From positions 1 to 52,475 of the IMG/VR virus record IMGVR_UViG_3300008266_000146: a stretch of 52,475 nucleotides of DNA; one strand, written 5' to 3'. This DNA is from a virus. This document shows, in pieces, positions 1 to 52,475 of the stretch. The notes under the pieces are model-generated. The model saw only the letters and a list, made by a program, of their open reading frames with translations, had not been told where the DNA came from and ran no database searches. The position numbers and the translations under genes were made by a program. Within the stretch, counting starts at the first letter, position 1, and every line of letters begins with the position of its first letter.

Positions 1-711
1 CCCGGACCGATCACGCCGAAGGCGGCGGTCAACGACACGCGCAGGAAGGAGTTCGACGCCACGATCACCCGTCTGGGCACGCAGGACGGGCAGGGGCAGG
101 GTGCGCGCGTCGCCATGGCCTTCGCTGCCATGAACGCGGCCCGTGACCAGATCATCACGGAGAACGACACCAGCGCGGTGTTCTCCCGCTACCGCAAGGC
201 CGCCGGCAAGGCGGGTGCCGACGAGGTGCTGGACGAGGCGAAGCAGAAGCAGCAGCTGTCCAAGCTCCGCCAGCTGATCAAGTGCGGTGCCATCCGGAAG
301 TTCGACACCGTCCCCATGATGGAGCGGGCGCTCGACACCGTGAAGACGCTCGCCGGTGCCGGCACGATCAAGAAGTCCCGCAACGTCTACGAGGACATGG
401 TGCAGGTCGCCCGCACCCAGCTCGGCTCCCCCGACGCTCCGCTCACCGATGAGCAGGTCACCGAGGCGTTCCTGCCGAAGGAGACCGAGCGGACCTTCGC
501 CAAGGAGCTGAAGAAGTTCGTCGACCGCATGCAGAAGCTCTACGAGGGCGGCGAGGACGTCGCTGACATCGAGGGCCTGTCCAAGGCGAAGGACGAACGC
601 TTCGTCGCGGCGATGGACGGCCTTGCCGATCTGCACCGCGACATCGAGAAGCAGGCTGCCGTCTCCAAGTTTCTCGCTGACGCTGCCGCGCTCGGCCTGA
701 AGCTCGCCTGA
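1..711 (+). CDS. Hypothetical protein, 5' end outside the window
   Basis: The reading frame is open from the first base of the window and no stop precedes the internal ATG at 115, so the gene very likely begins upstream. The visible 236 residues are charged and predicted helical. A Gly-Gln-rich stretch (GQGQG) lies near residues 30-36. I recognise no catalytic motif or family. The stop at 709-711 is followed after 3 bases by a PAL repeat and then a GC-rich hairpin, so this looks like the last gene of an upstream transcription unit. The C-terminal half (KELKKFVDRMQKLY) resembles a coiled coil. Confidence 0.85.
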   Translation, partial: PGPITPKAAVNDTRRKEFDATITRLGTQDGQGQGARVAMAFAAMNAARDQIITENDTSAVFSRYRKAAGKAGADEVLDEAKQKQQLSKLRQLIKCGAIRKFDTVPMMERALDTVKTLAGAGTIKKSRNVYEDMVQVARTQLGSPDAPLTDEQVTEAFLPKETERTFAKELKKFVDRMQKLYEGGEDVADIEGLSKAKDERFVAAMDGLADLHRDIEKQAAVSKFLADAAALGLKLA

Positions 712-714
712 TCG

Positions 715-732
715 GTTACTCCGCCGAGTAAC
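715..732. repeat. PAL-1 inverted repeat, intergenic
   Basis: GTTACTCCGCCGAGTAAC. Perfect 7-bp arms with a 4-base centre. It lies 3 bases after the stop of the first gene and is not next to a start codon. Confidence 0.9.
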
Positions 733-747
733 TGCTATCGACACGCT

Positions 748-773
748 GCCCCCTGTCGCTAATGACGGGGGGC
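748..773 (+). terminator. Terminator-like hairpin without a T-run
   Basis: GCCCCCTGTC (748-757) pairs with GACGGGGGGC (764-773) across a 6-base loop, giving a 10-bp stem with one G-T pair. It follows the first gene and PAL-1. No T-tract follows, so intrinsic termination is uncertain. It could instead be a structured leader for the small genes downstream. Confidence 0.5.
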
Positions 774-989
774 ATCAGTCGGGAGCACACCACCCCGAAC
801 CCCCCGCACCAACGGAGGCATCAATGCGACAATAACTGACACCACCACATCGCTGGACACCCTTGGGGCTGGGCGGAGCCTGAAAACTCCCCCGGCATCC
901 AGCCTTCACGAGAGGCGGTCACTCGCCTCCCATGAGCGCTGCACCCTGCGCTATCACGCAACGCGCTATCATCGCGCCGGAGCACCACC
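774..989 (+). other. Leader-like region with a three-codon ORF, a hairpin and two GCGCTATCA repeats
   Basis: This is the longest gene-free stretch (about 280 bases with the hairpin before it). A strong GGAGG (814-818) stands 5 bases before ATG CGA CAA TAA (824-835), a possible three-codon leader ORF. A perfect 6-bp stem, GAGGCG (912-917) with CGCCTC (924-929), follows. Two copies of GCGCTATCAY (948-957 and 963-972) lie just before the next gene. I see no clear sigma-70 promoter. The region could hold a small RNA or a translational control leader, but this is inference. Confidence 0.35.
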
Positions 990-1247
990 ATGACCAGCAC
1001 CAAGAAAACCTATTCCGTCCTGTTCTCCGCCCCGTGGCACGACACGCGCGCCTGTGCCTACTGGGTCGGCCTCGCTGCCGATCCGAAGGACGCGATCAAT
1101 CAGGCTGTCTTCTACGACCTTGCGGACCCTGAACCGTCCGAAAACACCTACGGCAAGCCCGATGGCGGCGCGCTGGACGAGGACGTGGCGCAGGTCACCA
1201 TCGTCTGGCTGTGCGAAGGCGAGCTGCCGGCGTTCATCCACACGTAA
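990..1247 (+). CDS. Small hypothetical protein (85 aa)
   Basis: Start chosen at the ATG preceded by CCGGAGCACCACC. The protein is acidic in its C-terminal half and has an aromatic N-terminal strand (TYSVLFSAPW). It may be a small alpha/beta protein that modifies or binds a host factor, as early phage genes often do, but I recognise no family. Its TAA stop is inside PAL-2, which also gives the GGGGGAG Shine-Dalgarno of the next gene. Confidence 0.8.
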   Translation: MTSTKKTYSVLFSAPWHDTRACAYWVGLAADPKDAINQAVFYDLADPEPSENTYGKPDGGALDEDVAQVTIVWLCEGELPAFIHT

Positions 1248-1261
1248 CTCGGGGGAGTAAC
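1244..1261. repeat. PAL-2 inverted repeat, junction copy
   Basis: GTAACTCGGGGGAGTAAC. The first arm holds the upstream stop (TAA 1245-1247). GGGGGAG serves as ribosome-binding site for the ATG at 1264. One A-A mismatch lies in the arms. Confidence 0.9.
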
Positions 1262-1263
1262 CA

Positions 1264-1521
1264 ATGACCCGCATGCCGGGCAGTCGGGAATACGCCATTG
1301 CGTGCTGCGTTCACTGCGGGGTGGCGTGGCCGACGACGCACTTCGTCGCTTACGGTCAGCAGATGCCATACTCATGCAGCGGCGGCGTTCGCTACCACGC
1401 CGTGGCACCGGCCTATATCGTCGACATCCTGCCGGGACATCCCACGCTGACGCGGGGTGTCAATGAGCGCTATCACGTGCTCGCCAAGCTCTTCCACGCC
1501 GCAAAGGAGACAACCTCATGA
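1264..1521 (+). CDS. Cys-motif (zinc-ribbon-like) small protein, family copy A
   Basis: 85 residues. It belongs to a paralogous family in this window, defined by an N-terminal CxxC (here CCVHCGVAW), a third Cys before Gly (CSGG), a YIVDI segment and the tail LAKLFH. The Cys pattern suggests metal binding, but a fourth ligand is not obvious. A GCGCTATCAC repeat (1467-1476) is embedded in the coding sequence. Unlike its relatives, the tail ends HAAKETTS and PAL is absent. Its stop overlaps the next start as ATGA at 1518. The role is unknown. Confidence 0.85.
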   Translation: MTRMPGSREYAIACCVHCGVAWPTTHFVAYGQQMPYSCSGGVRYHAVAPAYIVDILPGHPTLTRGVNERYHVLAKLFHAAKETTS

Positions 1522-1745
1522 CTAAGACCGCGTTCCTCGCCGCGCTCCGCCGGCACCTGATCGACACCTACCAGTGGGCTGCCGACGCGGCGAAACTGGA
1601 CCGCTTCATGGCCAGCGTCGAGGCCACGATCCGTGGGGACGTGAAGACGTGGAACCCCGACGGGGAGGCGTCGACGGCCGCGTGGCGCGAGATCGGCGGC
1701 ACCGGCAAGGTCGCTCTTCGCCGCCTGCGCGAGTTGGCCGAGTAA
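1518..1745 (+). CDS. Small hypothetical protein (75 aa)
   Basis: Translationally coupled to the preceding gene by an ATGA overlap; AAAGGAG lies about 10 bases upstream. The sequence is basic and helical (FLAALRRHLIDTYQWAADAA) and ends RRLRELAE. Its TAA stop is the first arm of PAL-3. No family recognised. Its size and charge would fit a small nucleic-acid-binding or host-takeover protein, which is speculation. Confidence 0.8.
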   Translation: MTKTAFLAALRRHLIDTYQWAADAAKLDRFMASVEATIRGDVKTWNPDGEASTAAWREIGGTGKVALRRLRELAE

Positions 1746-1759
1746 CTTGGGGGAGTAAC
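1742..1759. repeat. PAL-3 inverted repeat, junction copy
   Basis: GTAACTTGGGGGAGTAAC. It contains the stop of the 75-aa gene (1743-1745) and the GGGGGAG ribosome-binding site. The next ATG is at 1761. Confidence 0.9.
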
Positions 1760-1760
1760 C

Positions 1761-2024
1761 ATGCGCTACGCACTGGTGTGCTGCCCCGAATGCGGCGATC
1801 TGTGGACAAAAGCGCGCCGTGACCCGCTGTTCACGCTCGGCGAGCGCACGCCTACAGTATGCAACGGCGAGTTCAAAGGTCGGTTCGGACACGAGCCGAC
1901 ACGTGTGGTCGTCGTCGACCTTGAGCCGGACTACATCGTCGACAGCCGTCACAAGCTGAGCAACCGAGAGAGCGACCGCTACCACACGCTCGCCAAGATA
2001 TTCGCCTCTAACTCCAAGGAGTAA
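1761..2024 (+). CDS. Cys-motif small protein, family copy B
   Basis: 87 residues. N-terminal CCPECGDLW, third Cys in CNGE, then YIVDS, and the tail LAKIFASNSKE. The final NSKE and stop are encoded by PAL-4. It is the clearest match to copy A: both have CxxC within the first 12 residues, a Cys-x-Gly in the middle and YIVD about 20-25 residues before the tail. ATG lies two bases after PAL-3, whose G-rich centre acts as Shine-Dalgarno. Function unknown; metal binding is inferred from the Cys pattern. Confidence 0.88.
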   Translation: MRYALVCCPECGDLWTKARRDPLFTLGERTPTVCNGEFKGRFGHEPTRVVVVDLEPDYIVDSRHKLSNRESDRYHTLAKIFASNSKE

Positions 2025-2025
2025 C
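2008..2025. repeat. PAL-4 inverted repeat, junction copy
   Basis: CTAACTCCAAGGAGTAAC. It encodes the C-terminal NSKE and stop of copy B. AAGGAG is the ribosome-binding site for ATG 2030. Confidence 0.9.
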
Positions 2026-2029
2026 CACC

Positions 2030-2332
2030 ATGGCCAAGATGACTGTCGCCGACGTTGCCACCGCGCTCCGCGATGCCGACGTGTCCACCCTGACCCCGGC
2101 GACCGCGCCGGACTGGCTCAAGATGATCGACTTCCTCCGCCAGCAGACGCTCGCTGCCATCGACGAGGTGGCCCTGCGCGCTGACGCGCTGGACGCACGT
2201 GAGAAGGCGGTCGCGGAGGCTGAAGCTGTGCTCGCCACCCGCAAGGCTGCCGTCGAGCGCATCATGTCCCTGCCGGGTGCGCACCCCGCCACCCCGCCGT
2301 CCACCAAGCGCTCCATGTGGAGCCTCCGGTAA
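2030..2332 (+). CDS. Hypothetical coiled-coil protein (100 aa)
   Basis: Residues about 40-80 are strongly helical with regular Ala/Glu/Arg spacing (LDAREKAVAEAEAVLATRKA), as in a short coiled coil. The tail is Pro/Ser-rich and basic (PATPPSTKRSMWSLR). No enzymatic motif. It sits between PAL-4 and PAL-5 and each supplies a gene boundary, so it is a clean cassette. Function unknown. Confidence 0.83.
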   Translation: MAKMTVADVATALRDADVSTLTPATAPDWLKMIDFLRQQTLAAIDEVALRADALDAREKAVAEAEAVLATRKAAVERIMSLPGAHPATPPSTKRSMWSLR

Positions 2333-2346
2333 CTCAGGAGAGTAAC
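2329..2346. repeat. PAL-5 inverted repeat, junction copy
   Basis: GTAACTCAGGAGAGTAAC. It includes the upstream stop TAA (2330-2332) and an AGGAG ribosome-binding site. The next ATG is at 2349. Confidence 0.9.
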
Positions 2347-2348
2347 CC

Positions 2349-2609
2349 ATGTCCATCTACTGCCCTGCCCAAGGCCCGCCGCGCCTCATCCGGCTCATCC
2401 CCGCGCTCTTCCCCGACGGCTCGCTCGCCGTGCTGGACGAGAGGCGCAACTTCCTCATGGTGTCCGCCCCGCTGTTCGAGGGACTGACGCCCATCCAGCA
2501 GGAGCGGTGCCGGCGCACGACGCGCGCTATCACCATGCCGCATGACGTCGAACACCACCAAGACCCCATCCCCTTTGGCCGCAGCGCCGGCCGTAACTCG
2601 CAGGAGTAA
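2349..2609 (+). CDS. Small hypothetical protein (86 aa)
   Basis: N-terminal part has beta-strand character (RLIRLIPALFPDGSLAVLDE); the C-terminal third is His/Arg/Pro-rich. A GCGCTATCAC repeat lies in the coding sequence at 2522-2531 and gives Ala-Ile-Thr. The last residues RNSQE and the stop come from PAL-6. Not recognised. Confidence 0.78.
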   Translation: MSIYCPAQGPPRLIRLIPALFPDGSLAVLDERRNFLMVSAPLFEGLTPIQQERCRRTTRAITMPHDVEHHQDPIPFGRSAGRNSQE

Positions 2610-2610
2610 C
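2593..2610. repeat. PAL-6 inverted repeat, junction copy
   Basis: GTAACTCGCAGGAGTAAC. It encodes NSQE and the stop of the upstream gene. CAGGAG is the ribosome-binding site of the AAA+ ATPase gene (ATG 2616). Confidence 0.9.
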
Positions 2611-2615
2611 ACCCT

Positions 2616-3716
2616 ATGCCCACCCTTCAGCAGCTTGCCGGCATCATGCCGAACATCCTCGACACCGGCATCAGCGTCGAGTTGATCTCGTCGCCCGGCA
2701 TCGGCAAGTCCGACTTCGTCGAGCAGCTGGTCGCGTCGCGCACCGAGACCACCGGCATCAAGTGGGGCATGTCGCAGGCCTTCCTCGCGACCTACACCCC
2801 GCCGGACCTCATCGGCTACCAGTTCAAGGGTGAGCGCATGTGGCGCTCGCCGCACACTGGCGAGATGGAGCCGGTCGCCGTGACCGATCCGTCCATGCCG
2901 CTGTGGATGATTTCGTCCGAGGGCCGCCCGCTCTACGAGTACGAGCGCGGCATCCTGTTCCTCGACGAGTTCGGGCAGGGTGAGGCTGACGTCAAGCGCG
3001 CGGCGGCGCAATTGCTGCTCAAGCGCGAGATTGGTCCGTGGCGTCTGCCGCCCGGCTGGTCGGTCATGGCCGCGTCCAACCGCGCCAACGACCGCAGCGG
3101 CGTGACCAAGTCGTTCGACTTCGTCATCAACCGGCGCGTCGAGTACCACATCACCCCCGACCTGCTGTCGTGGGACGCATGGGCAATCTCGCGGGGTATC
3201 GACCCGCTGTTCGTGGCCTTCGCCCACCAGCACCCCGAGATTGTCTTCTCCGGCTCCGTGCCGAAGCAGCAGGGTCCGTGGTGCACGCCGCGCTCGCTCG
3301 TCATGGCGCATGACCTGCTCGTGGCGATCTCCGGCGGTGCCGGCCAGCCCATCCGCATGGATGATCTGGGTGCGGAGACCATGCGCGGCACCATTGGCGA
3401 CGCGGCCACGGCGCAGCTCAAGTCGTTCATCGACGTGTCCATGCAGCTGCCCTCGCTGGACGACATCGTCGACGATCCGACGAAGTGCGCGTTGCCGACG
3501 CGTGCGGACGGTCAGATGCTCGTCGTGTTCCAGCTGGCGCACGTTGCGCACAAGGACATCATGCGGCCCGTCGGCACCTACATCAACCGGCTCGGCGCGT
3601 CGTTCGAGACCATGTTCATCAAGCGCCTCATCGGTCGGTCGCCGACGTTCGCCATGGACCCGGTCATCGACAAGATGGTCACCCGCAACGCCCACCTCAT
3701 CCACGCGGTGGCGTGA
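2616..3716 (+). CDS. MoxR-type AAA+ ATPase
   Basis: 366 residues. Walker A SSPGIGKS (25-32), Walker B ILFLDE (113-118) and a sensor-1-like AASNRAND (152-159) identify a P-loop ATPase of the MoxR/AAA_5 type. Such proteins usually act as remodelling ATPases paired with a VWA-domain partner. A VWA protein with a metallopeptidase motif is encoded at 4226-5608, separated by two small genes, so the two probably form a complex. The target is unknown; activation of a virion or host protein, or host takeover, are possible. The start follows PAL-6 with good spacing. A PAL copy and a repeated 63-bp leader follow the stop. Confidence 0.92.
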   Translation: MPTLQQLAGIMPNILDTGISVELISSPGIGKSDFVEQLVASRTETTGIKWGMSQAFLATYTPPDLIGYQFKGERMWRSPHTGEMEPVAVTDPSMPLWMISSEGRPLYEYERGILFLDEFGQGEADVKRAAAQLLLKREIGPWRLPPGWSVMAASNRANDRSGVTKSFDFVINRRVEYHITPDLLSWDAWAISRGIDPLFVAFAHQHPEIVFSGSVPKQQGPWCTPRSLVMAHDLLVAISGGAGQPIRMDDLGAETMRGTIGDAATAQLKSFIDVSMQLPSLDDIVDDPTKCALPTRADGQMLVVFQLAHVAHKDIMRPVGTYINRLGASFETMFIKRLIGRSPTFAMDPVIDKMVTRNAHLIHAVA

Positions 3717-3717
3717 C

Positions 3718-3780
3718 GGTTACTCGCCGGAGTAACGGGGCGCGAATGCCCCACCGCCCCAACAGGAGCACGCACCAATG
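3718..3780 (+). repeat. 63-bp leader duplicated at 6053-6115
   Basis: This block runs from PAL-7 through a small hairpin (GGGGC...GCCCC) and an AACAGGAG ribosome-binding site to the start codon. It is repeated at 6053-6115 with two base differences, one of which turns ATG into GTG. The copies precede different genes, so a PAL-plus-leader unit appears to have been duplicated. Confidence 0.85.
3719..3736. repeat. PAL-7 inverted repeat, intergenic
   Basis: GTTACTCGCCGGAGTAAC. Perfect 7-bp arms. It lies 2 bases after the ATPase stop, at the head of the duplicated leader. Confidence 0.9.
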
Positions 3781-3978
3781 CGCACCACCTACACCATCAC
3801 CCTGCATGCCGATCTGGCTGACGACGCCGAGAAGCAGGCAGCGCTCGACCAGTTCATCCGCGACCGCGCCATCGAGACCATTGCTCTCGTCAAGCTGCTG
3901 GGCCTGTCCCGTCCGCCGGCCATCACGGCGACGCGCCACCGCTATGGCGACGGCACGGTGGACATCGACGTCACATGA
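3778..3978 (+). CDS. Small hypothetical protein (66 aa)
   Basis: Starts at an ATG 9 bases after CAGGAG in the duplicated leader. The predicted order is strand, helix, strand (TYTITLHADL, then a helix, then DGTVDIDVT). It lies between the AAA+ ATPase and VWA genes and ends in an ATGA overlap with the next Cys-motif protein. Not recognised. Confidence 0.78.
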   Translation: MRTTYTITLHADLADDAEKQAALDQFIRDRAIETIALVKLLGLSRPPAITATRHRYGDGTVDIDVT

Positions 3979-4229
3979 CGCGCGCTATCATCGCCGACCG
4001 GCACTGGGCCTGCTGCCCCGACTGCAACAAGATGTGGCAGTCCAAACATCTGCGCGGCTACGCTCTTGGTTGCCGCACCCGGTTTGTGTGTATTTGCAGC
4101 CCACAGCCGCTCGCCCCCGGCGCCCCCCGCCTGATCGCTGTCGGTGACCTGCCGGAGCACAAGCCCGCCAAATACGTCTACGCCATGGCGAAGCTATTCG
4201 CCAGTAACTTGAAGGAGTTACCGAAATGA
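3975..4229 (+). CDS. Cys-motif small protein, family copy C
   Basis: 84 residues. CCPDCNKMWQSKH near residues 13-25 closely matches the other copies. Further Cys residues occur at CRTRFVCIC. The tail is MAKLFASN followed by LKELPK because PAL-8 is read through without a stop. A GCGCTATCAT repeat (3982-3991) is at the 5' end of the gene. Start and stop both use ATGA overlaps, so it is coupled to the genes on each side. A metal-binding role is inferred and the function is unknown. Confidence 0.87.
   Translation: MTRAIIADRHWACCPDCNKMWQSKHLRGYALGCRTRFVCICSPQPLAPGAPRLIAVGDLPEHKPAKYVYAMAKLFASNLKELPK
4204..4221. repeat. PAL-8 inverted repeat with compensatory change
   Basis: GTAACTTGAAGGAGTTAC. 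Both arms differ from consensus but still pair (GTAACT with AGTTAC). It is read through as SNLKEL at the end of copy C and gives AAGGAG as ribosome-binding site for ATG 4226. Confidence 0.9.
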
Positions 4230-5608
4230 AGCTGCTCGAATTGACCCCCGCGCAGAAGGTGGAGTGGGAAGCCACCCGCACAGCGCTCATGTGGAGCGCC
4301 CCGGCGTTCACCCACCTGCTGTTCACCATCCTCGACTACCGGGCGCGCGACAACTACGCCAACGCGTTCTGGACGGACGAGGTGGAGATCGCCGCGACCG
4401 ACGGCTGGCGTCTGCTTCTCAACCCCACGACGTTCTTGGCGATCCCGCTCAAGGACCGCGTGTTCATCGTGGCGCACGAGATCATGCACTGCATCTGGGC
4501 GCACCCCGCCACCATGAAGCACTGGCAGCAGCGTGGCTATGTGGTCGGCGCAAAGGGCGATCACATCCCCTACCACCACGAAGTGCTCAACATCGCTGCC
4601 GACCTCATCATCAACGACCTGCTGATCGACAGCAAGATCGGCACATTCCCGGCCATCGGCGGCCTGCACGACAAGAACCTCGCCACCGCTGTGGACGCCC
4701 TCAACGAGGTGTACGAGCGCGTCTACAACAAGACGCCCAAGCAGCCGCAGGGCGGCAACGGGCAGGGGCAGGGGCAGGGGCAGGGGCAGGGGCAGGGGCA
4801 GGGGCAGCCCGGTCAGGGTAACTCCCCGAGTAACGGTCAGGGTGCCGCCGGCCAGATGCCGTCCCATGGCGGCAAGAAGGCGTTCGACACCATGATGGAC
4901 CCGGACGGCCATCCCGAGGATAAGCCCGCCGACGCCCATGCCAATGGCACGGCGCAGGGTGACGGTCGGTGGCGTCAGGCCATCGCCGAGGCTGCGGCTC
5001 TGGGCAAGGCGCAGGGGCAGCTGCCGGCCGGCATCGCCCGTGTCTTCGCCGAGCTGACGGAGCCCAAGGTCGACTGGTCCGGTGCCATCCGTGGCGCGGT
5101 CGCCCGCCGTGTCGGCTCGTCGGACAGCTCATGGCGTCGCCCGGACCGCCGCATGATCGTGCGCGACATCTACTCGCCCGGTCGCAGCGGTCACGGTGCC
5201 GGCACCATCGCGCTCGTCGGCGACACGTCCGGGTCCATGACCGACACCGAGATCGGCGTCATCCTGCGCGAGTTGCGGGGCATCTTGGAAGACCTCAACC
5301 CGCAGCGTGTCATCGTCATCTGGTGCGACGCCAAGGTCCATGCGGTCGAGGACGTCTACGACGCCAGCGACATCCCCTCCCTGCGGCCCAAGGGTGGCGG
5401 CGGCACCGACTTCCGTCCGCCGTTCCATTGGCTCGACGACGAGAGCATCACGCCGGACGGTATGATCTACGTGACCGACGGCTATGGCACGTTCCCGTCG
5501 AGCGCGCCCGACTACCCTGTGATCTGGGCCGACATCACCGGCCCCGGTCGCGTCGCCTACCCGTGGGGGGACGTCATTAACATCCCCCGCGACAGCCTCG
5601 CCGAGTAA
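4226..5608 (+). CDS. Putative metallopeptidase with C-terminal VWA domain (DUF2201-like)
   Basis: 460 residues. An HExxH motif (HEIMH, 84-88) lies in a helical N-terminal domain. A low-complexity Gly-Gln linker (about 179-203) follows, with PAL-9 immediately after it, encoding NSPSN. The C-terminal domain has the MIDAS sequence DTSGS (from residue 333), then GGGTDF and YVTDG, as in von Willebrand A-like domains. This layout is that of the DUF2201 family, whose genes usually neighbour a MoxR ATPase, as here. The protein is presumably the partner of the ATPase at 2616-3716. Whether it cleaves anything is not known. The stop is the first arm of PAL-10. Confidence 0.9.
   Translation: MKLLELTPAQKVEWEATRTALMWSAPAFTHLLFTILDYRARDNYANAFWTDEVEIAATDGWRLLLNPTTFLAIPLKDRVFIVAHEIMHCIWAHPATMKHWQQRGYVVGAKGDHIPYHHEVLNIAADLIINDLLIDSKIGTFPAIGGLHDKNLATAVDALNEVYERVYNKTPKQPQGGNGQGQGQGQGQGQGQGQPGQGNSPSNGQGAAGQMPSHGGKKAFDTMMDPDGHPEDKPADAHANGTAQGDGRWRQAIAEAAALGKAQGQLPAGIARVFAELTEPKVDWSGAIRGAVARRVGSSDSSWRRPDRRMIVRDIYSPGRSGHGAGTIALVGDTSGSMTDTEIGVILRELRGILEDLNPQRVIVIWCDAKVHAVEDVYDASDIPSLRPKGGGGTDFRPPFHWLDDESITPDGMIYVTDGYGTFPSSAPDYPVIWADITGPGRVAYPWGDVINIPRDSLAE
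4760..4807 (+). repeat. Tandem hexanucleotide repeat, GGGCAG x 8
   Basis: Eight uninterrupted GGGCAG units encode (Gly-Gln)8 in the linker between the peptidase and VWA domains. Such a tract is prone to slippage in steps of two residues, which would change linker length without shifting the frame. A shorter related stretch occurs near base 90-106 in the first gene. Confidence 0.95.
4818..4834. repeat. PAL-9 inverted repeat, inside VWA gene
   Basis: GTAACTCCCCGAGTAAC (17 bp). Read as Gly-Asn-Ser-Pro-Ser-Asn in the flexible linker. Confidence 0.88.
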
Positions 5609-5622
5609 CTTCGCCGAGTAAC
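5605..5622. repeat. PAL-10 inverted repeat, junction copy
   Basis: GTAACTTCGCCGAGTAAC. Its first arm contains the stop of the VWA gene (5606-5608). It is not directly before a start. Confidence 0.88.
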
Positions 5623-5623
5623 C

Positions 5624-5650
5624 GGGGGCGCGCTATCACGGCGCGCTCCC
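5624..5650 (+). other. Strong hairpin in leader of the 124-aa gene
   Basis: GGGGGCGCGC and GCGCGCTCCC can pair over about 10 bp, leaving TATCACG as the loop. The GCGCTATCAC repeat (5630-5639) therefore sits at the loop. It follows PAL-10 and precedes AACAGGAG and the start at 5674. It may be a terminator without T-run or a translational control element. Confidence 0.45.
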
Positions 5651-5673
5651 ACCACCCCAACAGGAGAACACCC

Positions 5674-6048
5674 ATGAAATCCTACCGCCGCAATGATCGT
5701 GAAGAGACGCGCGAAATCGAGCCCATTACGCTGGACTTGCCCGCCGCGCTCATCCACAAGCCGCTGCACGTCGTCACCATGGGCGCAAAGGCCACCGCGA
5801 TTGTCTACGAGACGGCCAACCGCGTCTGGAGCAGCGACCGTACCAACTATTTCGACGCTCCCGTGTTTCGTGTGGTGCTCACCGGGTTCAGCGACGCCGC
5901 GCGCAGCCGGCTGGCGTACTACAATGGGCACCGCGACGACGCCCAATGCTTCACCACTCTGCTCGACGTCGAGCTGTTCATTCGCGCGGCTGCCGTGGCG
6001 TGCGCCCCGGTCAAGAAGCGCGTCACGGTCGTCGAGGAAGACGTCTGA
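5674..6048 (+). CDS. Hypothetical protein (124 aa)
   Basis: Start follows CAGGAGAACACCC. The N-terminus is charged (RRNDREETREIEP), then a mixed alpha/beta body, ending KKRVTVVEEDV. No known motif. The gene stands alone between two PAL-led leaders. The stop is followed by PAL-11 and the second copy of the 63-bp leader. Confidence 0.8.
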   Translation: MKSYRRNDREETREIEPITLDLPAALIHKPLHVVTMGAKATAIVYETANRVWSSDRTNYFDAPVFRVVLTGFSDAARSRLAYYNGHRDDAQCFTTLLDVELFIRAAAVACAPVKKRVTVVEEDV

Positions 6049-6052
6049 CGGC

Positions 6053-6115
6053 GGTTACTCGCCGGAGTAACGGGGCGCGAATGCCCCACCACCCCAACAG
6101 GAGCACGCACCAGTG
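6053..6115 (+). repeat. 63-bp leader, second copy
   Basis: Differs from the block at 3718-3780 at two positions. Here it drives a 17-codon ORF with a GTG start instead of a normal gene. Confidence 0.85.
6054..6071. repeat. PAL-11 inverted repeat, intergenic
   Basis: GTTACTCGCCGGAGTAAC. Identical to PAL-7 including the 4-base centre, because it is part of the duplicated leader. Confidence 0.9.
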
Positions 6116-6166
6116 CCCATCAAGCCGCCGCTCGCCAAGCTCTTCCACGCTAACTCGCAGGAGTAA
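6113..6166 (+). pseudogene. 17-codon remnant of a Cys-motif family gene, copy D
   Basis: A GTG after the duplicated leader opens a short frame that reads MPIKPPLAKLFHANSQE and stops in PAL-12. LAKLFH and NSxE are the family tail; the Cys-containing body is missing. It looks like a deletion that joined the leader of one gene to the last codons of a Cys-motif paralogue. It may still be translated as a short peptide, since the ribosome-binding site and start are intact. Confidence 0.7.
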
Positions 6167-6167
6167 C
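6150..6167. repeat. PAL-12 inverted repeat, junction copy
   Basis: CTAACTCGCAGGAGTAAC. It encodes NSQE and stop of the remnant. CAGGAG is the ribosome-binding site for ATG 6172. Confidence 0.9.
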
Positions 6168-6171
6168 CACC

Positions 6172-6402
6172 ATGGCTAGCCACTACTACGCTGAATGCGC
6201 CAGCGGCAAATCGCGCGCCAGCCGCACCGGCACTCTGAAGACCGGCATCCGCGCCGTCGTCGCGTCGTGGCAGGGGGCGTGCCACACCACCCTCTACGAC
6301 AAGGACGGCGTCACTTATGTCCGCGTGCATCTGGCGTTGTGGGGTGGCAAGGGCACGTCCAAGCTGATCTACGACGGCCCCGTCGGGGAGTACGCGCCGT
6401 GA
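6172..6402 (+). CDS. Small hypothetical protein (76 aa)
   Basis: Starts 4 bases after PAL-12. The N-terminal region has Tyr, Cys and Arg/Ser residues (HYYAECASGKSRASR), followed by strand-like segments (GVTYVRVHLALWGG). It ends GEYAP, and its terminal bases GGGGAGTACGCGCCGTGA recur at the end of the next gene. GTGA overlap with the following start. Not recognised. Confidence 0.8.
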   Translation: MASHYYAECASGKSRASRTGTLKTGIRAVVASWQGACHTTLYDKDGVTYVRVHLALWGGKGTSKLIYDGPVGEYAP

Positions 6403-6671
6403 GCAATCCCCGCACCCACAGGCCGGGGCCGGGCTTTGCCGGCGACGCCGTCGAGCATGTGCGGCTCTACCATGGCGTCATGGACCTGCACAGCAAGAAC
6501 ATCCTGCGCACCATATTGCGCGGTGCGCTCGACAGCCACGCCCATATCGTCAAGGGACTGGCCGGCACCGCGACGCAGGCTTGGTTCGAGGACACGTTCA
6601 AGAACGACGTCGCGGCAGTCAACGATGCGATCTCGCTGCTGGACAGTAGCTCAGGGGAGTACGCGCCGTGA
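6399..6671 (+). CDS. Hypothetical protein (90 aa), GTG start
   Basis: The GTG at 6399 overlaps the previous stop (GTGA) and is preceded by GGGGAG, so it is preferred over internal ATGs. The protein is mostly helical (ILRTILRGALDSHAHIVKGLAG). It ends SSGEYAP, the same GEYAP-stop as the gene before. The final GTAGCTCAGGGGAGTACG is a degenerate PAL. Function unknown. Confidence 0.78.
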   Translation: MSNPRTHRPGPGFAGDAVEHVRLYHGVMDLHSKNILRTILRGALDSHAHIVKGLAGTATQAWFEDTFKNDVAAVNDAISLLDSSSGEYAP

Positions 6672-6991
6672 AGTATTTCGTCGCTGGCTGCCCGACATGC
6701 GGGCGGGTGTGGCAGTCCACCCATGCGCCGCTGCAACAGCTTAGCTCTCATTATGGGCTCTGTCGCGGCGGCACTGGCAGCCAAAAATACCCTATGACCG
6801 GCGACGAGATTGGACCTATCGCCGAGCATGTCACCTCGATGTATATCGTGTACATGCACGACCAGCCGCTAGCCGTCCGCAGCCATCAGTATAGGGAGGT
6901 AAACGGGCCGATCACCACCCTTTTACCCGCTGACGAACATGCTAGACTGTGGGCGCTCGCGAAGCTCTTCCACAGTAACTCCACGGAGTAA
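6668..6991 (+). CDS. Cys-motif small protein, family copy E
   Basis: 107 residues from a GTG start that overlaps the preceding stop, with GGGGAG upstream. N-terminal GCPTCGRVWQSTH matches copies B and C closely. The third Cys is in LCRGG, then MYIVYMHD, and the tail is LAKLFHSNSTE, with NSTE and the stop from PAL-13. It is longer than A-C because of an insertion before the tail. Function unknown; metal binding inferred. Confidence 0.87.
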   Translation: MKYFVAGCPTCGRVWQSTHAPLQQLSSHYGLCRGGTGSQKYPMTGDEIGPIAEHVTSMYIVYMHDQPLAVRSHQYREVNGPITTLLPADEHARLWALAKLFHSNSTE

Positions 6992-6992
6992 C
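6975..6992. repeat. PAL-13 inverted repeat, junction copy
   Basis: GTAACTCCACGGAGTAAC. It encodes NSTE and stop of copy E. CGGAG is the ribosome-binding site for ATG 6997. Confidence 0.9.
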
Positions 6993-6996
6993 CTCC

Positions 6997-7575
6997 ATGA
7001 CCGCTGTCCAGATCGTAGGGTTGTGTGGCGTAGCGCGTGCCGGCAAGACCTCGACGGCCAACTTCATGAAGGTGGACAAGGGCTTCACCAACATCAGGTT
7101 CACCGACAGCATGGCCAAGATATGTCTCGCTGCCGGCCTGACACCCGACCACGTCGACGGACGCCTCAAGGACACCCCGGAGCCGTTACTCGGGGGAGCA
7201 ACACCCCGGCAGTTCATGGTTGGCATCGGGCGCACGCTGCGCGCGTTCAACCCCGAGTTCTTCCCCGAACACTGGCGCAGGCAGGTGCGCGCTATCACGC
7301 CGACGCTGCACCCCATGCTCCGCAAGATCGTCGCTGACGACGTCCGCACGCCCGCTGAAGCCGCTGCGATCAAGGCCGAGGACGGCGTCCTCATCCGCAT
7401 CATCCCCACCTATCCGGCCTATGCCAACGCCACCAGAGGCATCGACTATGACCCTGCGACTGAAGACCAGCAATTCGACGTCGACCACACCGTCCGCAAC
7501 GCCGGAAGCGCGTTCGAGCTTGCCGGACAAGTCTACGCCATCCTCGCCGCGACATGGCCGCGTCCTCTCGGGTGA
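6997..7575 (+). CDS. Deoxynucleoside monophosphate kinase
   Basis: 192 residues. P-loop GVARAGKT (11-18) near the N-terminus, GGATPR (about 67-72) and ADDVR (113-117) are hallmarks of phage dNMP kinases related to T4 gp1. These phosphorylate dNMPs to dNDPs to feed phage DNA synthesis. PAL-14 overlaps the segment before TPR but is read in a different frame from other intragenic copies. A GCGCTATCAC repeat lies at 7289-7298. The size fits the family. The stop is just before the next GTG start. Confidence 0.88.
   Translation: MTAVQIVGLCGVARAGKTSTANFMKVDKGFTNIRFTDSMAKICLAAGLTPDHVDGRLKDTPEPLLGGATPRQFMVGIGRTLRAFNPEFFPEHWRRQVRAITPTLHPMLRKIVADDVRTPAEAAAIKAEDGVLIRIIPTYPAYANATRGIDYDPATEDQQFDVDHTVRNAGSAFELAGQVYAILAATWPRPLG
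7185..7202. repeat. PAL-14 inverted repeat, inside dNMP kinase gene
   Basis: GTTACTCGGGGGAGCAAC, with one arm mismatch. Read as Leu-Leu-Gly-Gly-Ala-Thr, the only intragenic copy not in the Ser-Asn frame. Confidence 0.75.
7289..7298 (+). repeat. GCGCTATCAY dispersed repeat (representative copy)
   Basis: Nine plus-strand copies of GCGCTATCAY are at 948, 963, 1467, 2522, 3982, 5630, 7289, 9536 and 12413 (first bases). Some are in genes, some in leaders. None was found right of 12.5 kb. Role unknown. Confidence 0.7.
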
Positions 7576-7576
7576 C

Positions 7577-7900
7577 GTGCTCGCCATCGGGTACTGCCCG
7601 GCGTGCGACAAAGCCGTGTACCGCACGTTCAAGGCCAAGACCATTCACAAGCGCCAGTGGGGCATCGGCAGCGCTGCCTATCAGTGCGTCGGCGATGTTG
7701 TGCAGTCGCATGGGTTTCCTTACAGGGTGCGTACATGGGCGCATCCCGGCGAGTTCGTGACGTTGATCCAGATCAAACCCGTCGCCAGACAGCTGGGTCG
7801 GCGCTCCGCGCCTACGCTCCCTGTAAACCCTAACATCCTGTCTGACAAAGCGCGTGCGCTCATGGCGATCCTCGCGTCCAGCCGTCACTCGGTGGAGTAA
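7577..7900 (+). CDS. Cys-motif small protein, family copy F, GTG start
   Basis: 107 residues. GTG 7577 is the only suitable start ahead of the motif and lies 1 base after the preceding stop. YCPACDKAV is the CxxC; the third Cys is in YQCVGD, and FVTLIQI occupies the YIV position. The tail (ALMAILASSRHSVE) is divergent but still ends in a PAL-encoded Glu-stop. It is the most diverged full-length copy. Function unknown. Confidence 0.75.
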   Translation: MLAIGYCPACDKAVYRTFKAKTIHKRQWGIGSAAYQCVGDVVQSHGFPYRVRTWAHPGEFVTLIQIKPVARQLGRRSAPTLPVNPNILSDKARALMAILASSRHSVE

Positions 7901-7901
7901 C
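7884..7901. repeat. PAL-15 inverted repeat, junction copy
   Basis: GTCACTCGGTGGAGTAAC. It ends copy F (TAA 7898-7900) and supplies GGAG for ATG 7904. Confidence 0.88.
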
Positions 7902-7903
7902 CC

Positions 7904-8365
7904 ATGCACGGGTTCCAGATCGAAGAGTTCCGTCGCTCCATGCTGGAAGCCACGTGGCTTCTCGTCATCATGCTGACCACGGCGTGCAGCATGCTCATCG
8001 TCGGCATGCACCACGTGTCTGAGCCATCCTCGACGGTCCTCATCGTTGCGTCTGGCGTTGTCACCGTCACCGCCATGTTCGCCATGCGTGCGGCGGCGAA
8101 CGACGCTTGGCGGACGTACTGCTGGGACAACTACGACAGTGCGCTCGTCAGCCTGTACGCAGTGCTCGCTGAGGATGACGGCTCGCAGACCTACTTCGTC
8201 GCGCAGGAGCGGCACTCCGTCAAGAGCATCATGCACGCCTACAGCCCGGAGGACATCACGAAAGGCGTGAGATGGGCGCTCGCGCAGCGCAACCTCACCC
8301 ATGGCTCGACGCTCGTGCGCTACTGCACCGACGACGAAGTCGCATTCTTGGAGAACGACAGATGA
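7904..8365 (+). CDS. Predicted inner-membrane protein with two transmembrane segments
   Basis: 153 residues. Two hydrophobic helices (about 16-36 and 43-63, for example WLLVIMLTTACSMLIVGM) form a hairpin near the N-terminus, followed by a soluble domain of about 90 residues with acidic patches. Located among early genes rather than with the lysis genes, so superinfection exclusion or host-envelope targeting is possible but unproven. It overlaps the next gene as ATGA. Confidence 0.82.
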   Translation: MHGFQIEEFRRSMLEATWLLVIMLTTACSMLIVGMHHVSEPSSTVLIVASGVVTVTAMFAMRAAANDAWRTYCWDNYDSALVSLYAVLAEDDGSQTYFVAQERHSVKSIMHAYSPEDITKGVRWALAQRNLTHGSTLVRYCTDDEVAFLENDR

Positions 8366-8586
8366 CCAGACCCCGCACCTACGACAGCCGCGAAGCATTC
8401 ATGTCCGCCCTCTCGGAGGCCATCGTTGCCGACGGCAGGACGCACGTCCAGCTCGCGCTCGCCACCAGCGTCTCGCATACAACGATCAGCCGCATTGTCA
8501 GCGGCGACACCCGCTGGCCGCGCTACACCACCATCTTTCCGCTCATCCAGACGCTGGGCCTCAAACTGTCGCTGGAACGTCGATGA
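8362..8586 (+). CDS. Small helix-turn-helix DNA-binding protein
   Basis: 74 residues. The start is the ATGA overlapping the previous stop. Residues about 27-48 (HVQLALATSVSHTTISRIVSG) fit an XRE/Cro-type helix-turn-helix, followed by helices as in Cro-like domains. It is the only clear sequence-specific DNA-binding protein in the early arm and is followed after 2 bases by PAL-16. A role as repressor or activator acting at PAL or the 12-kb promoter is possible, but nothing in the sequence proves the target. Confidence 0.82.
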   Translation: MTRPRTYDSREAFMSALSEAIVADGRTHVQLALATSVSHTTISRIVSGDTRWPRYTTIFPLIQTLGLKLSLERR

Positions 8587-8588
8587 CG

Positions 8589-8605
8589 GTTACTCAGGGA
8601 GTTAC
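8589..8605. repeat. PAL-16 inverted repeat, junction copy
   Basis: GTTACTCAGGGAGTTAC (17 bp). AGGGAG precedes ATG 8607. The arm variation is opposite in orientation to other plus-strand junction copies. Confidence 0.88.
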
Positions 8606-8606
8606 C

Positions 8607-8873
8607 ATGCGAGAGCCGTTCCGCGACTATCCCGAGGATATGCAAGAGCTTGAAAAAGTCCTTGCGGATGACGTCAAGGTGTTGTCGGTGCACCTCGCCC
8701 TGCTGCTGACTGGCGACGCTCCGGGCGTCAAGTCACCCCGCATCCCTATCGTGGCGATCATCAACGCTGCGCTTGAAGTCTACGGTAACCAGCCGTGGCT
8801 GGTCAGCGACATCAAGCGCCACTGCGAAGCGCTGGAAATACAAGCACGCATATACGCCAACAGATCAATATAG
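8607..8873 (+). CDS. Hypothetical protein (88 aa)
   Basis: Start chosen at the ATG directly after PAL-16 (AGGGAG, spacing 5-6). The protein is mainly helical (MQELEKVLADDVKVLSVHLALLL). No motif recognised. Its location next to the HTH gene suggests an early regulatory unit, which is weak inference. Confidence 0.75.
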   Translation: MREPFRDYPEDMQELEKVLADDVKVLSVHLALLLTGDAPGVKSPRIPIVAIINAALEVYGNQPWLVSDIKRHCEALEIQARIYANRSI

Positions 8874-8882
8874 GAGCACCCA

Positions 8883-9533
8883 ATGTCCCGTGAAACCAGA
8901 CGGTACCGCGCCTGCACCAACGCCCAAGGCGAAGCGTACCTCTCCACCGTCCGCAGCGCACTTCAGCGGTACGTCAACGTGCCGGCCACGATCCCTGTCG
9001 ACGTTGTCGCGCACGCCCTCATCAAGCCGGACGACGTCGAGATATGCCGCGCTGCCAGCCGCTTCTACGGCTTTCGGACAGCCCGGCGCGTGATCTCGGT
9101 CGACGTGCCGTTTCTGACCGCCAGCAACGAGCTGGTGTCGCAGCTGTTCAAGTTCGAGCTGCGCACCGGCTCGCTGCGCCTGCCCGAATACGTCCACAAC
9201 GAGTTCGTCGTCGACCGCACCAACCTCTACTACGGCAACTTCCGCGAGTGCGTCGACAATCAGGTAGCGGCGCTGCTCAACGTCAAGAGCATCTATGCGG
9301 AGGTCCGGCACGTGCTGGCCGTATGGCCGGCTAACAATGCGCGCGCCGTCCTGCCGGGGTTCAAGGAGCTGGTCCCCGGTACGGTCACGGAGTACGTCCC
9401 GTGCAACCGCCTGCTTTTGCAGTGGTTCGACGTCTACGCTGCTGCCAAGATGATGCCGGAGGTCCAGTATTATGACCCGGACGAGAGCCGACCTGACGCA
9501 GTGATGATTATCTGCGAGAGCGTTACAGAATAG
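8883..9533 (+). CDS. Hypothetical protein (216 aa)
   Basis: Preceded by AGGAGCACCCA. A mixed alpha/beta protein of medium size with several Tyr/Asn-rich stretches (VDRTNLYYGNFRECVDNQ). No nucleotide-binding or nuclease motif seen. It is the last gene before the putative control region upstream of the polymerase and has no PAL in it. Function unknown. Confidence 0.82.
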   Translation: MSRETRRYRACTNAQGEAYLSTVRSALQRYVNVPATIPVDVVAHALIKPDDVEICRAASRFYGFRTARRVISVDVPFLTASNELVSQLFKFELRTGSLRLPEYVHNEFVVDRTNLYYGNFRECVDNQVAALLNVKSIYAEVRHVLAVWPANNARAVLPGFKELVPGTVTEYVPCNRLLLQWFDVYAAAKMMPEVQYYDPDESRPDAVMIICESVTE

Positions 9534-9535
9534 GT

Positions 9536-9658
9536 GCGCTATCATCCGGGCGTCGGGCGTGCGTTACTCGGGCAAGTAACTGTCTTGACTATGTCTTGTC
9601 TATATGTTAGCAGTATTGCACCCCGCCACCCCGATGCGACTACAACACAGGCCGCGCC
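9536..9658 (+). promoter_or_regulatory. Control region upstream of DNA polymerase
   Basis: This 123-bp gap holds GCGCTATCAT (9536-9545), PAL-17 and an AT-rich block. A TTGACT (9585-9590) resembles a sigma-70 -35 box, but the matching -10 at 17-bp spacing (TAGCAG, 9608-9613) is poor. TGTCTTG occurs twice, 11 bases apart (9581-9587 and 9592-9598), one helical turn, which suggests a protein-binding site. The AT-rich character also makes an origin possible. None of these roles is certain. Confidence 0.4.
9563..9580. repeat. PAL-17 inverted repeat, in polymerase control region
   Basis: GTTACTCGGGCAAGTAAC. Intergenic and not next to a start codon. It ends 4 bases before the TTGACT box, an operator-like position. 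Confidence 0.88.
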
Positions 9659-11536
9659 ATGAAGCGAATTTTTCTCGATTTCGAGAGCTACTACGACGAC
9701 CTGTACTCGCTTCGCAAGATGACGCCGGCAGAGTACCTGCTGGATGCCCGGTTCGAGATGATCGGCTGCGCGGTCGCTGTCGGCGATGGGCCGTCCGACT
9801 TCATGGACGCTGCGCACTTCGACTGGTTTCTGCAACAGCACGACCCGCTCGACTGCATGGTGATCTCCCACAACGCGCTGTTCGACGCCTGTCTGCTGAC
9901 GTGGCACTACAACTGGATGCCGCGCCTGTTCGTCGACACGCTGGCCATGTCCCGTGCGCTGCTGCAACACAAGCTGCGCTCGCTATCGCTGGACAGTGTC
10001 GCCCGGCACTTGGGGCTCGGCGTCAAGGGCACGCAGCTGATCCAGATGAAGGGCATGACCACCAACATGATCCGCTCGCGCGGGCTGTGGCCGGGCATGG
10101 CAGAGTATGCGCGCAACGACAACGACCTGTGCCGGGGCATCTTCAAGACGCTGCTGAAGGACTTCCCGGCGAAGGAGATCGTGCTGAATGACATGGTGAT
10201 CCGCTGCGCGGCGGTGCCCATGCTGATGTTCAACCGCGAAATCCTGCACGAGCATCTTGCCGACGTACTGCTGAAGAAGCAACAGCTGCTGGCGCAGTGC
10301 GGCGTCACTGACGTCGCCGACCTGATGTCCAACGACAAGTTCGCCGAGGTGCTGTCGTCGCTGGGCGTGGAGCCACCCCGCAAGGTGTCGCAGCGCACCG
10401 GCAAGGAGACGTGGGCGTTCTCCAAGACCGACGTCGCGTTCATGGAGCTGGAAGAGCACGACGACCCCATGGTGCAGGCTGCTGTCGCCGCTCGCATGGG
10501 GTTCAAGTCGACCATCGAGCAGACCCGCACCGAGCGGTTCATCGCCATCTCCCAGCTTACTTGGCCGAGTAACCAAGGCCACGACATCCCGTGGGCGCCG
10601 ATCCCACTGCGCTTCTCGGGCGCGCACACGCATCGCCTGTCGGGCGACTGGAAGCTGAACATGCAGAACCTTGGGCGCGGCAGCCGCCTCAGGTACGCGC
10701 TTGAAGCTCCGCCCGGCTACAAGGTCATGACGGTGGACGCCTCGCAGATCGAGGCGCGCGTCAATGCCACCCTGTGGGGGCAGGAGGACCTGCGGTTGAT
10801 GTTCGAGCGGGGCGAGGACGTCTACTCGTCGTTCGCGGGCAACGTCTTCGGCTACCCGGTGAACAAGAAGACGCACCCCAAGGAGCGGTTCATCGGCAAG
10901 ACGTCGGTGCTCGGGCTGGGGTTCGGCGTCGGGCACGTCAAGTTCTTCAACACGGTCCGGCTGAAGTCGAAGCAGGACTTGGGCGAAGAGATGATCCTGC
11001 CGGAGGGCGAGGCGCAGCGCATCGTCAACCTGTTCCGGGGCACCTATAACCGCATCTCGGCGGGGTGGGACATCCTCAACGGGCTGATCCCCGCCATGGC
11101 CGCCGGCACCGCCACCCAGACAATCGGCCCGCTCAAGTTCGGGGCGAAGGCGATCCGCCTGCCGTCCGGGCTCGACCTCAAGTACCACAACCTGCGTTAC
11201 GAGACGCACGAGGTGTTCGGCAGTGGCTGGGTCTACGACTACGCCGGCAAGCCCAAGCGCCTCTATGGGGCTGCGCTGGACGAGAATGTCGTGCAGGCCA
11301 TCGCCCGCTGCGTCACCATGGACGCCGCTGTCCGCATGCGCCCGTGGATGGACGCCAACGGGTGTTTCTTCGTGATGCAGGTGCACGACGAGCTGGTCTA
11401 CGCCGTGCCAGACCACCTTGTCGACGACGCCGGGCAACTCATGCTGGACGAGATGCGCCGCCGCCCGACATACATGCCCATGCTGCCGCTCGACGCCGAG
11501 GTTGGTGTTGGGTACAGCTACGGCGACGCCAAGTAA
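9659..11536 (+). CDS. DNA polymerase, family A, with 3'-5' exonuclease domain
   Basis: 625 residues. Exonuclease motifs: DFE (7-9), HNALFD (about 71-76) and YARND further on. Polymerase motif A VDASQIEAR (about 359-367), motif B KTSVLGLGFG (about 414-423) and motif C HDEL (about 576-579). There is no 5'-3' nuclease domain, as is usual for phage replicative enzymes. It replicates the phage genome with the primase-helicase at 17340. PAL-18 sits between motifs in a loop-like stretch (LTWPSNQGHD). The TAA stop is in PAL-19, coupling it to a Cys-motif gene. Confidence 0.95.
   Translation: MKRIFLDFESYYDDLYSLRKMTPAEYLLDARFEMIGCAVAVGDGPSDFMDAAHFDWFLQQHDPLDCMVISHNALFDACLLTWHYNWMPRLFVDTLAMSRALLQHKLRSLSLDSVARHLGLGVKGTQLIQMKGMTTNMIRSRGLWPGMAEYARNDNDLCRGIFKTLLKDFPAKEIVLNDMVIRCAAVPMLMFNREILHEHLADVLLKKQQLLAQCGVTDVADLMSNDKFAEVLSSLGVEPPRKVSQRTGKETWAFSKTDVAFMELEEHDDPMVQAAVAARMGFKSTIEQTRTERFIAISQLTWPSNQGHDIPWAPIPLRFSGAHTHRLSGDWKLNMQNLGRGSRLRYALEAPPGYKVMTVDASQIEARVNATLWGQEDLRLMFERGEDVYSSFAGNVFGYPVNKKTHPKERFIGKTSVLGLGFGVGHVKFFNTVRLKSKQDLGEEMILPEGEAQRIVNLFRGTYNRISAGWDILNGLIPAMAAGTATQTIGPLKFGAKAIRLPSGLDLKYHNLRYETHEVFGSGWVYDYAGKPKRLYGAALDENVVQAIARCVTMDAAVRMRPWMDANGCFFVMQVHDELVYAVPDHLVDDAGQLMLDEMRRRPTYMPMLPLDAEVGVGYSYGDAK
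10556..10573. repeat. PAL-18 inverted repeat, inside polymerase gene
   Basis: CTTACTTGGCCGAGTAAC. Read as Leu-Thr-Trp-Pro-Ser-Asn upstream of motif A. Confidence 0.85.
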
Positions 11537-11550
11537 CTCGGGGGAGTTAA
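11533..11550. repeat. PAL-19 inverted repeat, junction copy
   Basis: GTAACTCGGGGGAGTTAA. It carries the polymerase stop and GGGGGAG. Its last A is the first base of the next ATG (11550), so it is the tightest junction seen. Confidence 0.88.
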
Positions 11551-11942
11551 TGTCAGATAAAATCTCGCGTCAGGCGGTATGCCCCCACTGTAGCTTTACT
11601 TCGTATCAACACGACTCCTTGCCGTATGAAAAAGACGGCCTTTCTTCGTGGGACTGGGCCTGTCGCGCAGTCGGCAGACGCAGGTACAGCGAGCATCTAT
11701 GCAAGGATGGGCCTAACGCGGGGCAGTATAGTCACAGCTATATAGTTCACGTCTACGACCGCGAAGACGGTGGGGAAAAGCTGCCGTTGAAACAGGCCCA
11801 AGCCCGCGCCAAGCTGTTCGATGTCAACTATGTCGAGCCGCCCGAATATATTAACACTTACACGTCTACCGGCAGGCTGGTCGAAAAGTTCTACGCCAAC
11901 ATCGTTCGCGCCGCCATCGAAGCCGGTAACTCGGAGAAGTAA
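11550..11942 (+). CDS. Cys-motif small protein, family copy G, with coat-like tail
   Basis: 130 residues. CPHCSF near residue 11, further Cys at ACRA and LCKD, and YIVHVYD fit the family. The expected LAKLF tail is replaced by RLVEKFYANIVRAAIEAGNSEK. Its LVEKFYANIVRAAI strongly resembles LVEKFYANTVLAAI in the coat protein (44506-45492), also at the DNA level. GNSEK and the stop come from PAL-20. The ATG overlaps PAL-19. A metal-binding role is inferred; the tail may be borrowed from the coat gene. Confidence 0.83.
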   Translation: MSDKISRQAVCPHCSFTSYQHDSLPYEKDGLSSWDWACRAVGRRRYSEHLCKDGPNAGQYSHSYIVHVYDREDGGEKLPLKQAQARAKLFDVNYVEPPEYINTYTSTGRLVEKFYANIVRAAIEAGNSEK

Positions 11943-11943
11943 C
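11926..11943. repeat. PAL-20 inverted repeat, at gene end
   Basis: GTAACTCGGAGAAGTAAC. It encodes GNSEK and stop of copy G. It is not followed by a start; a promoter lies downstream. Confidence 0.88.
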
Positions 11944-11961
11944 ATAGGAATAGAAACCCTA

Positions 11962-11990
11962 TTGACAGGGGGTTCTACCTTGTGTATACT
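11962..11990 (+). promoter_or_regulatory. Consensus-like sigma-70 promoter
   Basis: TTGACA (11962-11967), a 17-base spacer and TATACT (11985-11990) match the housekeeping promoter consensus closely. Transcription would start near 11997 and read the nuclease, helicase, SSB-like and primase genes. PAL-20 ends 18 bases upstream. With no phage RNA polymerase gene in view, host RNA polymerase most likely uses this site. Confidence 0.75.
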
Positions 11991-12013
11991 TTGTCTGATC
12001 GTTGGAGCACCCC

Positions 12014-12319
12014 ATGCAACATCATCTGACCCGCGACCATTATTGGGCCGCACTAAAGCTGCCGCCCGTCATGCTCGACACCCTGATGGCCCTCATCGAG
12101 AACGAGATCATCACGGTCGACTACCTGACGAACGTGACCCTGCACGGGCACTACGCCATCCACCGCCTGCGGCGCGTCCTCGCTGACGAGTGTCCGGCGA
12201 CCGGCATCACCAGCGCTCGCGCGGTGGGGTACTGGATGACGCCCGAGCAGAAGGAAGAGCTGGCGGCCTACGTCGCTGCCAAGCTGGCTGCCAATCGCGC
12301 GCCGTTACTCGCCGAGTAA
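12014..12319 (+). CDS. Hypothetical protein (101 aa)
   Basis: ATG 12014 follows TTGGAGCACCCC, so it is preferred to the TTG at 12002. The first gene after the sigma-70 promoter. Helical, with a possible helix-turn-helix-like order (LDTLMALIENEIITVDYLTN) but no firm match. The C-terminus PLLAE and stop are encoded by PAL-21. Function unknown. Confidence 0.78.
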   Translation: MQHHLTRDHYWAALKLPPVMLDTLMALIENEIITVDYLTNVTLHGHYAIHRLRRVLADECPATGITSARAVGYWMTPEQKEELAAYVAAKLAANRAPLLAE

Positions 12320-12320
12320 C
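12304..12320. repeat. PAL-21 inverted repeat, at gene end
   Basis: GTTACTCGCCGAGTAAC (17 bp, perfect arms). Read as Leu-Leu-Ala-Glu-stop. It is the one gene-end copy that keeps both consensus arms. Confidence 0.9.
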
Positions 12321-12346
12321 ACCACCCCCGCACCCCGGAGCGATCC

Positions 12347-12733
12347 ATGGGCCAGACGCCTGCGCCTCCCGCCAATCTGTACGCCATGGCTACCAATGCT
12401 TCGCACAGGAACGCGCTATCACCCGCGTCCCAGTCCATCCGGCAGACGTCGCTGGGCTCGAACACCTACAACGGTATCGGGCTCGGCGTCGTCAAGACGG
12501 TGCCGTGTATCGCCGACAGCGCTTGGCGCACTGAAGCTATCAACACGCGTTGTCACAGTTTTGACCACAGCGGGCTTGCCATCTTTACTATCTGGCTGGA
12601 AGGCTGGCAGCACATCCACGTCGCTATCTGTCGCCGCGCGGGTGACGGGCTTGTCGTGGTCGAAGACCCGGTCGCGTCGTTCCCATCCGACAACCTCATC
12701 GCAAAGATCGCTCTCATGGCAGCAGTGAAATGA
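12347..12733 (+). CDS. Hypothetical protein (128 aa)
   Basis: Start after CGGAGCGATCC. The N-terminus is Pro/Ala/Ser-rich, with a GCGCTATCAC repeat at 12413-12422; the rest is strand-rich (GLAIFTIWLEGWQHIHVAIC). It ends in an ATGA overlap with the RecB-like nuclease, suggesting shared expression. No motif recognised. Confidence 0.78.
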   Translation: MGQTPAPPANLYAMATNASHRNALSPASQSIRQTSLGSNTYNGIGLGVVKTVPCIADSAWRTEAINTRCHSFDHSGLAIFTIWLEGWQHIHVAICRRAGDGLVVVEDPVASFPSDNLIAKIALMAAVK

Positions 12734-13294
12734 CCGGACCCGCCACAACCCAATACCGCAAGGTCGAAAAGCCGTTCTCTTGGTCCTACTCTCGGATCAA
12801 GAATTTCGAGACGTGCCCCAAGCGCTACTATGAGGTGGACGTCGCCAAGAATGTGCAGGAGGAAGACAGCGACCAGCTCGCCTTCGGCAACAAGCTGCAC
12901 TCGGCGTTCGCGGCCTATCTGTCCAAGGGCACCCCGTTGCCGCCGGACCTGATCACCTATCAGGAGGACGTTGACCGCGTTGCCGGCATGAACGGCACGA
13001 TGCTCGTCGAGCAGAAGCTGGCGATCACCAAGGACTTCGGGCCGTGCGATTACTTCGCGCGTAACGCTTGGTTCCGGGCGCAGGGGGACGTGCTGCGCAT
13101 CGCCGGCAGGGTGGCCTATTGCGGCGACTGGAAGACCGGCAAGGTGAAGGAGGACAGCGTCCAGCTGGCACTCGTCGCCGCGTGTGTCTTCGCCCACCAC
13201 CCCGCCGTGCTGGCCGTGAAGACCGAGTTCATCTGGATGGCTCTGCCGGCGCTACTGCCCGGTCCGCTCGTGCCCGCACTACGGAGGAGAGTGA
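12730..13294 (+). pseudogene. RecB/Cas4-like PD-(D/E)XK nuclease, frameshifted
   Basis: The N-terminal part (YSRIKNFETCPKRYY, then GDWKTG near residue 132 and a QLALVAA helix) has the order of a Cas4/RecB-type nuclease: N-terminal Cys, catalytic D-x-K, Gln helix. After KTEFIW (about 13230) the frame runs into sequence without family features until 13491, through the next gene. The +1 frame instead gives LCRRYCPVRSCPHYGGE and a stop at 13292-13294, one base before the next ATG, which has its own GGAGGAG. That Cys cluster is the expected C-terminal iron-sulphur motif, so the gene seems to have lost an internal segment out of frame. Programmed shifting or sequencing error are alternatives. Confidence 0.72.
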
Positions 13295-13295
13295 T

Positions 13296-13634
13296 ATGTC
13301 GACGTACATGGACGCACTGCGGCGCAGCAACACTGTGCCGGAGCGGTTCTCGCTTAGAGACGTCATGCGCCGCACCGGCGACGAGGTGCTGCTCCGGTCG
13401 CTCTACAACGGGATGCCCCTGCCGGTCGGTGTCCTGCTCCGCGAGATTGTGGACAGCCCTATGGATCAGTCGCTCATATATACTGTTGTGACAGGCCCAC
13501 GATTCAGCGTCGTCCAACTGAAGGCGGGCCTTCAGGAAGTCACCCACGGAAGTCCTAACTTCTGGCCGTTACCGGACAGCGTGCTGGCGAAGATGAAGCT
13601 GCTATCTGCCGCTGCTGGTAACTCGGGGGAGTAA
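13296..13634 (+). CDS. Hypothetical protein (112 aa)
   Basis: ATG 13296 follows GGAGGAGAG, among the best ribosome-binding sites here. The N-terminal half is charged and helical. The C-terminus VLAKMKLLSAAAGNSGE resembles the LAKLF..NSxE tail of the Cys-motif family, but no CxxC is present. NSGE and the stop are encoded by PAL-22. Function unknown. Confidence 0.82.
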   Translation: MSTYMDALRRSNTVPERFSLRDVMRRTGDEVLLRSLYNGMPLPVGVLLREIVDSPMDQSLIYTVVTGPRFSVVQLKAGLQEVTHGSPNFWPLPDSVLAKMKLLSAAAGNSGE

Positions 13635-13635
13635 C
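13618..13635. repeat. PAL-22 inverted repeat, junction copy
   Basis: GTAACTCGGGGGAGTAAC, identical to PAL-2. It ends the 112-aa gene and gives the ribosome-binding site for ATG 13637. Confidence 0.9.
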
Positions 13636-13636
13636 A

Positions 13637-14035
13637 ATGACCCCCGAGGGCAAAGTCAAAGCGGCAGTGAAGGCTGTTCTTGCCCGGCACACTGGGCTAT
13701 ACCATTTCATGCCCGTGCCATACGGCATCGGCGAGAGCAGTCTGGACTTCATCATCTGCTTTCGTGGCGTGTTTATCGCCGTCGAGACGAAGGTGCCGGG
13801 GAAGTCGATGACCCCCCGCCAGAACATACAGGCCGGCAACATCGCCGCCGCAGGCGGAGCTGTATTCGAGATCGCATCGCATTCAGACGTGGAGCGGTTC
13901 GCGGCGTGGCTCGACGAGCTGGCTGCAACCCCGGAGATAGAGAATGTCATTAGCCGAAGTGATGGTGAGCGCGACATACCGAAGCATCGTCGTGCCCCAC
14001 CGCGCCGACGTGGCGAACCTATTCCCATCGAGTAA
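13637..14035 (+). CDS. VRR-NUC-type PD-(D/E)XK nuclease
   Basis: 132 residues. E4 near the N-terminus, D37 (SLDFII), ETK (50-52) and Q62 follow the order of the small phage VRR-NUC domain, a Holliday-junction-like or flap nuclease fold. These are commonly next to an SNF2-type helicase in phages, as here. The last 92 bases overlap the helicase gene in another frame. Probably acts in recombination or replication fork repair. Confidence 0.87.
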   Translation: MTPEGKVKAAVKAVLARHTGLYHFMPVPYGIGESSLDFIICFRGVFIAVETKVPGKSMTPRQNIQAGNIAAAGGAVFEIASHSDVERFAAWLDELAATPEIENVISRSDGERDIPKHRRAPPRRRGEPIPIE

Positions 14036-15512
14036 GCAGTTCGTCTTTCGGGGCAAGCCGCGCCTTGTCCTGCCGCACGACATTCAGGCGACCCTGACGC
14101 TGCGCCAGCTGGGCATGGACGTGCCGGCTCCGGTCATGTCGCAGTACGATTGGCCGCACCCCCCGTCCAAGCCGCCGTTCGAGGTGCAGAAGAAGACCGT
14201 GGCTATGCTGACCACGTGCCCGCGCGCCTACGTGCTCAACGACATGGGCACCGGCAAGACCGCGAGCGCCGTATGGGCGTTCGATTACTTGGCGAGTAAC
14301 GGCTACGCCACCAAGATGCTGGTCGTGTGCCCGCTGTCCACGATGGAGGAAACGTGGCTCCGGCATGTGATCGAGTTCACGCCCGACCGCAAGGCGGTAG
14401 TGCTGTCCGGCACTGCTACGCGGCGCAAGCGCCTGCTGGCTGACCAGTCGGCGGACATCTACATCATCAACCATGACGGCGTGCAGGTGGTGCTGGACGA
14501 GCTGTACAAGCGCCCCGACATCGACTGCGTGTGCATCGACGAGCTGGCGGTCTACCGCAACGCCCGCGCCAACCGCACGAAGGCGATGACGAAGTTCGTC
14601 GCGCGCCGCCCGTGGGTCTGGGGTCTGACCGGCCGCCCGGCACCCCATGAGCCCACCGACGTGTGGGCGCAGTGCCAGATCGTCACGCCCCACACCGTGC
14701 CGACCCGCTGGACGACGTTCCGCGATGACCTGATGTTCAAGGTCGGCGCGTTCAACTGGGTGTCGAAGGACAACGCTGTCGAGACCGCCGTCATGGCCAT
14801 GCGCCCCGCCGTGCGGTTCTCCATGGACGACGTCACCGAGCTGCCCGACTTGGTGTTCGAGACGGTCACGACGCCGATGGAGAGCAAGCAGGCGCAGGCG
14901 TTCGAGATGATGCGCGCCAGCGCTGTGGCCAAGATCGCGTCCCACCAGATCGACGCCATGAATGCGGGCGCGGTGCTCAACAAGCTGCTGCAAATCTCGG
15001 CAGGCTGGGTCTACACTCGCGACGGGCACATCCTCGACATGAAGGGGACCGGCAGGCTGCGGCGGGTGGAGGACGACGTCGAGGCTAACAGCGGCAAGAC
15101 CATCGTGTTCGTGCCGTTCGTGTCCGCTCTGGACGGCGTTGCCGATGCACTTACTCGGGCGGGTAACCGTGTCGCCAAAATCTCTGGTGCCACCCCGTCG
15201 CGCGAGCGCACCGACATCTTCGCCGGGCTTCAGACGCATGACCTGTATGACGTGCTGGTCGCCCACCCGCAGTGCATGGCTCATGGCGTCACGCTGACGG
15301 CGGCCAACCAGATCATCTGGTACGCCCCGACGACCAGCCTTGAGATATTCGAGCAGGCCAACGCACGCATTCGCCGCGTCGGTCAGAAAAAGAAACAGAT
15401 CATCCGCATGTATGTGGGCTCGACGGCCGAGCGTCGCATCTATACAATCCTACGAAGCCGGCAAAAAGTCCAAGATAAGATGTTGGAGCTATTCCAAGCC
15501 AACACGATCTAA
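13944..15512 (+). CDS. SNF2/DEAD-type superfamily 2 helicase
   Basis: 522 residues. Walker A DMGTGKT (100-106), motif II IDEL (D199-E200), motif III-like GLTGRP, and a C-terminal helicase half with FVPFVSAL, the segment VTLTAANQIIWYAP and the arginine-rich motif ARIRRVGQ (about 474-481). This is the helicase commonly found with VRR-NUC and DNA polymerase genes in phages. It carries two PAL copies, PAL-23 just after motif I and PAL-24 in the C-terminal half, both read in frame. The start follows CGGAGATAGAGA and overlaps the nuclease gene. Confidence 0.94.
   Translation: MSLAEVMVSATYRSIVVPHRADVANLFPSSKQFVFRGKPRLVLPHDIQATLTLRQLGMDVPAPVMSQYDWPHPPSKPPFEVQKKTVAMLTTCPRAYVLNDMGTGKTASAVWAFDYLASNGYATKMLVVCPLSTMEETWLRHVIEFTPDRKAVVLSGTATRRKRLLADQSADIYIINHDGVQVVLDELYKRPDIDCVCIDELAVYRNARANRTKAMTKFVARRPWVWGLTGRPAPHEPTDVWAQCQIVTPHTVPTRWTTFRDDLMFKVGAFNWVSKDNAVETAVMAMRPAVRFSMDDVTELPDLVFETVTTPMESKQAQAFEMMRASAVAKIASHQIDAMNAGAVLNKLLQISAGWVYTRDGHILDMKGTGRLRRVEDDVEANSGKTIVFVPFVSALDGVADALTRAGNRVAKISGATPSRERTDIFAGLQTHDLYDVLVAHPQCMAHGVTLTAANQIIWYAPTTSLEIFEQANARIRRVGQKKKQIIRMYVGSTAERRIYTILRSRQKVQDKMLELFQANTI
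14284..14300. repeat. PAL-23 inverted repeat, inside helicase gene
   Basis: ATTACTTGGCGAGTAAC (17 bp). Read as Asp-Tyr-Leu-Ala-Ser-Asn between motifs I and Ia. Confidence 0.85.
15150..15167. repeat. PAL-24 inverted repeat, inside helicase gene
   Basis: CTTACTCGGGCGGGTAAC. Read as Leu-Thr-Arg-Ala-Gly-Asn; second arm has one change (GGGTAAC). Confidence 0.8.
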
Positions 15513-15540
15513 CCTACTATCGCACCCACGGAGAAGCACC

Positions 15541-15924
15541 ATGTCATTCGAGAAGCGCATCGCGCAGTACGTAAGACTACGCGACCACATCAAGGCCGAG
15601 GACGAGGCTCACAAGGTCAAGATGCGGCCGTTTCGCGACTTGATGGGCAAGCTGGAAGCGGAGCTGCTGAAACAGCTGGAAGCCACTGGTCAGGACAGCG
15701 CCGCCACTGCCGCCGGTACCGCCTACCGCAGCAAGCGCGAGTATTGCTCGCTGGAAGACGCCAGCGAGTTCATGCGCCACGTCATCGGCAGCGAGGACTG
15801 GGACCTGCTCGACCGCAAGGCCAACACCGCTGCCTGTGTGAAATTCGCCGAAGAGAACGGTGGCAACATGCCGCCGGGCGTCAAGTACACTGCCGAGTTC
15901 GTCGCGAACGTTCGTCGGAAGTGA
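15541..15924 (+). CDS. Conserved-looking phage protein (127 aa) upstream of SSB-like gene
   Basis: Start after CGGAGAAGCACC. The N-terminal half is a charged helix (YVRLRDHIKAEDEAHKVKMR) and the C-terminal part ends MPPGVKYTAEFVANVRRK. Proteins with this coiled N-terminus and PPGV...VRR ending are often found beside replication genes in tailed phages, with no known function. Probably works with the SSB-like or polymerase proteins. Confidence 0.83.
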   Translation: MSFEKRIAQYVRLRDHIKAEDEAHKVKMRPFRDLMGKLEAELLKQLEATGQDSAATAAGTAYRSKREYCSLEDASEFMRHVIGSEDWDLLDRKANTAACVKFAEENGGNMPPGVKYTAEFVANVRRK

Positions 15925-15942
15925 ATTACTCCACCGAGTAAC
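15925..15942. repeat. PAL-25 inverted repeat, intergenic
   Basis: ATTACTCCACCGAGTAAC. Starts directly after the TGA of the 127-aa gene and ends 22 bases before the SSB-like start. Confidence 0.88.
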
Positions 15943-15964
15943 CCCTGAGAGAAGAGGACATACT

Positions 15965-17272
15965 ATGAGCAAAGCGCTCGTCAACGTCGATCCGTTCGCA
16001 GCCATGGCTGCACAGTTCGCCCTGCCCGCCGTCTTCGCCAACCAGCCCGTGCAGGATGAGCTGGGTGCCGGTATCGAAGGCTCGTTCGGCATCGTCGGCT
16101 ACAAGGGCAAGGTCTGGCGCATCCGCTATCGAGGCAACGAGGAGGTCGTCACCCGTATCGACGACGGCACCCCGGCAGCCGCGCTTGAGCTGGTTATCGT
16201 CAAGGCCAGCCCCCACAAGGCCAAGACCTATTACGCCGGCTCGTTCGTCGAGGGCACGCAGGAGCGCCCCGACTGCTGGTCGAACAACGGCGTGACGCCG
16301 GACCCCGGCGTGACCAACCCGGTTCACACCGCCTGCGCCACGTGTCCGATGAACGTGTTCGGCTCCAAGACGTCCGACAACGGCTCCAAGGCCAAGGCGT
16401 GTCAGGACCACAAGCGCGTCGCCGTCGTGCCGCTCGACGACATGATGAACGAGAGCGGCGGTGGGCCGATGCTGCTGCGCATCCCCCCGGCGTCGCTTCA
16501 GGCCGCCAAGGAGTACGGCGACAACCTCACGCGGGCGAACATCCCGATCTATGCCGTCGGCACGCGCGTGCTGTTCGACATGAACGTGGCGCACCCGCAG
16601 TTCATCTTCAAGCCGATCCGCGTGCTGACGGACGAGGAAGCCGAGTACATCAACGCCCTGCGCACCGACCCCCGCGTCGACCGCATCCTCAACGAGGGGA
16701 CGGACTTCGCGGCGGCTGCGGCGTTGGAGGCTCCCCCGCTGCCCGACGAGTTCTCTGCGCTCGCCGATCAGGCCGCTGCCAAGGCTACGGCCCCCAAGGC
16801 TGCCGCCCCCAAGCCGGCGTCGGCCACGGCCGCCGTGCAGGCCGCCGCTGCCAAGGCTGCCGCTCCCGCCGCCAAGGCCCCTGTAGCGGCTCCCAAGGCC
16901 GTTGCGCCGCCTCCGAAGGCTCCGGTGGCCCCCAAGGCTGCCGCGCCCGCCCCTGCGGCTCCCAAGGCCGCTGCCGCGCCGGTTACTCCGGCGAGTAACG
17001 CTACCCCGGCCGTCAAGCCGTCTGCGGCACAGGTGCTGGCCAATGCCCGCGCCAAGCAGGCCGCTGCTGCCGCAGCCGCAGCCGCCGCTGCCGCAGCCGC
17101 CGCAGCCGCTGAAGCCGCCGCTGCCGAGGCGGAGGGTGGCGAGGTGATCGAGGGTGAGTACGCCGAAGAGGGCGAGTACACCGAAGAGGGCGCTGAGGGC
17201 GCTGAGGGCGCTGAGGGCGAAGCGACCGTCGACGATCTCGACGCCGAGCTGAAGGCGCTGATGGGCGATTGA
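15965..17272 (+). CDS. SSB-like Cys-motif protein with Ala-rich linker and acidic tail
   Basis: 435 residues. Start at ATG 15965, since upstream codons overlap the previous gene. The N-terminal 270 residues are a folded domain with a Cys cluster (CATCPMNVFGSK, then KACQDHKR). An Ala/Lys/Pro linker follows, with a run of about 17 Ala, then repeated acidic EGEY/AEGAEG units and the end DDLDAELKALMGD. An acidic, hydrophobic tip after a flexible linker is typical of single-stranded DNA-binding proteins. That, and the location between helicase and primase, suggest an SSB role. This is inference, as no OB-fold signature is evident. PAL-26 encodes VTPASN in the linker. Confidence 0.8.
   Translation: MSKALVNVDPFAAMAAQFALPAVFANQPVQDELGAGIEGSFGIVGYKGKVWRIRYRGNEEVVTRIDDGTPAAALELVIVKASPHKAKTYYAGSFVEGTQERPDCWSNNGVTPDPGVTNPVHTACATCPMNVFGSKTSDNGSKAKACQDHKRVAVVPLDDMMNESGGGPMLLRIPPASLQAAKEYGDNLTRANIPIYAVGTRVLFDMNVAHPQFIFKPIRVLTDEEAEYINALRTDPRVDRILNEGTDFAAAAALEAPPLPDEFSALADQAAAKATAPKAAAPKPASATAAVQAAAAKAAAPAAKAPVAAPKAVAPPPKAPVAPKAAAPAPAAPKAAAAPVTPASNATPAVKPSAAQVLANARAKQAAAAAAAAAAAAAAAAAEAAAAEAEGGEVIEGEYAEEGEYTEEGAEGAEGAEGEATVDDLDAELKALMGD
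16982..16999. repeat. PAL-26 inverted repeat, inside SSB-like gene
   Basis: GTTACTCCGGCGAGTAAC. Perfect arms, read Val-Thr-Pro-Ala-Ser-Asn in a disordered Ala/Pro linker. Confidence 0.9.
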
Positions 17273-17287
17273 GCCCGAGCACATGCG

Positions 17288-17309
17288 GGGCCGGGGGAAA
17301 CTCCGGCCC
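17288..17309 (+). other. Hairpin between SSB-like and primase genes
   Basis: GGGCCGG (17288-17294) pairs with CCGGCCC (17303-17309) with an 8-base loop. It is followed by TAACTACCTC rather than a T-run. It may act as a weak terminator or slow read-through into the primase gene. Confidence 0.45.
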
Positions 17310-17339
17310 TAACTACCTCTTGGGACATGGGCGGCGGCA

Positions 17340-20300
17340 GTGAACATCAACGAGGCGAAAAGGTATCTGGCACGTGTTCTGCCATGGCCAACCGACGGGG
17401 GTGACTGGTTCGTCAACCTCCACACCCTGCGCGACGTTGGGCGTCGCGACAAGAAGGGCAAGCCGATCCTGATGCCGGGCGGGCGTCCGTTCAAGGACGT
17501 CGGGCGCGCGGCGAACGCGATTGAGTGGTGGCTGACCAAGAGCCAGCACAACACGGACATCTACGCCTGCATGTCGGCACAGGCCACGGCTGTGACCCGG
17601 TACGACGACAACGGCAAGGCGTTCCTGACGGCGGTGCGCAACACCCAGAACACGCTGTGGTGCAAGTCGCTCTACATCGACGTCGACGTGAAGGCGCCGC
17701 CCAAGGGCTACGCAACCCGCGAGGAAGCGCTTGAGGCGATCAACGCGTTCATCGAGGCTCTTGGCATGCCGGAGCCCAGCGTCATCGTCGACAGCGGCAA
17801 CGGCTTCCATGTCTACTGGACCGTCGTGGACCCGGTCACTCCGGCGCAATGGTGGCCCTATGCCTACGCGCTCGCCGAGGCTACCAAGGCGTTCGGGCTG
17901 CGCTGCGATACCCAGTGCACCGTGGACGTGGTGCGCATCCTGCGCGTGCCGGGCACCTACAACTACAAGTCCGATCCGCCGACCACGGTCTCGATCCACC
18001 ACTGGCGGGACGGCGACTATTTCTGGAAGCATCTGACGGGGCCGTTGGAGCCCTACGTCGGCAGGGTGGTGATCGAGACCGATATGTCGCAGGAGTTCGC
18101 GGCGCTCGGGCGCATGTCCGGGCCGATGGTGGCTAACGAGCTGGGATCGGGCATCGAGCCGAACAAGGCACCAGAGGTGGACCTTGCGAAGGTCATCAAT
18201 GATTGCGCGTTTTTCCGTGACACTGTGGTGGACGGCGGGGCGAAGAACGACAACCCCCTCTGGGTGCTGACGCTGCTGGCGGCGACGTTCTGCGGCGAGG
18301 ACGGGGCGGAGCTGGCGCAGGCGATGTCCGCCGGCCATGAGACCTATGACCCCGACACCGTGGCGACGCGCTACGCCGAGAAGCTGGCCGAGAAGACCCG
18401 CCGCAATCTGGGTTGGCCGTCGTGCAAGGCGATCTCCGGTGCCGGTGCGCCGCAGTGCTCCACGTGCCCCCATCTGGCTGCCGGCAAGAGCCCGATGCGG
18501 TTCGGCATGCCGGACGATGTTACTCTCGCGAGTAACACCCCGCCACCCCGCCCGGTGCCCGCCGCCGTGCAGGCGCTGTCGCAGCAGACCGGCATCTACC
18601 AGATCGCCATGAACACTCTGCCGGACGACTACGTCCGTCGGCCGAACGGCATCATCGCTCAGGTGGTCACTCCGTCCGATGGTGGTGCCCAGTTCGAGCA
18701 GGCTGTGTGCCCCTACCCGCTGTTTGATGGCTGGCTTCAGCGTGACCCGTGGACGATCAACTTCTCGACCGTCGTGTCGGGTGGTAAGCAGGAGCGCGTC
18801 GCAGTCCGCTACGAGGACATGAGCGGGTCCGAGACGTTCCGCAAGACAGTGCTGCGGTTCGGGTTGGCGTTCGACAGCGAGAAGACGTTTGAAAGGCTGA
18901 AGGTGTTTCTCATGGCATGGATTAACAAGCTGCGCGACGGCCCCCTCGCCATTGGGTCCGGCCATACGTTTGGCTGGTCGACGAACGGCACCAAAGAGGA
19001 CGGTTTCATCTACGACGGGCATCTGTATGGGATGGACCCGGAACCCCGCCCCATGGCCATTGCCGACCCGGTGATCGCCGAACAGTACCGCCCCCGTGGC
19101 GACATAGGTCCGTGGGTTGACGCGCTCGACATCGTGCTGGGGCGCGAGCGCTACGACCTTGAGGCTATCGTGGCGTCGGCGTTCGCCGCACCGCTGGTGA
19201 AGTTCACCGGGCACTCGGGCCTCATCATGGCGGCGTACTCGGAAGCCTCGGGCGTCGGCAAGACCACGGCGATGAAGATCGCGCAGGCTGTGTGGGGCGA
19301 CCCCAAGCGCGCCATGCAGCAGCTCGACGACACCCAAAACTCGGTGTTCAAGAAGATCGGTCAGATCAAGAACCTGCCGATGTACTGGGACGAGATCAAG
19401 GGCGAAGAGAACCTGAAAAACTACGTGCGCATGATCTTCTCCATGGCCTCGGGCAAGGAGAAGTCCCGCATGCGCGCCGATGCCACCATGAACCTGTCCG
19501 GCACGTGGAAGACGCTTCTCGTTTCGGCGAACAATGAGAGCCTGATCGACTACATCATCCGGCAGACCAAGCAGACGAGCGCCGGCCTCATGCGCGTGTT
19601 CGAGTACCCCGTGGTGTCCCGGTCGGACGGCAGCATGAAGACATCGTCCGTGCAGGCCTCTCTGGGGCTGCTGGACGAGAATTACGGGCAGGCCGGGCTC
19701 ATCTACGCCAAGTGGCTCGGAGCCAACTGGGAGCGCGTTGCCAAGGACGTGCTGGCCATGTCGTCGGCATTCGAGAAGCGGGCCAAGGCCACGACCGACG
19801 AGCGGTTCTGGATCGCCCTCATCGCCGTGCTTGTCCTCGGGGCAACCTACGCCAACAAGCTTGGGCTGGCGCAGTTCAACACGGCGAAGCTGCGGGAGTT
19901 TCTGTTCGAGCAGCTGGAAGCGATGCGGGGTGTGGGGGACGCCCAGCCGGTGGATATGTCCAAGGGCATCAACGTCGTCAACGTCCTGTCCCGGTTCCTC
20001 GCGCAGAAGCGGGCGCGCAACACCCTCATCACCAACCGCATGCACGTGTCTCGCGGCAAGCCGCCTGCCGGGATCAACACCCTCAACGAGGCGACCAAGC
20101 TGGACGAAATTCAGGTCCATATGTCGGTCGACGACAAGCTGCTGCGGATCGTCTCGTCGGCGTTCTCGGACTGGTGTCAGGAGCACGGCATCTCGCGCCA
20201 CCAGTTCACCAAGGCACTGCACGACCAGTTCAACGTGCACGAGACGGTGGGCATCATCGGGGCCGGCACGCCCTACAAGTCGATGGCGCAGTACGTCATC

Positions 20301-20348
20301 CAGCTCGATCTTGCCGACCTCAAGATACAGCCGTTCATGGATACCTGA
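17340..20348 (+). CDS. Primase-polymerase fused to DUF927-like helicase
   Basis: 1002 residues from GTG 17340. The N-terminal AEP-type primase has IDVD (113-116), GFHVYW (H157) and VDVVRI (D196) with RVPGTYN, the metal and nucleotide ligands of that superfamily. A Cys cluster (CKAISGAGAPQCSTCPH, about 362-378) may bind zinc or an Fe-S cluster. The C-terminal half has Walker A SGVGKTT (637-643) and LPMYWDEIKG, as in DUF927/SF3-like helicases. It would prime and unwind at the phage fork, replacing a T7-type TOPRIM primase-helicase. PAL-27 lies in the linker between the halves. Confidence 0.92.
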   Translation: MNINEAKRYLARVLPWPTDGGDWFVNLHTLRDVGRRDKKGKPILMPGGRPFKDVGRAANAIEWWLTKSQHNTDIYACMSAQATAVTRYDDNGKAFLTAVRNTQNTLWCKSLYIDVDVKAPPKGYATREEALEAINAFIEALGMPEPSVIVDSGNGFHVYWTVVDPVTPAQWWPYAYALAEATKAFGLRCDTQCTVDVVRILRVPGTYNYKSDPPTTVSIHHWRDGDYFWKHLTGPLEPYVGRVVIETDMSQEFAALGRMSGPMVANELGSGIEPNKAPEVDLAKVINDCAFFRDTVVDGGAKNDNPLWVLTLLAATFCGEDGAELAQAMSAGHETYDPDTVATRYAEKLAEKTRRNLGWPSCKAISGAGAPQCSTCPHLAAGKSPMRFGMPDDVTLASNTPPPRPVPAAVQALSQQTGIYQIAMNTLPDDYVRRPNGIIAQVVTPSDGGAQFEQAVCPYPLFDGWLQRDPWTINFSTVVSGGKQERVAVRYEDMSGSETFRKTVLRFGLAFDSEKTFERLKVFLMAWINKLRDGPLAIGSGHTFGWSTNGTKEDGFIYDGHLYGMDPEPRPMAIADPVIAEQYRPRGDIGPWVDALDIVLGRERYDLEAIVASAFAAPLVKFTGHSGLIMAAYSEASGVGKTTAMKIAQAVWGDPKRAMQQLDDTQNSVFKKIGQIKNLPMYWDEIKGEENLKNYVRMIFSMASGKEKSRMRADATMNLSGTWKTLLVSANNESLIDYIIRQTKQTSAGLMRVFEYPVVSRSDGSMKTSSVQASLGLLDENYGQAGLIYAKWLGANWERVAKDVLAMSSAFEKRAKATTDERFWIALIAVLVLGATYANKLGLAQFNTAKLREFLFEQLEAMRGVGDAQPVDMSKGINVVNVLSRFLAQKRARNTLITNRMHVSRGKPPAGINTLNEATKLDEIQVHMSVDDKLLRIVSSAFSDWCQEHGISRHQFTKALHDQFNVHETVGIIGAGTPYKSMAQYVIQLDLADLKIQPFMDT
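18519..18536. repeat. PAL-27 inverted repeat, inside primase gene
   Basis: GTTACTCTCGCGAGTAAC. Perfect arms; read Val-Thr-Leu-Ala-Ser-Asn in a Pro-rich linker after the Cys cluster. Confidence 0.9.
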
Positions 20349-20365
20349 TTACTCGGGGGAGTAAC
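20348..20365. repeat. PAL-28 inverted repeat, junction copy
   Basis: ATTACTCGGGGGAGTAAC. Shares its first A with the primase stop TGA. GGGGGAG serves ATG 20369. Confidence 0.9.
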
Positions 20366-20368
20366 TTC

Positions 20369-20635
20369 ATGCGCTATATCGTCTGCGCCACCTGCGGGTC
20401 GTCTAGAGCGCTCCCGGTGTCACCGGCACCGGCAAGCACGCGAGAGGACGTCATATGCAGCGTCGTTGGGGCCGGCACCCATGTCGGGACGTGCGCGCAT
20501 TGCACGTCTGGCTTCGACGCGACGGTCGGCAGGAAATACGTCGTGGAGAGCGACACCCTCGACCACCACAAGCTCCATACCCTAGCGAAGCTGTTTGACT
20601 GCACCACAGGAGACACCAAGCATGGCCGCCCCTAG
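20369..20635 (+). CDS. Cys-motif small protein, family copy H
   Basis: 88 residues. CATCGSSR (CxxC), then Cys residues at ICSV and CAHC, so a full four-Cys set is possible here. YVVESD takes the YIV place and the tail is LHTLAKLFDCTTGDTKHGRP, extended by read-through where other copies end in PAL. It lies at the far end of the early arm, 8 kb from its nearest relative. Overlaps the next gene slightly. Function unknown. Confidence 0.85.
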   Translation: MRYIVCATCGSSRALPVSPAPASTREDVICSVVGAGTHVGTCAHCTSGFDATVGRKYVVESDTLDHHKLHTLAKLFDCTTGDTKHGRP

Positions 20636-20837
20636 ACCCCGCTACTACAGCCGCGACAGCATCGTCTACGACCGGGAGTGGTTCCCACAGCTGAAGGCCT
20701 CGCCGCCGCCCCCCTTCACCCTCGCACGCTGCCGCAACCCCCGCGTCGCAAGGGTGCTGGCCAAGACGCTCAACCAGACCAACGTCGAGCAGTTCGAGCG
20801 CGATCTCGCGGCAGACGCACCAGCATTCGAGGACTAG
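20622..20837 (+). CDS. Small hypothetical protein (71 aa)
   Basis: ATG 20622 follows CAGGAGACACCAAGC and overlaps the previous gene by 14 bases. Basic, Pro-rich N-terminal half (MAAPRPRYYSRDS), helical end (NVEQFERDLAADAPAFED). Not recognised. Confidence 0.76.
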   Translation: MAAPRPRYYSRDSIVYDREWFPQLKASPPPPFTLARCRNPRVARVLAKTLNQTNVEQFERDLAADAPAFED

Positions 20838-20840
20838 ATC

Positions 20841-21143
20841 ATGCTGACCCAAGAACAGATCGACACGCTGGGCGCAATCGCCATCACCATGACCGGCAAG
20901 CCCTCGACGGAGGCTGTCGTCGAGGCGCTGGTCTCGATCCTTCAGCAGGACGTCCACATGGTCAACAAGAGCGCCATGCTGCTTTACGCAGCCATGTCGC
21001 CGGAGATGCGTCGGACGGTCAGGGGGATCGCAGAGACGTCGCGCGACAGCGGGCTCGCCGCTGCTTACGAGTGGGCGGGGTGGGTCCACGATCACGCCGC
21101 TAAAACGTACGTGTACCCGGATAAGCCGGGCCGGCGGCGCTGA
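20841..21143 (+). CDS. Hypothetical helical protein (100 aa), last gene of early arm
   Basis: Follows the previous stop by 3 bases. Mostly helical (TEAVVEALVSILQQDVHMVN) with a basic end (PDKPGRRR). It stops 3 bases before the stop of the minus-strand HNH-like gene, so the two arms converge with no room for a bidirectional terminator. Function unknown. Confidence 0.8.
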   Translation: MLTQEQIDTLGAIAITMTGKPSTEAVVEALVSILQQDVHMVNKSAMLLYAAMSPEMRRTVRGIAETSRDSGLAAAYEWAGWVHDHAAKTYVYPDKPGRRR

Positions 21144-21146
21144 CGG

Positions 21147-21422
21147 TCACACCCCGTCGCGCCAGCCCCGGTTCTTGCTCGCGGGCATGACGCGGAGGTT
21201 CTTCTTCCCATTGCCGCCACCGCTGCGCAGGGGCGTCTTGTGGTCGACGTCCTTGCCGTCCCCCTTCCGCACCTTGCCGGCCTTCTCCATCTCGGCGCGC
21301 GCCTGATTGCGGGCGACGCGGTTCGCCACCTGCTCGGGCCGGGCGTTGTAGCCCCGGCTCATCTCGCGCATCTGCGCAGGGGTGCGGTGTGACTTCGGAT
21401 CGCGCTTGCCGCCAGTGGCCAT
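21147..21422 (-). CDS. Small HNH-like protein
   Basis: 91 residues, rich in Lys/Arg. DVDHKTPLRSGGGNGKKNL (58-76) followed by MPASKNR resembles the DH...N...N core of small phage HNH domains, D60-H61 and later Asn residues being the likely ligands. It lies at the end of the virion arm next to the internal virion proteins, where several podoviruses carry a similar small protein. It could be a nuclease or a degenerate, packaged DNA-binding protein. Start ATG lies one base after PAL-29. Confidence 0.75.
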   Translation of the reverse strand: MATGGKRDPKSHRTPAQMREMSRGYNARPEQVANRVARNQARAEMEKAGKVRKGDGKDVDHKTPLRSGGGNGKKNLRVMPASKNRGWRDGV

Positions 21423-21423
21423 G

Positions 21424-21441
21424 GTTACTTCCCCGAGTTAC
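21424..21441. repeat. PAL-29 inverted repeat, minus-strand junction copy
   Basis: Plus strand GTTACTTCCCCGAGTTAC; in gene direction GTAACTCGGGGAAGTAAC. It contains the stop of the 2383-aa gene and precedes the HNH-like start. Confidence 0.9.
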
Positions 21442-24400
21442 TGGTCGTTATAGACGTCGTTGCGGTCGTAGATGTGCTGGTTGCGGCGGTTGGTCCGCAT
21501 GCCGCCCACCACCGTCTCGTCGCGGGTCTCACGCTGGCGCGTCATCACAGCTCTGTCAAGCTGCTGACGAGTGATGCGGGCGGCCTGCGCTCCAACCGGC
21601 AGCTCCCTGTTGTACCGCTCCACCTGCCCCCAGATGCGCATGCGCTCGCCCGGCGTGGCCTTGATGTAGGCCGCCGTCAGCTCGCTGCGCACCCGCTGCT
21701 CGGACCTGTTGGCCTCGCTGAAGGCCCGGCGGTGCTCCTGACGCTCGGCCTCTGCCGCCGGGGCGAAGCCCAGCGCCCGGACCGCTGCCTGATAGGGGGT
21801 GTAGGGCTCGACGATCTGACGGCCCATGCGGTCGGTCTTGCCGCCCATAGCGCCGAAGACGGACCTCTGTACGTCTCGCGCGGCCTTGAGCGGGATCATC
21901 TTGTCGGCGGCTGCCACGACGTCCTGCCGGAACAGGGCCTGCACGCCCTCGACCTGCTGGATGATCGTGCCGACCGGAGCGCCCATGGCCGTCTCGCCGA
22001 GCCACGCCATGATGTCGCGGCGCTTCTCGGAGTTGGGCTGGCCCATGGTCACCAGCGACGACAGCGACATGCGGTTCGCCACGTCGACGCCGATGGCGCG
22101 GACAAGGCCCCGCGTCGCCAGCTCTCCGCCGGTCGTGCCGAGCAGCCCGGCAGCCCCGCGCCGTATCATGTTCTCGAAATCGTCGTACGAGAACGTGGTC
22201 GCGCCGAGCGCGTTGGCGGCGATGAGGGCGATCTTCACAGGCTCAAGCGGCAGGCCAAGTGCGCCCGCCACCATTCCGTGGGTCATCATCAGGCCGGCGA
22301 ACTGGCGCATGGCCTCCCTGTCGCCCTGAAGCGACTTCCGCATGGTCTTGCCCAGCAGGTAGTAAGTCTTCTGGCCGAACTTCTTGAACTGCAAGGCGAC
22401 GCGGCCCAGCGGGTGCTGGAAGATCGGGGCAGCGTTACTCGACGAGTAATTGCCCATAGTGTCGTGGACGACTTCGGTCGCGTACTTGAGCGATGCGTTG
22501 TGGTCCTTGGTCTTGGCGAACTCAAGGCGGTAGGCCGCCACAGCGGTGACGCTGCGGTTGATCGCCTCGACGGCGGCACCCACCTGCCGGGACATCAGGT
22601 CAGCACGGTCCAGTGCCCGGCTCGGAGCCCAAGCGTCGGGGCGGGACTGGAATGCCACCTCCATGCCGCTCTCGCGCTCGAACAGGCCCCTGTCGTGCAG
22701 GTGCTGCAACAGCGTGCCCAGTCGCCCGGCTTCACCCGCGTCGGTGTTGCGCGCGATCTCCGCCGAGAACGTCTTGACGTAGTCGGTGAACCCCGACGAG
22801 TTGCGGTACGCCGACAGGGTGTCCTTGAACCCCGCCATCAGCCCGGACTTGGCACCGATAAGGTCATACGCCCCCACCAGCGTCTTGGACGTTGCGCCAG
22901 CGCCATGCCGCCCGCCGATGACCGGCAGGGAGGTCGTCCACGGCTCCGCCGAGTTGATGACGTGGTAGGAGACGCCGGCCAGCTTGTCGAGATGCGACAG
23001 CTGAAGCATGCGCCGGATCGCGGTGTTCGCCGCCGTCGGGGCGATCTGCGTGTCGGCGTTGGCACGCGCCTCCATGGTCGTGTAGATTTCGTCGCGGCGC
23101 AGCGCCGTGCCGTCATCCTTCGCGTTCTTGTAGTCCTCGATCACCTTGCGCATCGCAGCGAGGTTCGCGTCGATCTCAGGGCGATGCTTCTGCCCGGCGA
23201 TGAAGTTGGCGGACGACACGGCGAACTCGGCCGTGTTGCGCACCATGTCGGAGCTATAGCCGGTCACCCTGCGGCGCGGCAGGCGGGAGGACGCCAGACG
23301 CCCACCGCTGAGCCGGAGGCTGGCCTGCGCCAGCGACTGGATGACCTCGTTCTTCTGCGCCTGCGTCATGTTGCGGAAGCGGTCGCGCTGCTCCATCGAC
23401 TTGACGATGGTCGCCATCTCCGACGACAGAAGGCGGCGGTCACCCCCCTCATAGTCCTTGTGCTCCCGAATGCCCTGCATCTCCATGCCGTCAGCGGCCA
23501 GCTCGGCAGCCGCGCGCTCCGCTGCGCCCATCGACGTGTGGAACTCGGTGTGCTGGGTCTGCACGTAGACGTCGTAGGCCGGCACCGCGTTGGGGTCCTC
23601 GGCGTCAAGCACCTTCTTCGGGTCGGCCTTGTCCACCCACGTGATCTTGGTGTCGATGTGCAGGTCCGCATCGGGCCGGGAGACGTACGCCTCGGCGGCG
23701 CGGCGAGACTTGGCATCGGAGCCCATCGCGAAGCGGATGGCCGTGCGGCCCGACTTGTCCTCGACCAGCATCGCCCCATCGGGCGCAGTGATCTTGCGCG
23801 TGCCGGTGACGACGAACTCGCCACGGCGGCGCAGGGGCAGATACCAGCCGTCGATCTTCTTCAGCTCACGGGCGTTACTCAGGGAAGTAACCAGCGCCAT
23901 GTTCTTGATCTTGGGGTCCGTACCGGCCTTCTCTTCCGGCGTCAGACCATCCTCGTGGATGCGCTTGGCGAGCCCCGGCTCGTCGATGCCGGCGATGCGC
24001 AGGATGTTCTCGACCTGCGCCAGCGCCATGGCGTCCTGCTCGCTGCGGAAGAACGCCTCGGCCTTGCGAATGCCCGCCTGAAGGTCGTCCGGCAGCGCGG
24101 CCAGACGGCTCTCGATGTCGGCGAGGCGAGACTTGCTCTGCCACCCCGCCATCTTGTCCTTGCCAAGGTGCGTGTTGTCGCCGAACGGGTTGACGTTGTA
24201 GACGGTCGCGTCGTGGGCAACGTCCACCGCCTTGGCCCACTGCCCGTCTGACACGTACTTGCGCTCAAGGTCCGCCAGCGTCCGGGTGACATCGTTGCCC
24301 CCGCCATCGCGGTTGAGGTGGGTGTCGGCAGCCACACGCAGGCGCTCGATACCCTCGGCCACAAGGCGCGGAGCCTCGCTACCCTTGAACGCCTCAATGG

Positions 24401-27400
24401 CCCGCTCGCCCAGCATCATGTTGGTCGAGACGCTGTCCTTGAACTTGCGCCAGCTGCGCCCCACCGTCTTGCGCCAGTCGCCGGCCGACATGGTCATGTC
24501 GCGGCGAACCGTGGACAGCATGGCCTCGGCCCCGTCGGACATGACGTTCGGCAGGGTGATGTCCTCGGGCTTGATCGGGTTGTCCTTGACCAGACGGTCG
24601 AAGAACGCCTTCAGCTCGGGCTCCGGCAGATGCTCCTTGCCGGTCAGCTTGGAGACGATCTTGCGGTACGCCTGCGCGATGCGGCTGAAGAAACGGTCCA
24701 TGACCGTCATCGGCTGCTCGCTGGTCTGCGCCCACCGGGCCATGCTGTCGGCGAAGAACTCGTTGAACCCGAACCAGTAGCTTCTGTCGGACATATCCAC
24801 GGCGGCGAGGTCTTCGTTGCCGTGGTTTTTCTTGATAGCCTCTCTCGCCGATTTCAACGCGCGCAGGCTACGAATGTGGCCATAGGCTGTCTTCGTCGTC
24901 GCATTGGCAAGCCAGCGCGTATACGCGTCCATGATCTGCGTCTTGAGGGCGGGGTCTTTGGCCGCCATCTCGTTGAATACGCGGTGCATGACGAGGTGGC
25001 CAAGCTCATGGCCTACCGTCTCGATGGACTGCGCCCGGCTCATCCCCTTCTTCAAAACTATAACGTTGACGTCGCTGCCGCTCCTGATCGCCCCGCCGAG
25101 GGCATCAACATCCGACGTGAGGTTAGGATACGCCGCCCGCGCCGTTACGACTACGTCAGCATACTCTCTTGGGGTCAGCCCAAGGCTCTCGGCGATCTTG
25201 GTCGCATTGTTCCCCTTCAGGTCTTCCGGGTGAAGCACCAACACGCGGCCGGGGAAGTTGACCAGCTCCTTCAGCTCGCGTGCATAGCCACCCAGATCAT
25301 CGGACATGCTCTTGCCGACCGTGACGCTTTCGGAGCGAGTACGGTTGAATGCGTTCTCGGCGGCTTTGGCGGCTTCCATCTCAGCCCGGAACGCCGGGTC
25401 TTGGCCGAGAGCGTCCTCGACAGCCTTACGGCCGGCGGCACGAGCCTCTTCAACACGCGCCCGCTCGATGACGCGAGCGGCCTCATCCTTGACGCGGGCT
25501 TCTGTCTCGGCCCGACGAGCGTCGTCAGCCTTCTCTGCGATGCGTGCGCGGCGGGCAGCGCGTGCCTCTGCCAGCGCGTCCTTCGCACTTATCACATCCA
25601 GCTGCGCGTCAAACTTACGCTTGGCTGCCAACTCACGCGCACGGGCGATGGCCTCTTGACCCTTCACCCCGATCTTGCGGGACGGCAGGCGCTCCACCTT
25701 GGGGGCGGCGGTGTTACTCTCGGGAGTAACCTTGGGCGGCGGGCCTTCGGCGCGGCGGGCTGCGACACGGTCCTCTGCCGCCTTGCGGTCGGCGTCAATG
25801 TCTCCAAGGACCGTATCGCCGTCGTCGGCGTAGCGCGCCGGCCTGTCGTCGACGACATGCAGCGCTTCATCCAAGTCCACGCGGCTGTGGTACGGCAAGC
25901 CGGCGTCGTACTCGCCTTCACTCGCGCCTTTGCCGGGCGTCTTGGCGTCCTGATCCGCCGACCGCTCCATGGCGTTGCCGCCAAGGCCGGTGACAGTCTT
26001 GGACTTCGCGTCGGCTTTCTGCTCGGCGACGAGACGGGCGATCTCGGCTTCGCGGCTCTCGGCTGCACGGGCAGCCTCCTGCTCAGCCTTCTTCTTGGCG
26101 CGGACAGCCACCTTGCCGCCATCACGCTTCGGCTCCGTGTTGGGCTGCGCCTTGGCTGCGGCAGCGGTCTCGACTTGGTTCTCATGCGCACGCTGAAGCA
26201 GCGCCATGGCGGCCTTGTCTAGGCGAGCGCCGGGAGTGCGGGCCTGCTGCTCCTGAATGTTCTTGGCGAGACGCGCCCAGTCAGCCGGCTGCCGGCCTTC
26301 CTTCTCAGCCTTGGCGATCTCCTTGTTGGCGTCGCGGTAGAACTTACGACGCGCATCGGGGTTGGCTATGGACGCGGCCTTCTCAGGCACGCCCTGCGCC
26401 GAGCGGTCCGACGCTTCGTTACTCTTGGCGATCTGGCGGTCGCGGCGTGCAGTCTCTGCCGCTTCCTTCTTGGCCTGCTCGGCGTCGACCAGCACGCGCC
26501 GGCCCTCGATCACCTTGGCAGGCGGCTCCACAGCCACGGTGTTGCCGGGGGTCTTGTTGGCCTCCAATGCCGCCCTCTGCACCCCGGCGGTCTGGTCAGT
26601 ACCGGCAGCAGCCTTGACCTCGATCCCATCGGGCGTGCGCTCGACGACACCAACCGGCGTCTCGCCGTCTGCAATACGCGCGGCGACTTCCTGCTTGTTG
26701 ACCGGGCCAAGACCCAGCAGCTCTCCATCACGCCCCTCCTTGATGGCCGCATAGACGTCCTTCATCTTGAGGCGGGTGGGGTCGATGATGTAGATGCCCT
26801 TCTTGGTCGGCACCAGCGACAGCCCCTGCTCCTTCGCACGGGCCAGAAGCTCCGGGGGCATCGGCGTGTTCTTGGGGACCAGCGCGGCAGCGACATCGCC
26901 GTCGACCACCTTCTGCACCTGATAGCCCAGCATCACGGCGGGCTCGGGCGCAGTGCGGCCGGTGTCGTCGAACGGACGGGTCGCAGCCGGGGCGGTCTCC
27001 ATGGTCGGCGGGCGCGGGTCAGCCGTAGCCGGTGCCGCCTCGGGCTCGATCCAGCGCTCCTGCACGCGGCGAACTGCGTCGCCCACCGGGTCGGGGACGG
27101 TGGCGGTGGCGGTGTCGGGCGTGGGCTCCGGGCGGCCGGGCTGCTGCGGGTCCGTCCATCCCTCCTGCACGCGGCGGGTGGCCTCCGCGACGGGGTCCGG
27201 CACAGCCGGGCCTTCCATGATGTCCTCGGGGCGGACGTTGTCGAGCGTGATGGCCTGACGACGCGTGCGGTCGGTCGCCTCCGCGACATCCGGCGGCACA
27301 GCGGTAGGGTCAGCCGGCGCAGCCTCGGGCGCGGCGGGGGTCTCTGCGGGCTTATCAGGCTGGCGCGCGGCAAGAGCTGCTTGCTGGTCAGCGGGCACAG

Positions 27401-28589
27401 CGTCGGTCGGGGCGGTCTCAACGGCCTTGGTGCGGCGGTTACTCCTGCGAGTAACAGGGGGAGTGACCACAGCATCGGCCGCTGTCGGTGCTGCCGGCTG
27501 GACATTGGGGGGCGCAGGCGCTGCCGCTGCGGACGCGGGGGTCTGCTCACCGGCCGGAGCTGCAAGGGCGGGCTCGGGAGCTGGGGCCTGACCGGCAATG
27601 GGGGCGTCCGGCTTCGGCTCGGGCTTCTCGGGCTGACGCGCAGCGAGAGCTGCCTGCTGGTCCGCCGGAACGTCGCGCTGGTTGTCGCCGGGGCGCTCGC
27701 GGGTCATGCGGTGCGCCGCGTAGTGCGCGCCGGAGCCGGCGAGGCCAAGCGCACCACCAAGGATACCACCCTTGATGAAGTCGTCCATGAAGCTGTCGAA
27801 CGAGAACGCCTCGCCTGTCTGGGCGCGCTGGTTGGCGATTTGAGCGGACGCGTTAGTGCTGCCACCCGATGCGGCACCGGCTGCGGCATTCACACCAGTG
27901 TCGATGGCCAGTGCGCGGGCGTTGCGGCCGACCGACTGGCTCGCACCGGGAATGAACCTCTGGGCCGCTGCGAACTGGGCACCGCCGATAGCTGCCGACG
28001 TGCCAAGCTGTCGACGGTCGTACAGCGCGTTGGTGAGGGAGATGCGGGCTTCCTGCTCGGACATACCGCGCGTCCGCATCTCACGGTATGCACCGGAGGT
28101 CTTCTGAAGCTCCGCATCGTCCATGCGGTTGAAGCGGTTGAGCGCCGCGTCGATGTCCTGACCGACCTGCACCGCAGCGCCGGCAGCAGCAACGCCGGCT
28201 GGGCCGCCGAGCGCGTGCGCACCGAGCAGCACCGCGCCTTGCGGGATGACGCCCATGAAGTTGAGGACGGCTGCGCCGGCAAGGTGATTGCGGCTGTTTT
28301 CCAGAGCGTCCTTGGCCCCCGGCGACATACTGTCGTCGACCTTGGACTTGAAGTAGTTGAACAGCCGGTTCATGCCACGCGCGAAGTCGTGCGCGTTCGG
28401 GGCACCGGGCCTACCGTCTTCAGTGTTCGGGACGTTGGCAGCGGCAGCCTGCGCACTGGCAGACGCTCCGGCACCTAGAGCGAGAGTGTCGGAGATAACC
28501 TTTTTGCCGAGATCGAGAAGGCCGGGGCTCTCGTTGGCACCTTCCGGCGCACCGCCGACGCCATATCCGGGGAAAGTTACTTCCGACAT
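21438..28589 (-). CDS. Giant internal virion (ejection) protein with zincin motif
   Basis: 2383 residues. Ala-rich, membrane-like segments (about 85-150), then Pro/Ala-rich spacers and long charged coiled coils (about 640-1060). HELGH at 1194-1198 inside an alpha/beta region is a zinc metallopeptidase motif. The C-terminal 400 residues include FQHPLGRVALQFKKFGQ and hydrophobic helices, typical of large phage proteins ejected with DNA. By position it corresponds to the T7 gp16-like channel protein. Four PAL copies are read in frame. Start chosen at ATG 28589 with GAGGGCACT upstream. Confidence 0.88.
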   Translation of the reverse strand: MSEVTFPGYGVGGAPEGANESPGLLDLGKKVISDTLALGAGASASAQAAAANVPNTEDGRPGAPNAHDFARGMNRLFNYFKSKVDDSMSPGAKDALENSRNHLAGAAVLNFMGVIPQGAVLLGAHALGGPAGVAAAGAAVQVGQDIDAALNRFNRMDDAELQKTSGAYREMRTRGMSEQEARISLTNALYDRRQLGTSAAIGGAQFAAAQRFIPGASQSVGRNARALAIDTGVNAAAGAASGGSTNASAQIANQRAQTGEAFSFDSFMDDFIKGGILGGALGLAGSGAHYAAHRMTRERPGDNQRDVPADQQAALAARQPEKPEPKPDAPIAGQAPAPEPALAAPAGEQTPASAAAAPAPPNVQPAAPTAADAVVTPPVTRRSNRRTKAVETAPTDAVPADQQAALAARQPDKPAETPAAPEAAPADPTAVPPDVAEATDRTRRQAITLDNVRPEDIMEGPAVPDPVAEATRRVQEGWTDPQQPGRPEPTPDTATATVPDPVGDAVRRVQERWIEPEAAPATADPRPPTMETAPAATRPFDDTGRTAPEPAVMLGYQVQKVVDGDVAAALVPKNTPMPPELLARAKEQGLSLVPTKKGIYIIDPTRLKMKDVYAAIKEGRDGELLGLGPVNKQEVAARIADGETPVGVVERTPDGIEVKAAAGTDQTAGVQRAALEANKTPGNTVAVEPPAKVIEGRRVLVDAEQAKKEAAETARRDRQIAKSNEASDRSAQGVPEKAASIANPDARRKFYRDANKEIAKAEKEGRQPADWARLAKNIQEQQARTPGARLDKAAMALLQRAHENQVETAAAAKAQPNTEPKRDGGKVAVRAKKKAEQEAARAAESREAEIARLVAEQKADAKSKTVTGLGGNAMERSADQDAKTPGKGASEGEYDAGLPYHSRVDLDEALHVVDDRPARYADDGDTVLGDIDADRKAAEDRVAARRAEGPPPKVTPESNTAAPKVERLPSRKIGVKGQEAIARARELAAKRKFDAQLDVISAKDALAEARAARRARIAEKADDARRAETEARVKDEAARVIERARVEEARAAGRKAVEDALGQDPAFRAEMEAAKAAENAFNRTRSESVTVGKSMSDDLGGYARELKELVNFPGRVLVLHPEDLKGNNATKIAESLGLTPREYADVVVTARAAYPNLTSDVDALGGAIRSGSDVNVIVLKKGMSRAQSIETVGHELGHLVMHRVFNEMAAKDPALKTQIMDAYTRWLANATTKTAYGHIRSLRALKSAREAIKKNHGNEDLAAVDMSDRSYWFGFNEFFADSMARWAQTSEQPMTVMDRFFSRIAQAYRKIVSKLTGKEHLPEPELKAFFDRLVKDNPIKPEDITLPNVMSDGAEAMLSTVRRDMTMSAGDWRKTVGRSWRKFKDSVSTNMMLGERAIEAFKGSEAPRLVAEGIERLRVAADTHLNRDGGGNDVTRTLADLERKYVSDGQWAKAVDVAHDATVYNVNPFGDNTHLGKDKMAGWQSKSRLADIESRLAALPDDLQAGIRKAEAFFRSEQDAMALAQVENILRIAGIDEPGLAKRIHEDGLTPEEKAGTDPKIKNMALVTSLSNARELKKIDGWYLPLRRRGEFVVTGTRKITAPDGAMLVEDKSGRTAIRFAMGSDAKSRRAAEAYVSRPDADLHIDTKITWVDKADPKKVLDAEDPNAVPAYDVYVQTQHTEFHTSMGAAERAAAELAADGMEMQGIREHKDYEGGDRRLLSSEMATIVKSMEQRDRFRNMTQAQKNEVIQSLAQASLRLSGGRLASSRLPRRRVTGYSSDMVRNTAEFAVSSANFIAGQKHRPEIDANLAAMRKVIEDYKNAKDDGTALRRDEIYTTMEARANADTQIAPTAANTAIRRMLQLSHLDKLAGVSYHVINSAEPWTTSLPVIGGRHGAGATSKTLVGAYDLIGAKSGLMAGFKDTLSAYRNSSGFTDYVKTFSAEIARNTDAGEAGRLGTLLQHLHDRGLFERESGMEVAFQSRPDAWAPSRALDRADLMSRQVGAAVEAINRSVTAVAAYRLEFAKTKDHNASLKYATEVVHDTMGNYSSSNAAPIFQHPLGRVALQFKKFGQKTYYLLGKTMRKSLQGDREAMRQFAGLMMTHGMVAGALGLPLEPVKIALIAANALGATTFSYDDFENMIRRGAAGLLGTTGGELATRGLVRAIGVDVANRMSLSSLVTMGQPNSEKRRDIMAWLGETAMGAPVGTIIQQVEGVQALFRQDVVAAADKMIPLKAARDVQRSVFGAMGGKTDRMGRQIVEPYTPYQAAVRALGFAPAAEAERQEHRRAFSEANRSEQRVRSELTAAYIKATPGERMRIWGQVERYNRELPVGAQAARITRQQLDRAVMTRQRETRDETVVGGMRTNRRNQHIYDRNDVYNDQ
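22434..22450. repeat. PAL-30 inverted repeat, inside giant virion gene
   Basis: Plus strand GTTACTCGACGAGTAAT (17 bp). Coding strand reads Asn-Tyr-Ser-Ser-Ser-Asn. Confidence 0.85.
23874..23891. repeat. PAL-31 inverted repeat, inside giant virion gene
   Basis: Plus strand GTTACTCAGGGAAGTAAC. Coding strand reads Val-Thr-Ser-Leu-Ser-Asn. Confidence 0.87.
25713..25730. repeat. PAL-32 inverted repeat, inside giant virion gene
   Basis: Plus strand GTTACTCTCGGGAGTAAC. Coding strand reads Val-Thr-Pro-Glu-Ser-Asn in a Pro/Lys spacer. Same hexapeptide and base sequence as PAL-36. Confidence 0.9.
27438..27455. repeat. PAL-33 inverted repeat, inside giant virion gene
   Basis: Plus strand GTTACTCCTGCGAGTAAC. 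Coding strand reads Val-Thr-Arg-Arg-Ser-Asn within an Ala/Pro spacer. Confidence 0.9.
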
Positions 28590-28596
28590 AGTGCCC

Positions 28597-31500
28597 TCAT
28601 TCCACGCCGTTCGCGCGCCCCATCATAGCAGCTCTGTCGGCGTCGTCCAGCACACGACCGCGCCCTTCGCGACGCGTCCGTTCCCGCTCGCCTACACGCT
28701 GTACACGGTCAGCCTCGGCGCGGATCGCCTGACGGCGGTTCTGGCGCATCTCAGGCGACACAATCGGAACGTGGTCGTTCCGGGCTGCGTCGCGCATGGT
28801 CCCGTTAATGGCGAGACCCAGATCGCGCATGATGCTTCCGAACTCACCCTCACCCTTGGCTCGCCGCTCTTCGCGACGCGCAATAAGCGGCATGGCATCA
28901 CGGCGCGCGTTCTGGATTTGGCGCAGCGTGTTGGGGTCCATGGCGATGACACCGCCGAACTCCTGCGGCTCTCCGCCCGGCTGCTCGGGCCGGCGGACCA
29001 TGACAACCTGCAAGTTGCCGGCGGCGTCCTTGTCGGGCAGGACGCGGAACGGCGGCTGACCGGGCACGGGATCGGGAGCCGTGATCATGATGTGCGCAGC
29101 GTCCGCTGCCTGCTGCGGGGCGTGGCCCCAGATAGCGAAGCGAGCGGCGACGTCGATCATGTTGTTGTAGACGCCCGACGCGATTGACCGCGACCGCTGG
29201 TCGTGGCCATAGACACTCTGGAACGTCTCGTTGCCGTTGGCACCGCTGGCGCGCGGGTCCAAGCTCTTCGTCATGGTGGCGTCGATGTCCGGCAGGACCG
29301 ACCGGATGTTCTCGGCGGTGGGGCGGTGGAGGCGCGCGGCGTCAGCCCGCCTGCCATCTTCCGTACGGCGCGCGGTCAGGATGGTCTGCTGCTGCTGGTA
29401 GCGGTGCTTCGCCGCTTCCATGCGAGCGTCGCGCTCCTGCTGCTCGCGCCGGGCCAGAGCATCGCGCTCGGTCCGTCGTGCGTCTCGCGTGTCTGCTCGG
29501 TCTTCAATGTACGCCGCGCCACGCTGCTGCGCGTCCTGCGCACGGATCGCGGCAAGCTCTTCGTTGTGCACCTTCAGCTTGTCTTCATAGTCCTTGATCG
29601 CTGCCTGATTACGCTGGTTGACGGCGGCGCGCTGGGCAGCGTTCATCTCCTGCTTGATCTCGACTAGCGTCGGACGCACCGGGCGCGGCGTGACAGGCTC
29701 GCGGCTCGGGCGGGCTTCAGCCGCTTCGCGCCGGCGGGTCATCTCGGTCGGCAGGGCGCTGGACCGGGCGACAGCCGTCGGCGCACCGGGAGCCGGGGGC
29801 GCGGTCGGGGGAGCAGTCGGGGGCGGTGCCTCGGGCGCAGCGGGGGCTGGCGCAGCCGGAGCAGCCGGGGACGACGGGATCGGGGAGGCCGGAGCAGGCA
29901 CGGGGGGTGTGTCCGGGGCCGGAGCGGTGGACGCAGGCGGGCTACCGGCGGGCGGAGCCGCAGCCACGTTAGGACGAGCCGCCGGAGCGGGCTCAGCCTC
30001 GGCGGGAGCCGGAGCAGCCGGGGTCGTCGGAGCCGCAGCGGGAGCGTTACTCCCCGGAGTAACCGCCGGCTCGCCGCGCATGTGGCGCTCGAACGCGTCG
30101 GGGTCCATGCCGCCACTACCCTGCGCCGACTGGTGCTGGGCAGCGGCGCGCTGAAGGGTCTCCCAGTAGAGCGCACCGTTCTGAAGGCCAAGCGCCGTCT
30201 CCATCACCTGCCGGGGGGACAGCGTGATGTTGCGGGTGCGGCCATTCGGCTCGCGGATGGTCACCGGAATTTGACCGTCGCGGGTCGGCTGGCCGGGCGT
30301 GATCTGGGCACCGGCAGGGATCGCGTTGACCGCTGCGGCGGTCGCAGCCACCATACCACCAACGTTGCCATTCTGGCCTGCCACGATGCCGATGGAGGCG
30401 ATGCGGGCGGTCAGGCGCTGGCTGTACTGGATGATGCCGGCAGCGAAGCGGTTGGCTGCGTCGAGGTCGCCCTTCTGCAAGGCGAGGTCGTGGCGGGCCT
30501 GCATGACGCGGATCGCGCGCTGGCCGGCGGACAGCTCACCGCTCGGGTCGACCGCGTCACCGACCGTCTGGTACTGGGACGGCGTCGGGGTGTCGGCGTT
30601 GCGGCCAAGCGCATACGCAACCGCGCCAGCGGGCAAGCCACGGGGCGGGGGGAGGCGGCCGGCGATGTAACGCAGGGCTCCGTCGAGGATGCCAGCGATG
30701 CCCGTGTTCTGGGCAGGCTGGGCGGCGGGCTGCGCCGGGCGGCTGGCAGGCTGGTCAGCGGCAGCCGGGATCGCCTGCGCCCTCGGGGCTTCGGGGGTGG
30801 CAACGGGCTCCGGGGCCTTGTCGGCGGCGCGCTCGGGCCGCTGGCGCATGGCGTCGGCCACCTGTCGCTGCTCGATCTCCTGCTCGCTGGGACGGGCCAT
30901 CGGCACGGGGGCCTGCGCCATGGATGCGGCGGTGTCGCCGGGGCGGCCGTCAGGCATGGTGGCCGGGCTCAGGACCGGAGCAGGCGTCGTCGGCAGCGCG
31001 GCGGGGCGCTCTACCGGCTGGTTGCCGTCCGGGCTCTCCTGCACGAGGCCACCTTCGACGAACTGCTGCGGGGCAACGCCGGAACGCATGGCCTGCTCGC
31101 GCGCAGGGCCAGACAGCCCACCATGCTCGGGACGAAGCTGCCCCTGCTCATCATAGGGCGACGTGGCCGCCTGCGAGGGTGCTGCGACGGTCTGCGAACG
31201 CGTGGGAGCGGCGAGGGGCGCACGCTCGACGGCGACGCTTTGGGTCGGCGCGGCGGGCATGGTGTCGTCGCCAACCCTGATGTTGCGGAAGCGACTTGTC
31301 TGTAGATCGTAGACCTGTCGCGCCGTGCGCGGCGTACCGTCGCTGTTGAAGAACACACGCCGGTTGGCGCTCGCTGCGTCCGGGTCGACAAACTGGGTCG
31401 CCGGGGCGTCGGGGTTCTCCTGCATGCGGCGCAGGAAGGACGGCCCACCGCTCGATCCGAGAAAGTGGGTCATGTAGAGATTGCCGGGGGTGGCCGGCAG

Positions 31501-31998
31501 GTTCGCCCTCGCCAGAACTCCGGCGTTGTCGTAGGTAAACTGGCGGGCAGCACGCATCGCCTGCTGCGGGTCGGTGCGGCCGTCGGCCGTCAGCTGAAGC
31601 TGCGGGTGCCGCTCCATCATCTCGCGCCAAGTGCCATCAGTGAACTGCGCGAGGCCAGTGGCAGACGACGTCGACGCACGCGCGTTGGGGTTGCCGCTGC
31701 TCTCGTGCGCGACCATGTGGCCAAGGTACTGGTCGACCACACGCGCGTCGAGGTTGGGCGGCGGTCCGGCGGCGGCCGGCGCGGGCGTACCACCAACTGC
31801 CGCCGTCGGGTTCGTGGTGTTGCTGCGGCGCTCGGTTCGCGCGACCGCTGCGTCCACGGCATCCTGATCAGCCGTCAGCGCGCGGGTGCGCGCCTGTGTG
31901 AAGCCGGTCAGCGCGCGGGTGTACTCGCTGTCGTCGAGTGTCTTGGTGACCGTCTTGTAGGCCCCAAGGAAGTCGGACATCTCTTTGGCGAACGACAT
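28597..31998 (-). CDS. Internal virion protein with lytic transglycosylase domain
   Basis: 1133 residues. Start at ATG 31998, as the upstream extension is out-of-frame sequence of the next gene; GAGG overlaps the previous stop. Residues 85-230 form an SLT-type transglycosylase: AHESSGNPNA (catalytic E99), TGLAQFTDGTW and NLYMTHFLG. It would open peptidoglycan during DNA entry. The rest is Pro/Ala spacers and charged helices ending in RVGERERTRREGRGR. PAL-34 encodes VTPGSN in a spacer. Probably assembles with the 2383-aa protein. Confidence 0.9.
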   Translation of the reverse strand: MSFAKEMSDFLGAYKTVTKTLDDSEYTRALTGFTQARTRALTADQDAVDAAVARTERRSNTTNPTAAVGGTPAPAAAGPPPNLDARVVDQYLGHMVAHESSGNPNARASTSSATGLAQFTDGTWREMMERHPQLQLTADGRTDPQQAMRAARQFTYDNAGVLARANLPATPGNLYMTHFLGSSGGPSFLRRMQENPDAPATQFVDPDAASANRRVFFNSDGTPRTARQVYDLQTSRFRNIRVGDDTMPAAPTQSVAVERAPLAAPTRSQTVAAPSQAATSPYDEQGQLRPEHGGLSGPAREQAMRSGVAPQQFVEGGLVQESPDGNQPVERPAALPTTPAPVLSPATMPDGRPGDTAASMAQAPVPMARPSEQEIEQRQVADAMRQRPERAADKAPEPVATPEAPRAQAIPAAADQPASRPAQPAAQPAQNTGIAGILDGALRYIAGRLPPPRGLPAGAVAYALGRNADTPTPSQYQTVGDAVDPSGELSAGQRAIRVMQARHDLALQKGDLDAANRFAAGIIQYSQRLTARIASIGIVAGQNGNVGGMVAATAAAVNAIPAGAQITPGQPTRDGQIPVTIREPNGRTRNITLSPRQVMETALGLQNGALYWETLQRAAAQHQSAQGSGGMDPDAFERHMRGEPAVTPGSNAPAAAPTTPAAPAPAEAEPAPAARPNVAAAPPAGSPPASTAPAPDTPPVPAPASPIPSSPAAPAAPAPAAPEAPPPTAPPTAPPAPGAPTAVARSSALPTEMTRRREAAEARPSREPVTPRPVRPTLVEIKQEMNAAQRAAVNQRNQAAIKDYEDKLKVHNEELAAIRAQDAQQRGAAYIEDRADTRDARRTERDALARREQQERDARMEAAKHRYQQQQTILTARRTEDGRRADAARLHRPTAENIRSVLPDIDATMTKSLDPRASGANGNETFQSVYGHDQRSRSIASGVYNNMIDVAARFAIWGHAPQQAADAAHIMITAPDPVPGQPPFRVLPDKDAAGNLQVVMVRRPEQPGGEPQEFGGVIAMDPNTLRQIQNARRDAMPLIARREERRAKGEGEFGSIMRDLGLAINGTMRDAARNDHVPIVSPEMRQNRRQAIRAEADRVQRVGERERTRREGRGRVLDDADRAAMMGRANGVE
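30046..30063. repeat. PAL-34 inverted repeat, inside transglycosylase gene
   Basis: Plus strand GTTACTCCCCGGAGTAAC. Coding strand reads Val-Thr-Pro-Gly-Ser-Asn in a Pro/Ala spacer. Confidence 0.9.
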
Positions 31999-32000
31999 AG

Positions 32001-33080
32001 TTACCTCATCGGCAGGGCGGTAGCGCGCGTCTCGGGGGGCTTCTGGGCGGGAGCCTGCGTCGGGCCGGGACGCGGGCCGGGGTCGCCGTCGCGCTGCTTG
32101 CGCGCCTTGGCGATCATGTCCTCGATGGTCTTCTCGCCCATCCAGTTCACGACATCGCGCGGGATGACGTACTCGCCGGCATTGAGCTGCGCCGGCTGCC
32201 CGGTCTGGCCGATGACGGCCGGGACGTCGTCCACGGCAGCGCCGCCGGACGGCGACATCTCTTCGGGCACCGCGCCACCGCCCTCGAACAGGAGCGCCGC
32301 CGTCGCGCCGAACAGCGAGCCAAGGCCGGAGGACGACTGCTGGTTGGCGTTGTACTGCTGCATCTGGGAATTGTAGCCCGACGTCAACGCGTTGCCCCAG
32401 ACGCCAAGCGCGGCGTTGGACTGACCCATCCACGAGGCGGGGTTGCCCATGGTGCCAGAGCCGGACTGGGTGCCGGCAAGCTGCGCACCGGACGCGCCCG
32501 CGCCCGCCTGAAGCGTCTGCGCGGTCTGGGTGGCCACCTGCGCCGGGTAGCCGCGCCCGACATTGATGGCCTCGGAGCGCATCGCGCGCCCCTGAGCATC
32601 GACGGCGAGATCGGACTGGTTGCCAGCGGCAGCCTGCGCGGCGGCCTGCTGGGTGCGGCTGGCGAGGTCGAGGGCGGCGGTGCGGGTCGATGTCGGGTCG
32701 ACGCCATAGCTCTCAAGCTGCTGCTGGGCGGCGGCTCGGGCACCGTCGAACGCCTGCGCGACGCCGGCCATGGACCGGCCGCGCTCAAGCTCTTTCTTCT
32801 CGGGCGACGCATAGGTCTCGGCGTCACGGACAAGCTGCGTCTCAAGCGGCTGGAAGATGCCCTCGTAGCGGGCACGATCCTTGATGGCGTTATCCATGTT
32901 GATGCGCTGGGCATCCAGCGCCGTGTCCACCACCTGCTTGATGATGCCACGGTCATTGGCGTACTGCTCGCGCGCCCACGCCAACTGCTCTTTGGCGATG
33001 TCGTACGAAAGCCGAGCCTGTTCCTTGGATGCCTCGGCGATGGGAGTGTAGTCAGGGGGTGGAGGAGCCGAGCCGCCCAT
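32001..33080 (-). CDS. Internal virion protein, gp14-like position
   Basis: 359 residues from ATG 33080 (MGGSAPPPPDYTP), with CGAGG upstream; an extended frame to 33134 overlaps the GNAT gene and is less likely. The opening sequence and the following EQARLSYDIAKEQLAWAREQ helix are typical of podovirus virion proteins. A Gln/Ala-rich middle and the end QLNAGEYVIPRDVVNWMGE, a motif common in phage structural proteins, follow. It stands with two larger internal virion proteins and probably forms the ejection complex. Assignment is by position and style. Confidence 0.85.
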   Translation of the reverse strand: MGGSAPPPPDYTPIAEASKEQARLSYDIAKEQLAWAREQYANDRGIIKQVVDTALDAQRINMDNAIKDRARYEGIFQPLETQLVRDAETYASPEKKELERGRSMAGVAQAFDGARAAAQQQLESYGVDPTSTRTAALDLASRTQQAAAQAAAGNQSDLAVDAQGRAMRSEAINVGRGYPAQVATQTAQTLQAGAGASGAQLAGTQSGSGTMGNPASWMGQSNAALGVWGNALTSGYNSQMQQYNANQQSSSGLGSLFGATAALLFEGGGAVPEEMSPSGGAAVDDVPAVIGQTGQPAQLNAGEYVIPRDVVNWMGEKTIEDMIAKARKQRDGDPGPRPGPTQAPAQKPPETRATALPMR

Positions 33081-33540
33081 TAGGAACCTCGAAACGACGT
33101 GGGGTGATCCTGCTAAGACACCAACAGTTTTCACGGTGTAGCGTCATGAACACGCACGCTTCCGGGTACACGCCTGCGAGCCGCACTTCCTCGACAAACC
33201 CAAGACGCCGGGCCAAAGACAGTGAAGCCGCGTTTGTTTCCGAAATCGGGCCGATTATCTTTTTACACCCCCATCCGATAAATGGCAAGTAGAACGCGGC
33301 CCACCACATATCGCGCGGCACGAACTGTGCTTTTTGCGTGGCGACATGGACAAAGCAGGACGCGCCGGGGCGCACGCTTTCATAGAGCACGCCGGCAACC
33401 AGCTCGTTACTCACCGAGTAACACATGCTGGACGTCACGCCGGGGTAGTAGTTTGCGCCGCATATATGAGCGGTCTCGCGCGCCAGTCTGTCGTCGCCGC
33501 ATCGTATCTCGCCGCTGGTGCCTATGCGAGCCGCGATCAT
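33052..33540 (-). CDS. GNAT-type N-acetyltransferase
   Basis: 162 residues. ISETNAASLSLARRLGF (about 110-126) is the acetyl-CoA-binding/C-terminal helix motif of GNAT enzymes, and the central strands fit the fold. Such genes lie in the virion arm of several podoviruses; the acetylated target is unknown. Start and stop overlap neighbours (ATGA with the 65-aa gene; 29 bases into the internal virion gene). PAL-35 is read CYSVSN near residue 40. Confidence 0.85.
   Translation of the reverse strand: MIAARIGTSGEIRCGDDRLARETAHICGANYYPGVTSSMCYSVSNELVAGVLYESVRPGASCFVHVATQKAQFVPRDMWWAAFYLPFIGWGCKKIIGPISETNAASLSLARRLGFVEEVRLAGVYPEACVFMTLHRENCWCLSRITPRRFEVPNGRLGSSTP
33406..33422. repeat. PAL-35 inverted repeat, inside GNAT gene
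   Basis: Plus strand GTTACTCACCGAGTAAC (17 bp). Coding strand reads Cys-Tyr-Ser-Val-Ser-Asn. Confidence 0.88.
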
Positions 33541-33734
33541 GACGTCAGCAAGGCCGCCTGATCCACCGTGATGATGCCGGCATCGAGCAGCTTCTGCACG
33601 GACACCATGCGAGCGTTGGCCGGGCCTCTGTATCCCAGCTGCATCTCGACGGCTTCCTTCAGCGCCCGCAGGACTTCAAGGTCCGTCTGGGCGTTGCCAG
33701 TGGGCTCGGGGATCGAGGGATACCGGATCGCCAT
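33537..33734 (-). CDS. Small hypothetical protein (65 aa) in virion arm
   Basis: ATG 33734 overlaps the previous stop as TGATG. The sequence (MAIRYPSIPEPTGN, then LEVLRALKEAVEMQL) has a Pro-rich start and a helix, like small tail or assembly proteins next to tubular protein genes. Function unknown. Confidence 0.78.
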   Translation of the reverse strand: MAIRYPSIPEPTGNAQTDLEVLRALKEAVEMQLGYRGPANARMVSVQKLLDAGIITVDQAALLTS

Positions 33735-36001
33735 CACACACCCTGAAGCTCGCGAACGGTGTTCGCAAATTCGTACTTGGTGATCTCAACGCGGCCCTCG
33801 ATCTCGAACTCCCACACCAGCCCCTTGAAGCCGGCCGGCAGGCGCATGATCTCGTTCGACGTCCGCAACTCACGGGTCCACACATGGCGGCCGTCACAGT
33901 AGGCGCGCACCAGCGCGTACTGGTCCGCCTGAAGCTGCTGGGAAAGCCCGACGACCGGCGTGGGGTTGAGGGTTGGCGTGTCCGAGTACGTGCGGAAATG
34001 CAGCCGCATCGCCCCCATGTTGGAGAGGTAGTTGAGCTGGAATTTCTTGGACCGCCACTTATACGTCCCATGTCCCTGCGTGCCGGAGATGTCCATCCAC
34101 TCGATCTGCTGCCCGGAGATCATCAGGACTTCGCCGGTCCAGATGTCGGACCACACATTGTCGATGGGCTGCGACGACACGAGGACGGTGTAGCCGAGGC
34201 GCTGGTCGTTCAAGTTGACCATCATGCCGAAGTATTGGCCGTCCGACCCGTCGAACGATGTCTGCTCGAACCCGGACGTCTCGAACGCCGTCGGCTCGAA
34301 CACGCCGTTGAGCGCCGAGCCCCACGCATAGTAGGCGTTGTTGAGCATCACGCCGCGCAGCGACGGGATGTAAGCAATGTCGAGCCAGTCGTCCTTGTTG
34401 AGCAGCTTCGTCGTTATGTTGGTCGCCGAGCCCGGCTGTACGTTCACGATGCCGTTCTGGGACGCGTAGAACACGCCGCTGGGGGACGACACGATGGAGC
34501 CACGGGACAGGCACGGCTCGATCTGCGGCAGCACGGACATGGCCATGGACGCGGGGGTTACACCCGTGATCGTGTAGGGCTTGCCGGTCGTGCACACGAC
34601 CAGCGTCTGGCCGACGACGCCGAGGCCGACGATGTTGGACGGCACGCCAAGCGCGTAGGCAGCCGGCCATGCGTGGTAACGGTACGGCTCGCAGAACCAG
34701 ACCTCATTGGTGCGGAACCCGGCGATGATGCCATTGGGCATCTCGATGATACCCTTCAGGTCCGGCGGCGGGGCCGACCAGTTGGTCGACGGTAGTTGCA
34801 CGGCGGTGGCTACGGAGGCATCAGTCAGGATGTCGTTGTACGACGCCGTGCCGATGGCGACCTGCGCGACAAAGAAGAACGTCGCCACGCCCGTCGAGGA
34901 CGTGATCGTCCGATAGATGTTGATGTGCGTGATGTTGCGCCCGGTCGATACAGCTCCGGGTATGGCCGGGATCGACACGCCCCATGTGACGTCGTTCGCG
35001 CCGGTCTCGATGTCGGCAGGGGACGGCGGTCCCTCTTCTCCGTACGCGGTCACCCACGTGTACACATAGGCGCGCGTGACGCCCGTGATCTGGGGTGAGA
35101 CAGAGTGCGTGCCGCCACCTACAAGCGTGTGCGTACCCGAGCCTGCTGACGACGTGGCGACCGCTGCGCCGCCGCGTGTGGCCGAGACAGTGAAGGTGTC
35201 ATTGTCGATGACCGTCTTGACGTAATACTGGGTGGTCACCGACAGGCCTGTCGGCAGCGCGCCCGTCGTCGCGAACTCGACGGTGTCGTCCGCCAGCAGG
35301 TTGTGTCCGGCTCGCGTGACGACACCGGGCGAAGCGTTGGAGATGGTCACCGTTGGCGCGGTCGTGATGATCGACGTGCCGCCTGCGGTCTCACTGATCT
35401 GGAACGTGTCGGTGGTCAGACCCGCCGCAGACACATAGTAGTCGCGGCCGGGCTGAAGGGGATACGGTAGCGCTCGCGTCGTCGTGAACCGGACGCGGCG
35501 ACCCGCGATGAGGCCATGGCCTGCTTTGGTGACGACGGCGGGCGACGCCGTGCTGATTGTCACCGTACCCGCGCTCTGCGCCGCAGCCGTCACTGTCGGT
35601 GCCGACGTGGGCGCTGATATGCCCAGCTTGAGCCACGGGTCGCCGTTCTGGATGCGCGCCTTGGTGTTGTAGGACGGCTCGACGGTCGGTGACGCTGCGT
35701 AGTAGCGCTCGTAGCTGTCGCCGGTCAACGCCGACTTGACGACGTCGGTGTCGATGTCCGCGAATTCCATCCAGATCGCGTCGTCGAGGTTGTCCTTGTT
35801 GAACGTCGCCAAGGGAATGCGGTACGCGCGCTTGGCCGCCGTGTTGGTCAGCGCGCGTAGCACCCGCCTGTTGTGCATCGGCTGCAACGTGCCGCTCAGG
35901 AGCCAAGTGTTCTCGGCTCGCGACGCGTTGTTGTCCGGCAGAAGCGTATCATCTACCGAAGGGATCATCCCACCGAATGCGGACGAGCGGAACGCCACCA
36001 T
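33734..36001 (-). CDS. Tail tubular protein B-like (nozzle) protein
   Basis: 755 residues, strand-rich. The N-terminus (GGMIPSVDDTLLPDNNASRAENTWLLSG) is typical of podovirus tubular B/nozzle proteins. Residues about 140-290 hold two tandem copies of a beta domain, each with SPxVVTxAGHxL and a YYV segment. The rest is beta-propeller-like (YAWGSALNG, WDLIWTGEVL-like strands). It forms the distal tail tube. Long, as expected for this family. Confidence 0.82.
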   Translation of the reverse strand: MVAFRSSAFGGMIPSVDDTLLPDNNASRAENTWLLSGTLQPMHNRRVLRALTNTAAKRAYRIPLATFNKDNLDDAIWMEFADIDTDVVKSALTGDSYERYYAASPTVEPSYNTKARIQNGDPWLKLGISAPTSAPTVTAAAQSAGTVTISTASPAVVTKAGHGLIAGRRVRFTTTRALPYPLQPGRDYYVSAAGLTTDTFQISETAGGTSIITTAPTVTISNASPGVVTRAGHNLLADDTVEFATTGALPTGLSVTTQYYVKTVIDNDTFTVSATRGGAAVATSSAGSGTHTLVGGGTHSVSPQITGVTRAYVYTWVTAYGEEGPPSPADIETGANDVTWGVSIPAIPGAVSTGRNITHINIYRTITSSTGVATFFFVAQVAIGTASYNDILTDASVATAVQLPSTNWSAPPPDLKGIIEMPNGIIAGFRTNEVWFCEPYRYHAWPAAYALGVPSNIVGLGVVGQTLVVCTTGKPYTITGVTPASMAMSVLPQIEPCLSRGSIVSSPSGVFYASQNGIVNVQPGSATNITTKLLNKDDWLDIAYIPSLRGVMLNNAYYAWGSALNGVFEPTAFETSGFEQTSFDGSDGQYFGMMVNLNDQRLGYTVLVSSQPIDNVWSDIWTGEVLMISGQQIEWMDISGTQGHGTYKWRSKKFQLNYLSNMGAMRLHFRTYSDTPTLNPTPVVGLSQQLQADQYALVRAYCDGRHVWTRELRTSNEIMRLPAGFKGLVWEFEIEGRVEITKYEFANTVRELQGV

Positions 36002-36004
36002 GGC

Positions 36005-36412
36005 TTAGCCACCGCGCCGGATAAGCGCTGCGCGACCAGCCGCCATCTCGGCCAGCGTACGCTCGCTGAGCGGCGGGGTGTAGTCGGGCTCGGCGGCGAC
36101 AGTCACGACCACACTGGCCGGGACGTCTGCGGCGTTACTCTCGGGAGTAACCTTGACGATGTCCTTGGCGTCGAACACGCCGATCTCCGCCTCCATGGAC
36201 GGGGGGACCGGGTGCGTGGTCGGCTCCGGCAGGGGCAGAAGCTCAATCAGCTCGTCGTCTTGGCCAGCGCCGTCTTGGTCAGCGTCGTCGGTAGCTGCGG
36301 CCTCTGCTTCGGCGGCTGCGGCGTCCGCTTCGGCGGCGGCTGCGGCGGCGGCTGCCTCAAGTCGCCGGGCTTCGGCAAGGGCGGCGGCTGCGTTGGTGGA
36401 TCGTTTCGCCAT
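36005..36412 (-). CDS. Ala-rich acidic virion-arm protein (135 aa)
   Basis: Preceded by AGGAGAGAACTG. A highly Ala/Glu-rich helix (ALAEARRLEAAAAAAAAEAD) and an acidic segment (TDDADQDGAGQDDELIELL) precede a Pro-rich linker with PAL-36 (VTPESN) and a basic end. Possibly a minor structural or assembly protein; no family recognised. Confidence 0.8.
   Translation of the reverse strand: MAKRSTNAAAALAEARRLEAAAAAAAAEADAAAAEAEAAATDDADQDGAGQDDELIELLPLPEPTTHPVPPSMEAEIGVFDAKDIVKVTPESNAADVPASVVVTVAAEPDYTPPLSERTLAEMAAGRAALIRRGG
36134..36151. repeat. PAL-36 inverted repeat, inside Ala-rich gene
   Basis: Plus strand GTTACTCTCGGGAGTAAC, identical to PAL-32. Read Val-Thr-Pro-Glu-Ser-Asn. Confidence 0.9.
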
Positions 36413-36442
36413 CAGTTCTCTCCTGTGATGCGTGGTGTGACA

Positions 36443-36877
36443 TTACCGGCTTTGCGGCGGCGGCGCAATCCGGGCGTTCATGCTGGCAATGTTCTCGCGA
36501 ATAACGCCGAGCGTCGACAGGATTTCGCTGGACGTACGCCGCTGCTCAGAGACCAGTTCCCTGAGGTTGGTCACCTGCACGTCGTTGGAACTGAGGCGGA
36601 GCTGGATGCTCTCGATCTGCGGCATGTACTGCGCCTTGGCCTGTTCGAGGGCCTTGATCTGCCCCGCCTGCCGCTCGACGTGGGTCGATATGTACCAGAC
36701 GCCAGAGCCAATCGACATGGCGATGGTGAGCGACGTCATGACGTGCCCGAAATTGAACTCCCAATTGAACTTTGGGGCGTGCATCGCATTCTCCGGGTCG
36801 TGGCGCGTGGAAGGATTGGATGGCTGCTGCATTGTGTCTATCCCGAAAAAGCGGATTGGCGTGTCTATCTGCTTCAC
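36443..36877 (-). CDS. Membrane protein with coiled coil, putative holin
   Basis: 144 residues. The ATG overlaps the previous stop (ATGA), but an internal ATG at 36784 with GGAG upstream may be the true start or a second one (giving 113 residues). One transmembrane helix (VMTSLTIAMSIGSGVWYI) is followed by a coiled coil (VERQAGQIKALEQAKA...), as in some phage holin or accessory lysis proteins. It is in the lysis cluster after the spanins. No known holin family matched. Confidence 0.72.
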   Translation of the reverse strand: MKQIDTPIRFFGIDTMQQPSNPSTRHDPENAMHAPKFNWEFNFGHVMTSLTIAMSIGSGVWYISTHVERQAGQIKALEQAKAQYMPQIESIQLRLSSNDVQVTNLRELVSEQRRTSSEILSTLGVIRENIASMNARIAPPPQSR

Positions 36878-37080
36878 CAGATACCGGCGGCTGCCTCTCG
36901 CGCCACCCGAATGTCGATGCGCTCCTGATCGGCGGGGGTCGCCCCGCGAACGCCTACGAGCGGCTGGCCGAGAACCCGGCTAAGGCCGCGAACATCTGTT
37001 GGCGGCGTGGTCCCACATGCCGCCAGAAGCACGGCAACTGCGCACAAGGCGCTCAGCTTCATTTGCCCGTGACGTTGCAT
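36874..37080 (-). CDS. Outer-membrane spanin subunit (Rz1-like lipoprotein)
   Basis: 68 residues. MKLSALCAVAVLLAAC is a lipoprotein signal with a LAAC lipobox. The remainder is short and soluble. It lies largely within, and in a different frame from, the inner spanin gene, the classic Rz/Rz1 arrangement. The second Met (37062) could be the start. It would connect to the inner subunit to fuse the membranes in the last step of lysis. Confidence 0.85.
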   Translation of the reverse strand: MQRHGQMKLSALCAVAVLLAACGTTPPTDVRGLSRVLGQPLVGVRGATPADQERIDIRVAREAAAGIW

Positions 37081-37234
37081 CGTTCGTCTCCCGTTCGATC
37101 CGGCTGCGCTCTTCCTGCCGACCGCTGTCCTTCACATTGTTGTACACCACGACGCCCATCGTCAGAGCCGTCACTGCGGCGGTGGTAATGAGCGCAACAC
37201 GCCAGTTCGCGAGCAGAAACAGCAGGACGTGCAT
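36980..37234 (-). CDS. Inner-membrane spanin subunit (Rz-like)
   Basis: 84 residues, start with AAGGAGCGCTCG. A single N-terminal transmembrane helix (VALITTAAVTALTMGVVVY) and a charged coiled coil (EERSRIERETNDATSRANEAE) fit an i-spanin. Two Cys lie near the C-terminus. The lipoprotein gene overlaps it for about 100 bases. Shorter than lambda Rz but within range for phage spanins. Confidence 0.84.
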   Translation of the reverse strand: MHVLLFLLANWRVALITTAAVTALTMGVVVYNNVKDSGRQEERSRIERETNDATSRANEAERLVRSCRASGGMWDHAANRCSRP

Positions 37235-37244
37235 CGAGCGCTCC

Positions 37245-38093
37245 TTAGCTGGGGTTGCGGTTCACTGTCAGACGGCCAGTGAAGTACATCCACACGCCGA
37301 TGCCAACTGCGACGCCAGCAAGCGCTGCTGCGGCGAGCGCGTAGGGGTTGTCGATGCCTTGGACGATACCAAGCAGGCCGGAGCCGCCAAGGGCGGTCAG
37401 CGCCGACAGGACGCCTGTGCTCTGCTGGGCCGGCACGTCGTCGGCCTGCGCCGCGCGCTCGGGCACCTCTTCGTTGCTGGAAAGCAGCTCCGGCTTCTGC
37501 GCGTGCTCGATGGCGGCGAGGAAACTTGCGTAGTGGCTGGCGATGAGGCGTGCCTTGTCCTTGCCGTTGACCATGGCTCGGGCACCGACCGGGTCGGTCG
37601 TGTCGTCGTCGAAATACTTGCTGAAGCGCTCGCGACCGCGCGTCCACCATCCCTCGAACAGAGACGGCCAGAACACCTTGGCGTCGCCCTGCTCGGTCAG
37701 AAGGATGTCGGGGTTGGTGACGCACTGCAAGCCCGTCTTGGTCTGCACGAACTGGTAGTTGGGGAGGTGCGTCGTCTGGATACGGCCGCGCCCGAACCAT
37801 CCCTCACGCCAGTACGGCGTCCTGACCTGCGGCATGCGGCCGGCAGCCCACGCCTTGTCGAGTGCGCGGATGGCATTGGCTGTCGACGTGGCGAACGCCT
37901 CGCGGATCGGGGTCATCCTCCCGCCCGTCTCGTGGAACGCCGTGGCGAGGCCGTAGGCCAGCTTGCGGTTGTCGCCGTCGCCGTATTTCTCCCATGCCGC
38001 AAGCATGGCGGTCATGCCGTCGATCTGGCTCTGGCTGAGCCTACCGCCGAACGGGGCGTTGCGAACGTACGTGTAGAAAACGGTCTTGTTCAT
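37245..38093 (-). CDS. GH19-like endolysin with C-terminal membrane segment
   Basis: 282 residues from ATG 38093 (TGATG overlap). AFHETGG (catalytic E55), then WFGRGRIQTTHLPNY and NPDILL are the family 19 glycosidase features found in phage endolysins that cut peptidoglycan. A linker follows from about 185, then a hydrophobic helix (YALAAAALAGVAVGIGVWMY) near the C-terminus. That helix may tether the enzyme to the membrane until lysis. Spanin genes follow directly. Confidence 0.9.
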   Translation of the reverse strand: MNKTVFYTYVRNAPFGGRLSQSQIDGMTAMLAAWEKYGDGDNRKLAYGLATAFHETGGRMTPIREAFATSTANAIRALDKAWAAGRMPQVRTPYWREGWFGRGRIQTTHLPNYQFVQTKTGLQCVTNPDILLTEQGDAKVFWPSLFEGWWTRGRERFSKYFDDDTTDPVGARAMVNGKDKARLIASHYASFLAAIEHAQKPELLSSNEEVPERAAQADDVPAQQSTGVLSALTALGGSGLLGIVQGIDNPYALAAAALAGVAVGIGVWMYFTGRLTVNRNPS

Positions 38094-38395
38094 CACGCCG
38101 GCTCCGCCACATTGAACCCGATTACGTCTTGCTTGATCTGGTTGGCCGTCGTCACGACGGTGACCTCAACCGCGTACTCGCACCTATCGTATCCGCCCGC
38201 CATGTAGAACACGCACGTGGTAAGGCCGGAGACGCTGTAGCCGTCCATAAACAGCTCGGTCCCGGTGCCCGTACCGCTGAGCCTCGTGACCACGAACGTG
38301 GCCGAGACAAGGGTCTCTCCAACCGGCAGCCACTGGCTGTAGTCGATGGTGTACCGCTTGCGCTCGTCAGGGGCTTTCAGGAACTCTGCGATCAT
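38093..38395 (-). CDS. Small virion-associated beta protein (100 aa)
   Basis: The YTIDYSQWLPVGETLVSATF segment followed by strands is like small phage fibre or capsid-associated beta-sandwich proteins that have an IDYSxWL motif. Located between tail fibre and lysis genes. Probably a minor virion component, exact role unknown. Its stop overlaps the endolysin start. Confidence 0.72.
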   Translation of the reverse strand: MIAEFLKAPDERKRYTIDYSQWLPVGETLVSATFVVTRLSGTGTGTELFMDGYSVSGLTTCVFYMAGGYDRCEYAVEVTVVTTANQIKQDVIGFNVAEPA

Positions 38396-38406
38396 CTCTA
38401 CAGCCC

Positions 38407-38688
38407 CTAGTCGAAGTTTCGCGGAGCATACACAAACCGGGCTTCGTATTCAACTAGGACCGTCAGGTTTTGTCCGCCTGTGTACACGACCGTCGGCGCG
38501 TCAAGTACGTTGATCTCTGACAGCTCTCCGGCAACCCTGATGACGTCCGTCTGGTTGTCGAAGAAATAGAGCGCGTCGAGGTAGCCGTAGAGCGTGCTGT
38601 AGCCGTAGATCGACGCCGTCGTGACGTAGCCCGGCGCTTGCCAAGCGTTCGTCTGGACTGCGTTTGGCTGCGCTACGAACAGGCCCAC
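38407..38688 (-). CDS. Small virion-arm protein (93 aa), GTG start after PAL
   Basis: GTG 38688 lies 2 bases after PAL-37, whose GGGGGAG acts as ribosome-binding site. Tyr/Asn/Val-rich strands (STLYGYLDALYFFDNQTDVI) suggest a beta protein, perhaps associated with the tail fibre. Not recognised. Confidence 0.76.
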   Translation of the reverse strand: MGLFVAQPNAVQTNAWQAPGYVTTASIYGYSTLYGYLDALYFFDNQTDVIRVAGELSEINVLDAPTVVYTGGQNLTVLVEYEARFVYAPRNFD

Positions 38689-38690
38689 AG

Positions 38691-38708
38691 GTTACTCCCC
38701 CGAGTTAC
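38691..38708. repeat. PAL-37 inverted repeat, minus-strand junction copy
   Basis: Plus strand GTTACTCCCCCGAGTTAC; in gene direction GTAACTCGGGGGAGTAAC, identical to PAL-2 and PAL-22. It ends the 189-aa gene (NSGE-stop) and gives the next ribosome-binding site. Confidence 0.9.
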
Positions 38709-39261
38709 CGGCTTTGACGGCGAGAGCCCGGCTGCGCACCTCTGCAAGGTCGATGCCCAGCATCGCCGCAATAGCGACGACATCCGGCTCCCTGAGGTTG
38801 AACGATGTCGCGTTGTCCCACAGCTGGAACTTGCCAGCGGCGATGGCTGCGCCGTTGACTTCGTCGAGCATATCCATCTCATGCAGCGCCTGCTTGACGT
38901 AGGCGGCGTGTATCTGGTCGTCCGGCAGTGCGGGAGCCGCCTTGAGCGCATCCAGCTCTACCCGCAGTCTGGCAGCCTCCGTTTCCGCAACTTCCTTGGC
39001 GGCTACAGCCGCTGCGGCGTCACTTACTGCAACGTCGCGTTCGCCGCGCATCGCAGCGATCTGGGCGACGAGCGCCGCACTGTCCGGTAGGAGCGTGGCA
39101 AGACTGGCTTCGTCGACATTCTCGAACAATGACGGCTCGACGCGCCCAAAGCGCCCGATGTATTCGTCGCTGTAGGAACCTCGGTTGAGTTCCTTGACCG
39201 TCCCGTCCGGGTTGAGGTCGACGACGATGTTGATGACGCGGCGGAGCGGTGTGTCAGCCAT
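38692..39261 (-). CDS. Hypothetical tail-region protein (189 aa) with coiled coil
   Basis: ATG 39261 is preferred (AAGGGA overlapping the previous stop). A beta-rich start (RRVINIVVDLNPDGTVKEL), a long Ala/Glu coiled coil (about 75-120) and a C-terminal domain containing FNLREPDVVAIAAML. The last residues AGNSGE and stop come from PAL-37. Possibly a fibre chaperone or minor tail protein, by position only. Confidence 0.77.
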   Translation of the reverse strand: MADTPLRRVINIVVDLNPDGTVKELNRGSYSDEYIGRFGRVEPSLFENVDEASLATLLPDSAALVAQIAAMRGERDVAVSDAAAAVAAKEVAETEAARLRVELDALKAAPALPDDQIHAAYVKQALHEMDMLDEVNGAAIAAGKFQLWDNATSFNLREPDVVAIAAMLGIDLAEVRSRALAVKAGNSGE

Positions 39262-39272
39262 GTGGTTGTCCC

Positions 39273-41789
39273 TTATGTCCTGAAGGAGATCACGCGCCAA
39301 CGGCTTGACGTGGCGTCATACTGAAGGATTGCGTGCTTGCAGTTCAAGTTGCCGCCACTATCGGTAAAGATGCGGTTGCCGGCCGTCGACGAGCCACTAT
39401 CGTTGTCCAGCGTCATCTGGTGGGCAGTCGTGTTGATCAGTACGGCAAAAATGCCGTCAGCGCCCCCGGTGAGGCCGGTGATCTGGAAAGCCCCAGTCGG
39501 GCCGGCGATGCGCAGCGACGACGAGTTGGGACGGGCGACGTTGTGGTTGCCACCGTTTGCGAGCGTAAGGGCCGCCATGCGATGCGCGACATCGCCGTTG
39601 ACGTCGAACATCGCCGCCGCACCTGTCGTATTGATGCCGACCTTACCATCGGAAGCAATGCGCATGCGCTCGGCGGCGTTCGTCCAGAACGCCATGTAGT
39701 CGCCGTTGTGGGCGTATTCGATCCTGCCGACATCATCATCGGCCGGGTCTCCGAAATGGATGCCGGAGACAAAATTCGTGTTAGCTCCGAAAAGCCAGTA
39801 CGAGTTACCCTGACCATAATTGGTGATAGAGTAGCCACTCGCCGGGTTGACGCGGGCCGCCGAAGTGCCGATGGACAGCGGCATGGTCAGTGTGAGCAGC
39901 GACGTCGTCATTGTCGCCCGCGTCGTCCACGTCGCAGAGGCAAAAGACGCCCACGTCAGCGTGGTGCCTGCGCTGTCGCCGGGACGGTTGAGGCCAAACG
40001 CCCAGCCCGTCGCGCCGCCACTAATAATCATACGGTGTGTAACGTCACCCGCCGTGGCGGACATCAGATGGCTGCCAGTGCCACCAATAGTCATGCTGCC
40101 ATCAGCGTCAATGAACAGATCGCGGCGCGCGTCCGTGTTCGAGTAGATGTAGAAGCCCTTGCCCCAAGAGTGCGTCGTCTTGGTGACGCCGAACTGATAC
40201 TCCTGTGGAGTGCCGCCGTTATCGGCGCGTAGCAGCCACGCCATAACGTTCGCGCCGCCGCCGCGAATGCGCATGACGTTGTCGACGGTGTCGCGAACAT
40301 CGAGGGCGTAACCGGGGGTCGCGCCGAGACCACCGGGACCGATTCCCACCTGCCCAGACGTGTTCACCGTCAGGCCGACGATATTGTTGGCCTTCAGGTT
40401 GATGTTGGAGCCGGCGGCCGACCCGAACTCGATACCGTAGGTTACGCTGAAAGAGATGCCAAATGTGCCATAGGTGCCATCAGACACCTGAAGCACTGTC
40501 GTGCCAGCGGGACCGCGCACGTCGAGCGGAGCTGCTGGGGCCGTCGTGTTGATGCCTACCCGCTGGTCGTAGCGGATCGTCATGACGTTGTGGCTGACGC
40601 CGAGGCCGTAGTTGTTCGACACGCCGAAGTGCAGGGACGAACCCGAACCCGTGATCTGCGCTGCGACGCGCGCAACTGAAGCACTACCTGTCGTGGCGAA
40701 ATCAATAGCGTTGAACTCACCGGCACCAGCGCCGCCGCGAATGAGAAGCGCGCCAGTGTTAACGCCGGTCATCGTAGCCAGCGTCGTGCTCTGAAGCATC
40801 AGCGCACCGTCTGCGCCGAGACGCATGCGCTCAGTCCACGTCGCAGAGGCAAAGGACGACCACACCAGATTGGTGCCGGCAGAGGCCCCCGGACGGTTCA
40901 AGCCGGCAGCCCAGCCCGTCGCGCCACCAGAAACGAACATGCGGTGGGTGGCATCGGTAGCATCACTCGACAGGACATGGTGTCCTTCGGACGCAGTCGC
41001 GCCGACTGTCATGCCAGACGCAGTCAGTTGCGCCCATTCAACCTGCGCAGCTGATCGCCAGACGTGCAGCGCCGCGTCGACGTAAAGGCCGGACACAGCC
41101 GAAGCTGCCGCAATCTGCGCGTAAGGCGCACCAGAATTGGCCCACAGGTTGAACTGAAGGCTGCTGTTGGCAATCGCTCCCTCAAGAAAGAGCATCGCCG
41201 CCGCAGATGCTCCATTATTGGGGTTCTGGACCTGAACCCCGTTTTGAGAGTTGGCGTTGTGCGTAACGGTCAGCTTGTAGGCAGCTGCCCCGCCACCAAT
41301 GTTTATGTTGCCGGTCGTTGGATAAAGCGAGAGCGGCGTGATTGTCGTGTTGGTAAATTCGAGCACACCCGTCGTGCCACGATTGACCAGCTGCCACTCC
41401 TGCACGCCGGTCTGGAACAGCGACAGGGTAACATTACCGCTGGACCCTCGACGCGCCTGCACAGTGGGTCCGGCGGTAATGTTACCGCTGTCGTCAATCG
41501 TCGCGGACGAGTTCTGGATCAGCTTGCCGGTCGTGGCGTCGAAGCGGGCGATGGCGTTGTCGGTGGCGGAGGCAGGGCCGACCACCGCCCCGGCTGAAGC
41601 CAGCCACGTCAGCAGCGACGCAGCGCTGATCTCTTCAGCGTCGCCTGTTCCCGCCGTAAGACGGCCGAGCACGAAGCCCGACGCCATCGTGATGTTGTGT
41701 TCCTCGTTCCAGTTGGACGGGCGGACGCGGGTCGTATCGCCGTCGTCCGGTACCGAGCTGACGAACTTGTGCTTCAGGGAGATGGTCAT
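39273..41789 (-). CDS. Tail fibre protein (838 aa) with internal repeats
   Basis: N-terminus HKFVSSVPDDGDTTRVRPSNWN is a virion-attachment domain shared with the 425-aa fibre. The body is strand-rich, Gly/Asn/Thr-rich, with duplicated units HRMFVSGGATGWAAGLNRPG and HRMIISGGATGWAFGLNRPG, as in beta-helical fibres. The end ILQYDATSSRWRVISFRT is like other fibre tips. It probably binds the host. Start overlaps the previous stop (TGATG). Confidence 0.88.
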   Translation of the reverse strand: MTISLKHKFVSSVPDDGDTTRVRPSNWNEEHNITMASGFVLGRLTAGTGDAEEISAASLLTWLASAGAVVGPASATDNAIARFDATTGKLIQNSSATIDDSGNITAGPTVQARRGSSGNVTLSLFQTGVQEWQLVNRGTTGVLEFTNTTITPLSLYPTTGNINIGGGAAAYKLTVTHNANSQNGVQVQNPNNGASAAAMLFLEGAIANSSLQFNLWANSGAPYAQIAAASAVSGLYVDAALHVWRSAAQVEWAQLTASGMTVGATASEGHHVLSSDATDATHRMFVSGGATGWAAGLNRPGASAGTNLVWSSFASATWTERMRLGADGALMLQSTTLATMTGVNTGALLIRGGAGAGEFNAIDFATTGSASVARVAAQITGSGSSLHFGVSNNYGLGVSHNVMTIRYDQRVGINTTAPAAPLDVRGPAGTTVLQVSDGTYGTFGISFSVTYGIEFGSAAGSNINLKANNIVGLTVNTSGQVGIGPGGLGATPGYALDVRDTVDNVMRIRGGGANVMAWLLRADNGGTPQEYQFGVTKTTHSWGKGFYIYSNTDARRDLFIDADGSMTIGGTGSHLMSATAGDVTHRMIISGGATGWAFGLNRPGDSAGTTLTWASFASATWTTRATMTTSLLTLTMPLSIGTSAARVNPASGYSITNYGQGNSYWLFGANTNFVSGIHFGDPADDDVGRIEYAHNGDYMAFWTNAAERMRIASDGKVGINTTGAAAMFDVNGDVAHRMAALTLANGGNHNVARPNSSSLRIAGPTGAFQITGLTGGADGIFAVLINTTAHQMTLDNDSGSSTAGNRIFTDSGGNLNCKHAILQYDATSSRWRVISFRT

Positions 41790-42214
41790 CAGGTCTCGTC
41801 CACAAAGCTGGCAGGGGTCAGTCGGGGCTGCACGCCGGGCTCCATCGTGATGCTATCGTTCAACGCGCCGGAATACAACACGAGCGTCGATCCCGACGCA
41901 TCCGTGCCAATCGCCCAGTGCGTGTAGGTCTCTGTTCCGGCGACGCACTCGGGGAACGACGTCTTGGTGGCCAGCGTCACCCGGTTACTCGCGAGAGTAA
42001 ACCCGAGCGTCGAGCGCGGCACGGCGACACGCGCGTAGCCGGTGTAGGTCGCTTCGTGCGCCGACTGCGTGTCGCCTACGCCCAGCGCCTGCTTGTGCAG
42101 CGACAGATACAGGTTGGCGTTCGGCGCGGCGGCGTTCCGCGCGAGGCCGGGAATGTCCTGCCCGAGGAAGATCAGCCCGAGCAGGTAATTCGCGTAGCTG
42201 GTCGACTTCGCCAT
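41789..42214 (-). CDS. Fibre-associated protein (141 aa)
   Basis: ATG 42214 (TGATG with the fibre gene). The sequence LYLSLHKQAL...ARVAVPRSTLGFTLASNRV is typical of a small beta protein located next to tail fibres in many phages, whose role is not known. PAL-38 is read FTLASN. The two adjacent fibre genes share stop-start overlaps, so the three are coupled. Confidence 0.8.
   Translation of the reverse strand: MAKSTSYANYLLGLIFLGQDIPGLARNAAAPNANLYLSLHKQALGVGDTQSAHEATYTGYARVAVPRSTLGFTLASNRVTLATKTSFPECVAGTETYTHWAIGTDASGSTLVLYSGALNDSITMEPGVQPRLTPASFVDET
41984..42001. repeat. PAL-38 inverted repeat, inside fibre-associated gene
   Basis: Plus strand GTTACTCGCGAGAGTAAA (last base differs). Coding strand reads Phe-Thr-Leu-Ala-Ser-Asn. 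Confidence 0.85.
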
Positions 42215-43491
42215 CAGTCCCACCCACGATCAGCAACAGCGACGTACTGCCAAGACGTGCGCGTGATCGCTCCAATAGCGCCGCTTGCGCGAAGCGAGAC
42301 GACGAGAAAGGTGTGGTACACGACCTCCATCGTGTTACGACCCGAGAGCATCCCCATGAGCGTCTGGTTGTTGCCGGTACTGTCGCTCAGACCCCTCGTG
42401 ATCTCACCGGGATTGTACCCATACTGCGACACAGTGTTCACAAGATATATCTCATGAAACTCCGGTAGTACGCCAATGTTATGCAGAAACGTGGCGATGG
42501 TAAACGTCGTCGGAATGGTTGTTTGCGCAGACCTGTACCGACCGTTCAACGCGTACGCGATGGCCGATGTTACCGCAGACCCGGAAGTTACCGCTTCGCC
42601 GACGAAGACGACCCACACAAGGTCAGCCGTGGAGCCGTTGCCGAGATACATCTTCCGTTCGTTGATGATGTAGGTGTATTGACCCGACGTAACAGATGCG
42701 ATGCCACCACGCTGGTAGATCGGCGCGAGCGCCGTCGAGCCGGCGGTGAGCGTGCCATCGGCGTTGACCGTGACAAACAGGAAATTGGTCGAGCTGGCGG
42801 CGAGCGACCCGAACGTCAGGTTCGCTGTTGTCTGCCCGACGCGCCTCGACAGGCCCTGATTGGCTGTCGCCACCAAGGGAAGCGTCGAAGACACATTGGT
42901 CGTGGTTATGGAAAGCGCGACGGCGGTTGACGGCATGAACGTCGGAATGCCGTTCGTGTCGGACGGAGCCATGTTGACCGACTGCCCGCGCAGCGTCGTG
43001 TAGGTGTTGGTCAGCGCGCCGGCAATGACATCGAGACCGCCACCAAGTGTCAGCTCCGCGCCGGCCGTGCTCGCCTCATTCGATCCGAGCAAGCGTTTTG
43101 CAGCACCGAGCGCGGCGAGGTCGGCGGCTGCCACCGAGCTTTTGGTCGCCAGCGACCCGAGCCCGAGCGCCGTACGCGCGCCGGACTGCGAATTGGCCCC
43201 GGTGCCGCCCTGTACGATGGACAGCGGCGTGGTGAGCCCGGACAACGAGGTAATGTCGGAGTTGGCCCCCGGAGCAGCGCGGTCCGACGACAGCACGCCG
43301 GAGGCGAACAGAAGGCCGCTACCGACAGTGATCTCTTCGGCCGCGCCCGTGCCCGCCGTCGTGCGGCCAATGAGGCGCGCAGTGGCCATCTGGATGGTGT
43401 GCGGCGCGTTCCAGTTGGACGGCTGCACGAGCGAGCTGTCGACACCGTCGGGCTTGGCGGAGACGAACTGGTGGACAATGCTGATCGCCAT
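42214..43491 (-). CDS. Tail fibre protein (425 aa)
   Basis: N-terminus MAISIVHQFVSAKPDGVDSS with PSNWN matches the N-terminus of the 838-aa fibre, including LIGRTTAGTGAAEEI against VLGRLTAGTGDAEEI. The body is strand-rich and lacks the long repeats; the C-terminal half differs entirely. Possibly one fibre attaches first and the other extends from it, or they are alternatives. The pair suggests duplication. Confidence 0.86.
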   Translation of the reverse strand: MAISIVHQFVSAKPDGVDSSLVQPSNWNAPHTIQMATARLIGRTTAGTGAAEEITVGSGLLFASGVLSSDRAAPGANSDITSLSGLTTPLSIVQGGTGANSQSGARTALGLGSLATKSSVAAADLAALGAAKRLLGSNEASTAGAELTLGGGLDVIAGALTNTYTTLRGQSVNMAPSDTNGIPTFMPSTAVALSITTTNVSSTLPLVATANQGLSRRVGQTTANLTFGSLAASSTNFLFVTVNADGTLTAGSTALAPIYQRGGIASVTSGQYTYIINERKMYLGNGSTADLVWVVFVGEAVTSGSAVTSAIAYALNGRYRSAQTTIPTTFTIATFLHNIGVLPEFHEIYLVNTVSQYGYNPGEITRGLSDSTGNNQTLMGMLSGRNTMEVVYHTFLVVSLRASGAIGAITRTSWQYVAVADRGWD

Positions 43492-43494
43492 GGA

Positions 43495-44085
43495 TCACAC
43501 CCTGTATTGCTGTGGAAACCGCCAAGGGGCAGCACCCATTGTGGACATCTGGGATGCGCGCTGCTTGGCTTCGGCAGCGCCTTTGACGAAGTACCCCCAG
43601 TTGATCTTCGCCATCGGAAGGTTCGTCCACGGCTTCATGGTCTGGCGCTGCAAGAGCGCCGACGTGCCGGAGAGGATGGCGTCGTACCAACGCTCGATGA
43701 CTTCGTTCGGAACGTCCGGGTAACCTTCCCGAGTAACCGGCAGGCGCACGCCCGTGGCAAACTTCGCGGTGAACACCGCGCCGTCGACGTTGGGGACGGT
43801 GGGGCAGCGGATGGTCGTGATGGACTGCATCATCCACCCTCTGGACGCATTGTCGTTCTCGTCGACGACCGACAGCAGCAGCTCGATCCGCCCTCGCGGA
43901 ATAGAGACGGTGTAGAGCTGCTGGCCAGTTATCAACTCGATGGTGGCTTCGCTGACCCACGCCAGAGAGTGGGGCAGGAACCAGTGCATCGCGTTGTAAA
44001 TCTCGCGCTTCAGCGTGTCGTCCACCGCGCCGGGGAACAACACGCGGAGATCGTCCATCAGCCTGTCGACGTCTTGCGTAGCCAT
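43495..44085 (-). CDS. Tail tubular protein A-like adaptor
   Basis: 196 residues. W...SEATIELITGQQLYTVSIP near the middle and the end KPWTNLPMAKINWGYFVKGAAEAKQ with PWRFPQQYRV are typical of podovirus gp11-like adaptor proteins that sit below the portal. PAL-39 is read VTREGY. Starts where the previous gene stops. Confidence 0.84.
   Translation of the reverse strand: MATQDVDRLMDDLRVLFPGAVDDTLKREIYNAMHWFLPHSLAWVSEATIELITGQQLYTVSIPRGRIELLLSVVDENDNASRGWMMQSITTIRCPTVPNVDGAVFTAKFATGVRLPVTREGYPDVPNEVIERWYDAILSGTSALLQRQTMKPWTNLPMAKINWGYFVKGAAEAKQRASQMSTMGAAPWRFPQQYRV
43720..43737. repeat. PAL-39 inverted repeat, inside adaptor gene
   Basis: Plus strand GTAACCTTCCCGAGTAAC, the most diverged arm. 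Coding strand reads Val-Thr-Arg-Glu-Gly-Tyr, so Ser-Asn is not kept although the frame is. Confidence 0.78.
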
Positions 44086-44435
44086 TAGGACACCGTTGCT
44101 GCGAGCTTCTTGATGAACGCATTCAGGAACGCGGCCGACCGGGCATCCTGCGCCGGCTCTTCGTCTATGACGTGGACCGTGCCGCAGATGAAGTAGACCA
44201 GCGCCAGCCGGTAGCGTGCGTCGAGATCGACCGTATCGCCCACCACAGAGAACGTCGGCACGCCGGTCTTGAGGTACGGCCGAACGAGGTCGGGCCTCAT
44301 CCGGTAGACCTCCATGTAACCCTCATTGAGCGCCGCGATGAAGTCGGCGTCGGAGTAGCGATATGGCGCGACAGTGTCCTGCACGATGGTGCGGGCTCTG
44401 GTCACATATTCCTGCACCGTGCTCAGAAAGGCCAT
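44085..44435 (-). CDS. Head-tail connector-type protein (116 aa)
   Basis: ARTIVQDTVAPYRYSDADFIAALNEGYMEVYRMRPDL is like the small phage connector proteins of the DUF6682 type, with the V..AR.I..D....YR pattern. Just after the coat gene and before the adaptor, as expected for a head-completion factor. Family link is from memory of the pattern. Confidence 0.8.
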   Translation of the reverse strand: MAFLSTVQEYVTRARTIVQDTVAPYRYSDADFIAALNEGYMEVYRMRPDLVRPYLKTGVPTFSVVGDTVDLDARYRLALVYFICGTVHVIDEEPAQDARSAAFLNAFIKKLAATVS

Positions 44436-44454
44436 GTTGCCCCCAGATAGACGT

Positions 44455-44485
44455 AAGGCCCCCGCCGTAAAACGACGAGGGCCTT
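44455..44485 (-). terminator. Terminator-like hairpin after the coat gene
   Basis: AAGGCCC (44455-44461) pairs with GGGCCTT (44479-44485); further inner pairs are possible around an A/T-rich loop. On the minus strand it follows the coat gene by about 20 bases. Only two T's end the stem, so it may reduce rather than stop transcription, a common arrangement after coat genes. Confidence 0.6.
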
Positions 44486-44505
44486 CAGCGGATCACGTTG
44501 CCGGA

Positions 44506-45492
44506 TCAGGCCTGCGTGACAATCGCCTGCGAGATGGCCTTGCCGTCGATGACCTTGTAGCCGAAGACCTGAAGGCCGCGCAGCAGATCGGAGAAGGTCC
44601 GCTCGGAACGGATGTTCTCCATCTTCGTGAACTGCGACGCGAACGTCAGACCGTGGGCGTGACCGGCGTAGCAGGCGTACTCGCCAGCCGCCAGACCGCC
44701 AGCGACGCCGGAGGGCAGGAGGTTGGACACGTAGACCATGAAGCGGTCGATCATGCCGATGCGGCCGTTGCGGAGCATGGACACGCCGTCGCCGGACAGG
44801 TAGGCCTGCCGCAGCTCGGAGCGCTTCACCAGCGTCGCCATCCACGCGGGGATGACCAGCCAGCGGCCCGTCTCGGGGATGTTCTGCTCGTCGAGCACCT
44901 GACCGAAGCGCAGGATCATGTCGACCACTTCCACCTGACCGACGGTCGGGGAGTTGGCGACGAGAGCCAGCGGCGAGGTCGTGACGCCGAGGTTGAGGTT
45001 GCCCGAGATGACACCAGCGGTCGCGCCGCGATTGGCGGCGGCGGCCTGCCCGAGGATGCCGGCGAGGACGTCCGTGTCGATCTTGATCTTCAGCTGTTCC
45101 GACGCGTCATCCGCCCAGATGGACAAGATGTTGAGATCGGACTGCTTCTCCATCACGTCGTCGAGGGCGAGGTTGAAATACTTCGCCTTGTCGATGAGCA
45201 GCTGGACCTTGTTGCCCGACGGGCGGTCGATGGTGAGGTCACCGTCGGCAAGGTAGTCGCGGATCGTGATCGTCGGCTTGGTACGGATGTTGACCGTATC
45301 GCCTTGGTTCTTGATCTCGCCCTCGTAGTCGGTGTTCGAGATCGCCGCGAGCACAGTGTTCGCGTAGAACTTCTCGACCAGCTTGCCCGACCAGATTTCG
45401 GGAATGAAGCCCGTCGACTGGAGGGTGTTGGCGGTTCCGCCGGAGGGGTAGAGCGGGGGCGTCGTGACGCCAGATGCAACGCCAAATGCCAT
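44506..45492 (-). CDS. Major capsid (coat) protein
   Basis: 328 residues. IPEIWSGKLVEKFYANTVLAA near the N-terminus, then GDTVNIRTKPTITIRDY, are standard for podovirus coat proteins of the P22/HK97 fold. It lies directly after scaffold and is followed by a hairpin. Start has GGAG upstream. LVEKFYANTVLAAI recurs in the tail of Cys-motif copy G (11550-11942). Confidence 0.93.
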   Translation of the reverse strand: MAFGVASGVTTPPLYPSGGTANTLQSTGFIPEIWSGKLVEKFYANTVLAAISNTDYEGEIKNQGDTVNIRTKPTITIRDYLADGDLTIDRPSGNKVQLLIDKAKYFNLALDDVMEKQSDLNILSIWADDASEQLKIKIDTDVLAGILGQAAAANRGATAGVISGNLNLGVTTSPLALVANSPTVGQVEVVDMILRFGQVLDEQNIPETGRWLVIPAWMATLVKRSELRQAYLSGDGVSMLRNGRIGMIDRFMVYVSNLLPSGVAGGLAAGEYACYAGHAHGLTFASQFTKMENIRSERTFSDLLRGLQVFGYKVIDGKAISQAIVTQA

Positions 45493-45522
45493 GGCGAAAG
45501 CTCCATCAAATTGCGAAGGGGG

Positions 45523-46575
45523 TTACCGAACCCGGCCCTCTTTCAGCGCTTCGTTGAGGATCGCTTCCTGCTGCACCACCTGTTCGGGTGTGTACCTGCC
45601 TGCGGCGACGTCCGCATAGAAGCGGCTGATTTCAGCCGGCTTGATGATGGGCTTCTCAGCGGAGGCATATGCCTGCGCAGACTGGGCTCGTCCGGGTGCC
45701 GCCAGCGATGCCATGTCCACCTTGCCATCGGGGGCCGGTGACGTGGCTGCCTTGTGGGCGGGGGCCACAGACGCCTCGCGAGTAACGAAGCCGTTGAAGA
45801 TCGCCTTCGTGCGCGCCACATTGAGCTGCTTGAAAGCGTCGTCCAATAGGTCAAAACGAATAGCACCAGAAAATGGGTCTGGCAAGCCCAGCCACGAAAG
45901 AAATTCGCGGTCCTCATTCAGAGCCCGCCAATTCGGCAGCTGGCTGTCCATTTCGCGGAAGAACTGCTCACGCGTGATGGCGTCGCCGGTCTGCTTGGTG
46001 GCGGCGACGGTCGCGCCCATCTCGGCGATCTTGCGCTCGAACTCCGCGCGGATCGGCTCGACGATCTGCTGCGCCCGGCGGCCGACAACGTCAAGGAACT
46101 CCGTCCCGAAGGTCTCGACTTCGTCCTCCGAAAACTCTGGCACGGCGACTGACGCCGGAGCGGAAACGCGTGCCTGTCGAAGCGCGGTCAGCTCGGCGCT
46201 CAGCGCGCGTTCGTTGGCGCGCGACGCATGCAGCTCGCCGCGCAGCGTCTCGACCGTTTCGGTCAGCTGGCGGATGCGGCCATCGAGAGAACGGTCGCGG
46301 TGGCGTTCGCGCTCGCGTTCCCGCTCGGCTTTGGCCTCCTGCTGGGCGCGGGCGTCCTGCGACGGCTGCTGGCCCTGCTCGTCCTGCTGGCCCTGCTCGT
46401 CCTGCGGCGGCTGCGCGTCCTGCGGCTGCTGGTCCTGCTGGTCGGTGACGAGCGTGCCTTCGGGAGTGTAGTGCTGCTTCTGAAGCTGCTCGGCGCGCTC
46501 CATCTGCTTGCGGACAGCGGCGGGCAGGACGACGTTGGGATCGTTGTGTGGTACGGCGGTATTTGCGTCGGTCAT
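45523..46575 (-). CDS. Capsid scaffold protein
   Basis: 350 residues from ATG 46575 (AGAGGACCACACCAC upstream); a longer frame to 46650 crosses the terminator and is unlikely. Gln/Glu/Asp-rich N-terminal third, a charged Arg-Glu helix (ERERERERHRDR), coiled coils, and a C-terminal helix with PEQVVQQEAILNEALKEGRVR. Composition and position before the coat gene identify a scaffold. A half PAL (GTTACTCGCGAG) lies near 45780. Confidence 0.88.
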   Translation of the reverse strand: MTDANTAVPHNDPNVVLPAAVRKQMERAEQLQKQHYTPEGTLVTDQQDQQPQDAQPPQDEQGQQDEQGQQPSQDARAQQEAKAERERERERHRDRSLDGRIRQLTETVETLRGELHASRANERALSAELTALRQARVSAPASVAVPEFSEDEVETFGTEFLDVVGRRAQQIVEPIRAEFERKIAEMGATVAATKQTGDAITREQFFREMDSQLPNWRALNEDREFLSWLGLPDPFSGAIRFDLLDDAFKQLNVARTKAIFNGFVTREASVAPAHKAATSPAPDGKVDMASLAAPGRAQSAQAYASAEKPIIKPAEISRFYADVAAGRYTPEQVVQQEAILNEALKEGRVR

Positions 46576-46603
46576 GTGGTGTGGTCCTCTGGTGGTTAGT
46601 GAC

Positions 46604-46637
46604 AAAAAGGGCACCGCCGCTGTCCGCGAGGGTGCCC
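46604..46637 (-). terminator. Intrinsic terminator between decoration and scaffold genes
   Basis: On the minus strand GGGCACC pairs with GGTGCCC (46631-46637 with 46609-46615), followed by TTTTTG. This is the clearest intrinsic terminator in the window. It separates the upstream small head genes from scaffold and coat, so scaffold may have a further promoter nearby. Confidence 0.75.
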
Positions 46638-46661
46638 CTGTACTCAGCACTGACGCGGCGG

Positions 46662-47081
46662 TTACAGGCCGCGAATGGTGACAGCCGGGGTTCCGACGTT
46701 GGTCACGATGGCGAGATACCGTCGCGACGTGCCCGTGGCGATGGTCGTCGTGCCGGCGAGCGTGATGCCCGTACCGATTGCCATCGTGATCGTGCCCGAC
46801 TTCGTGTTGATGATCTCGAACGTGAAGGCGTCACCGACCTCGCAGTCCGGCATGGCGTTGATGATGGCCGTGGCCGTCGGGAACACGTCGGTCGACGTCG
46901 CGCCGGCCGAACGCAGGATGAACCCGCCGAGCAGCTGCGCGGCCGTCAGCGTGACGTTGCCGTCCGTGGCGTCTGCGGCGTACTTGCGGCCAGCGAGGGT
47001 CGCGACAGCCGAGAAGAGCTTCTTCAGAAACTCGGGGATACGAGCGCTGTCGACGCTCTGCGAAAACTGTTTCAGCGCCAT
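46662..47081 (-). CDS. Putative head decoration protein (139 aa)
   Basis: AGGAG upstream of the start. Strand-rich with Thr/Gly/Ala (TDGNVTLTAAQLLGGFILRSA, then SGTITMAIGTGITLAG) and a VTIRGL end, similar to small capsid decoration or fibre-shaft proteins. It lies upstream of scaffold in the head cluster. Decoration role inferred from position and composition. Confidence 0.75.
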   Translation of the reverse strand: MALKQFSQSVDSARIPEFLKKLFSAVATLAGRKYAADATDGNVTLTAAQLLGGFILRSAGATSTDVFPTATAIINAMPDCEVGDAFTFEIINTKSGTITMAIGTGITLAGTTTIATGTSRRYLAIVTNVGTPAVTIRGL

Positions 47082-47091
47082 GTTCGATCTC

Positions 47092-47364
47092 CTAGATGTT
47101 CGCCTTGGCAGACTGCTTCTGCCTCAGGGCGATGATGTTGCGCCCATCTTCTCTACACGACGCCAACTGTTTGCACAACTGCACCATGCACTGCGCCTGC
47201 CCCTGCATGACCTGCATCTTGTCAGCCGGGGCGTCGACGAGCGCATCGGACAACGCCCGCGCCCGCGCCTGCATGGCCTCCGTGAACTGACGCCAGACAT
47301 CCGAGTTGACCTCGGACAGACGCAACATCGCCAGCGTCAGCTCTTCGGTTACCTGCTTGCTCAC
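47092..47364 (-). CDS. Small head-cluster protein (90 aa), GTG start
   Basis: GTG 47364 overlaps the previous stop (GTGA). Helical (LTLAMLRLSEVNSDVWRQFTEAM), with two Cys residues near 58 and 70. Helical proteins of this size occur between portal and scaffold in podoviruses. Function unknown. Confidence 0.78.
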   Translation of the reverse strand: MSKQVTEELTLAMLRLSEVNSDVWRQFTEAMQARARALSDALVDAPADKMQVMQGQAQCMVQLCKQLASCREDGRNIIALRQKQSAKANI

Positions 47365-47558
47365 GGGCGCGGACCCATGAGCGCCATCTGCGGCACGGAC
47401 GGGCTGTCCTCCATGGACGGCGTTGCCTTGCCATAGTGCCCCATCGACCGCTGCGCCGGGTCACCCCGCGTCAGGGTGTTCAAGGCTCCACGATGCGGCA
47501 GTATCTGCTGGCGCGTGCCCTTGCCTTTCAGCGTGATATAGGTCGGGTGTTTCGCCAT
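47361..47558 (-). CDS. Small basic head-cluster protein (65 aa)
   Basis: Basic, Pro/Gly-rich (MAKHPTYITLKGKGTRQQ...). No clear fold. Probably a minor virion or assembly component because it stands with similar small genes between portal and scaffold. Ends in a GTGA overlap. Confidence 0.74.
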   Translation of the reverse strand: MAKHPTYITLKGKGTRQQILPHRGALNTLTRGDPAQRSMGHYGKATPSMEDSPSVPQMALMGPRP

Positions 47559-47559
47559 C

Positions 47560-47760
47560 CTACGATCTCCCAGTCATTCCGGTTCGGCCGAAAGAAATGT
47601 TGCCGTACTGCTTGGCGTCGTACGGCGCTTCGGTAGATTTCGCGTAGTTCGACGAGCGCTGTTTCGGCGCGTTGAGCTTCGTCGTCACCTGCTTGGTCTT
47701 GGGCACTGACGGCCTGAGCCGCGACACCGAAGACGTCGATACGACTTTGTTGTTGGCCAT
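47560..47760 (-). CDS. Small basic head-cluster protein (66 aa)
   Basis: Has a full AAGGAGG ribosome-binding site. Ser/Lys/Arg-rich with few hydrophobics (VSTSSVSRLRPSVPKTKQVTTK), probably disordered. PAL-40 lies just upstream. Could bind DNA or capsid proteins; unknown. Confidence 0.75.
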   Translation of the reverse strand: MANNKVVSTSSVSRLRPSVPKTKQVTTKLNAPKQRSSNYAKSTEAPYDAKQYGNISFGRTGMTGRS

Positions 47761-47781
47761 ACCGACCTCCTTGGTGTCGCG

Positions 47782-47799
47782 GTTACTCGCGGGAGTTAC
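47782..47799. repeat. PAL-40 inverted repeat, minus-strand gene end
   Basis: Plus strand GTTACTCGCGGGAGTTAC; in gene direction GTAACTCCCGCGAGTAAC. The first arm carries the stop of the 60-aa gene. Confidence 0.9.
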
Positions 47800-47978
47800 T
47801 TCCCGCGCTTGCCCGCCATGAAGCCCTTGGCGAACAGGTTGCCCTTGTTGACCTTGTCGAGGGCCTTCTTGTCCGCTGCACGGTCCGCCTTGGAGCCCTC
47901 CTTCGGAGCGCCCTTGCGGCTATCCATGCGCTTGTCGATGGCCGAGCGCTCGAACTGCTTGGGGGTCATCTTCGCCAT
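47796..47978 (-). CDS. Small Lys-rich protein (60 aa)
   Basis: ATG 47978 overlaps the previous stop (TGATG). Lys/Asp-rich helix (MTPKQFERSAIDKRMDSRKG, then DRAADKKALDKVNKG). Likely a small capsid or DNA-associated protein. Longer frames upstream are out-of-frame sequence of the portal gene region. Function unknown. Confidence 0.78.
   Translation of the reverse strand: MAKMTPKQFERSAIDKRMDSRKGAPKEGSKADRAADKKALDKVNKGNLFAKGFMAGKRGK

Positions 47979-52475: not shown

Follow-up and report, generated by a model that had tools for sequence, protein, structure and literature searches.

Why does one phage encode several small proteins with a common cysteine motif, and what have their genes to do with the short dyad (PAL) that lies at many of their ends? 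The question is raised by the window analysed here, the full IMG/VR record IMGVR_UViG_3300008266_000146 of an uncultured phage (52,475 bp) related to phages of nitrogen-fixing soil bacteria. The 33-kb contig IMGVR_UViG_3300008450_000224 represents the same genome (99.95-100% across the stretches compared). The closest annotated isolate is Rhizobium phage RHph_TM3_14A (MN988472.1), with 47.6% identity in the DNA polymerase and 56.6% in the terminase, and another relative (polymerase 54%) is a 60.6-kb contig from a Bradyrhizobium assembly. This contig, NZ_PSRT01000042.1 (L144; 60,568 bp), is identical in extent to the IMG/VR record L007 and is therefore probably a phage genome carried inside the assembly. 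The host of the window phage likely belongs to the Rhizobiales.

Membership and distribution of the Cys-motif genes

An earlier note on this DNA had counted seven full copies and one remnant. Open reading frames were confirmed at all seven starts, by which the genes are named here, and all lie on the plus strand (Table 1); the start of 7577 is uncertain, a GTG without a clear Shine-Dalgarno sequence. In a leave-one-out test, an HMM profile was built from six ORFs and the seventh was scored against 3000 shuffles of itself. None of the shuffles scored as high as 1761 (39.9 bits), 6668 (38.0 bits), 1264 (22.4 bits) or 3975 (18.3 bits), whereas 20369 (9.0 bits) was reached by 5, 11550 (5.3 bits) by 20 and 7577 (2.2 bits) by 234 of them. 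The test was repeated with the sequence past the C-terminal motif removed, because PAL can itself encode the frequent N-S-x-E-stop ending. After trimming, the number of equally good shuffles per 2000 was 0 for 1264, 1761 and 6668, 2 for 3975, 31 for 20369, 61 for 11550 and 98 for 7577. With a profile of the first four copies, hhalign gave a probability of 40% for 20369, 3.8% for 11550 and 2.5% for 7577, compared with 0.06% for an unrelated protein of the window; across the whole genome the same profile recovered its own four copies and 20369 (E 0.375).

Table 1. Cys-motif genes, PAL-associated repeats and dispersed dyads in the window
Feature	Position	Strand	Details
Family copy	1264..1521	+	85 aa; PAL 1244-1261 directly upstream of start
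Family copy	1761..2024	+	87 aa; PAL flanks both sides
Family copy	3975..4229	+	84 aa; 3'-end PAL
Family copy	6668..6991	+	107 aa, GTG start; 3'-end PAL
Borderline member	20369..20635	+	88 aa; PAL upstream of start, none at end
Possible member	11550..11942	+	130 aa; PAL flanks both sides
Possible member	7577..7900	+	107 aa; 3'-end PAL
Remnant	6113..6166	+	17 codons, beginning with GTG; C-terminus of the family type that ends in PAL 6150-6167
Chimeric block, PAL near each end	6052..6176	+	leader like 3717-3787, then family 3' end like 1987-2034
PAL and leader, other duplicate copy	3717..3787	+	repeat comparison; matches 6052-6122 at 94%
Dispersed PAL dyads, GTTAC-N7/8-GTAAC	715..50826	.	38 sites, at most 1 mismatch

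These sequence comparisons establish at least four diverged paralogs in the genome (1264, 1761, 3975 and 6668), with 3975, 1264 and 6668 each 32% identical to 1761. The gene 20369 is a borderline member, and membership of 7577 and 11550 is unproven, their scores being inseparable from chance. The earlier count thus stands as far as reading frames are concerned, but homology is supported for four of them only. The remnant, which is translated as VPIKPPLAKLFHANSQE followed by a stop codon, agrees with the 3' end of 1761 in 85% over 48 nt of DNA.

The protein defined by the four copies comprises 84-107 residues. It carries CxxC in its N-terminal part, another Cys 20-24 residues downstream and (L/M)AK(L/I)F in its C-terminal part; two Cys, the Trp, A-K and F are invariant among the four. 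The motif described before as shared by all copies is present in a looser form. CPxC is found in five of the seven candidates, the exceptions being 1264 (CVHC) and 20369 (CATC), and a W follows five residues further on in four. The strict W-(Q/T)-(S/T)-x-H occurs in 3975 and 6668 (2/7), while 1264 reads WPTTH. C-x-G and YIV are each present in four candidates and AK(L/I)F in six, 7577 having LMAIL instead; in 11550 this last element sits 40 residues ahead of the C-terminus.

As the earlier note had stated, the copies stand singly among unrelated genes, here the small genes of the left region. Other small CxxC proteins are encoded in the same region of relatives. A DUF2201 metallopeptidase/VWA-like protein is encoded at 4226-5608, next to an ATPase-like gene (2616-3716) whose relatives in RHph_TM3_14A are annotated as ATPase domain-containing. 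The 127-residue protein of 15541-15924 has no Pfam match and is conserved at 34-51% in most polymerase relatives and RHph_TM3_14A. The early region also carries nine copies of GCGCTATCA, all on the plus strand (948, 963, 1467, 2524, 3982, 5630, 7289, 9536, 12413) and none on the minus strand, with 0.32 expected over both strands. Its core, CGCTATCA, occurs only once in RHph_TM3_14A. This repeat is perhaps an early promoter element.

Relatives of the family were sought in several collections with queries that differed by collection. With the four-copy profile, 24 further records, among them the whole of RHph_TM3_14A and some that are possibly fragments, gave no match at E≤1. IMG/VR scans with five copies (1761, 6668, 3975, 1264 and 20369) gave no relative outside the own genome, the one contig matched by 20369 being itself the same genome. 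A scan of GTDB contigs with 1264 gave no relative, tblastn of 1761, 6668 and 11550 against 50,697 phage records no match below E 1, and a search of 397 genomes from a single bacterial order no relative outside the window genome; the scans rely on exact peptide words and detect close relatives only. A lone match in the 397 genomes (L145) was rejected, as it contains three internal stop codons and the local ORFs are repeat-bearing without CxxC. Nothing convincing was obtained from the Bradyrhizobium genome of L144, from a four-copy profile search of PDB sequences, or as a family match in Pfam, PHROGs, NCBIfam and PADLOC (lowest PHROG E-values 0.0055 with 7577 and 0.025 with 11550; lowest Pfam E-value 0.18). 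As far as the collections searched reach, this family of small phage proteins without a relative appears confined to the present phage lineage.

Lack of relatives elsewhere, together with the existence of a deleted remnant, would be expected if the copies were duplicates with no role at present, either neutral or in decay. However, copies that are only about 32% identical retain open frames, the Cys positions and AK(L/I)F, and therefore selection is implied; we consider it improbable that the copies are idle.

A predicted zinc ribbon and its possible role

In zinc ribbons, two knuckles between beta-hairpins provide four Cys/His ligands. AlphaFold modelling of 1761 from the four-sequence alignment gave a pLDDT of 76.4 and a pTM of 0.68, with two of five models being poor (pLDDT 56.9 and 40.3). 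The model consists of strands at residues 3-7, 14-18, 29-34 and 47-55 and a helix at 68-84 that includes AKIF. C8 and C11 are placed in the turn that joins strands 1 and 2, C34 and H44 in the one joining strands 3 and 4. On this model, the fold of 1761 is likely a single zinc ribbon followed by a C-terminal helix, and the small proteins probably bind zinc. The fourth ligand varies, as 3975 does not have the His of the others at this place and the next His of 6668 lies 22 residues on. For 11550 predicted alone the pLDDT was 37.

The check for a zinc ribbon by structure prediction that the earlier note had proposed gives a ribbon-like model. Searched with the 1761 model by Foldseek, neither PDB nor BFVD yielded a match at E≤0.001. 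In the VIA structure comparison with 44 chains the top Z was 4.0, for PriA; this match was rejected as meaningful, being within the chance range for VIA. Chains at Z 2.4-3.0 include bL33-type chains, SIRT6 and an archaeal release factor, which we take to be zinc ribbons.

Zinc ribbons often bind nucleic acids, and the copies could accordingly serve replication or transcription, e.g. as accessories of RNA polymerase or primase, rather than as host-directed adaptors. PriA as the top weak structure match and the basic character of three candidates (pI 8.8-10.2) would be in line with such a role. However, a Z of 4.0 is not beyond chance with this tool, and the family was not found in relatives having the same replication genes, so that we regard a function of this kind as unlikely. 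Over all seven candidates the pI ranges from 7.0 to 10.2 with a net charge near neutral in four, and charge points to no particular target.

We tentatively favour a different explanation, which we hold to be quite possible without calling it probable: the copies would be lineage-specific small zinc-ribbon adaptors, probably early and host-directed, that arose by dispersed duplication, with PAL as a separate dyad. Each copy would fold around one zinc. The conserved C-terminal helix would attach every copy to the same partner, a complex of either phage or host. Targets would differ from copy to copy through the variable ribbon and linker, and in this way duplication would have produced a small set of early, probably host-directed adaptors. 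It is the position of the genes that suggests early timing and host targets; zinc, fold, partner and adaptor function are what we infer for the copies. Several paralogs with a fixed C-terminal helix turn the shared partner into a tractable question.

The dyad in the window and its relatives

In this genome and among its relatives, the dyad is more surprising than the Cys family. GAGTAAC occurs 51 times in the window compared with 1.9 expected, and PAL at up to 2 mismatches is found at 32 sites compared with 0.06 expected. At up to 1 mismatch, the dyads counted in Table 1 face 0-1 sites in three Markov shuffles; RHph_TM3_14A has 58 sites and its Markov shuffles 1-2. Dyads with spacings of 5, 6, 9 or 10 are absent from the window, three are present in RHph_TM3_14A, and some relatives have a few, e.g. 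L012 with six at spacing 9. At least 8 sites were counted in 18 of 27 sequences and 0-6 in the other nine, the set comprising the window, RHph_TM3_14A, 17 polymerase relatives and 8 ATPase relatives, some of which are near copies of each other. The arms differ between genomes: TTACTC in the window, TTACC-N6-GGTAA of the AGGTAAC type in RHph_TM3_14A, TAACT and AACTG dyads in L011 and L018.

Along the window the dyads are spaced more evenly than random in the early part (CV 0.56, p 0.0012) and in the late part from 20348 onwards (CV 0.39, p 0.001), measured on 41 sites with the two weakest (13049 and 47348) omitted. Evenness is less clear for the entire window (p 0.07) and for RHph_TM3_14A (p 0.045). 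Of the 58 sites in the latter, 38 are internal to annotated genes and 14 intergenic, the other 6 overlapping the end of a gene. The simplest reading is that PAL is a putative site for a dimeric DNA-binding protein. A candidate binder is the HTH_3 protein encoded at 8362-8586 (E 2.8e-6), for which only weak matches were seen, in L011 (E 0.002) and L018 (E 0.004). Since the dyad fills isolated Rhizobium phage genomes, its binder could be fished for directly, and this protein would reveal whether PAL serves immunity, organises the genome or has some other role.

In the early region PAL often spans the stop codon (G-TAA-C in the left arm) together with the GGAG of the next gene. Com of phage Mu controls the translation of mom, and the copies might in a similar way recognise PAL in the mRNA, as a hairpin that covers the Shine-Dalgarno sequence, and so control the following gene. 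Apart from the many early junctions with stop codon and GGAG under PAL, this would agree with arm position 6, where mismatches on the transcribed strand are more often of the G.U than of the A.C type (56 vs 35, p 0.035; L006 contributes 15 to 3). Position 7, however, leans to A.C (36 vs 52, p 0.11), and both positions together give 92 G.U-type and 87 A.C-type mismatches, with gene directions assigned by block. Because the two types balance, the dyad overall appears to be without a net sign of an RNA stem, one genome being readable in this way. Moreover, PAL is present in relatives in which no member of the family was found, and none of the seven candidates matches the Com profile in Pfam at E≤10 in a search whose HMMER filters discard most matches above about 0.1. 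Control of translation by a Com-like mechanism is in our view highly improbable.

PAL and the spread of the copies

According to the earlier note, the family was linked to PAL and possibly spread by PAL-mediated duplication. PAL does lie at the 3' end of five of the seven candidates, and the remnant also ends in it, but this is unspecific: the same holds for 14 of 28 other genes (p=0.41). On the 5' side it is found at 4 of 7 candidates and 10 of 28 other genes (p=0.40). Both comparisons involve small numbers and cover the genes in 1-21.1 kb, from a list compiled by hand.

Spread by PAL would imply that gene-plus-PAL units recombine at PALs, which then form the seams by which the Cys gene is scattered. 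DNA similarity between copies indeed spans PAL, with 79-85% identity over some 48 nt that begin at the motif and reach the following start codon. The block at 6052-6176 is chimeric, with 94% over 71 nt to 3717-3787 and 85% over 48 nt to 1987-2034. In addition, 1264 may end in a decayed PAL junction, as 11, 17 and 35 of 2000 shuffles were as good when its 3' end was compared with three intact junctions; the same interpretation is unsupported for the 3' end of 20369 (93 to 413 of 2000 shuffles as good). From the sequence of the block we conclude on one rearrangement between PAL-bearing places; that PAL drove it does not follow, and a single chimera can be explained by ordinary homologous recombination. 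Furthermore, PAL is equally frequent in relatives without a detected family, it is also located inside genes, and the ends of the family genes are not significantly richer in it. Recombination of such cassettes is distinctly unlikely in our judgement, and the proposal of a PAL-driven spread is not upheld, the block being its sole sign.

In the duplicated leader of 3717-3787 and 6052-6122, PAL is combined with a short inverted repeat rich in G+C and with CACC(A/G)CCCCAACAGGAG. By eye, a similar but weaker leader is seen at 5605-5672, after the PAL at 5605.

A broader view would combine both elements. A clade of Rhizobiales phages would spread a 17-18 bp dyad genome-wide, at a density near one per kilobase in RHph_TM3_14A. 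The arms are genome-specific but internally consistent, as though they co-evolved with a single DNA-binding protein of the phage, and in the present genome PAL-bearing junctions would also be the recombination seams that scatter a zinc-ribbon gene into early effectors. As a whole we rate this as quite improbable. If instead the copies are adaptors that arose by dispersed duplication, the ancestral gene probably had a PAL-bearing junction of stop codon and Shine-Dalgarno sequence, which moved along with the copies, and PAL at the 3' ends would be unrelated to the function of the family.

In the literature within reach, which leaves out most subscription papers, neither the dyad nor the family was found described. 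A MEME search for 20-40 bp repeated motifs in alphaproteobacterial phages has been published (PMC10783043); a term search in it returned no palindrome, inverted repeat or RHph_TM.

Among known systems, the small CxxC or zinc-ribbon proteins of phages resemble the window family in their small size, the N-terminal CPxC and the modelled strand-knuckle-strand layout. Unlike them, the window family is without a convincing Pfam, PHROGs or NCBIfam match, has a conserved AKLF helix and is represented by several paralogs in a single genome. RHph_TM3_14A is likewise rich in the dyad, but the Cys family was not found across its whole record. Mu Com (cf. PMC6483171) is likewise a small phage zinc protein near a hairpin-like element at a translation start, whereas PAL overall does not resemble an RNA stem. 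The closest parallels to PAL itself are dispersed repressor sites, the L5 stoperators and the phiC31 sites, which are also many genome-wide copies of one site of protein-binding type, located within and between genes. The L5 stoperators are described as asymmetric and monomer-bound (PMC4557955), whereas PAL forms a dyad for which two spacings are allowed.
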